64,000 bases of DNA from assembly GCF_014646815.1 (NCBI RefSeq), contig NZ_BMNZ01000001.1, forward strand, positions 186,001 through 250,000. The letters run 5' to 3'. Shown here piece by piece: positions 1 to 64,000 of this stretch; positions within the stretch are counted from its first letter, which is position 1; the number at the start of each line of letters is the position of its first letter. The position numbers were made by a program, and so were the translations under genes. Below the pieces are notes generated by a model. That model did no database searches and was not told the origin of the DNA. It worked only from the letters and a program-made list of their open reading frames with translations. Origin of the DNA: Terrabacter tumescens. GTDB taxonomy: Bacteria > Actinomycetota > Actinomycetes > Actinomycetales > Dermatophilaceae.

Positions 1-1277
1 GCCTCAACGTCGGCTGCATCCCGAGCAAGGCGCTGCTGCGCAACGCCGAGATCGCGCACATCATCACGCAGGAGAAGAAGACGTTCGGCATCGAGGGCGA
101 CGCCACGATGAGCTTCGGCCCGACGCACGCGCGCAGCCGCTCGGTCGCCGACGCCAGCGCCAAGGGCGTCCACTACCTCATGAAGAAGAACAAGATCGAG
201 GAGATCGACGGCTGGGGCACCATCACCTCGGCCACCTCGCTCGACGTCGAGCAGGCCGACGGCTCCAAGCGCTCGGTCACCTTCGACAACCTCATCATCG
301 CCACGGGCGCGACGGTCCGGATGCTGCCCGGCATGCAGGTCAGCGACAACGTCGTCACCTACGAGGAGCAGATCCTCGACGCCGAGCTGCCCTCGTCGAT
401 CATCATCGGCGGCTCCGGCGCCATCGGCGTCGAGTTCGCCTACGTCATGAAGAACTTCGGCGTCGACGTCACCATCGTCGAGTTCCTCGACCGCATGGTC
501 CCGACCGAGGACCCCGACGTGTCCAAGGAGCTCTTCCGCCAGTACAAGAAGCTCGGCGTCAAGGTCCTGCTGTCGACCGCCGTCAAGAACGTCGAGGACA
601 CCGGCTCGGGCGTCCGCGTCACGGTGACCCCGGCCGCCGGGGGAGACGAGACCGTCCTCGAGGCCGACAAGTTCCTCGCCGCCTTCGGCTTCGCCCCCCG
701 CACCGAGGGCTACGGCCTCGAGTCCCTGGGCCTGGAGATGACCGAGCGCGGCGCCATCGCGATCGACGGCCGCGGCCGCACCAGCGTGCCCAACGTCTAC
801 GCCATCGGTGACGTGACGGCCAAGCTCATGCTCGCGCACACCGCCGAGGCCATGGGCGTCGTCGCCGCCGAGACCATCGCCGACGCCGAGACGATGGAGC
901 TCAACTTCGACATGATCCCGCGGGCGACCTTCTGCCAGCCGCAGATCGCCTCGTTCGGCTACACCGAGGCCCAGGCCAAGGAGAAGGGCCACGAGGTCAA
1001 GACGGCGAGCTTCCCGTTCTCGGCCAACGGCAAGGCCCGCGGCATGGCCGAGGGCGTCGGCTTCGTCAAGATCGTCGCCGACGCCGAGCACAACGAGCTC
1101 CTCGGGGCCCACATGATCGGCCCCGAGGTCACCGAGCTGCTGCCGGCGCTGACGCTGGCCCAGCAGTGGGACCTGACCGCCGACGAGGTCGCCCGCAACG
1201 TCTTCGCGCACCCGACGCTGAGCGAGGCGATGAAGGAAGCCATCGAGGGCATCGCGGGACACATGATCAACCTCTGA
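1..1277 (+). CDS. lpd: Dihydrolipoyl dehydrogenase, 3' part
   Basis: The 5' end lies outside the window; the readable frame begins at base 3 and gives about 424 residues of a protein normally near 460. This flavoprotein reoxidises dihydrolipoamide in the pyruvate, 2-oxoglutarate or branched-chain dehydrogenase complexes, passing electrons to NAD+. The visible start LNVGCIPSK is the redox-disulfide region (second Cys of the CLNVGC motif; the first is just cut off). [11 protein letters not shown] near 420 is the NAD-binding GxGxxG site, YAIGD near 800 the second FAD motif, and FAHPTLSEA near 1205 carries the His-Glu catalytic pair of the dimer interface. It stands alone here, followed by two strong hairpins, so it ends its transcription unit. 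Confidence 0.95.
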
Positions 1278-1305
1278 CCAGCCGGCCTTCGGAGGCCACA
1301 GCACG

Positions 1306-1350
1306 ATGACGTATGCCGTCCGCCCACCTCGGGCGGACGGCATACGTCAT
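1306..1350. repeat. Perfect 20-bp inverted repeat carrying GTATGCC/GGCATAC
   Basis: Arms at 1306-1325 and 1331-1350 are perfect reverse complements around a 5-nt loop (ACCTC). It lies 28 bp after the lpd stop. As RNA it is a very stable hairpin but lacks a U tract. Each arm contains one copy of the heptamer that recurs throughout the window. Confidence 0.85.
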
Positions 1351-1382
1351 CTCGTGGTCGCGGGGGCACGACAGCACAGACA

Positions 1383-1419
1383 GCACGAAGCCCCCGCGGT
1401 GACCGCGGGGGCTTCGTGC
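1383..1419. terminator. Bidirectional terminator hairpin between lpd and the small membrane gene
   Basis: An 18-bp perfect inverted repeat (1383-1400 against 1402-1419) with core CCCCCGCGG/CCGCGGGGG sits between two convergent genes. This is the typical U-less actinobacterial terminator form. Confidence 0.75.
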
Positions 1420-1441
1420 ACTTGCCGGTTCCTGCGACCGA

Positions 1442-1600
1442 TCAGTACCAGTGCTTCCTGCCACCGATGGCGCGACCCGTCGCACCGAGCACGAAGAGCA
1501 CGATGCCAATCACCAGGATGATTGCGCCGATGGTCACAAGGATGCTGAGGGACTTCACCAGAAGTCCGATGATCAGCAAGATGAGTCCGAGAACGATCAT
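1442..1600 (-). CDS. Small two-helix membrane protein, DUF6131-like
   Basis: A 52-residue protein beginning MIVLGLILLIIG, with two hydrophobic stretches (about residues 1-16 and 20-40) and a basic tail ending GGRKHWY, resembling the actinobacterial DUF6131 small membrane proteins. Function is unknown. I chose the ATG at 1600 because AAGGAG lies upstream of it; an in-frame TTG at 1639 would add 13 residues but has no good ribosome site. It converges on lpd across the terminator at 1383-1419. The nucleotide sequence is noticeably less GC-biased than its neighbours, which is partly due to Ile/Leu codons. Confidence 0.7.
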   Translation of the reverse strand: MIVLGLILLIIGLLVKSLSILVTIGAIILVIGIVLFVLGATGRAIGGRKHWY

Positions 1601-1775
1601 GGTGTCGCTTAGCTCCTTCAAGATGGATTCCCCGAGCAATTGACGACGTACCCAAGCCGTGGCAGTCCTCGAACACCTCCACGGTCACGAAACGATCACG
1701 TGGCGGCGACGAGGTCACGTCGGCGTCGGGGCGTGGGGTGGGCTGGGCCGATTAGGGGCGTACGAACCCCACTGT

Positions 1776-1781
1776 TACGCT
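1776..1781 (+). promoter_or_regulatory. Candidate -10 element for rpsO
   Basis: TACGCT (TANNNT type) lies about 95 bp before rpsO in the 1601-1875 intergenic stretch. No clear -35 was seen. The rest of this stretch holds nothing else I recognise. Confidence 0.3.
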
Positions 1782-1875
1782 TGGAGACGCCGTAGACCGG
1801 CCGCGGACCGATAGCGCCCAGGTGGACATGCCCTGGAGCACCGCGCAACGAGAATGAGAAGGAGTCGGTTCATCC

Positions 1876-2145
1876 ATGCCTTTGGACGCTGACGTGAAGA
1901 AGCAGATCATGACCGAGTACGCCACGGTCGAGGGCGACACCGGCTCTCCCGAGGTCCAGATCGCGATGCTGACGCAGCGCATCAAGGACCTGACCGAGCA
2001 CTCGCGTGCCCACAAGCACGACCACCACAGCCGTCGTGGTCTCCTCCTGCTGGTCGGCCGCCGCAAGCGCATGCTGCGCTACCTCGAGGCGACCGACATC
2101 GAGCGCTACCGTTCGCTGATCAAGCGACTCGGCCTGCGTCGATGA
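1876..2145 (+). CDS. rpsO: 30S ribosomal protein S15
   Basis: An 89-residue protein of full family length. The hallmark segments [26 protein letters not shown] and the C-terminal [12 protein letters not shown] are intact. S15 binds 16S rRNA at the central domain three-way junction early in 30S assembly. A GAAGGAG ribosome site precedes the ATG by about 11 nt. As in most bacteria it precedes pnp, from which it is separated by a strong hairpin at 2152-2196. Confidence 0.97.
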
Positions 2146-2151
2146 GTTCGT

Positions 2152-2196
2152 GACGAAAGGCGGTCACCGCGTCCATCGCGGGGACCGCCTTTCGTC
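2152..2196 (+). ncRNA. rpsO-pnp intergenic hairpin; candidate Actino-pnp leader or rpsO terminator
   Basis: A 14-bp stem (2152-2165 with 2183-2196), a 1x1 A/G mismatch, a further 5-bp stem and a 5-nt loop TCCAT. There is no U tract. Position between rpsO and pnp matches the E. coli RNase III processing hairpin and the Rfam Actino-pnp motif described upstream of actinobacterial pnp; I cannot run the covariance model. A second weak stem (GCACA...TGTGC, about 2262-2282) lies nearer pnp. Confidence 0.55.
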
Positions 2197-2312
2197 GTAG
2201 GTGCGGGTCGACGCCCGTCGACCGCCGCACCAGGGCCACCCGGCCCGAAGAAGCAACCACGCACACAACGACGATGTGCGCGGCACATGAGAAAAAGAAA
2301 GCGAGGGCCCAC

Positions 2313-4565
2313 ATGGAGGGTCCAGACATCACCTTCGCCGAGGCCGTCATCGACAACGGCAGCTTCGGCACCCGCACGGTCCGGTTCGAGACCGGCCGCC
2401 TGGCCCGTCAGGCCGGCGGCGCCGTCACTGCCTACCTCGACGACGACACGATGCTCCTGTCGACGACGTCCGCGGGCAAGTCCCCGAAGGACCAGTTCGA
2501 CTTCTTCCCGCTGACGGTCGACGTCGAAGAGCGCATGTACGCCATCGGCAAGATCCCCGGCAGCTTCTTCCGCCGTGAGGGCCGCCCGTCCACTGAGGCC
2601 ATCCTCACCTGCCGCCTGATCGACCGCCCGCTGCGCCCGACCTTCAAGAAGGGTCTGCGCAACGAGGTCCAGGTCATCATCTCGGTGTTCTCGCTGAACC
2701 CCGACCACCAGTACGACGTGCTCGCCATCAACGCGGCCAGCGCCTCGACGCAGATCTCCGGCCTGCCGTTCTCCGGCCCGGTCGGCGGCGTTCGCGTCTC
2801 GCTCATCGACGGCCAGTGGGTCGCCTTCCCGAACTTCTCCGACATCGAGCGCTCGGTCTTCGACATGGTCGTCGCCGGTCGTGTCGTCAAGCACGCCGAC
2901 GGCAGCGACGACGTCGCGATCATGATGGTCGAGGCCGAGTCCACCGAGTCGACGTGGGACCTCGTCAAGAACGAGGGCAAGCAGGCTCCGACCGAGGAGG
3001 TCGTGGCCGAGGGCCTCGAGGCCTCCAAGAAGTTCATCAAGCAGCTCTGCGACGCCCAGGCCCAGCTCGCTGCCGAGGCCGCCAAGCCGGTCCAGGACTT
3101 CCCGATCTTCCTCGACTACGAGGACGACGTGTACGCCGCCGTCGAGTCCGCCATCGAGGCCGACACGACCGCTGCCCTCACGATCGCGGGCAAGCAGGAG
3201 CGCGAGGAGCGCCTCGACGAGATCAAGGCCGCCGTCAAGGCGCAGCTCGCCGAGCAGTTCGAGGGGCGTGACAAGGAGGTCTCGGCCGCCTTCCGCTCCG
3301 TGCAGAAGAAGCTGATCCGCCAGCGCATCCTGCGCGACAAGGTCCGCATCGACGGCCGTGGCCTCGCCGACATCCGCGCCCTCGGCGCCGAGGTCGAGGT
3401 CCTGCCGCGCGTGCACGGCTCGGCGATCTTCGAGCGTGGCGAGACCCAGATCATGGGTGTCACGACGCTCAACATGCTCAAGATGGAGCAGCAGCTCGAC
3501 ACGCTGAGCCCCGTCACGCGCAAGCGCTACATGCACAACTACAACTTCCCGCCCTACAGCACCGGTGAGACCGGCCGCGTCGGTTCGCCGAAGCGCCGCG
3601 AGATCGGTCACGGCGCCCTGGCCGAGCGTGCGCTCATGCCGGTCCTGCCGACGCGCGAGGAGTTCCCGTACGCCATCCGTCAGGTGTCCGAGGCCCTCGG
3701 CTCCAACGGCTCGACGTCCATGGGCTCGGTCTGTGCCTCGACCCTGTCGCTGCTCAACGCCGGTGTGCCGCTGCGCGCCCCGGTCGCCGGCATCGCGATG
3801 GGGCTCGTGTCCGACACCGTCGACGGTGAGACGCAGTACGCCGCGCTCACCGACATCCTCGGTGCCGAGGACGCCTTCGGCGACATGGACTTCAAGGTCG
3901 CCGGCACCAAGGAGTTCGTCACGGCCATCCAGCTCGACACGAAGCTCGACGGCATCCCCGCGTCGGTCCTCGCCGGCGCGCTGACCCAGGCCCGCGACGC
4001 GCGTCTGCACATCCTCGACGTCATGGCCGAGGCCATCGACGTGCCCGACGAGATGAGCCCGTACGCGCCGCGCATCATCACGGTGAAGGTCCCCGTCGAC
4101 AAGATCGGTGAGGTCATCGGCCCGAAGGGCAAGATGATCAACCAGATCCAGGACGACACGGGCGCCGACATCTCGATCGAGGACGACGGCACGGTCTTCA
4201 TCGGTGCGGTCGACGGCCCCTCGGCCGAGGCGGCTCGCGCGGCGATCAACGCCATCGCGAACCCGACGATGCCCGAGGTCGGCGAGCGCTTCCTCGGCAC
4301 CGTCGTCAAGACGACCACCTTCGGTGCGTTCGTCTCGCTGCTGCCCGGCAAGGACGGTCTGCTGCACATCTCCGAGGTGCGCAAGCTCGTCGGCGGCAAG
4401 CGGATCGACAGCGTCGACGACGTCGTCAAGATCGGCCAGAAGATCCAGGTCGAGCTCAAGGAGATCGACCCGCGCGGCAAGCTCAGCCTCGCGGCGGTCC
4501 TGCCCGAGGGCGAGAGCGGCGACTCCGCTGCCGACGCTCCGGCCGAGGCCCCTGCCGAGGTCTGA
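2313..4565 (+). CDS. pnp: Polynucleotide phosphorylase (polyribonucleotide nucleotidyltransferase)
   Basis: A 750-residue phosphorolytic 3'-5' exoribonuclease that degrades RNA to nucleoside diphosphates and can run in reverse to add tails. Order of domains: first RNase PH core (about 1-140), helical linker, second RNase PH core (about 340-560, with the phosphate-site region [17 protein letters not shown]), KH domain ([13 protein letters not shown], about 600) and S1 domain ([15 protein letters not shown], about 670). The C-terminal tail is Ala/Glu-rich. I start at the ATG at 2313 ([12 protein letters not shown]), matching actinobacterial homologues; an upstream ATG at 2274 would add 13 unconserved residues. 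Leader hairpins upstream suggest post-transcriptional autoregulation, known for pnp in other bacteria. Confidence 0.96.
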
Positions 4566-4582
4566 CCGGTCCCGGATCCACG

Positions 4583-4622
4583 CGAGCGGCCTGTCACCCC
4601 TTCCGGGGTGGCGGGCCGCTCG
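4583..4622. terminator. Bidirectional terminator between pnp and the secreted protein gene
   Basis: Nested inverted repeats: GAGCGGCC with GGCCGCTC outside and CACCCC/GGGGTG inside, between two convergent genes. Confidence 0.65.
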
Positions 4623-4665
4623 TCGTCCGGGGCGGGCTTGTTGCTCGTGATCCGGCAGGCCTTGC

Positions 4666-6294
4666 TCAGAAGACGAGGTTGACGATGTTCCAGCCCGTGC
4701 CGAGCAGCTGTCGTGCCTGCCAGCCGGTCGTCGTGCGCGGGTAGAGCCACAGGCTGCCGGAGCCGTCACGGACGACGATGTCGGGCACCCGGTCGCCGTT
4801 GAGGTCGCCGGGGCTCGTCAGGGACGTCATCGAGCCCCAGCCCGTGCCGAGCCGGACGCGGGCGAGCAGCCCGCCGGTGCCGTTGCCCGGGTAGAGCCAG
4901 AGGTAGCCGGTCGCGCGCTCCCGGACCACGAGGTCCGCGCGGCCGTCCCCGTTGACGTCGCCCGGTCCGGCGAAGCCGTTCATGGCGTTCCATCCGGCAC
5001 CGAGGCGCACTCGAGCACCCCACCCGCCACGACCGTTGCCGGGGTAGAGGAACAGCTCACCGGTCGACGCGCGTCGGGCGAGGACGTCGACGCGCTGGTC
5101 CCCGTTCCAGTCGCCGACGCCGACGACCGCGTCGAAGATGCCCCAGCCGGTGCCGACCCGCACGCGGGGGAGTGCCCACCCGCCCTTGCCGTTGCCTCGG
5201 TAGAGCCAGAGGTAGCCGGTCGATGTCTCCCTCGTGAGGACGTCGGCGGCCCCGTCGCCGTCGAAGTCACCGACCGTCTCGAGGGAGGCGAAGGCGCCCC
5301 AGCCGGCGCCCAGCAGCACACCGGTGCCGATGCCACCGGTCCCGTTGCCGGCGTAGAGGCGCAGGGTGCCCGTCGACGTCCAACGGGCGAGCAGGTCGTT
5401 CTTCCAGTCGCCGTTGAAGTCGGCTGTGCTGCCCGACAGCGTCGCCGGCGGAGCGGGGAACGAGGTGAAGGTGTACGGCTCGCACGTGCGGTCGTAGTCA
5501 CGCGTCGCGTCCCACCACTGGGCGAGGTAGGGGCGCCCGCCCGAGAAGCTGGGCTGCGTGCACCGATCGAGGGCCTCGGTCGGGTAGTCGAGGGTGCCCG
5601 CGGTCGCCCACACCGGCACGCCGGGCAGCCACCACGAGCCCGTGATCGCCTGCCAGCCGGAGGTGTTGGAGTACAGCCCGTAGGCGAAGCCTGCCTCCTT
5701 GAGCCCGCGCATGATCCCCTCGATGACGTAGCGGTTCTCGAGGCGCTGTGCGGCCGAGGTCGATGGCCAGGGCTGGGCGCTCCGGGGCTCGACGTCGATC
5801 CACACGACCGGCGGGTGCCAGGAGATGCGCCCGAGGCTCGCGACGGCATACCTCGCCTCGGCGTAGCCGACGTTGGACAGCCGGCCCGCGCGCGTCGTCG
5901 TCCGCCACGGTCCGCTCGCGCCGTAGGTCGTCAGCTGCGCGGTCGTCGGGAAGCCGGCCATCGTGTAGGCGTGCGCCGGCCGGGAGTTGGTGCGCACCCA
6001 GGAGATCTGGCTCGCCAGGCAGGGGTTCTCGGTGAACGGCAGCCCCTTCGTCAGGCCGAGGATGACGAACCCCGTGGTGGTCGGCGGCATCGGCAGCCCG
6101 TAGCCGCCCACCGACGTCGGGCACTGTGGCCAGGAGATGTCGTGGCCCAGCACCACGGCCGCGCGGGCCGGCGGCGCGTTCCCGACGGCGAGGACGCCGG
6201 TGACGAGCGCGAGGGCGCTGAGGCACGCGAGCAGGCGCGAGACGCTGCGGCGCACGACGGACCGGTCACGCGAGACGGGCATGTTGTCGGACAT
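4666..6294 (-). CDS. Secreted GH25-like (DUF1906-type) protein with five FG-GAP/VCBS repeats
   Basis: A 542-residue secreted protein. Residues 1-45 are a signal peptide (basic start, hydrophobic ALALVTGVLAV, cleavage near PARA-AVV). Residues 46-275 begin GHDISWPQCP and contain VVWIDVEPRS, resembling TIM-barrel GH25/DUF1906 glycoside hydrolase-like domains, so muralytic or polysaccharide-binding activity is possible but not shown. From about residue 290 there are five 49-51-residue repeats, each with a calcium-type loop (DFNGDW, DFDGDG, DWNGDQ, DVNGDG, DLNGDR) followed by a TG-LWLYPGNG-like segment; these form an FG-GAP beta propeller. The ATG at 6294 is preceded by GGAGGAA at good spacing; a GTG three codons upstream is too close to that site. 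It stands alone and diverges from dapB. Confidence 0.75.
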   Translation of the reverse strand: MSDNMPVSRDRSVVRRSVSRLLACLSALALVTGVLAVGNAPPARAAVVLGHDISWPQCPTSVGGYGLPMPPTTTGFVILGLTKGLPFTENPCLASQISWVRTNSRPAHAYTMAGFPTTAQLTTYGASGPWRTTTRAGRLSNVGYAEARYAVASLGRISWHPPVVWIDVEPRSAQPWPSTSAAQRLENRYVIEGIMRGLKEAGFAYGLYSNTSGWQAITGSWWLPGVPVWATAGTLDYPTEALDRCTQPSFSGGRPYLAQWWDATRDYDRTCEPYTFTSFPAPPATLSGSTADFNGDWKNDLLARWTSTGTLRLYAGNGTGGIGTGVLLGAGWGAFASLETVGDFDGDGAADVLTRETSTGYLWLYRGNGKGGWALPRVRVGTGWGIFDAVVGVGDWNGDQRVDVLARRASTGELFLYPGNGRGGWGARVRLGAGWNAMNGFAGPGDVNGDGRADLVVRERATGYLWLYPGNGTGGLLARVRLGTGWGSMTSLTSPGDLNGDRVPDIVVRDGSGSLWLYPRTTTGWQARQLLGTGWNIVNLVF

Positions 6295-6406
6295 GGCGAC
6301 CACTTCCTCCCATCCCAGTGTGCGTCGGCCGAGCGGCCTCGGCAGCGATGTGTGAGCGACGAGTCCGTATGCCGTGTGCGCCCGACGGGCGTGCGACCCG
6401 GCTCGT

Positions 6407-6412
6407 TAGGGT
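6407..6412 (+). promoter_or_regulatory. -10 element of leaderless dapB
   Basis: TAGGGT followed by exactly 6 nt and then the dapB GTG; no ribosome site is present. This predicts transcription starting at the initiation codon. Confidence 0.6.
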
Positions 6413-6418
6413 GGCCGG

Positions 6419-7207
6419 GTGAGCGACACGACACGCAACCCGTCCCGCGACACCAAGGTCGCCGTCATCGGGGCCAGCGGCCGGATGGGTTCCGAGGCGG
6501 TGCGGGCCGTCGAGAGCGCCCCGGGCCTGTCCCTCGTCGGGGCCTACGGGTCCGGCGACGACCTCGGTGACCTCGGCGGCGCCGACGTCGCCGTGGAGCT
6601 GACCGTGCCGGGAGCCTCGCCCGCCAACGTCACCCACTGCGTCGAGCGCGGCATCCACGTCGTCGTCGGCACCACCGGCTGGGACGACGCTCGGCTCGAG
6701 ACCCTGCGGGGCCAGCTCGCCGAGGCGCCGCCGGCGGCCACCGGGGCAGGCGTCGGCGTGCTCATCGCGCCGAACTTCGCCATCGGGGCCCTGCTCATGA
6801 TGTCGTTCGCCGCCAAGGCCGCTCCCTTCTTCGAGTCGGTCGAGGTCATCGAGCTGCACCACCCGGCCAAGGTCGACGCACCGTCCGGGACAGCCGCGCG
6901 CACGGCAGCGATGATCGGCAGGGCCCGGTCCGAGGCCGGCTGCGACCCGGTGCCCGACGCCACGACCCACGACCCGGACGGTGCCCGCGGCGCCCGGCTG
7001 GACGGCATACCCGTGCACTCGGTGCGGTTGCGCGGGCTGACCGCGCACCAGGAGGTGCTGCTCGGCAACGCGGGCGAGATGCTGACCCTGCGGCACGACT
7101 CGTTCGACCGGGGCAGCTTCATGCCGGGCGTCATCGCCGCGGTGCGCGCCGTGGCCGACCACCCGGGCCTCACGGTCGGGCTCGAGCACTACCTCGGCCT
7201 CGCCTGA
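6419..7207 (+). CDS. dapB: 4-hydroxy-tetrahydrodipicolinate reductase
   Basis: A 262-residue cytoplasmic enzyme that reduces hydroxy-tetrahydrodipicolinate with NAD(P)H in lysine and diaminopimelate synthesis, feeding the cell wall. The N-terminal Rossmann motif is VIGASGRMG (residues 15-23). [15 protein letters not shown] contains the catalytic His and Lys region and the substrate-binding PSGTA. Length is normal. The GTG start is placed 6 nt after a TAGGGT hexamer, so the mRNA is probably leaderless. It is followed after 29 bp by trhO. dapA lies about 9.7 kb downstream, displaced by the paa and azl blocks. One Ile codon is the rare ATA, inside a GGCATAC motif at 7004-7010. Confidence 0.96.
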
Positions 7208-7236
7208 CCGGCGCCCTCCTCGAACGAGCTCCTCCC

Positions 7237-8100
7237 GTGGCCATCCCCAAGGTCGTCATCTTCTACGCGTTCCGGCCGCTCGCCGACCCTGACGCACTTC
7301 GCCTCTGGCAGCGCGACCTCTGCGAGGGTCTCGGGCTGCGCGGTCGTATCCTGTTGTCCCCGCACGGGATCAACGCGACGGTCGGCGGCGACGTGACCGT
7401 GCTCAAGACCTACGTCCGCAAGACCCGCGAGTACGCGCCGTTCCATGACATCGACGTGAAGTGGAGCAACGGGACCGGGCTCGACGACGAGGGCCGCAGC
7501 CTCGACTTCCCTCGCCTCGTGGTCAAGGTCCGTGACGAGATCGTCTCGTTCGGCGTGCCCGACGAGGTCGTCGTCGACGAGCACGGTGTCGTCGGCGGCG
7601 GCACACGGCTGCGTCCCGAGGAGCTCGACGCCCTCGTCGCCGAGCGGGGCGACGACGTCGTCCTCTTCGACGGGCGCAATGCCGTCGAGGCGCAGGTGGG
7701 CCGTTTCCGTGGCGCCGTCGTCCCCGACATCGGGCACACGAGCGACTTCGTGCGCGAGCTCGACGCCGGCCGCTGGGACGAGCTCAAGGGTCGCCCCGTC
7801 GTCACCTACTGCACGGGTGGCATCCGGTGCGAGGTGCTCACGAGCCTCATGCGCTCCCGCGGCTTCGAGGAGGTCTACCAGCTCGACGGCGGCATCGTGC
7901 GCTACGGCGAGGAGCGGGGCGACCGAGGCCTCTGGGAGGGGCACCTCTACGTCTTCGACGAGCGGATGGCGGTGGGCTTCACGGACGAGGCGGTGCACCT
8001 CGCGGCCTGCCACGTGTGTGGCGCACCGACCAGCCGCCTGCACAACCGGGAGGAGCTGCCCGGGCGCCCGCTCCAGCCCGTCTGCGACGCGCACGCCTGA
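7237..8100 (+). CDS. trhO: Oxygen-dependent tRNA uridine(34) hydroxylase (rhodanese family)
   Basis: A 287-residue member of the YceA/TrhO family, which hydroxylates U34 of several tRNAs en route to (c)mo5U-type wobble bases. It has the N-terminal UPF0176 domain (residues 1-100, [16 protein letters not shown]) and the rhodanese domain with active-site loop [10 protein letters not shown] (about residue 193). The C-terminal segment has CHVCG and a downstream Cys (PVCDAHA), a likely metal-binding tail seen in the family. The start is a GTG; no convincing ribosome site was seen. Probably cotranscribed with dapB, although the jobs are unrelated. Confidence 0.9.
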
Positions 8101-8107
8101 GGCCGGC

Positions 8108-8464
8108 TCAGGGGCCGGGCAGCTCGTCCGGCGCGCGCATGCGCCAGGCGTCGGTGACGAGCTCGTCGAGCCGACCGACGTCGACCTGCTCGAGGCGGAG
8201 CATGACGAGCGGGGCTCCGTCGTAGGCGGGCGTCGTGAAGAAGAGGTCCGGCTCGCCGAGCACGAGCGCCTGCTTCTCGGCCTCGTCGCCGACGTAGAGC
8301 ACCGCGATGTCGGTGTGGATCACCCGGCGCTGCCCGGGTCGCCGCTCGGGCCAGGACCACACGAAGCCCTTGTTGCCCACCCGGAAGTCGAAGCCGTCGC
8401 TCGCGATCTCCTCGACCCCGGGAAGGGCCAGGGCCAGTCGACGGACGTCGTCGGCGTCGGCCAC
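8108..8464 (-). CDS. MmcQ/YjbR family protein
   Basis: A 118-residue protein with the family start DADDVRRLALALPGVEE, a middle WSWPERRPGQ and the C-terminal LVTDAWRMRAP. The family fold is a double-wing DNA-binding-like CyaY fold, but no biochemical function is established. It is the last gene of the minus-strand operon GNAT-azlC-azlD-mmcQ, starting 3 nt after azlD, and converges on trhO. Confidence 0.85.
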   Translation of the reverse strand: MADADDVRRLALALPGVEEIASDGFDFRVGNKGFVWSWPERRPGQRRVIHTDIAVLYVGDEAEKQALVLGEPDLFFTTPAYDGAPLVMLRLEQVDVGRLDELVTDAWRMRAPDELPGP

Positions 8465-8467
8465 GGC

Positions 8468-8782
8468 TCAGCCCCAGCCCATCGCCCGCAGCAGCGCCGC
8501 GGTGGCCGCCCCGAGCACGACGACGACGATGAACGGCGCGCGGAGTGCGAGCGCGACGACCGCGACGCCGACGGCGGCGGCACGGGCGTCGAGCACGAAC
8601 GCCCCACCCGTGACGGTGAAGGCCTGTGTGGCGACGAGCGCGGCCAGCAGGGCGACGGGCAGGGCCGCGGTGACCCGGCGCACCCGGGGGCCGTCGAGCA
8701 GGTGGGTCGGCACGAGGTGACCGGCGAGCTTGAGTGCGAAGGCGATTCCGGCCGCCAGCAGCAGCGCGGTCCAGAGGCTCAC
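8468..8782 (-). CDS. azlD: AzlD-type branched-chain amino acid exporter subunit
   Basis: A 104-residue membrane protein with about three helices (residues 3-22, 38-58, 62-100) and the family's GHLVPTHLLDGPRVRRVTAALPVALLAAL segment near residues 21-55. AzlD works with the larger AzlC as an LIV-E type exporter of branched-chain amino acids or analogues. The GTG start (8782) overlaps the azlC stop by four bases, the usual translational coupling of this pair. Confidence 0.9.
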   Translation of the reverse strand: MSLWTALLLAAGIAFALKLAGHLVPTHLLDGPRVRRVTAALPVALLAALVATQAFTVTGGAFVLDARAAAVGVAVVALALRAPFIVVVVLGAATAALLRAMGWG

Positions 8783-9501
8783 GGCGTCTCCCTCCTCGGC
8801 GTCCGCCAGGCCAGCAGCGATGCGGCCGCCGCCACGACGACGGGTATGCCGGGCGGCATCGTCGGTGACAGCACGATCGCCACGACGGCGCCCAGGACGG
8901 CGATGGCGACCGCGTCCCGGTCCCGCAACCGCGGCCACAGCAGGGCGGTGAACGCCGCACAGGCCGCGGCGTCGAGACCGTAGGTGCGGGGGTCGCCGAT
9001 GTGCGTGCCGACGACGGTGCCGACGAGCGTGGTGAGGTTCCACAGGACGAAGACGGTCAGTCCGGTGACCCAGAAGCCGAGGCGGGAGGTGCGCGCGTCG
9101 TCCTGGGCCACGGCCACGGCCGTCGACTCGTCGATGGTCAGGTGGGCCGCGGCGACCCGGCGCGGACCGCGCGCCCCGAGCAGGTGGGTCAACTCGAGGG
9201 CGTAGAGCCCGTTGCGGATGCCGAGCATCGAGGACGCGGCGATCGCCGCCGGCGCCGCGTGCAGCCCGTTCGCGATGATGCCGACGAACGCGAACTGCGA
9301 CCCGCCGGTGAACATCAGCAGCGACAGCGCCATCGCCTGCCACGTGTCCAGCCCGGCAGCGACCGCGAGCGCCCCGAAGCTGAGGCCGTAGGCGCCGGTC
9401 GCGACGCCCACCGACAGCGCCTGCCGCACGACGGCACGCCGTGCCGTCGGGTCAGCCTGGACAGCCGGGTCTGCCGCGTCGGATCCTGCGGATGCGGTCA
9501 C
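8779..9501 (-). CDS. azlC: AzlC-type branched-chain amino acid exporter, large subunit
   Basis: A 240-residue polytopic membrane protein. The signature GVATGAYGLSFGALAV (about residues 32-47), LLMFTGGSQFAFVG (about 61-74) and the SSMLGIRNGLYAL segment are intact, followed by further hydrophobic helices to the C terminus. Together with AzlD it should export branched-chain amino acids. It is coupled to azlD downstream (4-bp overlap) and to the acetyltransferase gene upstream (4-bp overlap). Confidence 0.92.
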   Translation of the reverse strand: MTASAGSDAADPAVQADPTARRAVVRQALSVGVATGAYGLSFGALAVAAGLDTWQAMALSLLMFTGGSQFAFVGIIANGLHAAPAAIAASSMLGIRNGLYALELTHLLGARGPRRVAAAHLTIDESTAVAVAQDDARTSRLGFWVTGLTVFVLWNLTTLVGTVVGTHIGDPRTYGLDAAACAAFTALLWPRLRDRDAVAIAVLGAVVAIVLSPTMPPGIPVVVAAAASLLAWRTPRRETP

Positions 9502-10151
9502 TCCGGCTCCGTGCCCCCGCTGTCCTCGCCGGGAGTGCCGTCCTCGCCGTCGACGACGGCCGCCGACAGGCGGACCTCACCGGTGGTCTCGCCGTCCTGC
9601 GACACCACCCGCTCGCGGTGCGCACCGTCGGCCACCATCCCGGCTGCGGTGAGGAACCCCCGGGTGGCGTCGTCGCTCGCCAGCACCCAGGCGGCGAGCT
9701 CGGAGCGGCCGCGGCCCCGGGTCGTGTCGACGACGGCGTGCAGCAGCCGTGAGCCGTGCCCCTGGCGGCGCGCGTCCGGGTGCACGCCGAGGACGAGCAG
9801 CTCCGCAGTGCCGGGATCGGCGTCGGCGTCGTCGGAGGCGCCGACCGCGGCGAACCCGACCACCTGCTCGCCCGCGCAGGCGACGAGCAGCACGCCGTCG
9901 CCGGACTGCTCGCCCTCGAGCGTCGCGCGCCAGGCGTTGGCGAAGGCCCGCGGCTCGAAGGTCGCGATGACCTCGGGTGCGAGCGTGGCGGCATACGCCT
10001 CCCGGAAGACGACGGCCTGCACGAGCCCGACGGCGGGGGCGTCCGAGGCGCGGGCGACCCTGACCGACGCGTCGGCGACGGGGCCGCGCTCGTGCTGGTG
10101 GTCGTGCCCGTGGTCGTGCTGGTGTCCGTTCGAGTGCTCGTGTGCCACCAC
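9498..10151 (-). CDS. GNAT family N-acetyltransferase with His-rich N terminus
   Basis: A 217-residue protein. Residues 1-23 are a metal-binding-like tail with nine His ([18 protein letters not shown]). Residues 28-180 form a GNAT domain: beta-strand start [13 protein letters not shown], then [20 protein letters not shown], the acetyl-CoA pyrophosphate loop, near residue 130. The substrate is unknown. It is the first gene of the azlCD operon (4-bp overlap), so it may modify an amino acid or analogue that the exporter removes; this is inference. Two adjacent GTG codons (10151, 10148) could start it; GAGAGGA lies just upstream and suits the second slightly better. Confidence 0.82.
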
Positions 10152-10206
10152 AGCATCCTCTCAGGCGGGAGCGGCCCGGTCGTCCACCCCGGTCGCTCCC
10201 GACCCG

Positions 10207-10242
10207 CCCCGGACCACCCCGGACCACCCCGGACCACCCCGG
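10207..10242. repeat. 10-bp tandem repeat upstream of paaA
   Basis: CCCCGGACCA occurs three times in perfect tandem plus a partial fourth copy, between the divergent acetyltransferase and paaA genes. It lies 27 bp before the paaA -10 element, where a -35 box or regulator site would be expected. Confidence 0.8.
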
Positions 10243-10268
10243 CTTTGGACGCCCCCGGCTCCATCTCG

Positions 10269-10274
10269 CATACT
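10269..10274 (+). promoter_or_regulatory. -10 element of leaderless paaA
   Basis: CATACT lies 6 nt before the paaA ATG and there is no ribosome binding site, predicting a leaderless transcript for the paa operon. Confidence 0.5.
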
Positions 10275-10280
10275 GGACTC

Positions 10281-11330
10281 ATGTATGGCAATGACGTCAT
10301 CGACCCGAACGAACCGCTGAACGCGGCCGAGACAGGCGCGTACGACGCGGCCGCGGCGCACGAGGACCAGCGTGAGGCGATCGGGTCCGACTTCGACGCC
10401 CTCATCGCCGCCGACCAGCGCATCGAGCCGCGGGACGCGATGCCCGACACCTACCGCGAGACGCTGATCCGCCAGATCGCCCAGCACGCGCACTCCGAGA
10501 TCATCGGCATGCAGCCCGAGGGCAACTGGATCACCCGCGCCCCGTCGCTGCGCCGCAAGGCCATCCTCATCGCCAAGGTGCAGGACGAGGCCGGGCACGG
10601 CCTCTACCTCTACTCGGCCGCCGAGACGCTCGGCGTCGACCGGCAGGAGCTGCTCGACCGGCTGCACGACGGCAAGCAGAAGTACTCCTCGATCTTCAAC
10701 TACCCGACGCTGACGTGGGCCGACTGCGGGGCCATCGGCTGGCTCGTCGACGGCGCCGCGATCATGAACCAGGTGCCGCTGTGCCGGTGCTCCTACGGTC
10801 CCTACGCCCGCGCCATGATCCGCGTGTGCAAGGAGGAGTCCTTCCACCAGCGGCAGGGCTTCGAGATCCTCTGGACCCTCATGCGCGGCACCGAGGCCCA
10901 GCAGGCCATGGCGCAGGACGCCGCCGACCGCTGGTGGTGGCCGGCGCTCGCGATGTTCGGCCCGCCGGACACCGGCGAGGCCGCCAAGGGTGGTCACACC
11001 GAGCAGTCGATGGCCTGGGGGATCAAGCGGTTCAGCAACGACGACCTGCGGCAGAAGTTCGTCGACATGATGGTGCCGCAGGCCGAGAAGCTCGGCATCG
11101 TGCTGCCCGACCCGCACCTGCGCTGGAACGAGGAGCGCGGCCACTACGACTTCGGCGAGATCGACTGGGACGAGTTCTGGCAGGTGCTGCGCGGTGACGG
11201 CCCGTGCAACGCCGAGCGCATCGAGCACCGCCGCCGCGCCCACGACGAGGGTGCGTGGGTGCGCGAGGCCGCCAACGCGTACGCCGCCAAGCAGACCATC
11301 CGCGAGAACGAGAAGGAGAGTGCCGCGTGA
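10281..11330 (+). CDS. paaA: 1,2-phenylacetyl-CoA epoxidase, catalytic subunit
   Basis: A 349-residue diiron oxygenase subunit of the ring-1,2-phenylacetyl-CoA epoxidase PaaABCE, which opens aerobic phenylacetate breakdown by epoxidising the CoA thioester. Diiron-type helices are visible: [30 protein letters not shown] (ExxH motif) and [14 protein letters not shown] (second ExxH). The ATG directly follows a CATACT hexamer with 6 nt between, so I chose this start although longer open frame extends upstream. It is the first of five genes joined by 4-bp overlaps or direct abutment. Confidence 0.96.
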
Positions 11331-11635
11331 CCGACGCACCCGAGGGGGCGACCGAGCGAAGCTGGCCGCTCTGGGAGGTCTTCGTCCGCGGCAAGCGCGG
11401 CCTGTCGCACGTGCACGTCGGCTCGCTCCACGCACCTGACGCGGAGATGGCGCTGCGCAACGCGCGCGACGTCTACACCCGCCGCCAGGAGGGCGTGTCG
11501 ATCTGGGTGGTCAAGGCCGACGACGTCACCGCGAGCAGCCCGTCGGAGAAGGACTCGTTCTTCGACCCGGCCGGCGACAAGATCTACCGGCACCCGACGT
11601 TCTACGACGTCCCCGAGGATGTCGAGTACCTATGA
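11327..11635 (+). CDS. paaB: 1,2-phenylacetyl-CoA epoxidase subunit B
   Basis: A 102-residue subunit of the epoxidase complex. The family core [26 protein letters not shown] is near residues 13-38, and [16 protein letters not shown] follows. PaaB bridges PaaAC heterodimers in the assembled complex. The GTG start overlaps the paaA stop (GTGA) and is preceded by AGAAGGAGAG, a strong ribosome site. Confidence 0.95.
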
Positions 11636-12447
11636 GCACCATGCGGAACGAGTCGCTGCCCGGGGCCGCGGAGAACACCGGCGCGGCCCCTGGCGACAAG
11701 CCGTACGCCGGCTACCTCCTCGGCCTCGCCGACGACGCCATGGTCTATGCCCAGCGCCTCGGCGAGTGGATGACGAACGCGCCGCAGATCGAGGAGGACA
11801 TGGCGCTCGGCAACATCGCGCTCGACCTCCTCGGACAGGCGCGCGGGCTCTACCCCTACATCGGCTCGATCGACGGGTCCGGCCGCGGTGAGGACGACTA
11901 CGCCATGCAGCGCGACGAGCGGGACTGGCGCAACGTCCACCTCGTCGAGCAGGAGCGCGGCGACTTCGCCGACGAGATGGCGCGGCTGCTGTGGTTCTCG
12001 GCCTACCAGGTCGAGCTGCACACCGCGCTCACCGGATCGGGCGACGACGTCGTCGCGGGCGTCGCCGGCAAGGCCCTGAAGGAGGTGCGCTACCACCTCG
12101 ACCACGCGTCGCTGTGGGTCGTCCGCCTCGGCGACGGGACCGAGGAGTCGCACCGCCGCATGCAGGCAGCCCTGGACCGCGTGCTGCCCTACGTCGCAGA
12201 GCTCTTCGACGACGACGAGGCCTCGGTGCTCGCCGTCGACCGCGGGGCCGGGGTGCTGCCCTCGAGCCTGCACGACCGGGTCGAGGGCCGGGTCGCGGCC
12301 GTCGTGGCGCAGGCGACGCTCACCCTTCCCGACGGCTCCCGGTGGCGGTCGCGCGGCGGCCGCTCCGGCATCCACTCACGCCCGATGGGCTACCTCCTTG
12401 CCGAGATGCAGCACATCGCACGGTCCCACCCCGGCGCGACGTGGTGA
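11632..12447 (+). CDS. paaC: 1,2-phenylacetyl-CoA epoxidase, structural subunit
   Basis: A 271-residue ferritin-like partner of PaaA. It has YLLGLADDAMVYAQRLGEW near residue 27, MALGNIALDLLGQARGL near 58 and EVRYHLDHASLWVVRLGDGTEESHRRMQ near 146, all typical of PaaC. The subunit resembles PaaA but does not carry a functional diiron centre in the studied family members. Starts at an ATG overlapping the paaB stop (ATGA). Confidence 0.95.
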   Translation: MSTMRNESLPGAAENTGAAPGDKPYAGYLLGLADDAMVYAQRLGEWMTNAPQIEEDMALGNIALDLLGQARGLYPYIGSIDGSGRGEDDYAMQRDERDWRNVHLVEQERGDFADEMARLLWFSAYQVELHTALTGSGDDVVAGVAGKALKEVRYHLDHASLWVVRLGDGTEESHRRMQAALDRVLPYVAELFDDDEASVLAVDRGAGVLPSSLHDRVEGRVAAVVAQATLTLPDGSRWRSRGGRSGIHSRPMGYLLAEMQHIARSHPGATW

Positions 12448-12953
12448 CTGTCGTGACCGCGGAGTCCGCTGTGGCACAGGCGATCTCGCGCATCCCCGAC
12501 CCGGAGGTGCCCGTTATCAGCATCGCCGACCTCGGCATCCTGCGTGCGGTCGACGTGGACGAGCAGGCACACACCGTGACCGTGACGGTCACACCCACCT
12601 ACAGCGGGTGCCCGGCCATGGAGGCCATCGCGTCGCGCATCGTCTTCGAGGCCGACCGTCAGGGGTATGCCGCCGACGTCCGCACGCAGCTGTCGCCGGC
12701 CTGGACGACCGACTGGATGAGCGACGAAGGTCGAGCAGCCCTGAGCCGCTTCGGCATTGCGCCACCCGGGCCGGCGCCGACGGGGGAGCCCTCCGGTCCC
12801 GTCGCCGTCACGCTGACCCGCCACGTCGTCACCTGCCCGCTCTGCGGGTCCACCGACACCACCGAGATCGCCCACTTCGGCTCGACCGCCTGCAAGGCCC
12901 TGCGCCGGTGCAACGCGTGCCTCGAGCCCTTCGACGAGTTCAAGGCCATCTGA
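12444..12953 (+). CDS. paaD: PaaD, Fe-S/zinc assembly factor for the epoxidase
   Basis: A 169-residue protein with an N-terminal MIP18/DUF59 domain (ISRIPDPEVPVISIADLGILR, residues 11-31; TPTYSGCPAMEAI near 50) and a C-terminal zinc-ribbon-like module (CPLCGST near 129 and CKALRRCNAC near 149). PaaD is required for epoxidase activity and is thought to help mature its iron-sulfur or diiron centres. I chose the GTG that overlaps the paaC stop (GTGA); a GTG one codon upstream and another three codons downstream are also in frame. Confidence 0.92.
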   Translation: MTVVTAESAVAQAISRIPDPEVPVISIADLGILRAVDVDEQAHTVTVTVTPTYSGCPAMEAIASRIVFEADRQGYAADVRTQLSPAWTTDWMSDEGRAALSRFGIAPPGPAPTGEPSGPVAVTLTRHVVTCPLCGSTDTTEIAHFGSTACKALRRCNACLEPFDEFKAI

Positions 12954-14135
12954 ATGACCGACGTCACCACCCCGGCCGCGGCCGAGTCCGCCTCGGCCCC
13001 TGCTCCGAGCACGGCCGCGAGCCCCGCCTCGGCACCTGCCGGCGCCCGCCACCGTGCCCGGTTCCACCCGCTCACCGTCGACTCGGTGGAGCGTCTGACC
13101 GAGGACGCCGTCGCCGTCACCTTCCTCGTGCCGGAGGGCCTCGTCGAGGAGTTCGCCTTCGAGCCGGGCCAGCACCTGACGCTGCGCGCCACGATCCGCG
13201 GGGAGGACGTGCGCCAGTCCTACTCGATCTGCCAGTCGCGCCGCGCCGACCCTGCCGGGCGTCGCCTGCGGGTCGCAGCGGCCCGGGTGCCCGAGGGCCG
13301 GATGTCCAACTGGCTCAACGACGGGGTCTCGCCCGGTGACGTCGTGGAGGTCATGACCCCCCAGGGCTCCTTCACGTGCGCGACCCGGCCGGACGGCATA
13401 CGCCATCACGTCGCCATCGCGGCAGGCTCCGGCATCACGCCCGTGCTGTCGCTCCTGACGAGCGCCCTCGAGGAGGAGCCCCGCTCGCGCGCGACGCTGC
13501 TCTTCGGCAACCGGCGGACGAGCTCGATCATGTTCCTCGAAGAGCTCGAGGACCTCAAGAACCGGTTCCCCGGACGCTTCCACCTGGTCAACGTGCTCTC
13601 GCGCGAGGCCCAGGACGTCGAGCTCTTCCATGGACGCCTCGACGCCGAACGGCTCACGGCGATCTTCGACACGCTGCTGCCTGTCCGGTCTGTCGACGAG
13701 TGGTACCTCTGCGGGCCGTTCGGGATGGTGACGGGCGCCGAGTCGCTGCTCACGGGTCGCGGCGTCGACGCGCGCCACATCCACCACGAGATCTTCCACG
13801 TCGACGACGGCACCGAGCCGAAGCGCAAGGTCGTCGTCGACGCCGGCGCCCCGCCCGAGGCCACCGTCACGGTCAACCTCGACGGGCGCACGACGGTCAT
13901 CCCGATGCCGAGCCGCGAGGAGACCATCCTCGACGCGACGCTGCGGGCCCGGCCCGACGCGCCCTACTCGTGCACCGGGGGAGTGTGCGGCACGTGCCGG
14001 GCGCGCCTGGTGTCGGGCGAGGTCCGGATGGACCGCAACTACGCCTTGGAGCCCGAGGAGGTCGAGGCCGGCATCTTGCTCGCCTGCCAGAGCCACCCGG
14101 TCACCGACCAGGTCAGCCTCGACTACGACGCCTGA
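12954..14135 (+). CDS. paaE: 1,2-phenylacetyl-CoA epoxidase reductase subunit
   Basis: A 393-residue NADPH-dependent reductase that passes electrons to PaaAC. Residues 1-35 are an Ala/Pro-rich extension. An FAD domain follows (FEPGQHLTLRA, RQSYSICQS), then an NAD(P) domain (AIAAGSGITPVLSLL, about 158-172; YLCGPFGM), then a C-terminal plant-type 2Fe-2S domain with CTGGVCGTC and a fourth Cys in LACQSHP. The start ATG immediately follows the paaD stop. No paaZ, paaK or paaR genes are in the window, so downstream steps are encoded elsewhere. An ATA codon occurs within a GGCATAC motif at 13395-13401. Confidence 0.95.
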   Translation: MTDVTTPAAAESASAPAPSTAASPASAPAGARHRARFHPLTVDSVERLTEDAVAVTFLVPEGLVEEFAFEPGQHLTLRATIRGEDVRQSYSICQSRRADPAGRRLRVAAARVPEGRMSNWLNDGVSPGDVVEVMTPQGSFTCATRPDGIRHHVAIAAGSGITPVLSLLTSALEEEPRSRATLLFGNRRTSSIMFLEELEDLKNRFPGRFHLVNVLSREAQDVELFHGRLDAERLTAIFDTLLPVRSVDEWYLCGPFGMVTGAESLLTGRGVDARHIHHEIFHVDDGTEPKRKVVVDAGAPPEATVTVNLDGRTTVIPMPSREETILDATLRARPDAPYSCTGGVCGTCRARLVSGEVRMDRNYALEPEEVEAGILLACQSHPVTDQVSLDYDA

Positions 14136-14151
14136 CGCCACGCAGGCTGGG

Positions 14152-14212
14152 CCTGGCTTCGTGTGCAGCCATCGCCCTGCTGGGGGCGTCATCTGCACAC
14201 GGAGGCGCCAGG
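14152..14212 (+). terminator. Hairpin after the paa operon
   Basis: Interrupted inverted repeat: CCTGGC...GCCAGG outside and GTGTGCAG (14161-14168) with CTGCACAC (14193-14200) inside. It lies between convergent paaE and the nuclease pseudogene. Confidence 0.5.
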
Positions 14213-14221
14213 TGGGAGGCG

Positions 14222-15170
14222 TCAGCCTGCTCGCTGCCGGGCGACGAAGCACCCCGGACGGCGACAGGGGACGGCACGGCCGGTCCACCCCCGGCTCCCG
14301 AGGATCGCCTCCAGGTCGGCGGCGAGCCGGCAGGGAGCGTCGGCGACCTCGAGCCAGGTCGGCCGCACCGTCAGCCAGCCGGTGACGGCGCTGTCGATGT
14401 CGCGTCGCCGGTCGAAGGCCTGCGCGGCCCAGCCCTCGTGCCCGAGCCGGCCGTCGACCTCCACGACGACCTTCTGACCGTCATAGGCCGAGTCACGGTG
14501 TCGCTGTCCCGGCGCAGGAGCCTGCCGACGCCCGACCGGTAACCCATGGGCGTGCTCGACGTCCCGGACGTAGCGGTACTCCGCCGCGCTCTCGACGCCT
14601 TCTCCGACCTCGCCCAAGGCCTCCATCAGCAGGCGCCGCTGTGGCTGGCGCGACCGAGTGGCCAGGGCGGCACGCAGCTCGTCGGGCGTGCAGAGGCGCA
14701 GCTGCTGCGCCTTGGCCATCAGGGCGACAGCCCGGTCCAGGGGCGCGCCGGCCGACAGGTCGAAGACGGTGGGGGCAGCCGAGACGCGGTGTGGCCAGGC
14801 CGTGGGGTCCAGTCGTTCGTGGAAGTCTCGGTTGCGCACGATCGTGATCCCGTCGCGGGTCCGCCCGGAGCGACCGATCGGCACGACGACCTCGATCGGG
14901 TCGTCGCCCCTGTGGACCAGGGACCGCGTGCCCGGCACTCGACCGGAACAGGGCAGCGGGGCGCCCGACGTGCAGCAGCGCTGCCGTCGCACGGAGGTCC
15001 CACCCCTCTCGGCCCGGCTCCGTCAGGTACACCCGCGGGTGCACGGCGGTCCACCGACCCGAGGTCACGCGCCAGCGGATCGCCTTCTCGGTGAGTCCCG
15101 CCGCCAGTGCCTGCTCGCGCGTCACGAGGCCCGACTGGCCCCTGATGCGTGCGGCGAGCAGAGGATGCAT
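14222..15170 (-). pseudogene. Frameshifted AbiEi-like/DUF559 endonuclease-fold gene
   Basis: Two reading frames together encode one familiar actinobacterial protein of about 315 residues. The first frame (15170 to about 14945) gives MHPLLAARIRGQSGLVTREQ..., an AbiEi-type winged-helix antitoxin-like domain, through the LRATAALLHVGR segment. The second frame (about 14935 to 14222) continues with LVHRGDDPIEVVVP and then a Vsr-like endonuclease fold: SAAEYRYVRDVEHAHGLP, VVVEVDGRLGHEGWAAQAFDRRRD, and a C-terminal cysteine cluster. The shift is equivalent to one inserted base between about 14905 and 14955. It may be a real mutation or a sequencing error. A GAGGCT hexamer (15178-15183) sits 7 nt before the ATG, predicting leaderless expression. 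Such proteins are common in this group, but their target is unknown. Confidence 0.75.
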
Positions 15171-15328
15171 GGCCCAAAGCCTCTCGGCACCTGAGCGGCT
15201 AGGGCGACGGTCGTCCACAACCCCGGCGCCGACAAGCACTCGGGAAGGGTTCGTGTGCACGCGCGGCCCCGGACGGGGCGGGCTGTGCACACCAGGTGTC
15301 GATCATCGGCGGGGTGGGTGGCCGGGGT

Positions 15329-15334
15329 TAGGCT
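15329..15334 (+). promoter_or_regulatory. -10 element of leaderless thyA
   Basis: TAGGCT followed by 7 nt and the thyA GTG. Confidence 0.55.
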
Positions 15335-15341
15335 GCGGACC

Positions 15342-16154
15342 GTGCGGCAGTACCTCGACCTCCTCGACCACGTCCTGACCCATGGTCAGGAGAAGTCCGA
15401 CCGGACCGGCACCGGCACGCTCAGCGTGTTCGGCCACCAGATGCGCTTCGACCTCGCCGACGGCTTCCCGGCGATGACGACCAAGAAGCTGCACCTGCGC
15501 TCGATCATCGGCGAGCTGCTGTGGTTCCTGCGCGGCGACACCAACGTGCGCTGGCTGCAGGAGCGCGGCATCTCGATCTGGGACGAGTGGGCCGACGAGC
15601 GCGGCGACCTCGGGCCCATCTACGGCTACCAGTGGCGGTCCTGGCCGACCCCCGACGGCCGCCGCGTCGACCAGATCGCCAAGGTCATCGAGCAGATCCG
15701 GACCAACCCCGACAGTCGCCGCCTCATCGTCTCGGCCTGGAACGTCGCCGACGTCGACGACATGGCGCTGCCGCCCTGCCACACGATGTTCCAGTTCTAC
15801 GTCTCGCCGCCCGGGCCCGACGGCCGCCGCCGGCTGTCCTGCCAGCTCTACCAGCGCAGCGCCGACATCTTCCTCGGCGTGCCCTTCAACATCGCGAGCT
15901 ACGCGCTGCTGACCCAGATGGTCGCCCAGCTGACCGACCTCGAGCCGGGCGAGTTCGTGCACACCCTCGGCGACGCGCACCTCTACCTCAACCACCTCGA
16001 CCAGGCGCGCCTGCAGCTGACCCGCACGCCGCACGCGCTGCCGACGATGCGGATCACGCCCGGCAAGACGGACATCGACGACTTCGACCTCGACGACTTC
16101 GAGCTCGTCGACTACGTCGCCGACCCGGGCATCAAGGCCCCCATCGCCGTCTGA
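15342..16154 (+). CDS. thyA: Thymidylate synthase (folate-dependent, ThyA type)
   Basis: A 270-residue enzyme converting dUMP to dTMP with methylenetetrahydrofolate, which it oxidises to dihydrofolate. Intact motifs: SDRTGTGT near residue 18, [12 protein letters not shown] with the catalytic Cys near 146, and [24 protein letters not shown] near 168-191. It has the compact 264-270-residue form. The GTG start is 7 nt after TAGGCT; no ribosome site is present, and upstream in-frame extension is not conserved. The next gene is folA, the logical partner that recycles dihydrofolate. Many actinobacteria carry the flavin-dependent thyX at this chromosomal slot instead. Confidence 0.97.
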
Positions 16155-16182
16155 CCCGCGACCGTCTGGGAGCCTTGGCGCC

Positions 16183-16662
16183 ATGTCGACCGTGCTGCCC
16201 AACGTCACGATGATCGCCGCCGTCGGGCGCAACGGCGTCATCGGCGACGGACTGACCATGCCGTGGCACCTCTCCGAGGACCTGAAGTTCTTCAAGCGCA
16301 CGACCATGGGCCACCCGATGGTCATGGGCCGCCGCACGTTCGACTCCATGGGCGCGCTCCCCGGCCGGCGGAGCATCGTCATCACCCGCCAGACGGGCTG
16401 GAGCGCGCGCGGCGTCGAGGTCGCGCACTCGCTGCCCGAGGCGTTGGCGCTGGTCGCCGGTGCGGAGCAGGTCTTCGTCGTCGGCGGGGGAGAGGTCTAC
16501 CGCCAGGCGATGGCGTATGCCGCCCGCCTCCTCGTCACCGAGGTCGACCAGTCCCCGGACGGCTCGGTCACCTTCCCGCCGATCGACCCTGTCGACTGGG
16601 TCGAGACGGCGCGCGACGAGCACCCCGGCTTCGCGTGGGTCACCTACGAGCGGCGCGGCTGA
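16183..16662 (+). CDS. folA: Dihydrofolate reductase
   Basis: A 159-residue enzyme reducing dihydrofolate to tetrahydrofolate with NADPH. Signature GVIGDGLTMPWHLSEDLKFFK (substrate site, acidic residue replaced by the usual E-D pair), GHPMVMGRRTFDSMG and FVVGGGEVYRQAM are present. It starts 28 bp after thyA; GAGCCT lies 7 nt before the ATG, so it may have its own leaderless start in addition to readthrough from thyA. Trimethoprim- or methotrexate-class inhibitors act on this family. Confidence 0.96.
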   Translation: MSTVLPNVTMIAAVGRNGVIGDGLTMPWHLSEDLKFFKRTTMGHPMVMGRRTFDSMGALPGRRSIVITRQTGWSARGVEVAHSLPEALALVAGAEQVFVVGGGEVYRQAMAYAARLLVTEVDQSPDGSVTFPPIDPVDWVETARDEHPGFAWVTYERRG

Positions 16663-16738
16663 CACGGCATACGCAGACGTTCAGAAAAATCTTAGGCGCG
16701 GGCTGTAACGCCTGCCGCAGACCCGCGATGTACGGGGT

Positions 16739-16780
16739 GGCGAGGCACTACTCGGACCCCCGAGCGAGTAGTGCCTCGCC
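16739..16780. terminator. Strong hairpin between folA and dapA
   Basis: Perfect 16-bp arms 16739-16754 and 16765-16780 around a 10-nt loop. The intergenic stretch 16663-16898 also contains a GGCATAC motif (16666-16672) and a short AT-rich patch (16682-16694) of unknown meaning. Confidence 0.7.
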
Positions 16781-16885
16781 ATTGTCATGCCCCCGGAGGG
16801 ACGGCTGTCAGCGCCCGGGAAGGTTCGGTGTGGGCGCGGTGTCGGCGTGGCGTGGGCGTGGCGTCGTGCCCGGTCACACGGGCGC

Positions 16886-16891
16886 TAACCT
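16886..16891 (+). promoter_or_regulatory. -10 element of leaderless dapA
   Basis: TAACCT followed by 7 nt and the dapA ATG. Confidence 0.6.
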
Positions 16892-16898
16892 TGGGCGC

Positions 16899-17810
16899 AT
16901 GGCTGACGCACCCGCCCTCGGACGTGTTCTCTCGGCGATGGTCACGCCCATGCGGCCCGACGGCTCCATCGACCTCGACGCCGCTCAACGGGTCGCGACC
17001 CACCTCGTCGACGCCGGGCACGACGGCCTCGTCGTCTCGGGCACGACCGGCGAGTCGCCCACCACCTCGGCCGACGAGAAGGACGAGCTGCTCCGGGCCG
17101 TCATCGAGGCCGTCGGCGACCGGTGCGTCGTCATCGCCGGCGCCGGCAGCAACGACACGGCCAAGAGCGTCGAGTCGGTGCGCCTGGCGCAGAAGGCCGG
17201 CGCGGACGCCGTGCTGGCCGTCACGCCCTACTACAACAAGCCGCCGCAGGCCGGCCTCGTCGCCCACTTCACGGCGCTCGCCGACGCCTCGGACCTGCCC
17301 GTCATGGTCTACGACATCCCGGGGCGCTCCGGCATCGCCATCGAGCGCGAGACCTACCTGCGCATCGCCGAGCACGACCGCATCACCGCAGTGAAGGACG
17401 CCCGGGGCGACCTCTGGTTCGCCGGCGCGATCATGCAGGAGACCGGCCTCGACTGGTACTCCGGCGACGACGCCATGAACCTCCCGCACTTCGTCAACGG
17501 CGCGGTCGGCTTCGTCGGCGTCACCTCCCAGGTGGCCCCGGTGGACTACCGCGAGATGGCCGACGCCGTCGTCGCAGGCCGTTGGGAGGACGCACGCGCC
17601 GTCCACCGGCGCCTCGTGCCGATCGTCGACGCCATCATGAACGTCACGCAGGGCGCGATCATGGCCAAGGCCGGTCTCGCGCTCCAGGGCGTCATCGACT
17701 CCCCGGCGGTCCGCCTGCCCCTCGTGCCCGCCGACGACCACCAGACCGCGCTCGTCCGCGCCGCCCTCTCGCAGCTCTCGGCAACCTCCGAGCGCCCGGC
17801 GGCAGGATGA
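16899..17810 (+). CDS. dapA: 4-hydroxy-tetrahydrodipicolinate synthase
   Basis: A 303-residue aldolase-superfamily enzyme condensing pyruvate with aspartate semialdehyde, the branch-point step of lysine/DAP synthesis. It has VVSGTTGESPTTS (near 42-54, substrate-binding), AVTPYYNKPPQ with the catalytic Tyr (near 110), and ITAVKDARGD with the Schiff-base Lys (near 165). The order dapA-RNase J-ftsK downstream of dapB is the standard actinobacterial arrangement. The ATG directly follows a TAACCT -10, predicting a leaderless mRNA. Confidence 0.96.
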   Translation: MADAPALGRVLSAMVTPMRPDGSIDLDAAQRVATHLVDAGHDGLVVSGTTGESPTTSADEKDELLRAVIEAVGDRCVVIAGAGSNDTAKSVESVRLAQKAGADAVLAVTPYYNKPPQAGLVAHFTALADASDLPVMVYDIPGRSGIAIERETYLRIAEHDRITAVKDARGDLWFAGAIMQETGLDWYSGDDAMNLPHFVNGAVGFVGVTSQVAPVDYREMADAVVAGRWEDARAVHRRLVPIVDAIMNVTQGAIMAKAGLALQGVIDSPAVRLPLVPADDHQTALVRAALSQLSATSERPAAG

Positions 17811-17876
17811 CCGCCCCCACGACCTCCGACCGGCGCCCCTGACGGCCCGGCAGCACCACCGAATGACAGGACACCT

Positions 17877-19562
17877 GTGAGCCACCCCCACCCCGAGCTG
17901 AGCACGCCCCCCGCCCTCCCCGACAACGGCCTGCGGGTCGTCGCGCTCGGGGGGCTCGGCGAGGTCGGCCGCAACATGGCCGTGCTCGAGACGAAGGGCA
18001 AGCTGCTCGTCATCGACTGCGGCGTGCTCTTCCCCGAGGACCACCACCCCGGGGTCGACCTCATCCTCCCGGACTTCAGCTACATCGCCGACCGGCTCGA
18101 CGACATCGTGGCGATCGTGCTCACCCACGGCCACGAGGACCACATCGGCGCCGTGCCCTACCTGCTCAAGCTCAAGGGCGACATCCCGATCATCGGCTCG
18201 ACGCTGACCCTCGCCCTCGTCGAGGCCAAGCTCAAGGAGCACCGCATCCGGCCGTACTCCATGGCGGTCAAGGAGGGCCAGCGCGAGAAGCTCGGCGTCT
18301 TCGACCTCGAGTTCGTCGCCGTCAACCACTCGATCCCCGACGCGCTCGCCGTCTTCGTGCGCACCGAGGCCGGCACGCTGCTGCACACCGGCGACTTCAA
18401 GATGGACCAGCTGCCGCTCGACGGGCGCCTGACCGACCTGCGCGCCTTCGCCCGGCTCGGCGAGGAGGGCGTCGACCTCTTCCTCACCGACTCGACCAAC
18501 GCCGACGTCCCGGGCTTCACGACGCCCGAGCTCGAGATCGCGCCCGCCATCGACAAGGTCTTCCGCCACGCGGAGCGCCGGATCATCGTGGCCTGCTTCA
18601 GCAGCCACGTGCACCGCGTCCAGCAGGTCCTCGACGCCGCCGAGAAGGCCGGCCGCAAGGTCGCCATGGTCGGCCGGTCGATGGTGCGCAACATGGGGAT
18701 CGCGGCCGAGCTCGGCTACCTCCGGGTGCCCGACGGCATCCTCATCGACATCAAGAAGATCGACAGCCTGCGCGACGACGAGCTCGTCCTCATCTGCACC
18801 GGCTCGCAGGGTGAGCCGATGGCGGCCCTGTCGCGGATGGCCAACCGTGAGCACCGCATCGACGTCGGTCCGGGCGACACCGTGCTGCTCGCGAGCAGCC
18901 TCATCCCGGGCAACGAGAACGCCGTCTACCGCATCATCAACGGCCTGATGCGCCTCGGCGCCACCGTCGTGCACAAGGGCAACGCCAAGGTCCACGTCTC
19001 GGGCCACGCCAGCGCCGGCGAGCTGCTCTACTGCTACAACATCGTCAAGCCCCGCAACGTCCTGCCCGTGCACGGCGAGTGGCGGCACATGTACGCCAAC
19101 GCCCAGCTCGCCATCGCCTCCGGCGTCCCCGAGGACCAGGTCGTCCTTGCCGAGGACGGCGTCGTCGTCGACCTCGTCGACGGGGTGGCCGAGGTGACCG
19201 GCGTCGTCGAGTGCGGCTACGTCTACGTCGACGGCAGCAGCGTGGGCGGCGCCGACGAGGCGCTGCTCAAGGACCGCCGCATCCTGCGCGACGAGGGCTT
19301 CATCACCTGCGTCGTCGTGCTCGACGCCGCCACCGGCAAGATCGCGAGCGGCCCCGAGATCACCGCCCGCGGTTTCGTCGAGGACGCCGAGATCTTCCAG
19401 CAGGTCATCCCGAAGGTCGAGCGCGCCATCGAGGAGGCCGTCGCCAAGGGCGTCAGCGACGACCAGCAGCTCCAGCAGGTCATCCGCCGTGCCGTCGGCT
19501 CGTGGGTGGGCGGCAAGATCCGCCGCCGACCGATGATCATCCCGGTCGTGCTGCAGGCCTGA
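17877..19562 (+). CDS. rnj: Ribonuclease J
   Basis: A 561-residue metallo-beta-lactamase/beta-CASP ribonuclease with 5'-3' exo- and endonuclease activity in mRNA decay and rRNA maturation. The zinc-binding HGHEDHIG is near residue 82, HTGDFKMD near 162, and the beta-CASP motifs include FSSHVHRVQQV, GRSMVRNMGI and HVSGHASAGEL near 372. The extra C-terminal domain is complete. GTG start, preceded by GACAGGACACC with a modest AGGA site. It lies 66 bp after dapA, presumably in the same transcription unit. Works in the same pathway as PNPase encoded upstream. Confidence 0.95.
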   Translation: MSHPHPELSTPPALPDNGLRVVALGGLGEVGRNMAVLETKGKLLVIDCGVLFPEDHHPGVDLILPDFSYIADRLDDIVAIVLTHGHEDHIGAVPYLLKLKGDIPIIGSTLTLALVEAKLKEHRIRPYSMAVKEGQREKLGVFDLEFVAVNHSIPDALAVFVRTEAGTLLHTGDFKMDQLPLDGRLTDLRAFARLGEEGVDLFLTDSTNADVPGFTTPELEIAPAIDKVFRHAERRIIVACFSSHVHRVQQVLDAAEKAGRKVAMVGRSMVRNMGIAAELGYLRVPDGILIDIKKIDSLRDDELVLICTGSQGEPMAALSRMANREHRIDVGPGDTVLLASSLIPGNENAVYRIINGLMRLGATVVHKGNAKVHVSGHASAGELLYCYNIVKPRNVLPVHGEWRHMYANAQLAIASGVPEDQVVLAEDGVVVDLVDGVAEVTGVVECGYVYVDGSSVGGADEALLKDRRILRDEGFITCVVVLDAATGKIASGPEITARGFVEDAEIFQQVIPKVERAIEEAVAKGVSDDQQLQQVIRRAVGSWVGGKIRRRPMIIPVVLQA

Positions 19563-19563
19563 G

Positions 19564-20676
19564 GTGACGGTGCGCGAGGTCGACGGGGGGCTCGACACGG
19601 GGGACGACACGGGGGTCGACACGGGGGTCGGCGGGGCTGTCGAGCACGCCGACGACGGACCGGACCAGCCCGACCACTCTGCCGAGACGGATCTCGACGA
19701 GCACCGGCGCCCGCGTCACGGGCGCTGGGTCGACGTCGCCATCGGCGTCGTCCTGGTCGGCCTCGGCGCCGTCGGGGCGCTGCGCTGGTACGACTCCACG
19801 GCATACCCCGTCGTCGTGCTCCAGACGGCAGGGCCGTTCGTCGTCGTGGGCCTCGGCCTGCTGGCCGTCGCGACGCTCGTGCTCCGTCGCTGGTGGATGC
19901 TGCTTCCGGTCGTCGCCGTGCTCGCGGTGGCTGTGACCGTCGCGGCCCCGGCCTTCCGGGCCACGACGTCGCCCAAGGCCGAGCGCGACCTCACGGTCAT
20001 GTCGGCCAACGTGTGGATCGGGGAGGCCAACGCCGTCCAGCTCATGGAGGCCGTGCGCTACCACTCCGTCGACGTGCTCGTCCTGACCGAGGCGACGCCG
20101 GCGATGCTGCGCCGTCTCGACGCCGAGGGCGCCACCGACTACTTCTCCCAGCGCGAGGGGGTGGCGCGCGCCGGGACGTTCACCGGGACGATGGTGCTCT
20201 CGCGCTACCCGCTCACGGTGATCGACCGCGGCGCCGACCCGGCCGTCCAGGGCACCGACAGCGTCCAGCCCGAGCTTGACGTCACCGCTCCGGAGGGCAC
20301 GGTCCGCCTCAAGGTCGCCCACCCCACGGCTCCGCTCCGGGGCGACACCGAGCAGTGGCGGGCGGGGCTGCGTGCCCTCGACTCGTGGAAGCAGCGGCTC
20401 GACGGCGACGAGCTGCTCGTCATGGCCGGCGACTTCAACGCCGGCTTCGGCCACCCCGGTTTCCGCGACCTCGCCGCCGGGCTCGAGGACGCCCAGCGCA
20501 CCGCCGGCCAGGGCTGGGTGCGCACCTGGCCGTTCGCGGGCAACCGGCTGCCGGCGTTCGCGGCGCTCGACCACCTGCTGAGCCGGGGCCTGACGGTCGT
20601 CGCGGCCGGGCAGGTCGCCTACAACCGCGCCGACCACGCGGCGGTGTGGGCGAGCTACCACCTGCCGGCGCGCTGA
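19564..20676 (+). CDS. Membrane-anchored endonuclease/exonuclease/phosphatase (EEP) family protein
   Basis: A 370-residue protein. Residues 1-50 are acidic and low-complexity, built on three near copies of an 11-bp repeat (GDDTGVDTGVGG). Three hydrophobic helices follow (about 57-75, 82-103, 108-128). The external or periplasm-facing domain from about 145 has EEP landmarks: VMSANVWIGEANAVQL, VLTEATPAMLRR, VMAGDFNAGFGHPGF and the C-terminal NRADHAAVWASY. Such domains cleave phosphodiester bonds in nucleic acids or lipids; the substrate is not known. It begins one base after the rnj stop, so it is coupled to it. Confidence 0.85.
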   Translation: MTVREVDGGLDTGDDTGVDTGVGGAVEHADDGPDQPDHSAETDLDEHRRPRHGRWVDVAIGVVLVGLGAVGALRWYDSTAYPVVVLQTAGPFVVVGLGLLAVATLVLRRWWMLLPVVAVLAVAVTVAAPAFRATTSPKAERDLTVMSANVWIGEANAVQLMEAVRYHSVDVLVLTEATPAMLRRLDAEGATDYFSQREGVARAGTFTGTMVLSRYPLTVIDRGADPAVQGTDSVQPELDVTAPEGTVRLKVAHPTAPLRGDTEQWRAGLRALDSWKQRLDGDELLVMAGDFNAGFGHPGFRDLAAGLEDAQRTAGQGWVRTWPFAGNRLPAFAALDHLLSRGLTVVAAGQVAYNRADHAAVWASYHLPAR

Positions 20677-20722
20677 GGCGGGACCGCAGACGCGGCCCCC
20701 GACGTCTTCAGGGACGCCGGCG

Positions 20723-22132
20723 TCACCATGGGCGCTCGACCTCGACGTCGCGCGGGTCGGTGCCCTCGACGGCCCAGCCGGACCCGGTGAGGGTCCACGT
20801 GCCGTCGGTGCCGTGCTCGACGAGCCGCGCGACGGCCGCGACGAGGCGCTCGACGCCCTCGAGGGTGCTGCCGAGGCCGATGCTCACTCGCACGGCGGTG
20901 GCCGCGCGCTCGCCCCACGGGTCCTCGAGCAGCTCGTCGACGAGCAGGTGGGCGCAGAACTTGCCGTCGCGCACCCCGATGCCGTGCTCGACGGACAGGA
21001 CCTGCGAGACGAGAGAGGAGTCCCAGCCCTCGACGGTGAAGGCGACGACGCCGACCCGGTCGCTGTCCTCGCCGAAGATCGAGAGCACCTCGACGCCGGC
21101 GACCTCGTCGAGCCCGGCGCGCAGCCGCTCGAGCAGGCGCGACTCGTGCTCCTCGATGGCCTCACGGTGACGGGCGATCGTCGAGCAGGCCGCGGCCAGT
21201 GCGATGGCGCCGATGACGTTGGGGCTGCCTCCCTCGTGGCGGGCCGGGCCGGTGGCCCATGTCGTGCCGTCCTCGGTCACCGACCGGGTGGCGCCGCCGC
21301 CGACGAGGTAGGGGCTGCCGGCGTCGAGCCAGTCGGAGCGCCCGGCCAGCACGCCCGCGCCGTAGGGGGCGTACGTCTTGTGGCCGGAGAACGCGACGTA
21401 GTCGGCGTCCCACTCGGCGAGGTCGATGGTGCGGTGCGCCGACAGCTGGGCGGCGTCGACGGCGATCCGCGCGCCGTGCTGGTGCGCGAGGGTGGCGAAG
21501 CGCTCGACGGGCCAGACCTCACCGGTGACGTTCGAGGCGGCCGCGACGACGACGAGACGGTGGCGCGAAGGGTGGTCGGCCAGCGCCTCCTCGAGGAGGG
21601 CGTGCGCGTCCTCGACCGTCTGCGGGACGGGCAGGCGCACGGTGCGGAAGCGGCCCCAGGGCAGCAGGGTCGAGTGGTGCTCGGAGTCGAAGACGAAGAC
21701 GGTCGTGCGGCTCGGGAGCGCCTTGCTCAGCAGGGCCCACGAGTCAGTGGTCGTGCGGGTGAAGACGACCGAGTCGCCCTCGCGTGCGCCGACGAACGCC
21801 GCGACCTCCTCACGGGCCTGCTCGTACCACGTGCTCGTCAGGCGCGAGGCGAAGCCGGCGCCGCGGTGCACCGAGGAGTAGGTCTCGAGCGCGCGGTCGA
21901 CCGCCGCCTTGACCGTCTCCAGCGCGGGCGTCGACGCGGCGTGGTCGAGGTTGGCGTATGCCGTCTCGCCGTGGAGGGTGGGCACGCGCAGTCCCGCACC
22001 AACGACGGTGGGCAGCGTGCGCGACTCGGGCACCACGTGCAGGGCGCGGGTGCGCACGGCGGGGGCGGGGGAGTTGCCGCAGAGGGAGGCGGCGGGGTGC
22101 GTCGAGTCAAGGGTCGAGGGAAGGACCGACAT
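20723..22132 (-). CDS. Cysteine desulfurase-like class V aminotransferase under SAM-IV riboswitch control
   Basis: A 469-residue PLP enzyme of the SufS/CsdA-like class V group. It has LDHAASTPAL near 66, FTRTTTDSWALL near 118, the cofactor Lys in AFSGHKTYAPYG near 250, and VRDGKFCAH near 385 aligned with the persulfide Cys region (VRxGxxCA) of SufS. That suggests cysteine desulfurase or cysteine/selenocysteine lyase chemistry. I chose ATG 22132, preceded by AGGAG at 7 nt; the longer frame upstream translates the riboswitch and is not protein. The SAM-IV aptamer at 22165-22293 should lower expression when S-adenosylmethionine is abundant, placing the enzyme in sulfur amino acid metabolism. It converges on the EEP gene. 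Confidence 0.88.
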   Translation of the reverse strand: MSVLPSTLDSTHPAASLCGNSPAPAVRTRALHVVPESRTLPTVVGAGLRVPTLHGETAYANLDHAASTPALETVKAAVDRALETYSSVHRGAGFASRLTSTWYEQAREEVAAFVGAREGDSVVFTRTTTDSWALLSKALPSRTTVFVFDSEHHSTLLPWGRFRTVRLPVPQTVEDAHALLEEALADHPSRHRLVVVAAASNVTGEVWPVERFATLAHQHGARIAVDAAQLSAHRTIDLAEWDADYVAFSGHKTYAPYGAGVLAGRSDWLDAGSPYLVGGGATRSVTEDGTTWATGPARHEGGSPNVIGAIALAAACSTIARHREAIEEHESRLLERLRAGLDEVAGVEVLSIFGEDSDRVGVVAFTVEGWDSSLVSQVLSVEHGIGVRDGKFCAHLLVDELLEDPWGERAATAVRVSIGLGSTLEGVERLVAAVARLVEHGTDGTWTLTGSGWAVEGTDPRDVEVERPW

Positions 22133-22164
22133 GAGGGTGCTCCTGGGTCGTGGACCCACCCGGT

Positions 22165-22293
22165 GCGGGTCCGCGCTTGCCGACCTCGATGACGCGAACG
22201 GATCGAGGGCGGCCAGGTCGTCACCCGGAGCACCCCACCGCGGAGGAGGGTTGCTGACCAGCGAGCCGGGGCTTGTCGCTGGCACTCATGACC
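22165..22293 (-). promoter_or_regulatory. SAM-IV riboswitch
   Basis: Read on the minus strand the element begins GGTCATGAGTGCCAGCGACA, continues with AAGCCCCGGCTCGCTGGTC, AGCAACCCTCCTCCGCGGTG, GGGTGCTCCGGGTGACGACC, and ends with a separate stem followed by GGCAAGCGCGGACCC. This matches, nearly base for base, the actinobacterial SAM-IV aptamer as I remember it, including the CGGCAACCC-type core, the P2/P3/P4 stems and the 3' GGCAAGCGCGG segment that closes a pseudoknot. Between it and the start codon a GGACCC...GGGTCC stem could form the translation-controlling expression platform, next to the AGGAG site. Confidence 0.92.
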
Positions 22294-22504
22294 TGCGACG
22301 ACGATAGGGGGAGGCCTCGCGGACTGTCCACCGGTCGGTCCTCGGGTGTCGCGATCTGAGACGCGGGCAGGCGTGCGACCCCACCCGCGGAGGCTCGGCG
22401 GCCGCGCCGATCGGGCCACCCGGCATACGCGACGGGGTTGCGCCGCCCTCCAGTCGGTCGTCGCTGTTGCGCGTGTGACGCGTGAGTTCAGCGGTGCGTT
22501 GACG

Positions 22505-22510
22505 TACGGT
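22505..22510 (+). promoter_or_regulatory. -10 element of leaderless ftsK
   Basis: TACGGT followed by 6 nt and the ftsK ATG. Confidence 0.55.
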
Positions 22511-22516
22511 GCGAGC

Positions 22517-25474
22517 ATGGCGTCACGTCCGTCCAACAGCCCACGCTCGAGCACCACTGCGGCCACCCGTGCCAAGGGGTCCTCCGGCGGGGCCACGTCG
22601 CGCCCGCCCGCAGCCCGGTCGACCCGGCCCGCGCAGCGCAAGCCGGCTGCCCGCAAGCCGGCCGCCAAGACCCCGACCAAGACGGCCTCCAAGGCGCGCG
22701 GCGGGGGTCTGCCCTTCCCGTTGGGCGCGATGCGCAACACGTGGATGGGCGTCTCGCACATGGCCGGGGGAGCGGTGCGCCGCGTCGGCCACAGCGCCGC
22801 CGACCTCGAGCCCGAGCACAAGCGTGACGGCATCGGCTTCTCCCTCATCGCGCTCGCGATCGTCGTCGCCGCCCGCGAGTGGTGGGGCGTCTCGGGCACC
22901 TTCGGCCAAGTCGTGCACGCGGTCTTCGCCGGTACGTTCGGCCGCGTCGCGTATGCCGTCCCGCTCGTCCTGCTCGCCCTCGGCCTGCGCATGCTGCGTG
23001 CGCCGCAGGACGACGCGGCGACCAACCGCATCGTCGTCGGCACCATCGCGCTGACCTTCGCGGCGTGCGGCCTGTCGCACCTCGCCGACGGCATCCCCAA
23101 CCCGCCCGACGGCGCCGACGGCATGCGGGCGGCCGGCGGCATCCTCGGCTTCCTCGCCTCGAGCCCGCTCGCCGCCGCCGTCTCGACCTACGGCGCCCTC
23201 GTGCTGCTCATCCTGCTCGGGCTCTTCGGCCTGCTCGTCATCACGGCCACACCGGTCAACATGATCCCGACCCGGATGCGCCAGCTGCGCGCCCTCGTCA
23301 TCGACCGCGGCCACGGCGACGACGACCAGGGGCTCGACGAGCTCGACGACGCCCCGGCCGCGGCCGTCAAGCGCGCCCGCCGCAAGCCCGTCGACCTGTC
23401 CGACCGCGACGGCGACGAGGCCTTCCGCCAGGCCGCGCAGAAGGCGCTCGAGGAGGACACGACGACCCGCCCGCGACCCGGTGAGAAGCGCCCGACGCCT
23501 CCCGGCCTGGTCGTTCCGCGCCCCGGCGGCGAGAAGGGCGAGCGCGTCATCGACGCCACCGACCCGAAGACGCTCGGTGCGCCCGACACGGGCAAGGTCG
23601 GCCCCAAGGCCGAGCTCATCCCGCCGCCCATGTCGGAGCTGCCGGCCCGCGTCGAGCAGCTGAGCCTCGGCGGCGACATCACCTACCGCCTGCCCGACCC
23701 GGCGATGCTGACCCCCGGCGCGCCGCACAAGACGCGCAGCGAGACCAACGACCGCGTCGTCGAGTCGCTGACCGGCGTCTTCGACCAGTTCGATATCGAC
23801 GCCGCCGTCACCGGCTTCACGCGCGGCCCGACGGTCACGCGCTACGAGGTCGAGCTCGGCTCGGGCACCAAGGTCGAGCGCGTCACCGCCCTCTCCAAGA
23901 ACATCGCGTATGCCGTCGCGTCGGCCGACGTGCGCATCCTCAGCCCGATCCCGGGCAAGTCCGCCATCGGCATCGAGATCCCGAACCTCGACCGCGAGAA
24001 CGTCGCGCTCGGCGACGTGCTGCGCAGCCACACCGCCCGCAGCAACGAGCACCCGATGGTCATGGGTGTCGGCAAGGACGTCGAGGGCGCCTACGTCATC
24101 GCCAACCTCGCGAAGATGCCCCACCTGCTCGTCGCCGGCGCCACGGGCTCGGGCAAGTCGAGCTTCGTCAACTCGATGATCACCTCGATCCTCATGCGCT
24201 CGACGCCCGAGGAGGTGCGCCTCATCCTCGTGGACCCGAAGCGCGTCGAGCTCACGGCATACGAAGGCATCCCGCACCTCATCACGCCGATCATCACGAA
24301 CCCCAAGAAGGCCGCCGAGGCGCTCGCCTGGGTCGTCAAGGAGATGGACCAGCGCTACGACGACCTCGCGGCGTTCGGCTTCAAGCACGTCGACGACTTC
24401 AACAAGGCGGTCCGTGCCGGCAAGGTCAAGCCGCTGCCGGGGTCCGAGCGCCAGATCACGACCTACCCGTACCTGCTCGTCGTCGTCGACGAGCTCGCCG
24501 ACCTCATGATGGTCGCGCCGCGCGACGTCGAGGAGTCGGTCGTGCGCATCACCCAGCTCGCGCGAGCCGCCGGCATCCACCTCGTGCTGGCGACGCAGCG
24601 ACCGTCGGTCGACGTCGTCACCGGCCTCATCAAGGCCAACGTGCCCTCGCGGATGGCGTTCGCGACGAGCTCGCTCGCCGACAGCCGTGTCGTGCTCGAC
24701 CAGCCCGGCGCAGAGAAGCTCATCGGCCAGGGTGACGCGCTGTTCCTGCCGATGGGTGCGAGCAAGCCGATGCGTGTGCAGGGCGCGTGGGTCAACGAGT
24801 CCGAGATCCACGAGGTCGTCAAGTTCGTCACGACCCAGCTCAAGCCCAACTACGTCGAGAACGTCACCGTCGCGGCGCCCAAGAAGCAGATCGACGACGA
24901 CATCGGCGACGACCTCGACGTGCTGCTGCAGGCGACGGAGCTCGTCGTCACGACGCAGTTCGGGTCCACGTCGATGCTCCAGCGCAAGCTGCGCGTCGGC
25001 TTCGCAAAGGCCGGTCGCCTCATGGACCTGCTCGAGTCGCGCGGCGTCGTCGGCCCGAGCGAGGGATCCAAGGCCCGCGACGTCCTCGTGCGCCCCGACG
25101 ACCTCGAGCAGACGCTCGCGCTGCTGCGCGGTGAGGACGTGCCGCACCCCAACGAGCCGATGGACGACGACCTCGCGGAGCTCATCGAGCCCGCAGAGCC
25201 GTATGCCGCCCCGCCGGTCGACGTCGAGCCGCCCGAGGTCTCGGCCCACTACGCCGACGAGATCGACGAGCCCGACGAGCCCGAGGTGGCGCCGCAGCGG
25301 ACGGCCGCGATCGTCGCGCAGCGGGGCGAGCAGCGCCGCGGCGACGAGGAGACGACCGCCGTGCCGACCGCGCAGTGGACTCCGGGTGACATGACGCGCA
25401 CGGTCGACGAGGACGACGAGGAGTCCGAGGACGCCTGGAACCTCACCGACCGCGGCGGCCGCGAACGCTACTGA
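22517..25474 (+). CDS. ftsK: DNA translocase FtsK
   Basis: A 985-residue septal DNA pump that clears chromosome termini from the closing division site and activates dimer resolution. Residues 1-70 are a Lys/Arg/Ala-rich disordered start; four membrane helices occupy about 105-270; a charged linker follows; the motor domain has VAGATGSGKSS (Walker A, near 540), LLVVVDELADLMM (Walker B, near 657) and LATQRPSVDVVTG; the C-terminal gamma winged helix (QFGSTSMLQRKLRVGFAKAGRLM, near 817) reads KOPS-type guide sequences. I start at the ATG 6 nt after TACGGT; the open frame upstream is not conserved-looking and overlaps the riboswitch promoter region. The tail after the gamma domain is acidic. Confidence 0.94.
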   Translation: MASRPSNSPRSSTTAATRAKGSSGGATSRPPAARSTRPAQRKPAARKPAAKTPTKTASKARGGGLPFPLGAMRNTWMGVSHMAGGAVRRVGHSAADLEPEHKRDGIGFSLIALAIVVAAREWWGVSGTFGQVVHAVFAGTFGRVAYAVPLVLLALGLRMLRAPQDDAATNRIVVGTIALTFAACGLSHLADGIPNPPDGADGMRAAGGILGFLASSPLAAAVSTYGALVLLILLGLFGLLVITATPVNMIPTRMRQLRALVIDRGHGDDDQGLDELDDAPAAAVKRARRKPVDLSDRDGDEAFRQAAQKALEEDTTTRPRPGEKRPTPPGLVVPRPGGEKGERVIDATDPKTLGAPDTGKVGPKAELIPPPMSELPARVEQLSLGGDITYRLPDPAMLTPGAPHKTRSETNDRVVESLTGVFDQFDIDAAVTGFTRGPTVTRYEVELGSGTKVERVTALSKNIAYAVASADVRILSPIPGKSAIGIEIPNLDRENVALGDVLRSHTARSNEHPMVMGVGKDVEGAYVIANLAKMPHLLVAGATGSGKSSFVNSMITSILMRSTPEEVRLILVDPKRVELTAYEGIPHLITPIITNPKKAAEALAWVVKEMDQRYDDLAAFGFKHVDDFNKAVRAGKVKPLPGSERQITTYPYLLVVVDELADLMMVAPRDVEESVVRITQLARAAGIHLVLATQRPSVDVVTGLIKANVPSRMAFATSSLADSRVVLDQPGAEKLIGQGDALFLPMGASKPMRVQGAWVNESEIHEVVKFVTTQLKPNYVENVTVAAPKKQIDDDIGDDLDVLLQATELVVTTQFGSTSMLQRKLRVGFAKAGRLMDLLESRGVVGPSEGSKARDVLVRPDDLEQTLALLRGEDVPHPNEPMDDDLAELIEPAEPYAAPPVDVEPPEVSAHYADEIDEPDEPEVAPQRTAAIVAQRGEQRRGDEETTAVPTAQWTPGDMTRTVDEDDEESEDAWNLTDRGGRERY

Positions 25475-25559
25475 CGTCCTTCCATGGGAGCCGGTCGCTC
25501 AGGGGCACGCTGGACCTCGCGCTGACGGCTCTTGACGCCTTCCTGACGGGGTCCGCGAC

Positions 25560-25565
25560 TAGAGT
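25560..25565 (+). promoter_or_regulatory. -10 element of leaderless ion-channel gene
   Basis: TAGAGT followed by 7 nt and a GTG start; a TTGACG sequence lies about 20 bp upstream as a possible -35. Confidence 0.55.
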
Positions 25566-25572
25566 CCGAGTC

Positions 25573-26316
25573 GTGAGTGCGTCGCTGGAGCTCTGGCCGT
25601 CATCGCCCCGTCGTGCGGGGCCGCCGTCGAGGCTGGATCGTCTGCGCCGCAAGGTCACCGAGCTGCCGTGCGCCCTGCTGCTCTTCGTCCAGCTCGCGGC
25701 GCTCGTCGCCTACCCGTTCGTCGAGACGCGCGCCGGTGACGTCCGTGAGACCGGTCGGGCGATCTTCGGCCTCATCGGCCTGCTCGTGCTCTTCCTCGCC
25801 GTGCGTGCCGTGCGGGCGACGCCGGCGCTGACGTGGGTGGCGGCCGTGCTCGGCGGTCCCGTCGTGCTGCTGACGATCGCCGAGGCGGTGTGGACCGACA
25901 ACACGACGATCGCCTTCTGGAGCTCGCTGCTGCACGCGCTCTTCTATTTCTACACGGGCTACGGCCTGCTGCGGTACATGTTCGCCGACAACTGGGTGAC
26001 CCGCGACGAGCTCTATGCCACGGGTGCGACCTTCACCGTCGTGGCCTGGGGTTTCGCCTACCTCTACGTCGCGGTCCAGATGCTCTGGCCGAACTCGTTC
26101 ACCATCTACGGCGAGGCCGACCCGGGCACGCGCACGTGGTTCGAGCTGCTCTACCTCTCGATCACGACCATGACCTCGACGGGCCTGTCCGACATCATCG
26201 CCGTCGAGCCGCACGCCCGGGCGTTCGTGCTGCTCCAGCAGATCGCGGGCATGCTCTACGTCGCGCTCGTCGTCGCCCGTCTCGTCGGGCTCACGATCGC
26301 CCGCTTCCGGCAGTAG
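25573..26316 (+). CDS. Ion-channel-like membrane protein lacking the potassium filter
   Basis: A 247-residue membrane protein with about six hydrophobic segments (near 32-48, 58-76, 81-98, 108-128, 143-165, 215-240). The C-terminal part (LLYLSITTMTSTGLSDIIAVEPHARAF, near 190-215) has the layout of a two-helix ion channel pore: pore helix, filter, outer turn, inner helix. The filter reads TSTGLSD where potassium channels have TVGYGD, so potassium selectivity is doubtful. Role unknown. Start GTG chosen by the TAGAGT spacing. It converges on the dipeptidase gene. Confidence 0.75.
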   Translation: MSASLELWPSSPRRAGPPSRLDRLRRKVTELPCALLLFVQLAALVAYPFVETRAGDVRETGRAIFGLIGLLVLFLAVRAVRATPALTWVAAVLGGPVVLLTIAEAVWTDNTTIAFWSSLLHALFYFYTGYGLLRYMFADNWVTRDELYATGATFTVVAWGFAYLYVAVQMLWPNSFTIYGEADPGTRTWFELLYLSITTMTSTGLSDIIAVEPHARAFVLLQQIAGMLYVALVVARLVGLTIARFRQ

Positions 26317-26361
26317 CCGGCTTCGCCCACCGAGGGCGTATGCCGTGTGCCCGGGTGGCGC

Positions 26362-27582
26362 TCAGGCCGTCCCGTCGAGCTCGGCGAAGGTCTTGAGGCT
26401 CGGGGCGCGGGTGGTCTGCAGGTCGCGCGACACCGCCTCGACGTCGCGCATGACCCGGAGGGTGTTGCCGCGGACGAGCTTCGCGACGTCGGCGTCGGAC
26501 CAGGATCGCTCGAGCAGCGCGGCGACCAGGCGCGGATAGCCGCTGACGTCCTCGAGGCCCACGGGGAAGGTGTCGGTGCCGTCGTAGTCGCCGCCGATGC
26601 CGACGTGGTCGATGCCGGCGACGTTCCGCACGTGCTCGATGTGCGCGACGACCTGCTCGACGGTGGCGTCGGGCTTGGGGTGCTCGCGCTGCCAGGTGGC
26701 GGTGAACCGGCCGAAGGCCTCCCAGTCGCGGGCCTCGACGCCGACCTCGGCGGCCGCGGCCGCCGCCTCGACGCGCCAGGCGGCGGTGGCGGGGGAGACG
26801 AACTCGGGCACGAAGGTCACCATGCACACGCCGCCGTTGGCCGGCAGCGCCGCGAGCACGTCGTCGGGCACGTTGCGGGGCGTGTCGCACAGGGCGAGCG
26901 CCGAGGAGTGGCTGAAGACCACCGGGGCGTCGGTGGTCTCGAGCGCGGTGCGCATCGTCGTCGCAGCGACATGGCTGAGGTCGACCATCATGCCGAGACG
27001 GTTCATCTCGCGCACGACCTCGCGGCCGAACTCGCTGAGCCCGCCGACGACGGGGACGTCAGTCGCGGAGTCGGCCCAGGGGGTGTTGTCGTTGTGCGTC
27101 AGGGTCAGGTAGCGCACGCCGAGCACGTGGAGCAGCCGGAGGGTGCCGAGCGAGCAGCCGATCGAGTGGCCGCCCTCGGCCCCGAGCAGCGACGCGAGCC
27201 GCCCCGTCGCGGTGGCCGCCTCCACCTCGTCGGCCGTGCGCGCGAGGGCCAGCCGGTCGGCATACGACCCGATCATCCGGTGCACGCCGTCGACCTGCTC
27301 GAGGGTCGCGACGACGGCCGAGTCGCCCTGCAGGGTGCTCGGGACGAAGACCGACCAGAACTGCGCCCCGACCCCGCCCTCGGCCAGCCGCGGCAGGTCG
27401 GTCTGGGTCGTCCTGAGACGGCTGCCGATGTCGAGGGCGTCGAAGTCGTAGCGGGTCTGCTCGCGGGCCTCCCACGGGAGGTCGTTGTGCCCGTCGACGA
27501 GCGGGTGCTCGCGGAGCAGGTCGCGCGCCCTCGCCAGCAGGTCGTCGTGGCCGAGGGGGGCGGTTCCGAGCATGTCGGCCAT
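26362..27582 (-). CDS. Membrane dipeptidase family (peptidase M19)
   Basis: A 406-residue zinc dipeptidase of the amidohydrolase superfamily (renal dipeptidase-like). Metal ligands are visible in LVDGHNDLP (HxD, near 29), AEGGHSIG (bridging Glu, near 136), MVDLSHVAA (His, near 200) and VVFSHSSA (His, near 222), with GIGGDYDG (Asp, near 328). It has no signal peptide, so it acts in the cytoplasm. M19 enzymes cleave dipeptides, including some with D-residues, which fits the dipeptide epimerase and hydrolase genes 3-5 kb away. It diverges from rimO with only 28 bp between start codons. Confidence 0.92.
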
Positions 27583-27598
27583 TGAACACCCCGGCCTC

Positions 27599-27604
27599 TA
27601 GAGT
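27599..27604 (+). promoter_or_regulatory. -10 element of leaderless rimO
   Basis: TAGAGT, inside the palindrome CTCTAGAG, followed by 6 nt and the rimO ATG. The 28-bp divergent gap must also serve the dipeptidase gene or its promoter lies in rimO. Confidence 0.6.
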
Positions 27605-27610
27605 GGACGC

Positions 27611-29131
27611 ATGACCCCTCCCCACCCGAGCGCCGACAGAAGCGTCGCACTCGTCACCCTCGGGTGCACGCGCAACGAGGTCGACTCCGAGGAGCTGGCC
27701 GGACGGCTGCTCGCGGAGGGCTGGCGTCTCGTCGACGACGCCGCCGAGGCCGACGTCGCCGTCGTCAACACCTGCGGCTTCGTCGAGCAGGCCAAGAAGG
27801 ACTCCATCGACGCCCTCCTCGAGGCCTCCGACCTCAAGGGCGACGGCGGGCGCACCCAGAAGGTCGTCGCCGTCGGCTGCCTCGCCGAGCGCTACGGCAA
27901 GGAGCTCGCCGACCAGCTGCCCGAGGCCGACGCGGTGCTCGGTTTCGACTCCTACCGCGACATGAGCACGCACCTGCAGACGATCCTCGCGGGCGGCCAC
28001 GTCGAGAGCCACACGCCTGGCGACCGCCGCACGCTGCTGCCGCTGACCCCGGCCAAGCGCCAGGAGGGTGCAGGCGGCGTCGCGCTGCCCGGTCACGGCG
28101 ACCACGACGGCGACCACGGCGACACCCAGGGCGCGACCGACGGCGACGTCCGGCCCGACCTCGCCGACGCCGGCGTGCCGACGCCCGCCACCGGCCCCCG
28201 CGTCATCCGCGCCCGCCTCGACGGTCGCCCGTGGGCACCGCTCAAGATCGCCTCGGGCTGCGACCGCCGCTGCTCGTTCTGCGCCATCCCGATGTTCCGC
28301 GGGGCGTTCCTGTCCCGCCGCCCGGCCGACATCATCGCCGAGGGCCGCTGGCTCGCGCAGCAGGGCGTCAAGGAGCTCTTCCTCGTCTCCGAGAACTCCA
28401 CGTCCTACGGCAAGGACCTCGGCGACCTCGGGCTGCTCGAGAAGCTGCTGCCGGAGCTGACGGCCATCGAGGGCATCGAGCGCGTCCGCGTCTCCTACCT
28501 GCAGCCGGCCGAGATCCGCCCGGGCCTGCTGCGCGCCATGGCCGACACGCCCGGCGTCGTGCCCTACTACGACATCTCCTTCCAGCACGCGTCCGAGCCG
28601 CTGCTGCGCTCGATGCGTCGCTTCGGCTCGTGCGAGGCCTTCCTCGAGCTGCTCGGTCGCGTCCGCGCCGACGCCCCGCACGCCGGCATCCGCTGCAACG
28701 TCATCGTCGGCTTCCCCGGCGAGACCGAGGCCGACCTCGACGAGCTCGAGGCCTTCCTCACCGAGGCCCGTCTCGACGTCGTCGGCGTCTTCGGCTACTC
28801 CGACGAGGACGGCACCGAGGCCGAGGGGTATGCCGGCAAGCTCGCTCCCGAGGTCGTGGCCGAGCGCCTCGACCGCTTCACCCGCCTCGTCGAGGAGCTC
28901 AACGCCCAGCGCGCCGAGGAGCGCGTCGGCGAGCGCGTCGTCGTCCTCGTCGAGGAGATCGACGACGAGGAGGGCACCGTCATCGGCCGGGCCGACTTCC
29001 AGGGTCCCGACGTCGACGGGGTCACCATCGTGCACGTCCCGGAGGGCGCCCCGGCACCCCAGGTCGGCGACCTCGTGCCGGCCGTCGTCGTCGGCACCGA
29101 GGGGATCGACCTCGTCGCGGAGCCGCGATGA
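27611..29131 (+). CDS. rimO: Ribosomal protein S12 (aspartate) methylthiotransferase
   Basis: A 506-residue radical-SAM enzyme adding a methylthio group to an Asp of ribosomal protein S12. N-terminal UPF0004 domain: [13 protein letters not shown] (first cluster Cys, near 19), [16 protein letters not shown] and [11 protein letters not shown] supply the second 4Fe-4S cluster. The radical-SAM motif is [11 protein letters not shown] (near 217). A C-terminal TRAM domain follows. Between the two Fe-S domains is an extra His/Asp/Gly-rich insertion (about 152-192, [11 protein letters not shown]). [10 protein letters not shown] is also intact. It overlaps pgsA by four bases, a common actinobacterial pairing. 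Confidence 0.94.
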
Positions 29132-29913
29132 CGCCGCAGACCTTCCACCGGGGGGAGGGGCCCGCGCCCCGGCCCACCGACTGGAACCTGCCCAACGCCC
29201 TGACGGTGCTGCGCTTCCTGCTCGTGCCCGTCTACGCCGTGCTGCTCTTCCAGGACGGCGGCCACGAGCCGTGGTGGCGCTTCTGGGCGTGGGTGGTCTT
29301 CGCGCTCGCGGCCGTGACCGACGGCGTCGACGGCAAGATCGCCCGACGCCGCGGTGAGATCACCAACTTCGGCAAGGTCGCCGACCCCATCGCCGACAAG
29401 GCCCTGACCGGCACGGCCTTCATCGGCCTGTCGCTGCTCGGGGTCGTGTGGTGGTGGGTGACCGTCGTCATCCTCGTGCGCGAGATCGGCATCACGGTGC
29501 TGCGGTTCGTCGTCATCCGGCACGGCGTCATGCCCGCCGGCCGCGGCGGCAAGCTCAAGACGATGCTGCAGACGCTGGCCCTCGGCTCGCTGACCCTGCC
29601 GCTGTGGGTCTGGCCGTTCAGTGACGTGCTGACGACCATCGCCTACGTCCTGCTCGGTGCGGCGCTCGTCATGACGGTCGTCAGCGGCGTCGACTACGTC
29701 TTCAAGGCGGCCCGCCTCCGGGAGACGAGCGAGCGCACCCGCACGCGGCGTGCGGCTCGGGCGGCCCGCGCCGGGCAGCACGGGACCGGACCGGACGGGA
29801 CCGGACCGGACGGGGCCGGACCGGACGGGACCGGACCGGACGGGACCGGACCGGACGGGACCGGACATGGCGACACGCCTGCGTCTCCCGAGCGGACGGC
29901 GAAGCGGGACTGA
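29128..29913 (+). CDS. pgsA: CDP-diacylglycerol-glycerol-3-phosphate 3-phosphatidyltransferase
   Basis: A 261-residue membrane enzyme making phosphatidylglycerophosphate, the precursor of phosphatidylglycerol. The CDP-alcohol phosphotransferase motif is complete: [26 protein letters not shown] condensed as DGxDGxxAR-x8-GxxxDxxxD near residues 71-96. Six membrane helices are expected from about 25 to 195. The C terminus after residue about 212 is disordered and built of six GTGPD-type repeats encoded by a 15-bp minisatellite. The ATG overlaps the rimO stop (ATGA). Confidence 0.94.
29781..29867. repeat. 15-bp minisatellite in the 3' end of pgsA
   Basis: Unit CGGGACCGGACCGGA, five full copies plus a 12-bp partial copy; only the third has a single A-to-G change. 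It keeps the pgsA frame and encodes GTGPD repeats. Copy number is likely to vary between strains. Confidence 0.93.
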
Positions 29914-29914
29914 C

Positions 29915-30496
29915 GTGGGCGTCGACGACACGCCGGGGTCGCTGCTCGTGGCCGGCCTGACCGCCGCCGGACAGACGCTGGCGTGCGCCGAGTCGCTGAC
30001 GGCCGGGCTCGTGGCCGCCACGGTCGCCGACACCCCGGGTGCCTCCGTGGTCCTGCTCGGCGGCGTGGTGGCCTATGCCGCGCAGGTCAAGTCGCTGCTG
30101 CTCGACGTGCCCACCGAGCTCATCGCCCGGGTGGGCACCGTCGACCCCGCCGTCGCGGTCGCCATGGCCGAGGGCGTACGCCGTCGGCTCGGTGCCACGT
30201 GGGGCCTTTCCACGACGGGGGTGGCCGGTCCCGGACCCTCGGAGGGCAAGCCCGCCGGCACCGTGCACGTCGCCGTGGCGGGGCCGTCGGGAACAGCGAC
30301 GCGTGCGCTGCGGTTGAACGGGACCAGGGCCGAGATCCGCTCGGCCACGGTCGACGCGGTGCTCCGGCTCGCGGTGGAGGAGACGGGCGCCACGCGCCGA
30401 ACTCCTGCGCCGCCGTGGGAGCCTCGGGGTACGGTAGGGCTGTCGGGCCACCCCGGCGGTGACCCCGCACCGGACCACACGACACCAGCGACCTGA
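29915..30496 (+). CDS. cinA: CinA C-terminal-type protein (nicotinamide-nucleotide amidase PncC-like)
   Basis: A 193-residue single-domain protein. Motifs [24 protein letters not shown] (near 20-42), [16 protein letters not shown] and [23 protein letters not shown] (near 103-125) are those of the CinA C-terminal domain, which deamidates NMN to nicotinate mononucleotide in NAD salvage. The N-terminal molybdopterin-like half of long CinA is absent, as usual in this phylum. The last 35 residues are Pro/Gly-rich. Start is a GTG one base after the pgsA stop; an ATG within the minisatellite region at about 29867 is also in frame. It links pgsA and clgR in the conserved pgsA-cinA-clgR order. Confidence 0.88.
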
Positions 30497-30507
30497 AGGA
30501 GGACGGC

Positions 30508-30810
30508 ATGACGACACTGTTGCGACGCGAGCTCGGTGACGTCCTGCGCGAGCGCCGCCGCGCCCAGGGCCGCACCCTCCGCGAGGTCTCCGCGACGGCC
30601 TCGGTGTCCCTCGGCTACCTCAGCGAGGTCGAGCGCGGGGAGAAGGAGGCGTCCTCGGAGCTGCTCGCCTCGATCTGCGGCGCGCTCTCGCTGCCGCTGT
30701 CCCAGGTGCTCATCGACGTCTCCAGCCGGATGGCCGAGAGCGAGGGGCTCGCACCGACCGTCGCGCTGCCCGTTCCCTCCGGTGACGTGGTGTCGGCCTC
30801 CGCCGCCTGA
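30508..30810 (+). CDS. clgR: ClgR-like XRE-family transcriptional regulator
   Basis: A 100-residue helix-turn-helix protein with the ClgR core [17 protein letters not shown] and [28 protein letters not shown] (near 32-59). ClgR activates clp protease and chaperone genes in actinobacteria after proteotoxic or cell-envelope stress. Position directly after pgsA-cinA and before recA is conserved. A strong ribosome site GAAGGAGGA precedes the ATG. The C-terminal 25 residues are variable; in studied homologues the extreme C terminus is a Clp degron, here ending SASAA, which would suit a ClpP1P2 target (inference). Confidence 0.9.
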
Positions 30811-30815
30811 TCGTC

Positions 30816-30821
30816 TACCGT
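30816..30821 (+). promoter_or_regulatory. -10 element of leaderless beta-lactamase-fold gene
   Basis: TACCGT followed by 6 nt and a GTG start. Confidence 0.55.
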
Positions 30822-30827
30822 GCTGGG

Positions 30828-31703
30828 GTGCCCAGCCCCTTCTCGATCCTCGACTCACGACTCGACGAGGCCGCCGCGGCAGCGCGCTCCTCGGGCCCGT
30901 CCCGTCCCGCCGTCCTGTCGGTGTGGCTCGGCGACCTGCAGGGTCGGCCCCGCTACGAGCACGACGCCCTCGCGCCGCACTACGCCGCCTCCACCATGAA
31001 GCTCCCGCTCGTCGTCGCGGCCTACCGTCGCGCGGTGCGGGGTGAGCTCGACCTCGATGCCCCGGTGACCGTCACGGGCACCTTCGCGTCGGTGCTCGAC
31101 GGCTCACCGTTCGAGCTCGACGAGTCCGACGACCAGGACCCCGACACGTGGGCGGCCGTCGGTGGCACCCGGACCCTCCGCGAGCTCGCCGAGCAGGCCA
31201 TCACGCACTCGAGCAACATCGCGACCAACCTGCTCGTCGACGTCGTCGGCCTCGACGAGGTCGCCGAGGTGCTCCGCCTCGTCGGGTGCTCGCCGACGAC
31301 GGTCGTTGCTCGCGGCATCGAGGACGCGGTCGCGCGCCGGGCCGGGATCACCAACACCGTGACCGCCGCCGACCTCGGCCTGGTCATGGCTGCCGTCGGG
31401 CGACGCGACCCGGCTCTCGGCGGTGACGCGGTGCTGGCCCCGGTCGAGGCGCTGCTGGCCCGCCAGGTGCACGTCGACCAGGTGCCGGCCGGGCTGCCGC
31501 CGGGCACCCCGACGGCGAGCAAGTCCGGCTGGATCCCCGGTGTGTCCCACGACGTCGCCCTGGTGCGCCCCGAGGGCGAGGAGCCCTTCGTGCTGGCGGT
31601 GTGCACGACCGTCGACCTGGACGAGGCGCAGGCAGCAGCCTTGGTCGCCGGGGTGGCCCGCGACGTCTGGGACGCCGAGCACCGGGCGCAGGTGCAGGCA
31701 TGA
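30828..31703 (+). CDS. Cytoplasmic class A beta-lactamase-fold serine hydrolase
   Basis: A 291-residue protein with the three penicillin-recognising motifs: STMK (SxxK, near 56), SSN (SxN, near 128) and KSG (K[TS]G, near 229). No signal peptide or lipobox is present, so it is probably cytoplasmic, unlike true beta-lactamases. A Glu in RGIEDAV (near 165) could play the general base of the omega loop. It overlaps by four bases an L-Ala-D/L-Glu epimerase, so a role in cutting muropeptides during wall recycling is more likely than antibiotic resistance; this is inference. The GTG start is 6 nt after TACCGT. Confidence 0.8.
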   Translation: MPSPFSILDSRLDEAAAAARSSGPSRPAVLSVWLGDLQGRPRYEHDALAPHYAASTMKLPLVVAAYRRAVRGELDLDAPVTVTGTFASVLDGSPFELDESDDQDPDTWAAVGGTRTLRELAEQAITHSSNIATNLLVDVVGLDEVAEVLRLVGCSPTTVVARGIEDAVARRAGITNTVTAADLGLVMAAVGRRDPALGGDAVLAPVEALLARQVHVDQVPAGLPPGTPTASKSGWIPGVSHDVALVRPEGEEPFVLAVCTTVDLDEAQAAALVAGVARDVWDAEHRAQVQA

Positions 31704-32806
31704 CGACCATCGAGCGGGTCACGACGACCGCGTCGTCGGTGCCGCTGCACACGCCGTTCGTCACCGCGCTACGCCGCACCGAGACCACCGACACCGTCCT
31801 CGTGACCGTCACCGACAGCGACGGCCGCACCGGCTGGGGCGAGGCGCCGCAGGTGTGGCAGGTGACCGGCGAGTCGCTCGCGAGCGCCACGGCGTGTCTC
31901 GAGACGATGCTCGCTCCCGCGGTCACCGGCCGGCGCCTCGACGACCGCGACGACCTCACGGCCACGGCCGCCGTCGTCCAGCGCACCGTGGCCCGCAACT
32001 TCGGCGCCAAGGCCGCGCTCGACGCCGCGCTGCACGACCTCGTCGCCCGGGCGGAGGGCACCTCGGTGGCCGCCGTCCTCGCGGGTCGGCCGGACGGCAT
32101 ACGCGATGTGCTGACGACCGACGTGACCCTGTCGGCCGGCAAGGCCGACGCGCTCGCGGACACGGCTCGTGCCCGGGTCGCGGACGGCTTCCGCACCCTG
32201 AAGATGAAGGTGGGCACCGACGCGAGCACCGACGTGCAGCGGGTCGCGGCGGTGCGCGACGCCGTGGGGCCCGACGTCGCGATCCGCCTCGATGCCAACC
32301 AGGGATGGACGCGCGAGGAGGCCGTGCAGGTCATCCGCGCGCTCGAGGTCGCCGACCTCGGGGTCGAGTTCGTCGAGCAGCCCGTCGTGGCCGACGACGT
32401 CGAGGGGCTCGCGTGGGTGCGTGAGCGCGTCGGCCTGCCGGTCATGGCCGACGAGTCCTGCTACGGGCGCTTCGACCTCGAACGGATCATCCGGCTCGGC
32501 GCGGCTGACCTCGTCAACGTCAAGCTCGCCAAGTGCGGCTCGCTCACGGTGGGACGTGACATGCTGCGGCGCGCGCACGAGGCGGGCCTGCGCACCATCG
32601 TCGGCTCGATGATGGAGAGCCACGTCGGGGTGGGCGCCGCGGCTGCCCTCGTCGCGGCCGAGCCGACGACCGAGGTCAGTGACCTCGACGCGGCCTGGTG
32701 GTCCCGGCGCTCGCCGGTGGATGGCGGAATCTCTTACTCCGGCAACCAGATCCACGTGCCCGTCGAGGGTGGTTCGGGCATCACGGGGTTCTCCGCAGCC
32801 GGCTGA
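31700..32806 (+). CDS. L-Ala-D/L-Glu (dipeptide) epimerase
   Basis: A 368-residue enolase-superfamily enzyme of the muconate lactonising subgroup. It has the catalytic KMK (TLKMKVG, near 171), metal ligands DANQGW (near 200), EQP (near 226) and ADES (near 250), and the second catalytic Lys in KLAKCG (near 276). Dipeptide epimerases convert L-Ala-D-Glu from murein to L-Ala-L-Glu so peptidases can use it. It is coupled (ATGA overlap) to the beta-lactamase-fold hydrolase, and an M19 dipeptidase lies 4 kb upstream. An ATA codon lies in a GGCATAC motif at 32096-32102. Exact substrate could be another dipeptide. Confidence 0.9.
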   Translation: MTTIERVTTTASSVPLHTPFVTALRRTETTDTVLVTVTDSDGRTGWGEAPQVWQVTGESLASATACLETMLAPAVTGRRLDDRDDLTATAAVVQRTVARNFGAKAALDAALHDLVARAEGTSVAAVLAGRPDGIRDVLTTDVTLSAGKADALADTARARVADGFRTLKMKVGTDASTDVQRVAAVRDAVGPDVAIRLDANQGWTREEAVQVIRALEVADLGVEFVEQPVVADDVEGLAWVRERVGLPVMADESCYGRFDLERIIRLGAADLVNVKLAKCGSLTVGRDMLRRAHEAGLRTIVGSMMESHVGVGAAAALVAAEPTTEVSDLDAAWWSRRSPVDGGISYSGNQIHVPVEGGSGITGFSAAG

Positions 32807-32836
32807 CCGCTGCCGTCGCACGACGCCGTTGCACGA

Positions 32837-32868
32837 CGAAGGGCCCCGCCGGAGCGGGGCCCTTCGTG
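32837..32868. terminator. Bidirectional terminator
   Basis: 14-bp perfect arms (ACGAAGGGCCCCGC and its complement) around CGGA, between convergent genes. Confidence 0.85.
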
Positions 32869-32882
32869 CGTGCGGGAACGGG

Positions 32883-34499
32883 TCAGTCGCCCACGACGCG
32901 GAGCGTGAAGCTGCCCTCGCCGTTGCCCGTGTTGGAGGCGTTGAAGCCGACGGCGCGCAGCGACTCGAGGAACGACTTGGCCTCGCCGTGCACCTGGCCC
33001 TGCGCCAGCTTGTCGATCTTGTCGAGGTCGACGAAGAGCGTCGCGTTGGAGCTCGTGACGTCGCCCACCGCCAGCTTGAAGGTGTCGCTGTCGCCCAGCT
33101 TGCCGCCGGCCTTGAGGTCGTCGGCGTAGTCGGGCGTCGTGGCGACGAAGACCTTGTCGCCCTCGACCTTGTGGGTCAGGACGTCGCTGCCGACGCCCGC
33201 GGTGTCCATGAGACGGCCGACGAGCTCGTCGGCGCGCTTGGCGTCGCTCGAGACGACCTTGGCACCGATCGTGGGCACCTCGGAGTCGAACTTCTGGTCG
33301 GGCATCGCGAGGGTGAACGAGCGGCCGAGGAGGACCTTGAGGTCGTCGGGCAGCTTCATGTCGAGCTGCTGCTCGATCGAGCCGATCGGGTCGGACTCGC
33401 CCTGGGTGCCGGCGAGGGTCTCGATCTGCTTCTTCAGCGCGGGCCAGGCTCCGTCGACCATCGCGTCGGCGCCCGAGATGTTGATCGCCGCCATGGTGTC
33501 GGCCGGGAGGGAGGCCACTTCGGCGCCGTCGCCCTTGACCGACGTCTTGGTGTCGGTGCCGCGCACGACGCCGGCCATCTCGACGTAGTCGGAGTCGAAG
33601 CGCAGTGCTGCCGCGACCCGGCCCTTGGCGCCGGCCGGCGGGACGGCCGCGAGGTCCGACGAGCCGCTCAGCTTCTGGATCTCCTTGAGGCCCGAACCCA
33701 TGTCGAACCAGGCCGACACGACGCCCTGCTCGCCGAGGGCGTTCATGTCCTCGGTGAAGGTGGTGTTCTGGGCCAGCGACCCCTTGTCGACGGCGGCGAG
33801 CGTGGTGTCGCCGACGCCGCGCGGCGTGATGATGGCGTAGCCGTTCTTCATCCGCAGCTCGGTGTCGCCCTTCGCGTCGCAGGCGAAGAGCTTGGTCAGG
33901 GTGTCCTTGGCGGCGCCCTCGTCCTTGACCTGGACGGCGATGGCGACGTTGGGGGCATCGGACGTGCCGCCGGGGCGGATCGCGGCACCGACGCGGTCAC
34001 CGAGCCAGGGCGCGATGTCGTTGTCGTAGCTGAACTTCGCGACGCAGTCGTTGCTGGCGTCCTTGGAGGCGAGCTCCCACAGCTTCTTGCGCGGGTCGTC
34101 GCTGCCCAGGGTGTCCTTGACCTGGGGGAGCTTGCCGAGGAAGCGCACCGCGGCGATCTTCTGGCCCGCGGAGGGGTCGATGTCGAGGCGGAAGTAGGCG
34201 TACGCGTCGCCGGGCAGCACCTCGGCGGGCTGCGAGCCGCCACCGCTCAGTGTCTGGAAGGCGAAGGCCCCGGCGCCGCCGAGGACCAGCGCGGTGACGA
34301 CGCCGCCGACGAGCAGGCCGGTCCGCTTGCGGCTGCCCGCGGGCGTGGGCTGGGGGTCGTCGGAGAGGGTGACCCCGCCCGGGACCGCTTGGGTCGCCCC
34401 GGAGGGTGAGGCAGGCGTGGGGTAGGAGTAGGGCTGGGCGGACCCGTGGGCCGGCTGGTCGATGGGCGCCCCGGAGGGTCCCTGCGTGGGCTCGTTCAT
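32883..34499 (-). CDS. DUF3352-type membrane protein
   Basis: A 538-residue protein with a disordered Pro/Ser/Gly-rich cytoplasmic start (1-58), one membrane helix (about 61-83, LLVGGVVTALVLGGAGAFAF) and a large external domain (about 95-538). Conserved-looking stretches include LPGDAYAYFRLDIDPSAGQK and the C-terminal GEGSFTLRVVGD. DUF3352 proteins are widespread in actinobacteria; no function is established. Two Cys (near 146 and 205) may form a disulfide. The ATG is preceded by GGGGAG at 7 nt. It diverges from DUF3046/recA with a 159-bp gap (34500-34658) in which I see only promoters. Confidence 0.82.
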   Translation of the reverse strand: MNEPTQGPSGAPIDQPAHGSAQPYSYPTPASPSGATQAVPGGVTLSDDPQPTPAGSRKRTGLLVGGVVTALVLGGAGAFAFQTLSGGGSQPAEVLPGDAYAYFRLDIDPSAGQKIAAVRFLGKLPQVKDTLGSDDPRKKLWELASKDASNDCVAKFSYDNDIAPWLGDRVGAAIRPGGTSDAPNVAIAVQVKDEGAAKDTLTKLFACDAKGDTELRMKNGYAIITPRGVGDTTLAAVDKGSLAQNTTFTEDMNALGEQGVVSAWFDMGSGLKEIQKLSGSSDLAAVPPAGAKGRVAAALRFDSDYVEMAGVVRGTDTKTSVKGDGAEVASLPADTMAAINISGADAMVDGAWPALKKQIETLAGTQGESDPIGSIEQQLDMKLPDDLKVLLGRSFTLAMPDQKFDSEVPTIGAKVVSSDAKRADELVGRLMDTAGVGSDVLTHKVEGDKVFVATTPDYADDLKAGGKLGDSDTFKLAVGDVTSSNATLFVDLDKIDKLAQGQVHGEAKSFLESLRAVGFNASNTGNGEGSFTLRVVGD

Positions 34500-34646
34500 G
34501 GTGTTGCTCCCCTGGAAAGAGTTCGGTGTGCCGCACGGCCTCGCGCGGGACGAGTGGACGATACCGGTACGGCAGGCCGTCCGCGGCCGGTTGTGGTAAC
34601 GCTCCGACGACGGTTTCGCGCGGATCGGTTCCGGGTGTCGGGGTGG

Positions 34647-34652
34647 CACACT
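34647..34652 (+). promoter_or_regulatory. -10 element of leaderless DUF3046 gene
   Basis: CACACT followed by 6 nt and a GTG start. Confidence 0.45.
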
Positions 34653-34658
34653 GCTGGG

Positions 34659-34907
34659 GTGCGGATCAGCCACTTCTGGACCTTGATGGACGCCGAGTTC
34701 GGCCCGGCGTATGCCGGGTCGCTCGCCCGCGACCACGTGCTGGGTGCGCTCGGCAACCGCACGGTCGTGCAGGCGCTCGCCGACGGAGAGCCGCCGCGGG
34801 CAGTCTGGGAGGCCCTCTGCACGGACATGGACGTCCCGCCGGAGCGGCGGCTCGGCCGGGACGTCCGGGTGGCCCGCGGGGCCCAGGGCGGTCAGACCGG
34901 CCGCTGA
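34659..34907 (+). CDS. DUF3046 family protein
   Basis: An 82-residue protein beginning MRISHFWTLMDAEFGPAYAGSLARDHVL, then QALADGEPPRAVWEALCTDMDVP. This family is almost always located immediately before recA in actinobacteria, as here. Function is unknown; the conservation of position suggests a link to recA expression or DNA repair, or merely promoter conservation. GTG start chosen by the CACACT spacing. Confidence 0.88.
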   Translation: MRISHFWTLMDAEFGPAYAGSLARDHVLGALGNRTVVQALADGEPPRAVWEALCTDMDVPPERRLGRDVRVARGAQGGQTGR

Positions 34908-34926
34908 CCGGCGTGTCGCAGCGACC

Positions 34927-34942
34927 TCGAACACCTGTTCGG
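34927..34942 (+). promoter_or_regulatory. LexA (SOS) box of recA
   Basis: TCGAACACCTGTTCGG contains a perfect GAAC-N4-GTTC actinobacterial/Gram-positive LexA box (34929-34940). It abuts TAGTGT (34943-34948), a good -10, so LexA binding would block this promoter. The resulting leader to the recA ATG is about 160 nt. Confidence 0.88.
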
Positions 34943-35007
34943 TAGTGTTCTCCACAGGTCCTGCGCCACCACCCGCATCGTCCACAGGCCGTCTCGTGGT
35001 CCACCCG

Positions 35008-35030
35008 ATGTCGGCGCCGGCACCTAGCGT
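35008..35030 (+). promoter_or_regulatory. Candidate LexA-independent PafBC (RecA-NDp type) promoter of recA
   Basis: ATGTCGGCG, 8 nt, TAGCGT. This fits the mycobacterial RecA-NDp consensus TTGTCRGTG-N8-TANNNT with exact spacing and two mismatches. It lies between the SOS box and recA, as tandem recA promoters do in mycobacteria. Confidence 0.55.
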
Positions 35031-35113
35031 CTGACCCGACAGCGAATCTCTCAGGAGCCGTGGCCGGGTCGAAGGTAGACGACCGCAGCGCAGACGGCAG
35101 ATAGGTGACCGAC

Positions 35114-36163
35114 ATGGCATCGGTGCAGACGAAGGACAAGGACAAGGCCCTCTCCTCGGTGATGGGCCAGATCGAGAAGAGCTACGGCAAGGGTGCGGTG
35201 ATGCGCCTCGGCGACGACGTCCGCCCGCCGATCGAGGTCATCCCGACCGGGTCGATCGCGCTGGACGTGGCTCTCGGCATCGGCGGACTCCCGCGCGGCC
35301 GCGTCGTCGAGATCTACGGCCCGGAGTCCTCGGGCAAGACGACGGTCGCGCTCCACGCGGTCGCAAACGCCCAGAAGGCCGGCGGCATCGCGGCCTTCAT
35401 CGACGCGGAGCACGCGCTCGACCCCGAGTACGCCAAGAAGCTCGGCGTCGACACCGACGCGCTGCTCGTGTCGCAGCCCGACACCGGTGAGCAGGCGCTC
35501 GAGATCGCCGACATGCTGATCCGGTCCGGCGCCATCGACATCATCGTCATCGACTCGGTCGCGGCTCTCGTGCCCCGGGCCGAGATCGAGGGCGAGATGG
35601 GTGACAGCCACGTCGGTCTGCAGGCCCGCCTCATGAGCCAGGCGCTGCGCAAGCTGACCGGTGCGCTCAACAACACCGGCACCACGGCGATCTTCATCAA
35701 CCAGCTCCGCGAGAAGATCGGCGTCATGTTCGGCTCACCCGAGACGACGACCGGTGGCAAGGCCCTGAAGTTCTACGCCTCGGTCCGCCTCGACGTGCGC
35801 CGCATCGAGACGCTCAAGGACGGCACCGAGCCGGTCGGCAACCGCACCCGCGTCAAGGTCGTCAAGAACAAGGTCTCGCCGCCGTTCAAGCAGGCCGAGT
35901 TCGACATCCTCTACGGCCACGGCATCTCGCGCGAGGGTGGCCTCATCGACATGGGTGTCGAGCACGGCTTCGTCCGCAAGGCCGGTGCCTGGTACACCTA
36001 CGAGGGCGACCAGCTCGGTCAGGGCAAGGAGAACGCCCGCAACTTCCTCAAGGACAACCCCGACCTGGCCGACGAGATCGAGAAGAAGGTCAAGGAGAAG
36101 CTCGGGGTCGGCCCGCGCGTCGACCAGCCCGCCGAGGTCTCGGACGTGCCCGTCGACTTCTGA
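35114..36163 (+). CDS. recA: Recombinase RecA
   Basis: A 349-residue recombinase forming filaments on single-stranded DNA for strand exchange and triggering LexA self-cleavage. Motifs: [13 protein letters not shown] (Walker A, near 65), [13 protein letters not shown] (Walker B, near 144), [27 protein letters not shown] (loop L2, near 194-220). The acidic C-terminal tail is short. I prefer the ATG at 35114; an in-frame GTG three codons upstream (35105) could also start, and AGGTGA upstream of the ATG is a modest ribosome site. Regulated by the LexA box and the PafBC-like promoter just upstream. Followed after 2 bp by recX. Confidence 0.97.
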
Positions 36164-36165
36164 TC

Positions 36166-37146
36166 ATGGGCTTCTCCGACGAGGAGACCATGCAGGACCG
36201 TCTGGCCCGCGCCGCGGCCGCCCTGGCTGAGGCCGAGGGTGTCGCCGGGGTGCGGGCCGGCGGTGTCTCGGGCGTGACGTCCGGCGTGCCGTCACGCGGA
36301 TCCGCCCGTGCAGAGTCGTCGAAGCCAGCCACGTCGTCGACCGAGCGGTCCACGAAGGCGGAGCCGTCTTGGAAGGCTGAGCCGTCCACGAAGGCGGAGC
36401 CGACGAGGAAGGCCGAGCCGTCCACGAAGGCCGAGCCGTCCGCGAAGGCCGGACGGACGCAGCGGCGGGGTCGGACGGAGCGGTCGACGAGGTCGGAGCC
36501 GACCGGCGGGTCCGACGGTTCTGGCGGGTCCGTGCGGTCAGGACGGGCAAGCCGCCCGGGGTGGGCCGGCCGCGAGGGAGGTTCGGGCTGGGGTGTCGAC
36601 GGCGCGGGGGAGCGGCCCGACTGGGCGCCGCCGCCGGAGGACACCGAGGGCGCGGTCCCCGACGCGGATGCCGAGTCGGTGGCGCGGGCCATCGTGCTGC
36701 GACAGCTGAGCATGGCGCCACGCAGCCGCACCCAGCTCGAGCGGAAGCTGCGCCAGCGCGGGTGTGACGACGACGTCGCCGCGCGGGTGCTCGACCGCAT
36801 GACCGAGGTCGGTCTCGTCGACGACGAGGCGTACGCCCAGATGCTCGTGCGCTCGCGCCAGTCCGACAAGGGGCTGGCACGTCGTGCCCTCGCGCACGAG
36901 CTGCGCAAGCAGGGGATCGACCAGGAGATCGCCGACGAGGCCCTGGGCCAGGTCGGCGCCGGCGACGAGCGGCTGCGCGCCGAGCAGCTCGTCGCGAAGA
37001 AGCTGCGCTCCATGCGCGGCCTGGCTCCCGAGGTCCAGACCCGTCGGCTCGCAGCGATGCTCGCGCGCAAGGGCTATTCGGGCGAGGTCGCGTGGCCCAT
37101 CGTCCGCGACGCCGTCGACGGCCTGCCCGAGCATCGCCGCGACTGA
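36166..37146 (+). CDS. recX: Regulatory protein RecX with long repetitive N-terminal extension
   Basis: A 326-residue protein; the conserved RecX domain is only the last 155 or so residues (AESVARAIVLRQLSMAPRSRTQLERKL, then RRALAHELRKQGID and ARKGYSGEVAW). RecX caps or disassembles RecA filaments. The first 165 residues are disordered and contain six or seven [ST]KAEPS-type repeats (about 60-100), encoded by near-repeated 15-18 bp DNA (36340-36450), then Ser/Gly/Arg-rich sequence. This is far longer than usual, although N-terminal extensions are known in actinobacterial RecX. It is coupled to recA (2-bp gap) and so shares SOS control. Confidence 0.92.
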   Translation: MGFSDEETMQDRLARAAAALAEAEGVAGVRAGGVSGVTSGVPSRGSARAESSKPATSSTERSTKAEPSWKAEPSTKAEPTRKAEPSTKAEPSAKAGRTQRRGRTERSTRSEPTGGSDGSGGSVRSGRASRPGWAGREGGSGWGVDGAGERPDWAPPPEDTEGAVPDADAESVARAIVLRQLSMAPRSRTQLERKLRQRGCDDDVAARVLDRMTEVGLVDDEAYAQMLVRSRQSDKGLARRALAHELRKQGIDQEIADEALGQVGAGDERLRAEQLVAKKLRSMRGLAPEVQTRRLAAMLARKGYSGEVAWPIVRDAVDGLPEHRRD

Positions 37147-37200
37147 CGCGATCGCGCAGGATGCGCCTGCCGGCGGGTCCTTCAGACTGGGCGCACCACG

Positions 37201-37233
37201 AGGGGGTGAGGACCGGTCCGGTCCTCACCCCCT
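37201..37233. terminator. Terminator between recX and yceI
   Basis: 14-bp perfect arms (AGGGGGTGAGGACC and complement) around a 5-nt loop, between convergent genes. Confidence 0.8.
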
Positions 37234-37266
37234 GGGGCGGTGGGCGGTGCTGTGGTGCTGTGTTGC

Positions 37267-37872
37267 TCAGACCTCGGCGGGCACGTTGGCGATCGCGGAG
37301 ATGTCGAACTCGAGCTTGACCTTCTCGCTCACGAGGACGCCACCGGTCTCGAGGGCGGCGTTGAAGGAGAGGTTCCAGTCGGTGCGGTCGATGGTGACGT
37401 CACCCTCGAAGCCGACGCGGGTGTTGCCGAACGGGTCCTTGGCCGAGCCGGTCTCCTCGAAGGGGATCGTGACGGGCTTGCTGACACCGTTGATGGTGAG
37501 GTCGCCCGTGATGGCCCACTCGGAGCCGTCGCGCTCGACGTTCGTCGAGACGAAGGTGATCTGCGGGTAGTTCGCGATGTCGAAGAAGTCGGGGGTCTTC
37601 AGGTGGCCGTCGCGCTGCTCGTTGCCGGTCGTGACGCTGGCGGCGTCGATGGTCACGGTGACCGAGGAGTTGGCCGGGGTGACGGTGTCGACGTGGGCGG
37701 TGCCCTCGAACGTGTCGAAGTGGCCGCGGACCTTCGTCACCATGGCGTGGCGGGCGGAGAAGCCGATGCGGGTGTGGCTCGGGTCGAGCGTGTAGTCGCC
37801 GGAGATGTTCTCGACGGCGACCGACGGGGTCTCGGTGACGGTCTCGTCCTTGGTGCGGTTGAACAGGCCCAT
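37267..37872 (-). CDS. yceI: YceI family lipocalin-like protein
   Basis: A 201-residue protein. The YceI barrel is complete: SGDYTLDPSHTRIGFSARHAMVTKVRGHFDTF (near 24-55), VTIDAASVTTGNEQRDGHLKTPDFFDI (near 72-98), ITGDLTINGVSKPVTIPFE (near 118-136). Family members bind isoprenoid or other hydrophobic ligands. There is no signal peptide, unlike E. coli YceI, and the first 20 residues begin MGLFNRTKDET. GAAGGAC precedes the ATG. Upstream lies a strong MarR-type operator (37896-37934), so it is probably repressed until a ligand or oxidant is sensed. Confidence 0.9.
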   Translation of the reverse strand: MGLFNRTKDETVTETPSVAVENISGDYTLDPSHTRIGFSARHAMVTKVRGHFDTFEGTAHVDTVTPANSSVTVTIDAASVTTGNEQRDGHLKTPDFFDIANYPQITFVSTNVERDGSEWAITGDLTINGVSKPVTIPFEETGSAKDPFGNTRVGFEGDVTIDRTDWNLSFNAALETGGVLVSEKVKLEFDISAIANVPAEV

Positions 37873-37895
37873 GATGTGTCCTTCGGAGTAGGTTA

Positions 37896-37934
37896 TTGAA
37901 TCTTCAACAACTATGATGCAGGGAAGTTGTTGAA
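37896..37934 (-). promoter_or_regulatory. MarR-type operator/promoter of yceI
   Basis: TTCAACAACT (37903-37912) and AGTTGTTGAA (37925-37934) form a perfect 10-bp inverted repeat with 22-bp centre spacing, and TTGAA-TC-TTCAA (37896-37907) forms a second palindrome. Such TTGAA-N2-TTCAA sites are typical of MarR-family repressors. The region is strikingly AT-rich for this genome. No MarR gene is in the window. Confidence 0.75.
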
Positions 37935-38053
37935 CTGTCAAGCAGTGTCGTCAACGGGTGCAGGTGGTCCCCTATTCCCGGCGTCCGGCGGGCGGGATCC
38001 CGGGTCGGCCGGCCGGGGCTCGGCGTCCGGCGCGTCGCGGTTGCCGCACGACG

Positions 38054-38059
38054 TACCCT
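38054..38059 (+). promoter_or_regulatory. -10 element of miaB
   Basis: TACCCT lies 10 nt before the miaB ATG, giving a leader of only a few nucleotides. Confidence 0.45.
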
Positions 38060-38069
38060 TGTCGATGCC

Positions 38070-39635
38070 ATGACAACGCAGAACATCGCCCCCACGCCCG
38101 TCGCGACCGGGCCGGTCGGCTCGCCCCGCACCTATGACGTGCGCACGCACGGCTGCCAGATGAACGTCCACGACAGCGAGCGCCTCGCCGGCCTGCTTGA
38201 GACGGCCGGCTACGTCGACCTCGCCAGCCTGCCGGCGGGGGAGCGCCCCGAGGCCGCCGACGTCGTCGTGTTCAACACCTGCGCGGTGCGCGAGAACGCC
38301 GACAACAAGCTCTACGGCAACCTCGGCCAGCTGCGTCCGGCCAAGCAGAAGAACCCCGACATGCAGATCGCCGTCGGGGGCTGCATGGCGCAGAAGGACC
38401 GCGGCACCATCGTCGAGCGCGCGCCTTGGGTCGACGTCGTCTTCGGCACCCACAACATCGGCTCCCTGCCGGCCCTGCTCGACCGGGCCGCGCACAACCG
38501 GCGTGCCGAGGTCGAGATCCTCGAGAGCCTCGAGGTCTTCCCCTCGACCCTGCCGACCCGGCGCGACTCCGCCTACAGCGCCTGGGTCTCCATCTCGGTC
38601 GGCTGCAACAACACGTGCACCTTCTGCATCGTGCCGAGCCTGCGGGGCAAGGAGCAGGACCGTCGTCCCGGCGAGATCCTCGCCGAGATCGAGGCGCTCG
38701 TCGCGCAGGGCGTCGTCGAGGTGACCCTGCTCGGCCAGAACGTCAACACCTATGGCGTCGAGTTCGGTGACCGCCTCGCCTTCGGCAAGCTGCTGCGCGC
38801 GTGCGGCGAGATCGAGGGGCTCGAGCGGGTCCGTTTCACCAGCCCCCACCCGGCGGCCTTCACCGAGGACGTCATCCTCGCCATGGCCGAGACGCCCAAC
38901 GTCATGCCGAGCCTGCACATGCCGCTGCAGTCCGGCTCCGACAAGGTGCTCAAGGACATGCGCCGCTCCTACCGGAGCACGAAGTTCCTCGGCATCATCG
39001 ACAACGTCCGTCAGCACATCCCCGACGCCGCGATCACGACCGACATCATCGTCGGCTTCCCCGGTGAGACCGAGGAGGACTTCCAGGGCACGCTCGACGT
39101 CGTGCGCGAGTCCCGCTTCTCGAGCGCCTTCACCTTCCAGTACTCCATCCGACCGGGCACCCCGGCGGCGACCATGGCCGACCAGGTCCCCAAGCAGGTC
39201 GTGCAGGAGCGCTTCGAGCGGCTCATCGCCCTCCAGGAGGAGGTCAGCTGGGCCGGCAACCGCGCCGTCGAGGGCCGCGAGGTCGAGGTGCTCGTCGCGC
39301 CATCGGAGGGTCGCAAGGACCTCGAGACCAAGCGCCTCTCGGGCCGCGCCCGCGACAACCGTCTGGTGCACTTCGCGGTGCCCGAGGGCGCCGAGGTGCC
39401 GCGGCCCGGTGACATGGTCACGGTCCGGGTGACCTACGGAGCGCCGCACCACCTCGTGGCCGACTCGGGCGTCGAGGGCGGGACGTACGCCGTCCGGCGC
39501 ACTCCCGGCGGTGACGCCTGGGCAGCGCTCCAGGACGCACCGCAGGGCACCGGCAAGCCTGCCGTCAGCCTGGGCATGCCGTCGGTCGGGCGACCCGACG
39601 CAGCGCCGGCCGCGCCGGGCTGCTCTGTCGTCTGA
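38070..39635 (+). CDS. miaB: tRNA-2-methylthio-N6-dimethylallyladenosine synthase
   Basis: A 521-residue radical-SAM methylthiotransferase acting on i6A37 of tRNAs, the product of MiaA, whose gene is 0.7 kb downstream. [12 protein letters not shown] (near 28), [12 protein letters not shown] (near 69) and VGGCMAQKD carry the auxiliary cluster Cys; [11 protein letters not shown] (near 179) is the radical-SAM motif; a TRAM domain lies near 400-465. The last 50 residues (Gly/Pro/Ala-rich, ending CSVV) are an extension with no recognised domain. Paralogous to RimO at 27.6 kb. Confidence 0.95.
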
Positions 39636-39677
39636 GCCGATTCGGGCGGGCACTGTCCCTCGTGCTTGACTTGGCGC

Positions 39678-40304
39678 ATGAGTGTGCGCCCCATCGTCAT
39701 CACCGGCGAGCCCGTCCTGCACCGGGCCGCAGCCCTCGTCACGAGCTTCGACGACGAGCTGCGCACCCTGGTCGAGGACATGTACGAGACCAACGTCGCG
39801 GCCAACGGGGTGGGACTCGCGGCGCCGCAGATCGGTGTCGGCCTGCGCGTCTTCGTCTGGAAGATGGCCAACGAGGACGGCGTGCCCGAGCAGGGGCACG
39901 TCGTCAACCCGACCCTGACCACCTCTAAGGTCCCGCAGGAGCGCCCCAACCCCGACGAGGAGACCGAGGGCTGCCTGTCGGTGCCGGGTGAGGCCTTCCC
40001 GCTCAAGCGCGCCGACCGCGCGCACGTCATCGGCTTCGACGTCGACGGCAACCGCGTCGAGTTCGACGCGACCGGCTGGTTCGCCCGCTGCATGCAGCAC
40101 GAGTACGACCACCTCAACGGCACGCTCTACGTCGACCGCCTCGACGACCGTCAGGCCAAGAAGGCGCGCAAGGCCGTCAAGCGCAACGGCTGGGGCAAGC
40201 CCGGCAACTCGTGGCACCCGGGCGTCGACCGCGACCCGTTCGGCCACGACGAGGACGACCTCGACGAGCACACCGGCGACCACAGCGACGAGCTCATCGG
40301 CTGA
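39678..40304 (+). CDS. def: Peptide deformylase
   Basis: A 208-residue metalloenzyme removing the formyl group from nascent N termini. The three motifs are present: GVGLAAPQIG (near 45), EGCLSVPG (near 99, metal-binding Cys) and QHEYDHLNG (near 141, HExxH). Residues after about 160 form a basic then acidic tail (HDEDDLDEHTGDHSDE), longer than the typical enzyme. I chose ATG 39678 (MSVRPIVITGEPVLH). It precedes miaA by 4 bp and likely shares the miaB transcript. Confidence 0.94.
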   Translation: MSVRPIVITGEPVLHRAAALVTSFDDELRTLVEDMYETNVAANGVGLAAPQIGVGLRVFVWKMANEDGVPEQGHVVNPTLTTSKVPQERPNPDEETEGCLSVPGEAFPLKRADRAHVIGFDVDGNRVEFDATGWFARCMQHEYDHLNGTLYVDRLDDRQAKKARKAVKRNGWGKPGNSWHPGVDRDPFGHDEDDLDEHTGDHSDELIG

Positions 40305-40308
40305 GCGC

Positions 40309-41235
40309 GTGAGCGCCGATCCGACCCTCCCGGTCGTCGCCGTGGTGGGTCCGACCGCCACGGGCAAGTCCGACCTGGCCCTCGACCTCGCCGAACGCCT
40401 CGGCGGCGAGGTCGTCAATGCCGACGCCATGCAGTTCTACCGCGGCATGGACATCGGCACCGCCAAGCTGGCCCCGGCCGAGCGACGAGGCATCCCGCAC
40501 CACCAGCTCGACGTCCTCGAGGTGACCGAGGAGGCGAGCGTCGCCGGCTACCAGGCCGCCGCCCGTGCCGACATCGGTGCCATCCGGGAGCGCGGCCACC
40601 GCCCGTTGCTCGTCGGCGGCTCGGGTCTCTACGTTCGGGCGGCGCTCGACCGGCTCGACATCCCGCCGACCGACTCCGCGGTCCGCAGCCGGCTCGAGGC
40701 GGAGTCCGAGGCGATGGGCGGCGACGCGCTCCACGCCCGACTGCGCGAGCTGGACCCTCGGTCGGCAGCCACGATCCTGCCCGGCAACCTGCGCCGGGTC
40801 ATCCGCGCGCTCGAGGTCATCGAGCTCACCGGCAGGCCGTTCAGCGCGACCATGCCGACCCGCGAATTCGTCTCTCCCGCAGTGATGCTCGGTCTGCGAG
40901 TCGATCGCGACCGGCTCGTCGACCGCATCGACCTCCGGGTCGAGCGCATGTGGCAGCAGGGGCTCCGCGCCGAGACCGAGACGCTGCTCGCGCGCGGCCT
41001 GCGCGACGGTGTCACCGCGAGCCGGGCCATCGGCTACAGCCAGGCGATCGCCGTGATCGACGGCGAGATGGACGAGGCAACAGCACGGACCGAGACGGCC
41101 CAGGCCACGCGGCGCTATGCCCGGAGGCAGGAGTCGTGGTTCCGGCCCGACCCCCGCATCGTCTGGCTCGACGCGACCGACGGTGACGGGGCCAGGGTGC
41201 TGGACGAAGCCCTCAGCGTGCTCCGCGCGTCCTGA
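40309..41235 (+). CDS. miaA: tRNA dimethylallyltransferase
   Basis: A 308-residue enzyme adding dimethylallyl to A37 of tRNAs reading UNN codons. VVGPTATGKSDLALDLAE (P-loop, near 10-27), NADAMQFYRGMDIGTAK (near 39-55), HHQLDVL, LLVGGSGLYVRAAL (near 103) and ATRRYARRQESWFR (near 267) are the family motifs. GTG start 4 bp after def. Provides the substrate for MiaB encoded upstream. Confidence 0.94.
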   Translation: MSADPTLPVVAVVGPTATGKSDLALDLAERLGGEVVNADAMQFYRGMDIGTAKLAPAERRGIPHHQLDVLEVTEEASVAGYQAAARADIGAIRERGHRPLLVGGSGLYVRAALDRLDIPPTDSAVRSRLEAESEAMGGDALHARLRELDPRSAATILPGNLRRVIRALEVIELTGRPFSATMPTREFVSPAVMLGLRVDRDRLVDRIDLRVERMWQQGLRAETETLLARGLRDGVTASRAIGYSQAIAVIDGEMDEATARTETAQATRRYARRQESWFRPDPRIVWLDATDGDGARVLDEALSVLRAS

Positions 41236-41290
41236 CCGGCTGGCGCGCCCCGACCGGGTCCTGCCGTCTCCCGAGGCGGCCGTGGATGAC

Positions 41291-41318
41291 GCGCACTTCA
41301 TCACTTGATAAAGTGTGC
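41291..41318 (+). promoter_or_regulatory. ArsR-type operator and promoter upstream of arsR-sulP
   Basis: CACTT-GATA-AAGTG (41302-41315) is an inverted repeat, flanked by a degenerate outer pair GCGCACTT (41291-41298) and AAGTGTGC (41311-41318). TAAAGT (41309-41314) inside it is a plausible -10. ArsR repressors usually bind such 12-2-12-like dyads over their own promoters. Confidence 0.6.
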
Positions 41319-41350
41319 AACTGAAAAGGTCCGCATCGAAGGGTCGTTCC

Positions 41351-41686
41351 ATGAGTGTGCCGCTCTACCAAGCGAAAGCAGAGTTCTTCAAGACGCTCGG
41401 CCATCCGGCCCGCATCCGGATCCTCGAGCTGCTCTCGGAGCGCGACCACGCCGTGCACGAGCTGCTCGCCCACATCGACATCGAGCCGAGCAGCCTGTCG
41501 CAGCAGCTCGCCGTCCTGCGGCGCACGTCGCTCGTCACGTCGACGAGGGTCGGCGGTGAGGTGGTCTACTCGGTCAGCGTCCCGGAGGTGCGTGACCTGC
41601 TGCTCGCCGCACGGCGCATCCTCTCCGGCGTCATCGCCGCGCAGGGGGAGCTCGAGTCCGAGCTGAGCCCGACGGCCGGGTCATGA
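41351..41686 (+). CDS. ArsR/SmtB family transcriptional regulator
   Basis: A 111-residue winged-helix regulator: KTLGHPARIRILELLSERDHAVHELL (near 15-40), PSSLSQQLAVLRRTSLV (recognition helix, near 48-64) and GGEVVYSV wing. It has no Cys and no metal-site His cluster, so it is not a classical metal sensor. The gene overlaps the SulP transporter gene by four bases, and the two probably form an autoregulated operon. ATG 41351 is preceded by GAAGGG at 7 nt. Confidence 0.88.
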   Translation: MSVPLYQAKAEFFKTLGHPARIRILELLSERDHAVHELLAHIDIEPSSLSQQLAVLRRTSLVTSTRVGGEVVYSVSVPEVRDLLLAARRILSGVIAAQGELESELSPTAGS

Positions 41687-43449
41687 CCCTCGAGCTCGAC
41701 GTCCACGGGGTCCGGGCCTGGACCGCCCGGCAGGCGCGACGGGTGAAGTCCCTGGCTCCACGCAGGTCCGACTGGGCCTCGACGCGGATCGGGCGAGACC
41801 TGCCTGCCGGCCTCATGGTCGGCCTCGTCGCGCTGCCGCTCGCCCTGGGCTTCGGGGTCAGCTCCGGGATGGGAGCCACGGCAGGGCTCGTGACGGCCGT
41901 GGTCGCGGGCGCCGTCGCGGCGGTCTTCGGGGGCAGCCGGGTGCAGGTGAGTGGGCCGACCGGCGCGATGACCGTCGTCCTCGTCCCCATCATCGCGACG
42001 TACGGTCCGCACGGCGTCCTCGTCGTCGGGCTCATGGCCGGTGTCGTGCTCACCGCGCTCGGCTACGCGGGTGCGGGCCGCTACATCCGCTACGTGCCCG
42101 TGCCGGTCGTCGAGGGCTTCACCCTCGGGATCGCGGCGATCATCCTGCTCCAGCAGGTGCCTGCCGCCCTGGGCGTGCACGCTGTAGGCGAGAAGGTGCT
42201 CGGTCAGGCGCTGGGTGCCGTCGGCGACTGGTCGTCCCACCCGGCCTGGCCCTCGCTCGCCGTCGCCGCCGCCGTCGTGGCCGGGGTGCTCGGGCTGGCG
42301 CGCCTGCGCCCGGGCCTGCCGTGGGCGCTCGTCGTCGTCGTGCTCGCGACCGTCGCCAACTCGGTGCTCGACCTCGGGATCGCCACCATCGGCGCGGTGC
42401 CCGCCGGCCTGCCGGCCCCCTCGTTGCCGTCGATGGCGGTGTCCGACCTCAGCTCGCTCGTGCTTCCCGCCGTCGCGGTCGCGGCCCTCGCGGCGCTCGA
42501 GAGCCTGCTCTCCGCCACCGTGTCGGACGCGATGAGCGTGGGGCAGCGGCACGACTCCGACCGTGAGCTCGTCGGGCAGGGTCTCGCCAACCTCGCGGCG
42601 CCGCTCTTCGGCGGCATACCGGCCACCGCGGCCATCGCCCGCACGGCGGTCAACGTGCGATCGGGGGCGGCGTCGAGGCTCGCCGCCCTCACTCACGCGG
42701 CCGTCCTCCTCGTCATCGTGCTATTGGCCTCCCGGTGGGTGGCGATGATCCCCACCGCCGCCCTGGCCGGAGTCCTCGTCGCGACCGCGGTGCAGATGGT
42801 CCGGGTCTCGAGCCTCGGAGCCCTGCTGCGCTCCTCGCGCGGGGATGCCGTCGTCCTCGTCGGCACGGCTGCGGCGACGGTCCTGCTCGACCTCGTCATG
42901 GCGGTGCTCATCGGGCTCGTCATGGCCGGCTTCTTCGTGCTGAGGCAGGCCGCCGCCTCCGCCCGTCTCGAGGAGGTGCCCCTCGACGAGCGCGACCACG
43001 GCGACGAGGAGCGCGCGCTGCTCGATGAGCACATCGTCGCCTATCGCATCGACGGGCCGATCTTCTTCGGTGCCGCGCACGACTTCCTCCTCGAGCTCAC
43101 CGAGGTGAGTGACGTGCGCGTGGTCGTCCTGCGCATGTCGCGAGTGACCGTCATCGACGCAACGGGTGCCACCGTCCTTGCCGACACGATCGCGCGGCTC
43201 GAGGCACGCGGCGTCTCGGTGCTGCTCTCGGGGGTGCGCCCCCAGCACGAGCGGATCCTCCGCGAGCTCGGGGTCTACGACGGTCTGGCTCACGAGAAGC
43301 ACCTCTTCGCGACGACGCCCGGCGCGATCGAGCACGCGCGCGTGCACGCCGCGCGGGTCGCCCACGATCCGGCGCAGACCCCACCCGGGGACGACCGGGT
43401 GGACCCCGCGAGCACGGCCGGACGGCATACCGGAGAATGGCCGGCATGA
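41683..43449 (+). CDS. SulP family inorganic anion transporter with STAS domain
   Basis: A 588-residue membrane transporter. Residues 1-38 are basic; DLPAGLMVGLVALPLALGFGVSSGMGA opens the first helices; QVSGPTGAMTVVL (near 87) is the SLC26/SulP substrate-site signature; about 12-14 helices extend to residue 430. The C-terminal cytosolic STAS domain (about 445-550) has VVVLRMSRVTVIDATGATVLAD. SulP proteins move sulfate, bicarbonate or other anions; the substrate is unknown. Coupled to the upstream ArsR regulator (ATGA) and overlaps the dapF start (ATGA). An ATA codon lies in a GGCATAC motif at 42613. Confidence 0.9.
   Translation: MTLELDVHGVRAWTARQARRVKSLAPRRSDWASTRIGRDLPAGLMVGLVALPLALGFGVSSGMGATAGLVTAVVAGAVAAVFGGSRVQVSGPTGAMTVVLVPIIATYGPHGVLVVGLMAGVVLTALGYAGAGRYIRYVPVPVVEGFTLGIAAIILLQQVPAALGVHAVGEKVLGQALGAVGDWSSHPAWPSLAVAAAVVAGVLGLARLRPGLPWALVVVVLATVANSVLDLGIATIGAVPAGLPAPSLPSMAVSDLSSLVLPAVAVAALAALESLLSATVSDAMSVGQRHDSDRELVGQGLANLAAPLFGGIPATAAIARTAVNVRSGAASRLAALTHAAVLLVIVLLASRWVAMIPTAALAGVLVATAVQMVRVSSLGALLRSSRGDAVVLVGTAAATVLLDLVMAVLIGLVMAGFFVLRQAAASARLEEVPLDERDHGDEERALLDEHIVAYRIDGPIFFGAAHDFLLELTEVSDVRVVVLRMSRVTVIDATGATVLADTIARLEARGVSVLLSGVRPQHERILRELGVYDGLAHEKHLFATTPGAIEHARVHAARVAHDPAQTPPGDDRVDPASTAGRHTGEWPA
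43433..43438 (+). promoter_or_regulatory. -10 element of leaderless dapF
   Basis: GAGAAT lies 7 nt before the dapF ATG at 43446, inside the 3' end of sulP, so dapF may also be expressed independently. Confidence 0.45.
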
Positions 43450-44297
43450 CGCGTTTCACCAAGGGCCACGGCACCGAGAACGACTTCGTGCTCGTCCCCG
43501 ACCTCGAGGGAACGCTCGAGCTGACCCCCGCCCAGGTGCAGCGCATCGCCGACCGGCACGCCGGTCTCGGCGCCGACGGCGTCATCCGGGTCGTGCGCAC
43601 GGCGCTCGCGACCGACGAGTCGGTGCGCGCCCAGTCGCACGAGGCGCAGTGGTTCATGGACTACCGCAACGCCGACGGCTCCCTCGCCGAGATGTGCGGC
43701 AACGGCACGCGCGTCTTCGCCGAGTACCTCCGCCGCGAGGGACTCGCCTTCGGCTCGTCGTTCGCCATCGCGACCCGTGCCGGTGTCAAGACCGTCCGGG
43801 TCGTCGACGAGGGGTATGCCGTCGACCTCGGTCCGTGGCGCCTAGGGGACGAGGAGGGTGCCCGACGTGACGGCTTCGACGTCATGGTCAAGCCGCGCCA
43901 CGGCAAGCCGGTGCCGGCGCTGACGCTCGACATCGGCAACCCGCACGCCGTCGTCATGCTCCCCGAGGGCATCACCCTGGAGAACCTCGACCTCGGCGAG
44001 GCGCCCCAGCTGCACCCCGAGCCCGCCGGCGGCTCCAACGTCGAGTTCGTCCGCGCGGTCGGCCCGGGGCACATCGCGATGCGCGTCCACGAGCGCGGCG
44101 TCGGCGAGACGCGGTCGTGCGGCACCGGAGCCGCCGCCGCAGCCCTGGCGACGCGCTTCTGGTCCGGGGTAGAGGACCTCAGCCCGTGGACCGTCGACGT
44201 GCCCGGCGGACGCCTGACCGTCACGCCCCTGCCCGGTCAGCGCGTCGAGCTCGCCGGCCCGGCTGTCCTCGTCGCCGACGGGGACTTCCCGCTCTGA
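43446..44297 (+). CDS. dapF: Diaminopimelate epimerase
   Basis: A 283-residue PLP-independent epimerase converting LL-DAP to meso-DAP for peptidoglycan and lysine. The two catalytic Cys are in MCGNGTR (near 82) and SCGTGAAAAAL (near 221); FTKGHGTENDFVL (near 4) and GNPHAVVM (near 162) complete the substrate site. I prefer the ATG at 43446, 7 nt after GAGAAT; another ATG three codons upstream is in frame. Third dap gene of the window after dapB and dapA; the miaA-dapF-hflX order is usual in the phylum and here is split by arsR-sulP. Confidence 0.95.
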   Translation: MTRFTKGHGTENDFVLVPDLEGTLELTPAQVQRIADRHAGLGADGVIRVVRTALATDESVRAQSHEAQWFMDYRNADGSLAEMCGNGTRVFAEYLRREGLAFGSSFAIATRAGVKTVRVVDEGYAVDLGPWRLGDEEGARRDGFDVMVKPRHGKPVPALTLDIGNPHAVVMLPEGITLENLDLGEAPQLHPEPAGGSNVEFVRAVGPGHIAMRVHERGVGETRSCGTGAAAAALATRFWSGVEDLSPWTVDVPGGRLTVTPLPGQRVELAGPAVLVADGDFPL

Positions 44298-44312
44298 CAT
44301 CGGTGGCCCCTC

Positions 44313-44359
44313 GTTCGAGGTGATGTCGACACCCACGTGAGTGCCGCGATCACCTCGAC
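44313..44359. repeat. 47-bp intergenic repeat, copy 1
   Basis: Starts GTTCGAGGTGATG and ends GTGCCGCGATCACCTCGAC-like; about 80% identical to copy 2. Each copy is itself an inverted repeat with TCGAGGTGAT/ATCACCTCGA arms. Confidence 0.8.
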
Positions 44360-44378
44360 CGGCGGCCACTCACCCCCG

Positions 44379-44425
44379 GTTCGAGGTGATGCCGGCCGCC
44401 ACGCACGTGCCGCGATCACCTCGAC
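44379..44425. repeat. 47-bp intergenic repeat, copy 2
   Basis: Second copy, 66 bp downstream of the first and in the same orientation. Its right arm contains the stop codon of the nucleotidyltransferase gene (44416-44418). Confidence 0.8.
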
Positions 44426-45168
44426 TGCGGGGTCTCCGACGGGTCGGTGCCCGCGAGTCTGAAGCCCTCGAAGAGCGGCCCTCCGTGGCGGACCAGGACG
44501 TCGTCGGCGAAGGCCATCAGGAGCGACACGTCGCCGGCCGCCGCGGTGACGAGCGCCTGCTCGTGCCGGCTCCGCCAGGTGCTGGCCTCGCGCTCGTCGA
44601 GGTCGGCCAGCTCGCGCGCCACCCACTTGCCTCGGCCCCACCAGTGGCCCGACCCGTGCAGGAGCAGGTGGGCAGCCTCGTCGGCGAGCAAGGTCGCGCA
44701 CACGAGGCGCTCGTGGGCGTCGTGCGCGTGGGTCACGTCGTCGAGCAGGTCGGTCACGGCATACCTCAGGGTGGCGAGGTCGTCGCCGGTGAGCGGAGGA
44801 GGTCCGGCTGCGAGCAGCTGCTGGGCGGTCTGCTGCCACTGCGCGCCGGACCCGTCCGTGTCGAGGAGGACGACCGAGCGTCCGAGGAGCCGCACCATGG
44901 TGGGCCGCCCGCCGGCGACGTCGCGCCGCACGTAGTGGCCGAGCGAGCTGTCCGTGTGCACGAAGAGCTCGACGGGCCACTCGCGGAAGCGCCGTGCGTC
45001 GCGGTAGGGCGCCGGTGGTCCCGGCAGCAGCACGGTCACATCGAGGTCCGAGCCTGGCGTGGCCGACCCGAGCACGACGCTGCCGCCCAGCCACGCGGCC
45101 CGGGCCTCGGGGAACCACTGCGCGACGAGGGCGCGGGCGTCGTCGACCGCGCCGTCGACGTCAGGCAC
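44416..45168 (-). CDS. Nucleotidyltransferase-fold protein
   Basis: A 250-residue protein with the minimal nucleotidyltransferase signature WLGGSVVLGSATPGSDLDVTVLL (GS-x10-DxD, near 26-48), followed by VELFVHTDSSLGHYV with a third acidic position possible and a mostly helical C-terminal domain (HAHDAHERLVCATLLADEAAHLLL, near 147-170) like that of aminoglycoside or HEPN-associated nucleotidyltransferases. Substrate unknown; AMP transfer to a protein, RNA or small molecule is possible. It overlaps the upstream methyltransferase gene by 8 bp. The stop codon lies inside the second intergenic repeat, so the last few residues may be repeat-derived. Confidence 0.8.
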   Translation of the reverse strand: MPDVDGAVDDARALVAQWFPEARAAWLGGSVVLGSATPGSDLDVTVLLPGPPAPYRDARRFREWPVELFVHTDSSLGHYVRRDVAGGRPTMVRLLGRSVVLLDTDGSGAQWQQTAQQLLAAGPPPLTGDDLATLRYAVTDLLDDVTHAHDAHERLVCATLLADEAAHLLLHGSGHWWGRGKWVARELADLDEREASTWRSRHEQALVTAAAGDVSLLMAFADDVLVRHGGPLFEGFRLAGTDPSETPQSR

Positions 45169-45772
45169 GCCGGACCTCGAGGATGCGGAACGCCTTGGCC
45201 GACGACAGGCGCGTGCACCGCAGGCCCCAGTCCTGCTCGTTGATCCACTTCTGAAGCGAGTCCGAGCCGAGGTGCTTCTGCACGACGAGGTGGGCGACGC
45301 CGTCGTCGGCGAGGCGAGGGAGCCAGCGCTCGAGGAGGGCGTGCAGGGCGGCCTTGCCGACGTGGATCGGCGGGTTGGACCAGATCGTCGCGAAGCGGAG
45401 CCCGTCCGGGACGTCGTCGGGCTCGCAGAAGCTCGCGTTCTCGACGCCGGCCGTGGCGGCGTTGGTGCGCGCGAGGTCGAGCGAGCGCCGGTTGACGTCC
45501 ACGCCCCACACGTGCGCGTCGGGGGAACGGAGCGCGAGGCTGATCGAGATCGGCCCCCAGCCGCAGCCGATGTCGAGCAGGTCGCCGGCGGGACTCGGAT
45601 CGGGTGCGCCGGAGAGCAGCACCGCGGTGCCCGGGTCGAGCCGGTCGGGCGAGTAGACGCCCTTGGCCGTGGTCAGGGTGAAGGGTCGTCCCTCGAGCGT
45701 CACCTCGATGGTGCGGCGCCCCTCCGGCGTGGCCGGCTCGGCAGTGAAGTAGTGGTCGGTCGGCTCGCTCAT
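45161..45772 (-). CDS. RsmC-like class I SAM-dependent methyltransferase
   Basis: A 203-residue methyltransferase of the 'small' (PF05175-like) type. It starts MSEPTDHYFTAEPATPEGRR, has the SAM-binding DLLDIGCGWGPISISLAL (near 64-81), acidic VWGVDVN (near 88) and the base-binding motif SNPPIHVGK (near 131). Closest known role is 16S rRNA guanine-N2 methylation (RsmC) although the duplicated N-terminal half of E. coli RsmC is absent. It is the first gene of a two-gene minus-strand operon and diverges from hflX (156-bp gap, 45773-45928, where I see nothing beyond presumed promoters). Confidence 0.85.
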   Translation of the reverse strand: MSEPTDHYFTAEPATPEGRRTIEVTLEGRPFTLTTAKGVYSPDRLDPGTAVLLSGAPDPSPAGDLLDIGCGWGPISISLALRSPDAHVWGVDVNRRSLDLARTNAATAGVENASFCEPDDVPDGLRFATIWSNPPIHVGKAALHALLERWLPRLADDGVAHLVVQKHLGSDSLQKWINEQDWGLRCTRLSSAKAFRILEVRRA

Positions 45773-45928
45773 CAGGGGCCACGCTATCGGCGCGGCTGCG
45801 GCTCTGCCGACGAGCGCGCGGGGCACACGTCGCCCAGTACGGCGACGAGCGCGTCGTGCGTGGGTATGCGTCCGGTGGGCACAAACGAGTGGATCGCGGC
45901 GTTGGACCAGTGGAACCATAGGGAGAAC

Positions 45929-47434
45929 ATGACGAGCAACCACACCCACACCACCGATGACTCCGCCCGCACTGCGGAGCGTGAGCGCGACCTCTTCGCC
46001 ACCCGCGCCGACGCGCTGGCCGAAAACACCCACGACGGCGCCGAGACGGCATACCCCCTCTACGACGGCGACCAGTTCGACCGCGAGGAGCGTGCCGCTC
46101 TCCGGCGCGTCCAGGGACTGTCGACCGAGCTCGAGGACATCACCGAGGTCGAGTACCGCCAGCTGCGCCTCGAGCGCGTCGTGCTGGCCGGCGTCTGGAC
46201 CGACGGCACGGCCGAGGACGCCGAGAACTCCATCCGCGAGCTCGCGGCCCTCGCCGAGACGGCCGGGTCGACCGTGCTCGAGGGCGTCGTCCAGCGTCGC
46301 CAGAAGCCCGACCCCGCCACGTGGCTCGGCAAGGGCAAGGCCCTCGAGCTGCGCGACATCGTCGTCGAGGAGGGCGCCGACACCGTCATCTGCGACGGCG
46401 AGCTCGCCCCCAGCCAGCGGCGCGCGCTCGAGGACGTCGTCAAGGTCAAGGTCATCGACCGCACCGCCCTGATCCTCGACATCTTCGCCCAGCACGCCAA
46501 GAGCCGCGAGGGTCGCGCCCAGGTCGAGCTGGCCCAGCTGCAGTACCTCCTGCCGCGACTGCGTGGCTGGGGTGAGTCGATGTCCCGTCAGGCCGGTGGC
46601 CGTGTCGCCGGTGGTGAGGGCATCGGTTCGCGTGGACCCGGTGAGACGAAGATCGAGCTCGACCGACGTCGGATCAACACCAAGATCGCCAAGCTGCGCC
46701 GCGACATCAAGGGCATGAAGACGAGCCGCGACACCCGCCGGCACTCGCGTCGGGCGGGCGGTGTCCCGTCGGTCGCCATCGCCGGCTACACCAACGCCGG
46801 CAAGAGCTCGCTGCTCAACCGCCTGACCGGCGCTGGTGTGCTCGTCGAGAACCAGCTCTTCGCGACCCTCGACCCGACGGTGCGCCGCACCGAGACCGAG
46901 GACGGCCGCGTCTACACGCTGGCCGACACCGTCGGCTTCGTGCGCAGCCTGCCGCACCAGCTCGTCGAGGCGTTCCGCTCGACGCTCGAGGAGGTCGGCG
47001 ACTCCGACCTGCTCCTGCATGTCGTCGACGGCTCGCACCCCGACCCCGAGGGGCAGATCTCGGCCGTCCGTGAGGTGCTGGCCGAGGTCGGTGGCGACCA
47101 GATCAAGGAGATCATCGTCGTCAACAAGGCCGATATCGCCGACCCCGAGGTGCTTGACCGCCTCCAGCGGCACGAGAAGCACTGCATCACGGTCTCGGCC
47201 CGCACCGGCGCCGGGCTCGCGGAGCTGCGTGCGCTCATCGACCACGAGCTGCCCAAGCCCGACATCGAGGTCGAGGTGCTCGTGCCCTACGACCGCGGCG
47301 ACCTCATCTCGCGCCTGCACGAGGAGGGCGAGATCCTCGAGAGCGAGCACGTGGCCGAGGGGACCCGGCTGCGCGCCAGGGTCACGCCGACCATGGAGCC
47401 CGACCTCGCGGCCTACGCCGTCGTCGCCAGCTGA
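45929..47434 (+). CDS. hflX: GTPase HflX
   Basis: A 501-residue ribosome-associated GTPase that splits stalled or hibernating 70S ribosomes. The N-terminal HflX domain includes KPDPATWLGKGKALEL and ICDGELAPSQRRALED (near 125-165), then the coiled linker RGPGETKIELDRRRI, and the GTPase domain: AGYTNAGKSSLLNRL (G1, near 287), DTVGFVRSLPHQLVEAF (G3, near 332) and VVNKADIAD (G4, near 399). The ATG is preceded by AGGGAGA. Followed by a strong terminator. Position near miaA/dapF is the standard order. Confidence 0.95.
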   Translation: MTSNHTHTTDDSARTAERERDLFATRADALAENTHDGAETAYPLYDGDQFDREERAALRRVQGLSTELEDITEVEYRQLRLERVVLAGVWTDGTAEDAENSIRELAALAETAGSTVLEGVVQRRQKPDPATWLGKGKALELRDIVVEEGADTVICDGELAPSQRRALEDVVKVKVIDRTALILDIFAQHAKSREGRAQVELAQLQYLLPRLRGWGESMSRQAGGRVAGGEGIGSRGPGETKIELDRRRINTKIAKLRRDIKGMKTSRDTRRHSRRAGGVPSVAIAGYTNAGKSSLLNRLTGAGVLVENQLFATLDPTVRRTETEDGRVYTLADTVGFVRSLPHQLVEAFRSTLEEVGDSDLLLHVVDGSHPDPEGQISAVREVLAEVGGDQIKEIIVVNKADIADPEVLDRLQRHEKHCITVSARTGAGLAELRALIDHELPKPDIEVEVLVPYDRGDLISRLHEEGEILESEHVAEGTRLRARVTPTMEPDLAAYAVVAS

Positions 47435-47445
47435 CTCCGACCGCT

Positions 47446-47473
47446 CGAAGGGCCCCCACCGTGGGGCCCTTCG
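47446..47473 (+). terminator. hflX terminator
   Basis: CGAAGGGCCCC and GGGGCCCTTCG arms around CACCGT; same GAAGGGCCCC core as the terminator at 32837. Confidence 0.8.
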
Positions 47474-47520
47474 GCATGTCGGGCCCGGGGCTGTCGGCGG
47501 TCTCGGGGAGGATGAGCAGC

Positions 47521-47676
47521 ATGGCCCTCGAGATCCCGTGCCCCTACTGCGGCACCCAGATGTACGCCGAGCAGGCGCACAACCGCTGCCCGAAGTGCCT
47601 CTACATCGAGCCCTGCTGCGACGGCGCCCCGCTCGCCGCCTGCGAGACGCGTGCGCCCGAGCGACAGGTGCCGTGA
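47521..47676 (+). CDS. Small zinc-ribbon protein
   Basis: A 51-residue protein with CPYC (near 7), CPKC (near 23) and a following CC pair plus another Cys (EPCCDGAPLAAC), enough to hold one or two zinc ions. GGGGAGG lies 9 nt before the ATG (an ATG three codons upstream is less well placed). Function unknown. It overlaps the next gene by four bases and opens a three-gene operon of overlapping genes. Confidence 0.75.
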   Translation: MALEIPCPYCGTQMYAEQAHNRCPKCLYIEPCCDGAPLAACETRAPERQVP

Positions 47677-48740
47677 CCGCTCCTGCCGGCGAAGGCTCCG
47701 TCTGGCTGACGACCGAGCGGCTCGCGCTGCGACGTCCTCGTCCCGAGGACCTCGACGACTACGTGCGCGTGCACAACGACCCTCGCACGTACGCCCACTC
47801 GCCGGCGGGCATGCCGAGCCCGGAGCAGTGCCGCGAGCGACTGGCGGCCGACCTCGTCGACTGGCAGCGCGACGAGCTGGGGTATGCCGTCGTCGTCGAC
47901 CGTGCCTCGGGTGACGTCATCGGGTGGGCGGGCTTGCGACACAAGGACTCCGACCACGAGAGCCTCAACCTCTACTACCGGCTCGAGCACGACCGACTCG
48001 GTGCGGGCCTCGGTCGGGAGATCTCCCGTGCCGTCGTCGCGTGGGCCGTCGAGCACCGGCCCGACGCCCTGGTGACGGCGATGGTCGACGAGGTCAACGC
48101 CGCGTCACTGCGCACCGCGGCGTCCGCCGGACTGGTTCGCGTGGGCACCCGGCCCATGAGGGACGAGCCCGACGGCACGCCGATGGCGTACTTCGAGGCG
48201 CCGAGGGTCGCGACCGTGCCACGTGAGGAGGTCACCGACCTCCGGGACGCCGTCGTGGAGCTGTGGCAGCGCGTCAACGACGCCGGCGGCTCGGTCGGCT
48301 TCCTGCCCGGCGCCGCACGCCGCGACGTGGCGGCTGCGTGGGACCGGCACGTCGAGGACGTCGACGCCCGGCGCTCCCTGCTGTGCGTGCTGCGCGACCC
48401 CGACGGCGCCGTGCGCGGCATCGGTCTCTGGGAGCACTCGCGGGGCTTCCCCCACGAGCACGTCGCCGGCCTCAAGCGGCTCATGGTCGACCCGGACGCC
48501 CAGGGACGCAACCTCGGACCCATCCTGCTCGCCGGCATGGTCGGCATCGCGCGGCGCGAGCTGCCGTGGGTCGAGCTGCTCCGCCTCGAGTACCGCGACG
48601 GCCTGGGACTGGGGGAGTTCTACGGCCGCGCGGGGTGGACCGAGGTCGGACGTGTGCCGCGCGGTCTGCGGCTCAGTGCGACGGACTACCGCGACGACGT
48701 CGCGATGGCGCGCCGCGTCGACGGGACCCCGCTGTCGTGA
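47673..48740 (+). CDS. Double GNAT-domain N-acetyltransferase
   Basis: A 355-residue protein with two GNAT domains in tandem. Domain 1 (about 8-178): LTTERLALRRPRPEDLDDYVRVHND, then GWAGLRHKD and a RimJ/RimL-like LGAGLGREISRAVV. Domain 2 (about 182-350): LRDAVVELWQRVND, AGLKRLMVDPDAQGRNLGPILLAGM (acetyl-CoA loop, near 273-292) and FYGRAGWTEVGRVP. Tandem GNAT enzymes include mycothiol synthase and aminoglycoside acetyltransferases, but this does not look like MshD. Substrate unknown. GTG start overlaps the zinc-ribbon stop (GTGA), and the stop overlaps the next start (GTGA). Confidence 0.85.
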   Translation: MTAPAGEGSVWLTTERLALRRPRPEDLDDYVRVHNDPRTYAHSPAGMPSPEQCRERLAADLVDWQRDELGYAVVVDRASGDVIGWAGLRHKDSDHESLNLYYRLEHDRLGAGLGREISRAVVAWAVEHRPDALVTAMVDEVNAASLRTAASAGLVRVGTRPMRDEPDGTPMAYFEAPRVATVPREEVTDLRDAVVELWQRVNDAGGSVGFLPGAARRDVAAAWDRHVEDVDARRSLLCVLRDPDGAVRGIGLWEHSRGFPHEHVAGLKRLMVDPDAQGRNLGPILLAGMVGIARRELPWVELLRLEYRDGLGLGEFYGRAGWTEVGRVPRGLRLSATDYRDDVAMARRVDGTPLS

Positions 48741-49159
48741 GCGTCGAGCTGCCCGTCGCGGCCCTGGCGGTGACGGCGGCGCTGCACGCCGGCTTCCAGG
48801 TGACGGTCACGGCTCTCGTCTACCCACCTCTGCTGGGGGACGGGTCGGACTGGTCCCGACGCCACGGGCTGCACAGCCGGCGCATCGTGCCGCTCGTCGT
48901 CCTGACCTACGGGGCGGTCCTCGTGTCGATGGTCTGGGTCGTCGCGGCCGGGGCGGTGCCTGCCAGCGCCTGGGTGGCCGGCGGGACGTTCGCGCTCACC
49001 CTGCTGGTGACGGCGGCGGGCGCCGCGCCGCTGCACGGCCGTCTCGGTCGCGGCTTCGACCCCGTCGTCGCGCGTCGCCTGCTGGTCGTCGACCGGTGGC
49101 GCTGCGCCCTCGCCGTCCTGGCGTCGGTGGCGGCCGTCGTGGCACTGCTGCAGGCGTGA
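48737..49159 (+). CDS. Four-helix membrane protein of unknown function
   Basis: A 140-residue membrane protein with helices near 5-24, 48-68, 77-97 and 118-138. A His/Arg-containing loop (SRRHGLHSRRIVPL) lies between helices 1 and 2; the layout recalls small DUF1772/DUF4149-like membrane proteins but I cannot assign it. Third gene of the zinc-ribbon/double-GNAT operon (GTGA overlap). Confidence 0.72.
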   Translation: MSVELPVAALAVTAALHAGFQVTVTALVYPPLLGDGSDWSRRHGLHSRRIVPLVVLTYGAVLVSMVWVVAAGAVPASAWVAGGTFALTLLVTAAGAAPLHGRLGRGFDPVVARRLLVVDRWRCALAVLASVAAVVALLQA

Positions 49160-49195
49160 TGCGCTCGCGGGTCACGACGTCGGGCCACGACAGAA

Positions 49196-49220
49196 CGGGT
49201 CACGACAGGCCGGTGACCCG
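49196..49220. terminator. Hairpin at the convergent end of fhs
   Basis: CGGGTCAC and GTGACCCG arms around 9 nt, overlapping the fhs stop codon. Confidence 0.4.
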
Positions 49221-50903
49221 GCCGTCGTCGGTGATGTCGATGCGCTCGGCGTTGGGCGAGGTCGGCAGTCCGGGCATCGTCCGCATGTCGCCGCAGATCG
49301 CGTAGACGTAGCCGGCGCCGACCGCGGCCCGCACCTCGCGCACGGGCATCCGCCACCCGCGTGGCGCGCCCCGCAGGCTCGGGTCGGAGGAGATCGACAG
49401 GTGCGTCTTGGCGATGACGACGGGCAGGCCTCCGTAGCCGAGGCGCTCGTAGTCCTTGAGCGCCCGCGCCGCCGCAGGACTGACGTCGATGCCGTCGGCG
49501 CCGTAGATCTGCGTCGCGACGGCCTCGATCTTCTGCTCGAGCGGCAGGTCGAGGGGGTAGAGGAACTCGAAGGACGTGGGCTCGTGCGCCGCCTCGACGA
49601 CGACCTGGGCCAGCTCCAGCGCGCCGGCGCCGCCCTCGGCCACGTGACGGGTCACGGCCGACCGCACGCCGAGGCTGTTGCAGTACCGACGGATGACGGC
49701 GTGCTCGGACTCGTGGTCGTCGGGGAAGGCGTTGATCGCGACGACGGGCTGCACGCCGAAGCGCCGCACGATCTCGATGTGCTTGCGCAGGTTGGGCAGG
49801 CCGGCCTCGACATCCTTGGGGCGCTCCTCGAGCAGGCCCGCGGGCAGCGGCTTCCCGGCCTTGACGGCATATCGGCCCGAATGGGTCTTGAGGGCGCGGA
49901 CCGTGGCGACGATGACGGCGACGTCGGGCTTGAGGCCACTGACGCGGCACTTGACGTCGAAGAAGCGCTCGGCGCCCATGTCGGCACCGAAGCCCGCCTC
50001 GGTGATCGCGTAGTCACTCCCGCGCATGGCGATGAGGTCGGCCGTGACGGACGAGGTGCCGGTCGCGATGTTGCCGAAGGGGCCGCAGTGGATGATCGCG
50101 GGTCCGCCCTCGAGGGTCTGGAGGAGGTTGGGCTTGATGGCGTCCTGGAGCATCGCCGTCATGGCGCCCGCCGCGTGGAGGTCCTCGGCGGTGACGCCCT
50201 TGCCCTCGGTCGTGTAGCCGATGACGATGCGCCCGAGCCGCGCCCGCAGGTCCCGGAGAGAGGTCGCGAGGGTGAGCAGCACCATGACCTCGCTCGCCGC
50301 GGTGATGTCGAAGCCGGTCTCGCGGGCCAGCCCGTCCTGACGCGCGCCGAGACCGATGACGATGTTGCGCAGGGCCCGGTCGTTGACGTCGAGCACCCGG
50401 CGCCACGTGATGTTGCGGACGTCGATGCCGAGCGCGTTGCCGTGGTGGAGGTGGTTGTCCATCATGGCGGCGAGCAGGTTGTGCGCGGACGTGACGGCGT
50501 GGAAGTCACCGGTGAGGTGCAGGTTGAGCCGCTCCATGGGCACGACCTGGCTGAAGCCGCCGCCGGCCGCTCCGCCCTTGATGCCGAAGGTCGGGCCCAT
50601 GGACGGCTGGCGCAGCGCGACGACGGCGCGCTTGTCGAGGCGCTGCAGCGCCTGGGCCAGCCCGACCGAGGTCGTCGTCTTGCCCTCGCCGAGCGGGGTC
50701 GGCGTGACGGCCGTGACGACGACGTACTTCGCCTGATGCGGGAGTGCGGGCTCCGCGAGCACCGCGAGGTCGATCTTGGCGACGTCGCGGCCGTAGGGCT
50801 CGAGGTGCTCGGGTCCGACTCCGAGGTCGGCGGCGACGTCGGAGAGCGGACGCAGGGTCGCCGCGTTCGCGATCTCGAGGTCGGTGGGCAGGGGTGCGCT
50901 CAT
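49200..50903 (-). CDS. fhs: Formate-tetrahydrofolate ligase
   Basis: A 567-residue ATP-dependent enzyme forming 10-formyltetrahydrofolate from formate, feeding purine and formyl-Met synthesis. TPTPLGEGKTTTSVGLAQAL (near 66-85) is the P-loop; PSMGPTFGIKGGAAGGG (near 98) and FGADMGAERFFDVKCR (near 313) are family signatures. Length is typical. ATG 50903; a GGAG sequence lies 12 nt upstream, rather far. It stands alone, divergent from dinG, and links functionally to the folate enzymes thyA and folA. Confidence 0.95.
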   Translation of the reverse strand: MSAPLPTDLEIANAATLRPLSDVAADLGVGPEHLEPYGRDVAKIDLAVLAEPALPHQAKYVVVTAVTPTPLGEGKTTTSVGLAQALQRLDKRAVVALRQPSMGPTFGIKGGAAGGGFSQVVPMERLNLHLTGDFHAVTSAHNLLAAMMDNHLHHGNALGIDVRNITWRRVLDVNDRALRNIVIGLGARQDGLARETGFDITAASEVMVLLTLATSLRDLRARLGRIVIGYTTEGKGVTAEDLHAAGAMTAMLQDAIKPNLLQTLEGGPAIIHCGPFGNIATGTSSVTADLIAMRGSDYAITEAGFGADMGAERFFDVKCRVSGLKPDVAVIVATVRALKTHSGRYAVKAGKPLPAGLLEERPKDVEAGLPNLRKHIEIVRRFGVQPVVAINAFPDDHESEHAVIRRYCNSLGVRSAVTRHVAEGGAGALELAQVVVEAAHEPTSFEFLYPLDLPLEQKIEAVATQIYGADGIDVSPAAARALKDYERLGYGGLPVVIAKTHLSISSDPSLRGAPRGWRMPVREVRAAVGAGYVYAICGDMRTMPGLPTSPNAERIDITDDGRVTGLS

Positions 50904-51019
50904 ACCCCGATCAAACTCCGGTGGTGGACCTCGGACAGCCGAATCGCCGGAGTGGCGAGTGATGTCGGGCACCGCGGTGCGGCGGGAGCGGCACGAGGTG
51001 GGTCCACAGGCCGGGGGTC

Positions 51020-51040
51020 CACGGGGGCGGAGCCCCCGTG
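51020..51040. repeat. Inverted repeat in the dinG promoter region
   Basis: CACGGGGGC-GGA-GCCCCCGTG, perfect 9-bp arms, ending 9 bp before the dinG -10 element, where a -35 or operator would lie. The rest of 50904-51061 shows nothing further. Confidence 0.65.
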
Positions 51041-51049
51041 TGTCGGCAC

Positions 51050-51055
51050 TACGCT
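51050..51055 (+). promoter_or_regulatory. -10 element of leaderless dinG
   Basis: TACGCT followed by 6 nt and the dinG ATG. No LexA box was found nearby. Confidence 0.55.
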
Positions 51056-51061
51056 GAACCA

Positions 51062-53302
51062 ATGCCCCAGCGACCCGCGCTCGACGACCTCCTCCACGCC
51101 GCGGTGTCGGGGGTCGGCGGTGCCGAGCGGCCCGGACAGGTCCAGATGGCCAAGGCCGTCGCCCACGCCATCGACGACGGCGAGCACCTGCTCGTGCAGG
51201 CCGGCACCGGCACCGGCAAGTCGCTGGCCTACCTCGTGCCTGCGGTCGCCCACGCCTTCGAGGCGGGCAAGCCTGCCGTCGTGGCGACGGCGACCTTGGC
51301 CCTCCAGGCGCAGATCGTCGACCGCGACATGCCGCGCGTGGCCGACGCCCTGGCGCCGGTCCTCGGCCGGCGTCCCACCTACGCGCTCGTCAAGGGGCGC
51401 CGCAACTACGTGTGCCTCAACAAGCTCGAGGGCGGCTTCCCCGACGACGAGGACGGGCTGCTCTCGGTCGGTCAGGTCGACGCCTCCGTCGGGCGACTCG
51501 GCCAGGAGGTCGTCCGGCTCCGCGAGTGGGCGGGCGCCACGGACTCCGGCGACCGCGACGAGCTCGTGCCCGGCGTCTCCGAGCGGGCCTGGCGCCAGGT
51601 CTCGGTCTCGGCCCACGAGTGCCTGGGCGGCAAGTGCCCGCTGGTCGCGGAGTGCTTCGTCGAGCGCGCCCGCGAGGCCGCCAAGGACGTCGACGTCATC
51701 GTCACCAACCACTCCTTCATGGCCATCGACTCGTTCGAGGGGCGCCAGATGCTGCCCGAGCACGACGTGCTCGTCGTCGACGAGGCGCACGAGCTCGTCG
51801 ACCGCGTCACCGCGACGATCACCGACGAGCTGACCGGCACCATGGTCATGACGGCCGCCAAGAAGGCCGGCCGCATGTCGGAGAACACCGCCGCGATGGA
51901 CGAGGCGGGGGAGCTGCTCGCGCAGGCGCTCGAGCCGCTCGAGGAGGGCCGGATGCTCGGCATCCCGGAGTCCCTCGGGATGGCCCTCGCCCGGGTGCGT
52001 GACACCGCGCGCACGGTCCAGAGCGACCTCAAGCCGCCGCCCGGGCAGGAGGTCGACGGCGCTCGCCAGATCGCCCGCGCGGCGGTCGACGAGGTGCACG
52101 AGAACGCCGAGCGCATCCTCGAGGAGCGCGAGCTCGACGTCGTGTGGTTGAACCGCGACCAGCGCCGCGGGCCGGTCCTGCGCGTCGCGCCGATGAGCGT
52201 CGCGATGCTGGTGCGCGACAAGGTCTTCGAGGAGCGCACGGTCGTGCTCACCTCGGCGACGCTCGAGCTCGGCGGCACGTTCGACTCCGTGGCCGGCACC
52301 ATCGGCCTGCGGGGCGAGGGCGCTCCGAAGTGGCAGGGTCTCGACGTCGGAAGCCCCTTCGACTACCCCAAGCAGGCCATCGCCTACGTCGCGGCCCACC
52401 TGCCGCCGCCCGGCCGCGACGGGGCGGGCGACGACACCCTCGACGAGATCGAGCAGCTCGTCCGTGCCGCCGGCGGCCGCACGCTCGGCCTCTTCTCGTC
52501 GATGCGTGCCGCGCAGACGGCTGCAGAGATCATGCGCGCCCGCTTCGGCGACGACATCCCCGTCCTGTGCCAGGGCGAGGACCAGATCACCACGCTCGTG
52601 CGCCAGTTCGCCCGCGACCCGCGCACCTGCCTCTTCGGCACCCTCACCCTCTGGCAGGGCGTCGACGTGCCCGGCTCGTCGTGCCAGCTCGTCATCATCG
52701 ACCGCATCCCCTTCCCGCGCCCCGACGACCCGCTCGCCTCGGCGCGGTCGCAGGCCATCGCGCGCATGGGCGGCAACGGCTTCATGGCCGTCTCCGCCAC
52801 CCACGCCGCGCTCCGGCTCGCCCAGGGGGCCGGCCGCCTCGTGCGCCGGGCCGACGACCGCGGCGTCGTGGCCTTCCTCGACTCCCGGATGATGACGGCG
52901 AGGTATGCCGGGTTCCTCCAGCGCTCGCTGCCGCCCTTCTACCCGACGACCGACAAGAAGATGGTGCTCGCCGCGCTCGCCCGCCTGGACGCGATGGCTC
53001 CGCCGCCCGTGGCCGTCGAGGAGCCGGCGCTGCGCTCCCTGACCGGGGCACGCGCCGACGCCGACGGCACGGAGCACCCGAGGCCGGTCGCCGTGCCGCC
53101 GCCCCCGCCTGTCTCGTCCCGCAGCGCCGTCACCTCCGGACACGCGTGGACCGACGAGCAGGACGAGGAGCTGCGCGACGCCGCAGAGGCCGGCATGCAG
53201 CTCGACGAGCTCGTCGACCACTTCGAGCTGCCCGAGGAGACCATCGGCGCACGCGTCGAGCAGCTCGGTCTCACCATTGCCACCGGCGCTCTCTTCGACT
53301 GA
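51062..53302 (+). CDS. dinG: ATP-dependent DNA helicase, DinG/XPD-like
   Basis: A 746-residue superfamily-2 iron-sulfur helicase. Motifs: VQAGTGTGKSLAYLVP (I, near 45), TATLALQAQ (Ia), four candidate Fe-S cysteines (NYVCLNKL near 119; ECLGGKCPLVAECF near 191-204), VVDEAHELV (DEAH box II, near 240), VLTSATLEL (III, near 396), and a C-terminal QGAGRLVRRADDRGVV (VI, near 590). The last 60 residues form an extra helical tail (WTDEQDEELRDAAEAGMQLDELVDHF) resembling a small HTH-like module. Such helicases unwind R-loops and recombination intermediates. The start follows TACGCT by 6 nt. Confidence 0.93.
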   Translation: MPQRPALDDLLHAAVSGVGGAERPGQVQMAKAVAHAIDDGEHLLVQAGTGTGKSLAYLVPAVAHAFEAGKPAVVATATLALQAQIVDRDMPRVADALAPVLGRRPTYALVKGRRNYVCLNKLEGGFPDDEDGLLSVGQVDASVGRLGQEVVRLREWAGATDSGDRDELVPGVSERAWRQVSVSAHECLGGKCPLVAECFVERAREAAKDVDVIVTNHSFMAIDSFEGRQMLPEHDVLVVDEAHELVDRVTATITDELTGTMVMTAAKKAGRMSENTAAMDEAGELLAQALEPLEEGRMLGIPESLGMALARVRDTARTVQSDLKPPPGQEVDGARQIARAAVDEVHENAERILEERELDVVWLNRDQRRGPVLRVAPMSVAMLVRDKVFEERTVVLTSATLELGGTFDSVAGTIGLRGEGAPKWQGLDVGSPFDYPKQAIAYVAAHLPPPGRDGAGDDTLDEIEQLVRAAGGRTLGLFSSMRAAQTAAEIMRARFGDDIPVLCQGEDQITTLVRQFARDPRTCLFGTLTLWQGVDVPGSSCQLVIIDRIPFPRPDDPLASARSQAIARMGGNGFMAVSATHAALRLAQGAGRLVRRADDRGVVAFLDSRMMTARYAGFLQRSLPPFYPTTDKKMVLAALARLDAMAPPPVAVEEPALRSLTGARADADGTEHPRPVAVPPPPPVSSRSAVTSGHAWTDEQDEELRDAAEAGMQLDELVDHFELPEETIGARVEQLGLTIATGALFD

Positions 53303-53393
53303 GCACGACCGGGCTCGCCCGCGGGCTCTCGGGTGCGCCCGCGCGCACCACCCGGATGCGTCGGGGTCGGGTCCTGCTGTCCGGGCCTCATGG

Positions 53394-53399
53394 CAGAGT
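53394..53399 (+). promoter_or_regulatory. -10 element of leaderless holA
   Basis: CAGAGT followed by 6 nt and the holA ATG. Confidence 0.45.
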
Positions 53400-53405
53400 T
53401 GGGCC

Positions 53406-54365
53406 ATGACCGACCCGGCCGTCCCGCCCTTCGTGCTCGTGACCGGCCCGGAGGGCGTCCTCGTCGAGCGCGCCGTCGCCGCGGTCCTCGTCGGCGCCAA
53501 GGAGGCCGACGTCGAGGTCATCCGGATCGACCCGTCGACCTACGAGGCCGGAGCGCTGCAGATGCACGCGAGCCCCTCGCTCTTCGGCGGGGCCAAGACG
53601 ATCGTCGTGCGCGACCTGCACGAGTCCGCCGACGAGCTGCAGCTCGACCTGCTCTCGCTCCTCGCGGCGCCCGACCCCGACCTCGGCCTCGTCGTCGCCC
53701 ACGGCGGCGGCATGAAGGGCAAGAAGGTCCTCGACACCATGAAGAAGGCCGGCGCCCGGGTCATCGAGTGCCCGGCCGTCAAGACCGATCGCGACAAGAC
53801 CGACTTCGTCATGAAGGAGTTCGCGGCCGCCCGGCGCAAGATCACCAACGACGGTGTCCGGGCCCTCATCGAGGCCGTCGGCAAGGACGTGCGCGAGCTG
53901 GCCGCCGCGTGCTCGCAGCTCGTCTCCGACACCGAGGGCACGATCGACGACGCCGTGGTCGACACCTACCACGGGGGCAAGGTCGAGGCGACGGGCTTCA
54001 GGGTCGCCGACGCGACGGTGGCAGGACAGTCGGGGGAGGCGCTGCGCCTCCTGCGTCACGCCATCGCCACCGGCGTCGACCCCGTGCCGATCGTCGCCGT
54101 CATCGCCTCGCAGCTGCGTCAGCTCATCAAGGTCGGTGCCGCCGGTCGCGGCAGCTCGGCCCAGCTGGCCAAGAGCCTCGGGATGGCACCTTGGCAGGTC
54201 GACAAGGCGCGCCGCGCCGTCGGGCACTGGAGCGCCGACGGGCTCGCCGTCGCGGTCCAGGCCGTCGCCGCCGCCGACTTCGAGGTCAAGGGCGGCGGAC
54301 GCGACCCGGTCTATGCCGTCGAGCGGGCGATCCTCACCATCGCCCGGGCGCGCGCCGCGCGCTGA
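53406..54365 (+). CDS. holA: DNA polymerase III, delta subunit
   Basis: A 319-residue clamp-loader subunit that opens the beta clamp. FVLVTGPEGVLVERAVAAVL (near 7-26) is the degenerate P-loop start, SPSLFGGAKTIVVRDL (near 57) the beta-clamp contact region, and RLLRHAIATGVDPVPIVAVIASQLRQLIK (near 215) the C-terminal collar domain. Position immediately before rpsT is conserved in actinobacteria. The ATG is 6 nt after CAGAGT. Confidence 0.92.
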   Translation: MTDPAVPPFVLVTGPEGVLVERAVAAVLVGAKEADVEVIRIDPSTYEAGALQMHASPSLFGGAKTIVVRDLHESADELQLDLLSLLAAPDPDLGLVVAHGGGMKGKKVLDTMKKAGARVIECPAVKTDRDKTDFVMKEFAAARRKITNDGVRALIEAVGKDVRELAAACSQLVSDTEGTIDDAVVDTYHGGKVEATGFRVADATVAGQSGEALRLLRHAIATGVDPVPIVAVIASQLRQLIKVGAAGRGSSAQLAKSLGMAPWQVDKARRAVGHWSADGLAVAVQAVAAADFEVKGGGRDPVYAVERAILTIARARAAR

Positions 54366-54499
54366 CGCGGCGCTGACCGGCGTCTGGCCGGCAGTGTCTG
54401 TCCGGCGGCTCTGCTGCCTGCGGGACGACGCCGAGCCCGTGGTCACGAGGAGGGGCGTCACGGCACACGGCCGGTTTGGTGGCGCGCACCGGCCGCTGG

Positions 54500-54649
54500 T
54501 AACTTTGACCCTTGCGTGCGCGCTCAGGTCGTGCGCGCATGCATGCTCCACCCAGAGCTGTTCACGCAGGGTTGTCCCCACTCCCGGTCCCGAGCAGCTT
54601 TGCCGCCCTCTAACGGCAACCATCCGACCGAACGAAAGAAACCATCAAC
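54500..54649 (+). promoter_or_regulatory. rpsT promoter and structured leader
   Basis: TAACTT (54500-54505) is a plausible -10, predicting a leader of about 138 nt. A GC-rich hairpin (54513-54523 with 54533-54543) opens the leader. The region 54366-54499 holds no gene and no other recognised signal. The hairpin could alternatively be the holA terminator. Confidence 0.4.
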
Positions 54650-54910
54650 GTGGCAAACATCAAGTCGCAGCTCAAGCGCATCAAGACCAACGCGACGCGC
54701 ACCGAGCGCAACAAGGCCGTCAAGAGCGAGCTTCGCACGTGGGTCCGCAAGGTCCGCGAGGCCACGGCCTCCGGCGACAAGGACGCAGCTGCCGAGGCCC
54801 TCAAGACCGCCTCGAAGAAGCTCGACAAGGCTGTCAGCAAGGGTGTCATCCACCAGAACCAGGCCGCCAACAAGAAGTCGGCCATGGCGAAGAAGGTCGC
54901 GTCGCTCTGA
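54650..54910 (+). CDS. rpsT: 30S ribosomal protein S20
   Basis: An 86-residue basic helical protein, [23 protein letters not shown] at the start and [19 protein letters not shown] at the end, full length for the family. It binds 16S rRNA in the body of the small subunit. The start is GTG, as in many rpsT genes where a weak start helps translational control; GAAAGAAA upstream is a weak ribosome site. Confidence 0.97.
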
Positions 54911-54931
54911 CGCACACCCTGCACGCCTGAA

Positions 54932-54961
54932 CGGGCCCGTCACCACGTGGTGACGGGCCCG
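54932..54961. terminator. Terminator after rpsT
   Basis: A 30-bp perfect palindrome (15-bp arms, CGGGCCCGTCACCAC and complement) between convergent genes. Confidence 0.85.
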
Positions 54962-54989
54962 ATCTGCGTCCGGGAGCGTCCCGGAGCGC

Positions 54990-55550
54990 TCAGCCGTGCA
55001 GGGCGCGAGCCGCCGCGACGACCTCGTCGTACCGGTCACGGGGGAGCACGGCGCCCTCCCGGCGCACCCCGTCCGGGTCCACCCGGACGAGACGGTTGAC
55101 GCGCACCTCGCTGGGGCGGCCCTGCCGGTCCCAGGCCCCGGAGCCGATGTCGACCCACTCGCGGCCCGAGCGGCGCTCCTGCTGCTCGTCGCGGTCGTGG
55201 TCCTTGCTCGTCAGGGGCAGCGCCACGAGCCAGTCGCCCTCGTGCCCGACGACGAGCACGGGACGGTCCTTGCCCTGGCTGTGGTCCTCCTCGTAGGGCA
55301 CCCACGTCCAGACGATCTCGCCCGGGTCGGGGCGGCCGTCCCGTCGCGGGGCGTAGGTCGTGTCCGGCAGGCGCATCGCGTCACCCGGGTAGGCGCCGAC
55401 CGGCCCGCCGGCGGGAGTGGCCGGGGTGGTGGAGGTGGCGGCCCCCCGGCGGGAGCTCGCGCGCGGGGCGGGTCGCCGGCCGGTCGCGGTGGAGCCGCTG
55501 CGCACGAGGCCGCGCAGCCGGCCGAGGAGTCGCTCGAAGGTGCTGGACAT
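54990..55550 (-). CDS. PemK/MazF-like family protein, orphan
   Basis: A 186-residue protein. Residues 1-70 are a basic, Pro/Ala-rich disordered extension; residues 80-186 resemble the PemK/MazF fold: GEIVWTWVPYEEDHSQGKDRPVLVVG, LPLTSKDHD and EVRVNRLVRVDPDGVRREGAVL. MazF-type toxins cut mRNA, but no antitoxin gene lies beside it and the fold also occurs in non-toxic proteins. TACGGT (55558-55563, minus strand) lies 7 nt before the ATG, so it is probably leaderless. It diverges from the MFS gene. Confidence 0.78.
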   Translation of the reverse strand: MSSTFERLLGRLRGLVRSGSTATGRRPAPRASSRRGAATSTTPATPAGGPVGAYPGDAMRLPDTTYAPRRDGRPDPGEIVWTWVPYEEDHSQGKDRPVLVVGHEGDWLVALPLTSKDHDRDEQQERRSGREWVDIGSGAWDRQGRPSEVRVNRLVRVDPDGVRREGAVLPRDRYDEVVAAARALHG

Positions 55551-55688
55551 GGGAATCACCGTAGCCGCGCCGCCGTTACCGTTGGAGTCCGAGACCGGGT
55601 CGACGGCGATCCGCACCATGCCATCACGCCATCCCGCCGGTGCCACCACCGCCGGACGCCGCCGCACGACCGAACCCGGAGAGACCTC

Positions 55689-56918
55689 TTGAGCCCCGCC
55701 AGACGACGCACGACCCTCGCCATCCTGGCCATCGCCGTCGGCGGCTTCGCGATCGGCACGACCGAGTTCGTGACGATGGGCCTGCTGCCGCAGATCGCCG
55801 AGGGCACCGGTGTCGACATCGCGACGGCCGGCCACTACGTGTCGGCCTACGCGCTGGGCGTCGTCGTCGGCGCGCCGCTCATCGCCGTCGCTGCCGCGAA
55901 GGTCCCTCGCAAGGGCCTGCTCATGGGCCTCATGGCCTTCTTCGCGATCGCCCACCTGGCCGTCCTCGCGGCCGACACATACCCCACCGTCATGGCCGCC
56001 CGCTTCCTGGCCGGTCTGCCGCACGGCGCCTTCTTCGGCATCGGGTCGGTCGTCGCAGCCTCCCTCGTCTCGCACCAGCGGCGCACGGCCGCCGTGGCCG
56101 CCATCCTCGGTGGCCTCGGCGTCGCGAACGTCGTCGGCGTCCCGGTGGCGACGCTGCTGGGTCAGCGCTTCTCGTGGCACCTGCCCTACGTGCTCGTCGG
56201 CCTCATCGCGGTGGTCACCGTCGTCGCCATCGGCCTCTTCCTGCCGCACCAGGCGCCGAGCGGCGACGAGTCCATGCGCGCCGAGATGCAGGCGCTGCGG
56301 CGGGTGCAGGTCTGGCTGGCCCTGCTCATCGGCGTCGTCGGCTTCGGTGGCATGTTCGCGATGTACTCCTTCATCACCCCGACGATGACCGAGCTCGCCG
56401 GCCTCGACGAGCGCTACATCCCCTGGGTGCTCGCCGCCTACGGCGTCGGCATGGTCGCGGGCATGGTCCTGAGCGGCCGCGTCGCCAACCGCGTCGGCGT
56501 GCTCAAGGGCATCATCGGTGCGCTCGGCCTCATCGCCGTGCTGCTCGCCGTCTTCGGCTGGGCCGCCCAGACGCTCTGGCTCGCCGTCGTCATGGTCTTC
56601 GTCCTCGGGCTGCTGCCCTCCATCGTCGTCCCGCTGCTCCAGACGCGGCTCATGGACGTCGCGCACGAGGGCCAGTCGCTCGCGGCCGCCCTCAACCACT
56701 CGACGCTCAACACCGCGAACGCGCTCGGTGCCTGGCTCGGCTCGCTCGTGCTGGCCGCGGGCTGGGGCTACGGTGCGCCGAGCCTCGTCGGCGCCGGGCT
56801 CGCGGTGCTCGGCGTCGGGGTGGCTGTCCTGTCGGCGGTCGTCGAGCGCCGTTCGCGTGCCGCGCACCCACCCGAGGCGCAGAGCCGGCCGGCGTCCGTC
56901 ACGTCGGCCCGGGCCTGA
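55689..56918 (+). CDS. MFS transporter, AraJ/DHA1-like exporter
   Basis: A 409-residue major facilitator protein with 12 helices. GGFAIGTTEFVTMGLLPQIAEG (near 18-39) is characteristic of the AraJ/YdhP/chloramphenicol-resistance-like DHA1 group; ARFLAGLPHGAFFGIGSVVAASLV (near 103-126) carries motif C-like glycine pattern. Exports sugars or drugs; substrate unknown. The best start is a TTG with GGAGAG 5 nt upstream; there is no suitable ATG nearby. Confidence 0.85.
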   Translation: MSPARRRTTLAILAIAVGGFAIGTTEFVTMGLLPQIAEGTGVDIATAGHYVSAYALGVVVGAPLIAVAAAKVPRKGLLMGLMAFFAIAHLAVLAADTYPTVMAARFLAGLPHGAFFGIGSVVAASLVSHQRRTAAVAAILGGLGVANVVGVPVATLLGQRFSWHLPYVLVGLIAVVTVVAIGLFLPHQAPSGDESMRAEMQALRRVQVWLALLIGVVGFGGMFAMYSFITPTMTELAGLDERYIPWVLAAYGVGMVAGMVLSGRVANRVGVLKGIIGALGLIAVLLAVFGWAAQTLWLAVVMVFVLGLLPSIVVPLLQTRLMDVAHEGQSLAAALNHSTLNTANALGAWLGSLVLAAGWGYGAPSLVGAGLAVLGVGVAVLSAVVERRSRAAHPPEAQSRPASVTSARA

Positions 56919-56987
56919 CCGAGCGCTGCCAGCCGAGCCGCCCGTGACGGTCGGCTCGAGCGCGCCGGGCGACGGCAGCCTCGTCGA

Positions 56988-58142
56988 TCAGGGTCTCCAC
57001 CGGTCGTCGTCCCGTGTGGGGTCGGGCGCGGGCCGGTCGACGGCCCTCTCGCCGGCCCGGTCGCCGGCCCTGTCGACGGCCTCGTCCTCACGCCGAGCCG
57101 GTGCGCCCACGGTCGGCGCCACGTCGACGGGCGAGGCGGCATACGCTCCGTAGGTCTGCTGGACGGCGGCGTAGGCCGGAGCCTCGGCGATGGACGGAGC
57201 CGCCACCTCGAGCGGGGTGGGGACGAAGCCGACCATCGCGGGCAGGGCGTAGGCACCGGGAGCGGCCGGCGTGCCCCAGAGCCACGGCTCCTTCGGGCGC
57301 CAGAGCAAGCGGCCCGGACGGCGCCGGTCGCGCAGGGCGTGCATGCGCCACAGCAGGACGGGGTGGCTCGCGGCGGCGTTGGTGACCCACACGAAGAAGC
57401 CCGGCTCGGTCACGGCGCGGTCCGCCATGGCGTCGACGTCGACCGACCGGCCGAGGTACTTGCCGCCGGCGAGCGTCGCCATGGCCGAGCGGGCGCCCTG
57501 CGGCGCGAGGGCGTGGCCGTAGCTGTCGGCGGTGTACTCCTGCGCGCGGCTGAGGGTCGAGCCGATGAACGGGATCCACTGCGAGGCGAACGTGCCGAGG
57601 ATGCGCCAGTAGCTGACGTGCCCGGCGGCGATGTGGCCGACCTCGTGGGCGATGACGAAGCGCAGCGCGTCGGGCTCGCGCGCCGCGCCGCCGACCTCGA
57701 GCAGGTCGCTGTTGACGAAGACGAAGCGGCGGAAGCCGTGGCCCGACGCGGCGGCGTTGATGACGCCGTTGCCGAGCACGACGTAGGCGTCGGGGACGTA
57801 CGACAGGCCCGACCGCGCGGCCGCGTCGACGAGCATCGAGTAGGCCTCGGGAAACTGCTCGGGCGTCAGCTTGATGCCGCTCAGGCGCTGCTGGGCCCAC
57901 AGCTGCCCGCGCGCGAACCAGACGAGCACCGGGGCGAAGATCAGCGCCAGGGCGTAGACGTCGGGCGTGCGCCGCTGGTCGATCGCGACCGACACCTCCG
58001 AGACGGCCACCACGAGCAGCAGCACCGAGGTGACGACGGCGGCGACGAGCGTCACGATCTCGCGGGGGTGCCGCACGTAGCGGCGCAGCGGCAGGTGCGA
58101 CCCGGGGGCCACGGGCAGGACCTGCATGGGTTGGGCGCGCAT
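56988..58142 (-). CDS. M48 family zinc metalloprotease
   Basis: A 384-residue membrane protease of the HtpX/Ste24 group. Two helices near 30-50 and 62-80 are followed by NGVINAAASGHGFRRFVFVNSDLL, the zinc site FVIAHEVGHIAAGH (HExxH, near 164) and the third ligand in EYTADSYG (near 203). The C-terminal 90 residues are Pro/Ala-rich then charged. M48 proteases degrade misfolded membrane proteins. The ATG at 58142 is 7 nt after CACAAT (58150-58155, minus), a leaderless arrangement; an ATG three codons upstream is also in frame. Confidence 0.9.
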   Translation of the reverse strand: MRAQPMQVLPVAPGSHLPLRRYVRHPREIVTLVAAVVTSVLLLVVAVSEVSVAIDQRRTPDVYALALIFAPVLVWFARGQLWAQQRLSGIKLTPEQFPEAYSMLVDAAARSGLSYVPDAYVVLGNGVINAAASGHGFRRFVFVNSDLLEVGGAAREPDALRFVIAHEVGHIAAGHVSYWRILGTFASQWIPFIGSTLSRAQEYTADSYGHALAPQGARSAMATLAGGKYLGRSVDVDAMADRAVTEPGFFVWVTNAAASHPVLLWRMHALRDRRRPGRLLWRPKEPWLWGTPAAPGAYALPAMVGFVPTPLEVAAPSIAEAPAYAAVQQTYGAYAASPVDVAPTVGAPARREDEAVDRAGDRAGERAVDRPAPDPTRDDDRWRP

Positions 58143-58338
58143 GGCGGCCATTGTGCGTCACGACGGCGACCCTCGTCGGGTGCGGGGCACGACGGCGTGA
58201 GCGGCGGACCCCCAAAGCATGGGAGACTGTGGTGGTTGTGGCGGCGCCAGGGCGCCCGAGCGAGCCGATCGCCTCGGACGCCCGGCCCCGCCGACCAGCA
58301 CCATCCCCGTCACCCTGACTCTGCGAGGTTCGTCCCAC

Positions 58339-60192
<1,854 letters not shown>

Positions 60193-60217
60193 CCGTCCTC
60201 GGAGGCACGCGCGGTCG

Positions 60218-60223
60218 TACCGT
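60218..60223 (+). promoter_or_regulatory. -10 element of leaderless AraC-family gene
   Basis: TACCGT followed by 6 nt and a GTG start. Confidence 0.5.
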
Positions 60224-60229
60224 GGTGCC

Positions 60230-61081
60230 GTGGAGGCGGACTCCCCGGACGGTGAGCGGGCCACCCGCGTCGGAGCGACGCGGGTGGAGCACCACGAGCA
60301 CGTGCCCACCGCTCGGCTGTCCGGACTCGTCGAGCGTGCCGTCGGCTACCGCCTGTCGGGCTTCCCTGCGGGGATCCACGTCGGTATGCCGTCCCGCACC
60401 GTCACGCTGGTCGTGCCCCTGGGGCAGCCGCTGACGGTCGCCGACCCTGGTGGGCTACCCCGGATCCACAGCTCGGTCGTCGCCGGCCTGAGTGCGGCGC
60501 CCTCCCACATCCACCACGACGGCGCCCAGCACGGCGTCCAGCTGGCCCTGCGCCCGGAGGCGGTCCGTGCCCTGTTCGGGATGCCGGCCGCGGAGCTCGC
60601 CTCGCGCTCCTACGACCTCGCGGACGTCGTCGGGGCGCAGGCGCACAGCCTGCGCGACCAACTCCACGGCGCTGAAGCGTGGCCCGACCGCTTCGCGCTC
60701 GTCGACGACTGGCTCGTGGGACTGCTCGACGGTGCCCCACGTCTCGGCACGCCTGAACCCGAGGTCCTCGAGGCGTGGCGGCTCATCGGCGTCTCCGGGG
60801 GATCGGTGCCGGTCCGCGACGTGGCCGCGCGCGTGGGCTGGTCGATGCGGCGGTTGCAGTCGCGGTTCCGGCACGAGTTCGGGGTCAGCCCCAAGACCGC
60901 GGCGGTGCTCCGTCGGTTCGAGCGGTCCGTGCCGCTCGTCGCCGGTCGCCGGCATGCCCTGACCGAGGTCGCGCTGCGATGCGGCTGGACCGACCACGCA
61001 CACATGGACCGGGACTGGCGCGCGCTGGCAGGCACCTCGCCGATGCGGTGGCGGACCGAGGACGTGCTGGTCGCCCACTGA
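60230..61081 (+). CDS. AraC family transcriptional regulator
   Basis: A 283-residue regulator with an N-terminal sensing domain (about 20-150, GFPAGIHVGMPSRTVTLVVPLG) and a C-terminal double helix-turn-helix (about 195-278): VRDVAARVGWSMRRLQSRFRHEFGVSPKTAAVLRRF and LTEVALRCGWTDHAHMDRDWRALAGTSPMRW. The domain layout matches regulators found beside small VOC-family genes, and the next gene is one. The GTG start is 6 nt after TACCGT. Confidence 0.88.
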   Translation: MEADSPDGERATRVGATRVEHHEHVPTARLSGLVERAVGYRLSGFPAGIHVGMPSRTVTLVVPLGQPLTVADPGGLPRIHSSVVAGLSAAPSHIHHDGAQHGVQLALRPEAVRALFGMPAAELASRSYDLADVVGAQAHSLRDQLHGAEAWPDRFALVDDWLVGLLDGAPRLGTPEPEVLEAWRLIGVSGGSVPVRDVAARVGWSMRRLQSRFRHEFGVSPKTAAVLRRFERSVPLVAGRRHALTEVALRCGWTDHAHMDRDWRALAGTSPMRWRTEDVLVAH

Positions 61082-61134
61082 GCGCCCGCGGGCCTCGCGC
61101 GCATTCGTCCAAGACAGGCCGGTCGGGGTGGCCG

Positions 61135-61140
61135 CAGGGT
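61135..61140 (+). promoter_or_regulatory. -10 element of leaderless VOC gene
   Basis: CAGGGT followed by 6 nt and the ATG. Confidence 0.4.
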
Positions 61141-61146
61141 GGAGCC

Positions 61147-61626
61147 ATGGACAACGAGATGAGCTCAGGCAGCAGGACCACCATCGGGACGGACGGCGAG
61201 GCGGCAGCGGGTGTCGGAGCGGGAACCGTTGCGGCACAAGCGGGCCGTGACCACAACGTCTGGGTCGGTCTCAGCTACGAGGACCCGCTCGCCGCGCGCG
61301 AGTGGCTGCGCGCCCTCGGCTTCGTCGACGGCGTCGTCGTGCCGGGGGAGGCTCCCGGCGAGATCAGGCACAGTGAGATGCTCTGGCCCGAGGGCGGCCG
61401 CGTCATGGTCAGCAGCCGCGCGCGGACCGACCCCGCCTTCGTGTCGGCACCGGGGGCGGCGACGGTCTACGTCGTCGTCGATGATCCCGACCCGGTCTGG
61501 GAGCGGGCCCGGCGCCTCGGCGCCGTCGTGCAGCGTCCGCTCGAGGAGACGGACTATGGATCCCGCGGCTTCTCGGTGGTGGACCCGGAGGGCACGAGCT
61601 GGAGCTTCGGCACCTACGCGGGCTGA
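61147..61626 (+). CDS. VOC (glyoxalase/bleomycin-resistance) superfamily protein
   Basis: A 159-residue protein. After a disordered 35-residue start, the VOC fold begins VWVGLSYEDPLAAREWLRALGFVDG (near 38-62), continues with EIRHSEMLWPEGGRVMVSSR, and ends RGFSVVDPEGTSWSFGTY (near 140-157). This pattern is typical of the PhnB/YkcA-like group; metal-binding His and Glu positions are present. Substrate unknown; antibiotics or aldehyde conjugates are possibilities. Located just after an AraC regulator that likely controls it. Confidence 0.85.
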   Translation: MDNEMSSGSRTTIGTDGEAAAGVGAGTVAAQAGRDHNVWVGLSYEDPLAAREWLRALGFVDGVVVPGEAPGEIRHSEMLWPEGGRVMVSSRARTDPAFVSAPGAATVYVVVDDPDPVWERARRLGAVVQRPLEETDYGSRGFSVVDPEGTSWSFGTYAG

Positions 61627-61661
61627 CGGCATACGACAGCGCGTGACGGGTCCCGGACGGC

Positions 61662-62483
61662 TCAGTCGTCGAGGAGCTTGTGGCGCATGCGGTCCGTGTC
61701 GGCGGACGTCCAGCCCTGCGTGCGGAGCCAGCCGTGCACGCCCCCGTGCCGCTCGTCGAGGGCGTCGAGGAGCAGGCGCATCGTGTCGGTCGTGGGGGAC
61801 TGCTGCGCGACCGTCTTGTCGGCGAGGTTGCGGGCGTAGGCCGGCCGCGAGCGCAGGCGCTCCATGATGGCCGCGACCCGCTCCGCCGAGGCCGCGAAGT
61901 CGGCGATGACGAGCTCGTCGGGCACGTCGACGACCTTGAGCGCGAGGCCCACCACGGTGCCCGTGCGGTCCTTGCCGGCGGCGCAGTGCACGACCGCGGC
62001 GCCCTCGCTCGAGGCGATGGCCTGCAGGGCTGCGACGACGGAGTCGGGACGGCTGGCGAGGTAGGAGAGGTAGTGCTCCGACCAGAACCGGTCGTGCGCA
62101 CGGGCCTGGTCCGGGTCGCGCCTCGCGGCCGTGAGCTCGCGTCGCTCGTCGGTCTCCCACGGCAGGGCACGCTCGGCGGCCGGGATGCCCGACTCGTCGG
62201 TGTCCTCGCGGTAGAGCGTGTGGTGGTGGTGCGTCACGCCCTCGACCGCGCGGAGGGGGCCGTCGCCCTCCTTGGCCAGCTCGACGTGGGTGCGCAGGTC
62301 GACGATGTCGGTGACGCCGTAGTCGCCCACGAGTGTCTCCACGGCGGCGGCGGAGAGGTCCTGGAGGTTGTCCGAGCGCAGCAACCGGCGGGGGCGGACG
62401 GTGTCACCGTCGGCTGTCACCATGCCTCCGAGGTCACGCATGTTGACGACGCCGTCGATCTCGATCCAGTGGGGGAGGTACAC
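61662..62483 (-). CDS. Tyrosine-protein phosphatase (PTP-Z/DSP-like)
   Basis: A 273-residue phosphatase. It starts HWIEIDGVVNMRDLGGM (near 5-21), has DIVDLRTHVEL near 60 and the catalytic P-loop AVVHCAAGKDRTGTVVGL (CX5R, near 164-181) with Cys 168-type nucleophile. This lipid/protein phosphatase family (Y_phosphatase3) includes mycobacterial PtpB and IphP. Target unknown. TAGGCT (62490-62495, minus strand) lies 6 nt before the GTG, so it is predicted leaderless. It converges on the VOC gene. Confidence 0.9.
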   Translation of the reverse strand: MYLPHWIEIDGVVNMRDLGGMVTADGDTVRPRRLLRSDNLQDLSAAAVETLVGDYGVTDIVDLRTHVELAKEGDGPLRAVEGVTHHHHTLYREDTDESGIPAAERALPWETDERRELTAARRDPDQARAHDRFWSEHYLSYLASRPDSVVAALQAIASSEGAAVVHCAAGKDRTGTVVGLALKVVDVPDELVIADFAASAERVAAIMERLRSRPAYARNLADKTVAQQSPTTDTMRLLLDALDERHGGVHGWLRTQGWTSADTDRMRHKLLDD

Positions 62484-62539
62484 GTCAGAAGCCTATGCGA
62501 CCTGGGGAATCCGGTTGCGGCGACCTGCCTACCGTCAGA

Positions 62540-62557
62540 TATCTTGACGTCGAGACA
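62540..62557 (+). promoter_or_regulatory. MarR-like operator upstream of MFS gene
   Basis: TATCTTGACGTCGAGACA is a near-palindrome centred on ACGT, resembling TATCTTGACATCAAGATA-type MarR sites. It lies about 22 bp before the MFS GTG; the promoter TTGACG or TACCGT (62530-62535) overlaps or adjoins it. Confidence 0.5.
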
Positions 62558-62578
62558 GATTGAGCGAGGGAGACGAGC

Positions 62579-63841
62579 GTGACGTCCAGCACCACTCCAC
62601 CTGTGGCAGCGCCCCTGACCCGGCGGGGCGTCCCGGTGGACCACGACCTGCGCATCCTCGCCGTCGGGTCGTTCGCCAACCGGTTCGGCGCCGGCGCCGT
62701 CCTCACGACGAGCGCGCTCTACTTCACCCGGCAGGTCGGCTTCAGCGCCACCGAGGTCGCCCTCGCGATGTCCGTGTCGGCGATCGTCGGCATCGTCGTC
62801 CAGGTGCCCGCCGGGCACCTCGGCGACACCCGCGGGCCGCGCCGGGTGCTCACCGCGTTCATGGTCGGCGCCGCGGTCTTCAGTGCACCGCCGGTCCTCG
62901 CGACCACCCCGTGGGCGCTCGCCCTCCTGCTCGGCGTGCTCGCCTTCTTCGAGCGGGGCGCGGGCGCCGTCAACCAGGGCGTCATCGCCCAGCTCGCGAC
63001 CGGCGGCCGCGGGGTGCTCTTCAAGGCCTACCTGCGCGCCGTCACCAACACCGCCCTCGGGCTCGGCTCGGTCTTCGGCGGTGCGGCCCTCATCATCGAC
63101 GAGCGCTGGGCCTACGTCGGCGTCTTCGTCCTCAACGCCGTCTTCACCGGCTTCGCCGCCTGGAACACGACCCGGCTGCCCGACATCGCGCCCCACGCCC
63201 GGGCGGTCGGCGAGCCGCGACTCGCCGTCGTGCGTGACTGGCCCTACGTCGTCATCACCGTCCTCACCGGGCTCTTCTCCCTCCACTTCTTCGTCATGGA
63301 GCTCGGGCTCGCGCTCTACGTCTCCGCCCGCACGGCCGCCCCGACCGTCATGGTGGCGATCCTGCTCATCCTCAACACGGCTGCCGTCGCGCTCTTCCAG
63401 GTGCGTCTGTCGCGCCGCGCGGACTCGGTGGAGGCCGGTGCGCGGGCGCTCGTGCGCGGGGCCTGGTGGATCGCGGCCGGCTTCGCCGTCGTCGCGCTCG
63501 CCGACCGGGGGAGCCGCTGGCTCGCCGTCGGTGCCCTCGTCGTCGGGTCCCTCGTGCACGTCGTCGGCGAGATGATCGGCTCGGGCGGCCAGTGGGGGCT
63601 GCAGATGGGGCTCGCGCCGCACGAGCGGCAGGGGCAGTACCAAGGCTTCGCCGGGCTCGGCTTCAGCGTGCTCGCCGTCGTCGCGCCCCCGGTCGTCACC
63701 TACTTCTGCGTCGACCTCGGCGAGACGGGCTGGCTCATCCTGGCTGCCTTCATGGTCGTCATCGCGCTCGTCTCGGTCCCGGCGGCCCGGTGGGCGCTCG
63801 CGTCCCGGGCCCGCTACGGCGTCACGACGCACTCCGGCTGA
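62579..63841 (+). CDS. MFS transporter
   Basis: A 420-residue major facilitator protein with 12 helices; FANRFGAGAVLTTSALYFTRQVGFSATEVALAMS (near 31-64) opens helix 1-2 and PAGHLGDTRGPRRVLTAFMV (near 79-98) is motif A. No substrate can be inferred. The GTG is preceded by GGGAGA at 5 nt. Divergent from the tyrosine phosphatase; the 95-bp gap contains a MarR-like dyad. Confidence 0.88.
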   Translation: MTSSTTPPVAAPLTRRGVPVDHDLRILAVGSFANRFGAGAVLTTSALYFTRQVGFSATEVALAMSVSAIVGIVVQVPAGHLGDTRGPRRVLTAFMVGAAVFSAPPVLATTPWALALLLGVLAFFERGAGAVNQGVIAQLATGGRGVLFKAYLRAVTNTALGLGSVFGGAALIIDERWAYVGVFVLNAVFTGFAAWNTTRLPDIAPHARAVGEPRLAVVRDWPYVVITVLTGLFSLHFFVMELGLALYVSARTAAPTVMVAILLILNTAAVALFQVRLSRRADSVEAGARALVRGAWWIAAGFAVVALADRGSRWLAVGALVVGSLVHVVGEMIGSGGQWGLQMGLAPHERQGQYQGFAGLGFSVLAVVAPPVVTYFCVDLGETGWLILAAFMVVIALVSVPAARWALASRARYGVTTHSG

Positions 63842-63882
63842 CGCGCCCTGCCCGCGCCGTCGTGGGCGGCCAGCGTGATTGG

Positions 63883-64000
63883 TCAGCGTGGCCGGACGTC
63901 GACGCGGAGGATGCTGATCGACTGCCAGGGCGGCCCGTCGTCCCTGAAGTCCTCGCCGCCGACGCCTGCGACGTGCTCGACGACCGCGAGTCCCGAGGTG
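63883..64000 (-). CDS. 3' end of an unidentified gene
   Basis: The last 38 codons of a minus-strand gene that runs off the window. The peptide ends VVEHVAGVGGEDFRDDGPPW, then QSISILRVDVRPR, stop. Codon pattern is clearly coding (third positions GC). I do not recognise the family. Confidence 0.6.
   Translation of the reverse strand, partial: TSGLAVVEHVAGVGGEDFRDDGPPWQSISILRVDVRPR

Follow-up and report, generated by a model that had tools for sequence, protein, structure and literature searches.

The window analysed here is a 64,000-nucleotide stretch of a Terrabacter genome, whose genes were located with our own simple codon-usage caller and not taken from a curated annotation. Among its features are a predicted gene at 3-1277, an ftsK gene at 22475-25474 and a sulfate permease gene (sulP) at 41683-43449. 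Throughout the window recurs the heptamer GGCATAC, which occurs 17 times in this form and 16 times as GTATGCC. The initial annotation had listed all 33 positions, each of which proved exact, and its estimate that base composition predicts about six copies agrees with our value of 5.9. The copies are therefore real, but the heptamer is not the true unit: all 33 extend to the octamer CGGCATAC (reverse complement GTATGCCG), which also accounts for 235 of the 241 GGCATAC copies counted over 464 kb of this genome.

Two of these octamers occupy the arms of a perfect intergenic hairpin at 1305..1351 with a 21-bp stem and a 5-nt loop, the left arm carrying the word at 1311..1318 (−) and the right arm at 1338..1345 (+). 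The hairpin lies 27 bp downstream of the predicted gene at 3-1277, and the region 1303-1357 scores −45.9 kcal/mol (z −9.6). Other intergenic octamers lie at 6367..6374 (−), 16665..16672 (+), 22421..22428 (+), 26338..26345 (−) and 61627..61634 (+), the last of them directly 3′ of a predicted gene ending at 61626. Within genes, the TAT-GCC frame is used at 5844..5851 (+), 12665..12672 (−), 16515..16522 (−), 22951..22958 (−), 23908..23915 (−), 25201..25208 (−), 27258..27265 (+), 28828..28835 (−), 34709..34716 (−), 43814..43821 (−), 44757..44764 (+), 47882..47889 (−), 52903..52910 (−) and 57137..57144 (+). The GCA-TAC frame is found at 19799..19806 (+), 21956..21963 (−), 24255..24262 (+) and 46047..46054 (+), the CGG-CAT frame at 43423..43430 (+) and the ATG-CCG frame at 60384..60391 (−). 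An ATA codon results at 7003..7010 (+), 8844..8851 (−), 9989..9996 (+), 13394..13401 (+), 32095..32102 (+) and 42612..42619 (+), the last lying inside sulP, where a motif-supplied ATA had been claimed.

In the 464 kb, the 235 copies of CGGCATAC/GTATGCCG compare with 7.4 expected under an order-2 Markov model, 10.9 under order 3 and 7.0 under a codon-usage null. The whole 4.7-Mb genome carries 2358 copies (1200+1158), or about one per 2 kb, versus 88+111 for the reversed-word control; for GGCATAC the counts are 1259+1196 versus 148+176. Both kinds of count uphold the proposed over-representation. An order-5 Markov model shows no enrichment of GGCATAC/GTATGCC in the window (33 copies for 32.5 expected) and is uninformative there, because the embedded hexamers are made up mostly of the motif itself. 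The word is exact, and its near-misses show no clear surplus, with 297 one-mismatch octamers counted over 24 words, compared with an expectation of 271 for the 20 of them that are present. In the codon-usage-null comparison, samples with uncallable genes (intergenic fraction 1.00) were ignored and loci below 15 kb left out; another comparison left out loci below 9 kb. From one 20-stretch sample three short stretches (578, 5732 and 347 bases) were dropped, and in two others 16 stretches (two of ∼6.3 kb) and 19 stretches were present.

Much of the rare-codon use in this genome is set by the octamer. ATA makes up 34 of 138162 codons in the 464 kb and 19 of these lie within the motif, as do all six ATA codons of the window (genes by our own caller). 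The codon is rare, as had been proposed, and is rare outside the motif too. The motif also holds 104 of the 200 TAT codons. In the context G-TAY-GCC-G, TAT is chosen at 104 of 121 positions and TAC at 17, whereas the share of TAT is 20/173 in other TAY-GCC pairs and 76/2209 among other Tyr codons, in line with the suggestion that TAT GCC stands in place of the usual TAC GCC. The Tyr-Ala frame comprises 104 of 167 coding sites in the 464 kb, and the Tyr-Ala, Ala-Tyr and Gly-Ile frames together comprise 154. Of the 235 copies, 64 are fully intergenic, versus ∼10.7% of the sequence, an enrichment of ∼2.5-fold (binomial p 2×10−12).

Orientation is balanced. CGGCATAC is found 44 times on the plus and 46 times on the minus strand in positions 1-180000 of one contig (C1), and 46 and 42 times in positions 186001-370000; for CGGCATCC in relative G034 the counts are 53 and 58 in six regions of 20 kb each along one chromosome. 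No replication polarity is apparent over these 364 kb of one contig or the six G034 regions. The earlier statement that copies are equal on both strands therefore holds for orientation, but not for density, which differs between coding and intergenic DNA. The word is non-palindromic, differing from its own reverse complement, and its spacing has a CV of 0.85, where random placement gives ∼1 (no statistical test stands behind this difference). At intergenic sites between tandem genes, 25 of 31 copies are closer to the end of the upstream gene, and six of seven close intergenic motif pairs face one way. Copies that form hairpins near gene ends are a minority. The motif lies in the arms of three perfect intergenic hairpins out of 27 in G000 (504 kb), of 5 of 15 at nine named loci and of 3 of 49 in nine further genome samples. 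The association with terminators is weak.

Individual sites are strongly kept in congeners, a check that the initial annotation had suggested. From the window to six congeners, comparisons that are not independent of one another as the genomes are related, TAT is retained at 63 of 72 positions in the motif versus 21 of 72 outside, and GCA at 19 of 23 versus 70 of 332; ATA is retained at 27 of 30 in the motif, with none outside for comparison. Intergenic bases are kept at 180 of 192 motif positions versus 528 of 742 in the flanks. When all seven genomes are compared in ordered pairs, TAT is retained in 444/526 cases where the context matches at 8/8 positions and in 56/124 where it matches at 7/8. 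The commonest single change, again in ordered pairs, is A>G at position 5, giving GTACGCCG (70/187). The motif is scarce near mobile DNA, with 10 sites versus 32 expected in the 64.6 kb that surround 21 transposase hits; the contrast between shared and unshared DNA within the window is weak. Evolutionary maintenance of the word fits these data.

Many relatives carry the word, and in some genera it is spelled differently. Dialect words are CGNCATAC, CGGCATCC and, in Nocardioides and Marmoricola, CGGCGTAC, and they vary at positions 3, 5 and 7. For CGGCGTAC, frames and intergenic counts were examined in Marmoricola Leaf446, Nocardioides TF02-7 and MAG G068. Selection for a binding site, one of the causes first suggested, draws support from the conservation of the word, its surplus between genes, its choice of reading frames and its dialects.

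We give an even chance to the view that CGGCATAC is an uptake-sequence-like “self” word, comparable to DUS and USS, that is read by a Tad-pilus/ComEA/ComEC competence machinery. It would be the Terrabacter-clade form of a genome-wide word that acts as DUS and USS do. Free DNA bearing the word would be bound preferentially by a putative surface receptor of the natural-transformation machinery and pulled inside with the Tad/Flp pilus and ComEA, after which ComEC would pass it as a single strand for recombination into the chromosome. Uptake and recombination would favour word-bearing alleles, such that the word would build up where proteins and regulation allow and would be restored after mutation. 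A change in receptor specificity might then change the word and so create dialects. From the sequence patterns we infer the reading of the word during uptake, the drive that would maintain it and everything that concerns the receptor. In favour of this view we count the abundance and balanced orientation of a non-palindromic octamer, its maintenance, the choice of TAT within it, its intergenic surplus and position close to upstream gene ends, some hairpins that bear it, its dialects, its scarcity around transposases and the competence genes of its genome.

A comEA-comEC operon and Tad loci are present in the motif-carrying Terrabacter genome; of 58 genomes, 57 have ComEC and 56 have TadE. However, this machinery has no predictive value for the word, which counts against an uptake role. 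Presence of ComEC, TadE or Vsr shows no correlation with the motif across the 58 genomes, most relatives that lack every recognised form of the word also have ComEC and TadE, and G034 has a strong dialect yet a single weak TadE match. Also counted against it are the lack of a clear near-miss surplus, some of which such a drive should leave, the weak terminator association, a tadA split by an element in the source genome, and four stretches of the Tad locus, each 5 kb long and all from that one locus, with 0 motif copies. Counted in its favour, serine-recombinase elements break tadA or tadC in four of eight congeners, at three sites, and disruption of competence genes by mobile elements is a described pattern (PMC4774983). 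A broader formulation would be a third uptake-sequence system, of independent origin and new to Gram-positives, in which CGNC(A/G)T(A/C/T)C octamers are read by a Tad-pilus competence machine in Dermatophilaceae and Nocardioidaceae, genus dialects limit gene exchange and phage-like elements attack tadA/tadC. This we advance tentatively, as somewhat less than an even prospect.

Explanations without uptake differ widely in how well they fare. Codon usage or protein composition alone might seem to explain a word that uses the Tyr-Ala frame at 104 of 167 coding copies, but ATA and TAT are rare elsewhere and the codon-usage null falls far short; the intergenic excess already refutes it, with 68 copies wholly or partly between genes versus 0.8 expected, and we consider it almost certainly wrong. 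A biased mutation or repair process of the Vsr type, turning GTACGCC into GTATGCC, had been offered as a cause, and the two words are indeed one step apart. A>G at position 5 is the commonest congener change, and the scarcity of TAC in the Tyr-Ala frame (17/121) is what a C-to-T process would also yield. The suggested comparison of the two words nevertheless reveals no overall loss of the presumed source, GGCGTAC, which numbers 89 in the 464 kb versus 87 (order 2) or 45 (order 3) expected; as the octamer CGGCGTAC, the source shows a mild deficit (36 versus 47.8 expected; between genes, 2 versus 2.7). A source this small could not have given rise to all 235 copies, 68 of which are wholly or partly intergenic. 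Moreover, a Vsr (PF03852) search was positive for 26 of 58 genomes and negative for eight enriched ones (G005, G006, G007, G011, G012, G015, G019 and G030), and the dialects differ at three positions, making this process highly improbable. Chi and KOPS sites are enriched oligomers that are polar along the chromosome, and a site of this kind for RecBCD/AddAB or FtsK might be suspected in a window that holds ftsK. Chi sites are one named class of enriched oligomers (PMC4390886), a likeness that CGGCATAC shares. The word lacks polarity in all stretches tested, however, and we judge a role of this kind very unlikely.

It is also conceivable, if unlikely, that the octamer is kept through the action of an orphan DNA methyltransferase, or of some process linked to one, with dialects that track the enzyme, as in a HIP1-like word. 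Cyanobacterial genomes are strongly enriched in the octamer HIP1, at ∼500-2500 copies per million bases, and its variants in different lineages are linked to known methyltransferases (PMC4390886); CGGCATAC, at ∼500, is likewise an enriched octamer with lineage variants. Conversely, HIP1 and its named variants are palindromic (PMC4390886) and CGGCATAC is not, and such a scheme offers no obvious role for hairpins near gene ends. Another chromosomal protein, acting in nucleoid structuring, recombination or repair, might instead bind the octamer at its thousands of copies; this would accord with an exact octamer, even strands, a spacing CV of 0.85 and strong maintenance. A housekeeping site would not be expected to shift dialect between genera or to be scarce beside transposases, though both are possible, and we find this account improbable without dismissing it.

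Among known systems, the USS of Pasteurellaceae has balanced strands, as does CGGCATAC. USS is a genome-wide 9-mer with two dialects (PMC12616744, PMC5031613); the genome-wide distribution and dialects are shared, whereas the word and phylum differ and CGGCATAC has no clear one-mismatch surplus. The DUS of Neisseriaceae is a short word with thousands of copies, dialects across species, permissive and intergenic sites and inverted pairs as stem-loops (PMC3630211), features mostly seen for CGGCATAC too, though a minority of its copies form hairpins; DUS is over-represented in the core genome and missing from recently acquired genes (PMC2734928). However, DUS is a 10-12-mer of unrelated sequence, whereas CGGCATAC is an octamer with fewer hairpin pairs and a predicted uptake role. 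Neisseria relies on type IV pili and the minor pilin ComP (PMC6370729), in contrast to the Tad pilus of these Gram-positive actinobacteria. Among actinobacteria, Micrococcus luteus has Tad/Flp-pilus competence with comEA-comEC and tad genes, although the cited parts of the reports mention no uptake word for it (PMC8467076, PMC6370729).

Neisseriaceae and Pasteurellaceae are named as the sole families known to use uptake words (PMC12616744, 2025); elsewhere, the cited portions speak of Pasteurellaceae and Neisseria alone and note the absence of any report for mycobacteria (PMC2734928, PMC10526031). Of transformation in actinobacteria, “almost nothing is known” (PMC8467076). If CGGCATAC is an uptake word, it would be a third case, in another phylum and with another pilus type, beyond two Gram-negative families. 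It would allow comparative tests of word origin, dialect shifts and species barriers, and would hint at widespread transformation among soil actinobacteria. Even with another reader, an octamer that is strongly kept, recurs thousands of times and sets rare-codon use demands explanation.

Several further words were encountered in relatives. CGNCGTCC in G036 was dropped as a dialect, being 3-11% intergenic and mostly in two frames, and so was CGGCATCC in G009, where a single codon frame holds 26 of 44 copies and 4 are intergenic. Elsewhere in the class, CGGCGTAC appears in many more families, a lead only, as its reversed control is not composition-matched. A possible further word is GCATCGGC in a Demequina MAG, with 72 copies versus 12.1 expected and 9 versus 0.8 in intergenic DNA.

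The window holds 33 copies of the heptamer GGCATAC/GTATGCC (17 GGCATAC and 16 GTATGCC), all at exactly the positions listed in the initial annotation, where base composition predicts 5.9. Each of the 33 forms part of a longer octamer, CGGCATAC (GTATGCCG on the other strand), as do 235 of 241 heptamers in a 464-kb sample comprising the window and 20 stretches of 20 kb from the same genome. The proposed over-representation withstands Markov correction, with 235 octamers observed in this sample versus 7.4 expected at order 2 and 10.9 at order 3. A null model built on codon usage predicts 7.0, and codon usage is thus unsupported as the cause. The octamer ranks first under all three nulls, and the whole genome contains 2358 copies. 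Beyond the octamer we detect only a weak preference, for A or G ahead of CGGCATAC and G behind it.

Gene coordinates were taken from our own codon-usage gene caller, by which 89% of the 464 kb is coding. In this sample, 64 of the 235 sites are fully intergenic and four overlap a gene edge. The intergenic sites lie near gene ends. Spacers between convergent genes (5.9 kb) contain 13 of them, those between divergent genes (14.2 kb) 20, and those between tandem genes (25.4 kb) 31, of which 25 are closer to the end of the upstream gene. Most of the 167 coding sites are read in the frame G-TAT-GCC-G (Tyr-Ala; 104 sites), followed by CG-GCA-TAC (Ala-Tyr; 31), C-GGC-ATA-C (Gly-Ile; 19) and the remaining three frames (13). 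As the initial annotation had claimed, the motif supplies the rare ATA codon, accounting for all six ATA codons in the window and 19 of 34 in the 464 kb, and it is likewise the source of 104 of 200 TAT codons in that sample. The TAT share is 104/121 in the context G-TAY-GCC-G, compared with 20/173 for other TAY-GCC and 76/2209 elsewhere.

To assess conservation in relatives, we aligned the window with six congeners (G001 and G003-G007; 86-89% identity over 71-85% of the window) and compared synonymous outcomes starting from the window's genome. TAT is kept in 63 of 72 cases inside the motif versus 21 of 72 outside, a contrast with a nominal Fisher p of 7e-13 in which a single codon may count up to six times. 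ATA is kept in 27 of 30 cases inside the motif, with zero ATA outside for comparison, and GCA in 19 of 23 versus 70 of 332. For intergenic copies, 180 of 192 motif bases are identical in the six congeners, compared with 528 of 742 flanking bases. Over all ordered genome pairs, TAT retention falls from 444/526 at a full match to 56/124 at seven of eight positions. One-mismatch octamers lack a clear excess, at 297 observed for 24 words versus 271 expected for the 20 that occur, four never occurring; CGGCGTAC (36 versus 47.8), CGGCCTAC (44 versus 23.7) and CGGCATCC (83 versus 56.2) mark the range. Thus, maintenance of the octamer looks close to all or nothing.

Some copies form hairpins. Seven pairs of intergenic copies are separated by under 80 bp, and in six the arrangement is GTATGCCG...CGGCATAC. 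The pair at 1311 and 1338 of the window forms a perfect hairpin (21-bp stem, 5-base loop), with −45.9 kcal/mol and a z value of −9.6. Four further folded pairs have z values between −2.8 and −6.8, and 1 of 200 shuffles matched the weakest of them. A strict rule (a perfect stem of at least 11) yields 27 intergenic hairpins in 504 kb, three of which contain the motif. Nine named loci yield 15, five with the motif, and four of these five lie ∼170-240 bp past the pnp match (one in Pedococcus, two in Knoellia and one in Janibacter). Nine further genome samples, each searched with its own word, yield 49, three of them with that word. The association between hairpins and the motif is real but modest.

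The closest named relative is Terrabacter sp. MAHUQ-38 (PNPase 96%), and the motif is enriched in all nine genomes of the genus. Among 27 other Dermatophilaceae, 13 carry more than 700 GGCATAC at no less than 2.5 times the reversed control, and a fourteenth (G023) has 1209 copies, 1.9 times the control; no genome among the 22 from other families of the order exceeds 425. Within 35 named genomes, CGGCATAC reaches 836 to 2982 copies in 11 (Terrabacter, two Pedococcus, Intrasporangium, Phycicoccus Soil802, Ornithinimicrobium, three Knoellia, Janibacter HTCC2649 and a Phycicoccus MAG) and is not enriched in Phycicoccus avicenniae (18), Janibacter Soil728 (38) or Austwickia (83). A phylum sample of 296 genomes yields three enriched ones, all Dermatophilaceae (1251-2476 copies); the fourth family member in that sample, G017, has 46 copies and no enrichment, and the maximum outside the family is 386 in 7.5 Mb. 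A recognised form of the word is absent from about half of the family's sampled genera.

Variant forms occur elsewhere. Genomes G011 and G012 carry CGNCATAC (G over T over C), and one 22-kb Phycicoccus MAG locus carries CGGCATTC (13 versus 0.8 expected) alongside CGGCATAC. G034 and G024 carry CGGCATCC instead, with 3949 copies in the 4.0 Mb of G034 and 3816 in the 5.0 Mb of G024; the next-highest counts among the genomes searched are 1548 (G055) and 1336 (G009), with 606 to 1239 in members of the Terrabacter genus. These CGGCATCC sites are 23% intergenic and fall in several frames, whereas in the window's genome 3 of 83 are intergenic and 63 of 83 share one frame, matching the codon-usage expectation. 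In six Nocardioidaceae genomes (four Nocardioides, Marmoricola and one MAG), CGGCGTAC numbers 1598-3280 versus 114-207 for the reversed word; counts are 2529 versus 243 in MAG G068 and 395 versus 158 in Aeromicrobium, also of this family. Marmoricola Leaf446 has 103 CGGCGTAC versus 15.3 expected (14 intergenic versus 0.8), and its word is partly relaxed at the third position; Nocardioides TF02-7 has 50 versus 13.3 (11 intergenic versus 1.8), outranked by several codon-driven words. In several other actinobacterial families CGGCGTAC is ∼tenfold above its reversed word, a lead only, because the control is unmatched. A further enriched word, GCATCGGC/CCGATGCG (72 versus 12.1 and 61 versus 9.2 in 81 kb of Demequina MAG G082, loci L154 and L221-L223), also ranks among the leading words of locus L128 and genome G044 (L090), and is possibly another system of similar kind.

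Several explanations for such a word can be weighed. Chi and KOPS sites are polar, and a site of this type does not fit: as the initial annotation had noted, orientations are balanced (44+/46− in C1:1-180000 and 46+/42− in C1:186001-370000, on the contig that includes the window), as they are for the word of G034 itself (53+/58− over six regions of its 4.0-Mb main contig). The spacing of sites has a CV of 0.85. The suggestion that Vsr-like repair or mutation produced the motif is unsupported. The octamer matches uptake sequences in most features open to testing: it is maintained, non-polar and non-palindromic, has dialects, favours intergenic DNA, forms some hairpins and is scarce around transposases. 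In the 64.6 kb around 21 rve-transposase hits from seven of nine congeneric genomes, 10 copies are present versus 32 expected from the genome average. The contrast inside the window is weak: DNA common to all six relatives (37.1 kb) has 23 copies, that common to four or five (9.6 kb) has 3, that common to one to three (10.9 kb) has 4 and that common to none (1.5 kb) has 1. Two features match uptake sequences poorly, namely that near-misses are lacking and that few of the hairpins carry the motif. On these comparisons, there is about an even chance that the octamer not only looks but also works like an uptake sequence, without being classed as one. An October 2025 paper (PMC12616744) states that no families other than Neisseriaceae and Pasteurellaceae are known to use words of this kind. 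In a literature library with few subscription papers and no bioRxiv preprints, we found no report of uptake sequences in Actinobacteria or of these words.

A comEA-comEC operon (L248; SLBB+HHH_3 and PF03772) is present in the window's genome, together with Tad loci that include Flp, TadE, TadB/C-like and TadA components. Of 58 genomes, 57 have ComEC and 56 have TadE, so their presence fails to separate carriers from non-carriers. Transformation of M. luteus is served by Tad/Flp pili with ComEA and ComEC, according to two papers (PMC6370729, PMC8467076). A 5.5-kb element with a serine recombinase (L249:12212-17690, equivalent to G000 C6:342212-347690) interrupts the tadA gene of the window's genome around residue 203, and the Tad pilus of this strain may therefore be non-functional. 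Other recombinase-bearing stretches meet tadA near residue 289 in G001, where the stretch includes a phage head protein, and in G006, and meet tadC in G008; G003, G004, G005 and G007 retain a full-length tadA of 405 residues. Thus, tadA or tadC is interrupted in four of eight congeners at three different sites (G002 lies outside the count; loci include L249, L253, L254 and L259). In PMC4774983, mobile elements inserted into comK, comYC, comFA, comM and comEC are depicted as waging an arms race against transformation. Taken with that description, the elements in tadA and tadC argue indirectly for a role of the Tad machine in transformation within the genus that includes Terrabacter. Four 5-kb stretches at tad genes (L256-L259), representing one locus, contain no octamer copy, which may be chance. 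The window also encodes a 209-residue PemK/MazF-like toxin-family protein (54990-55619; PF02452).
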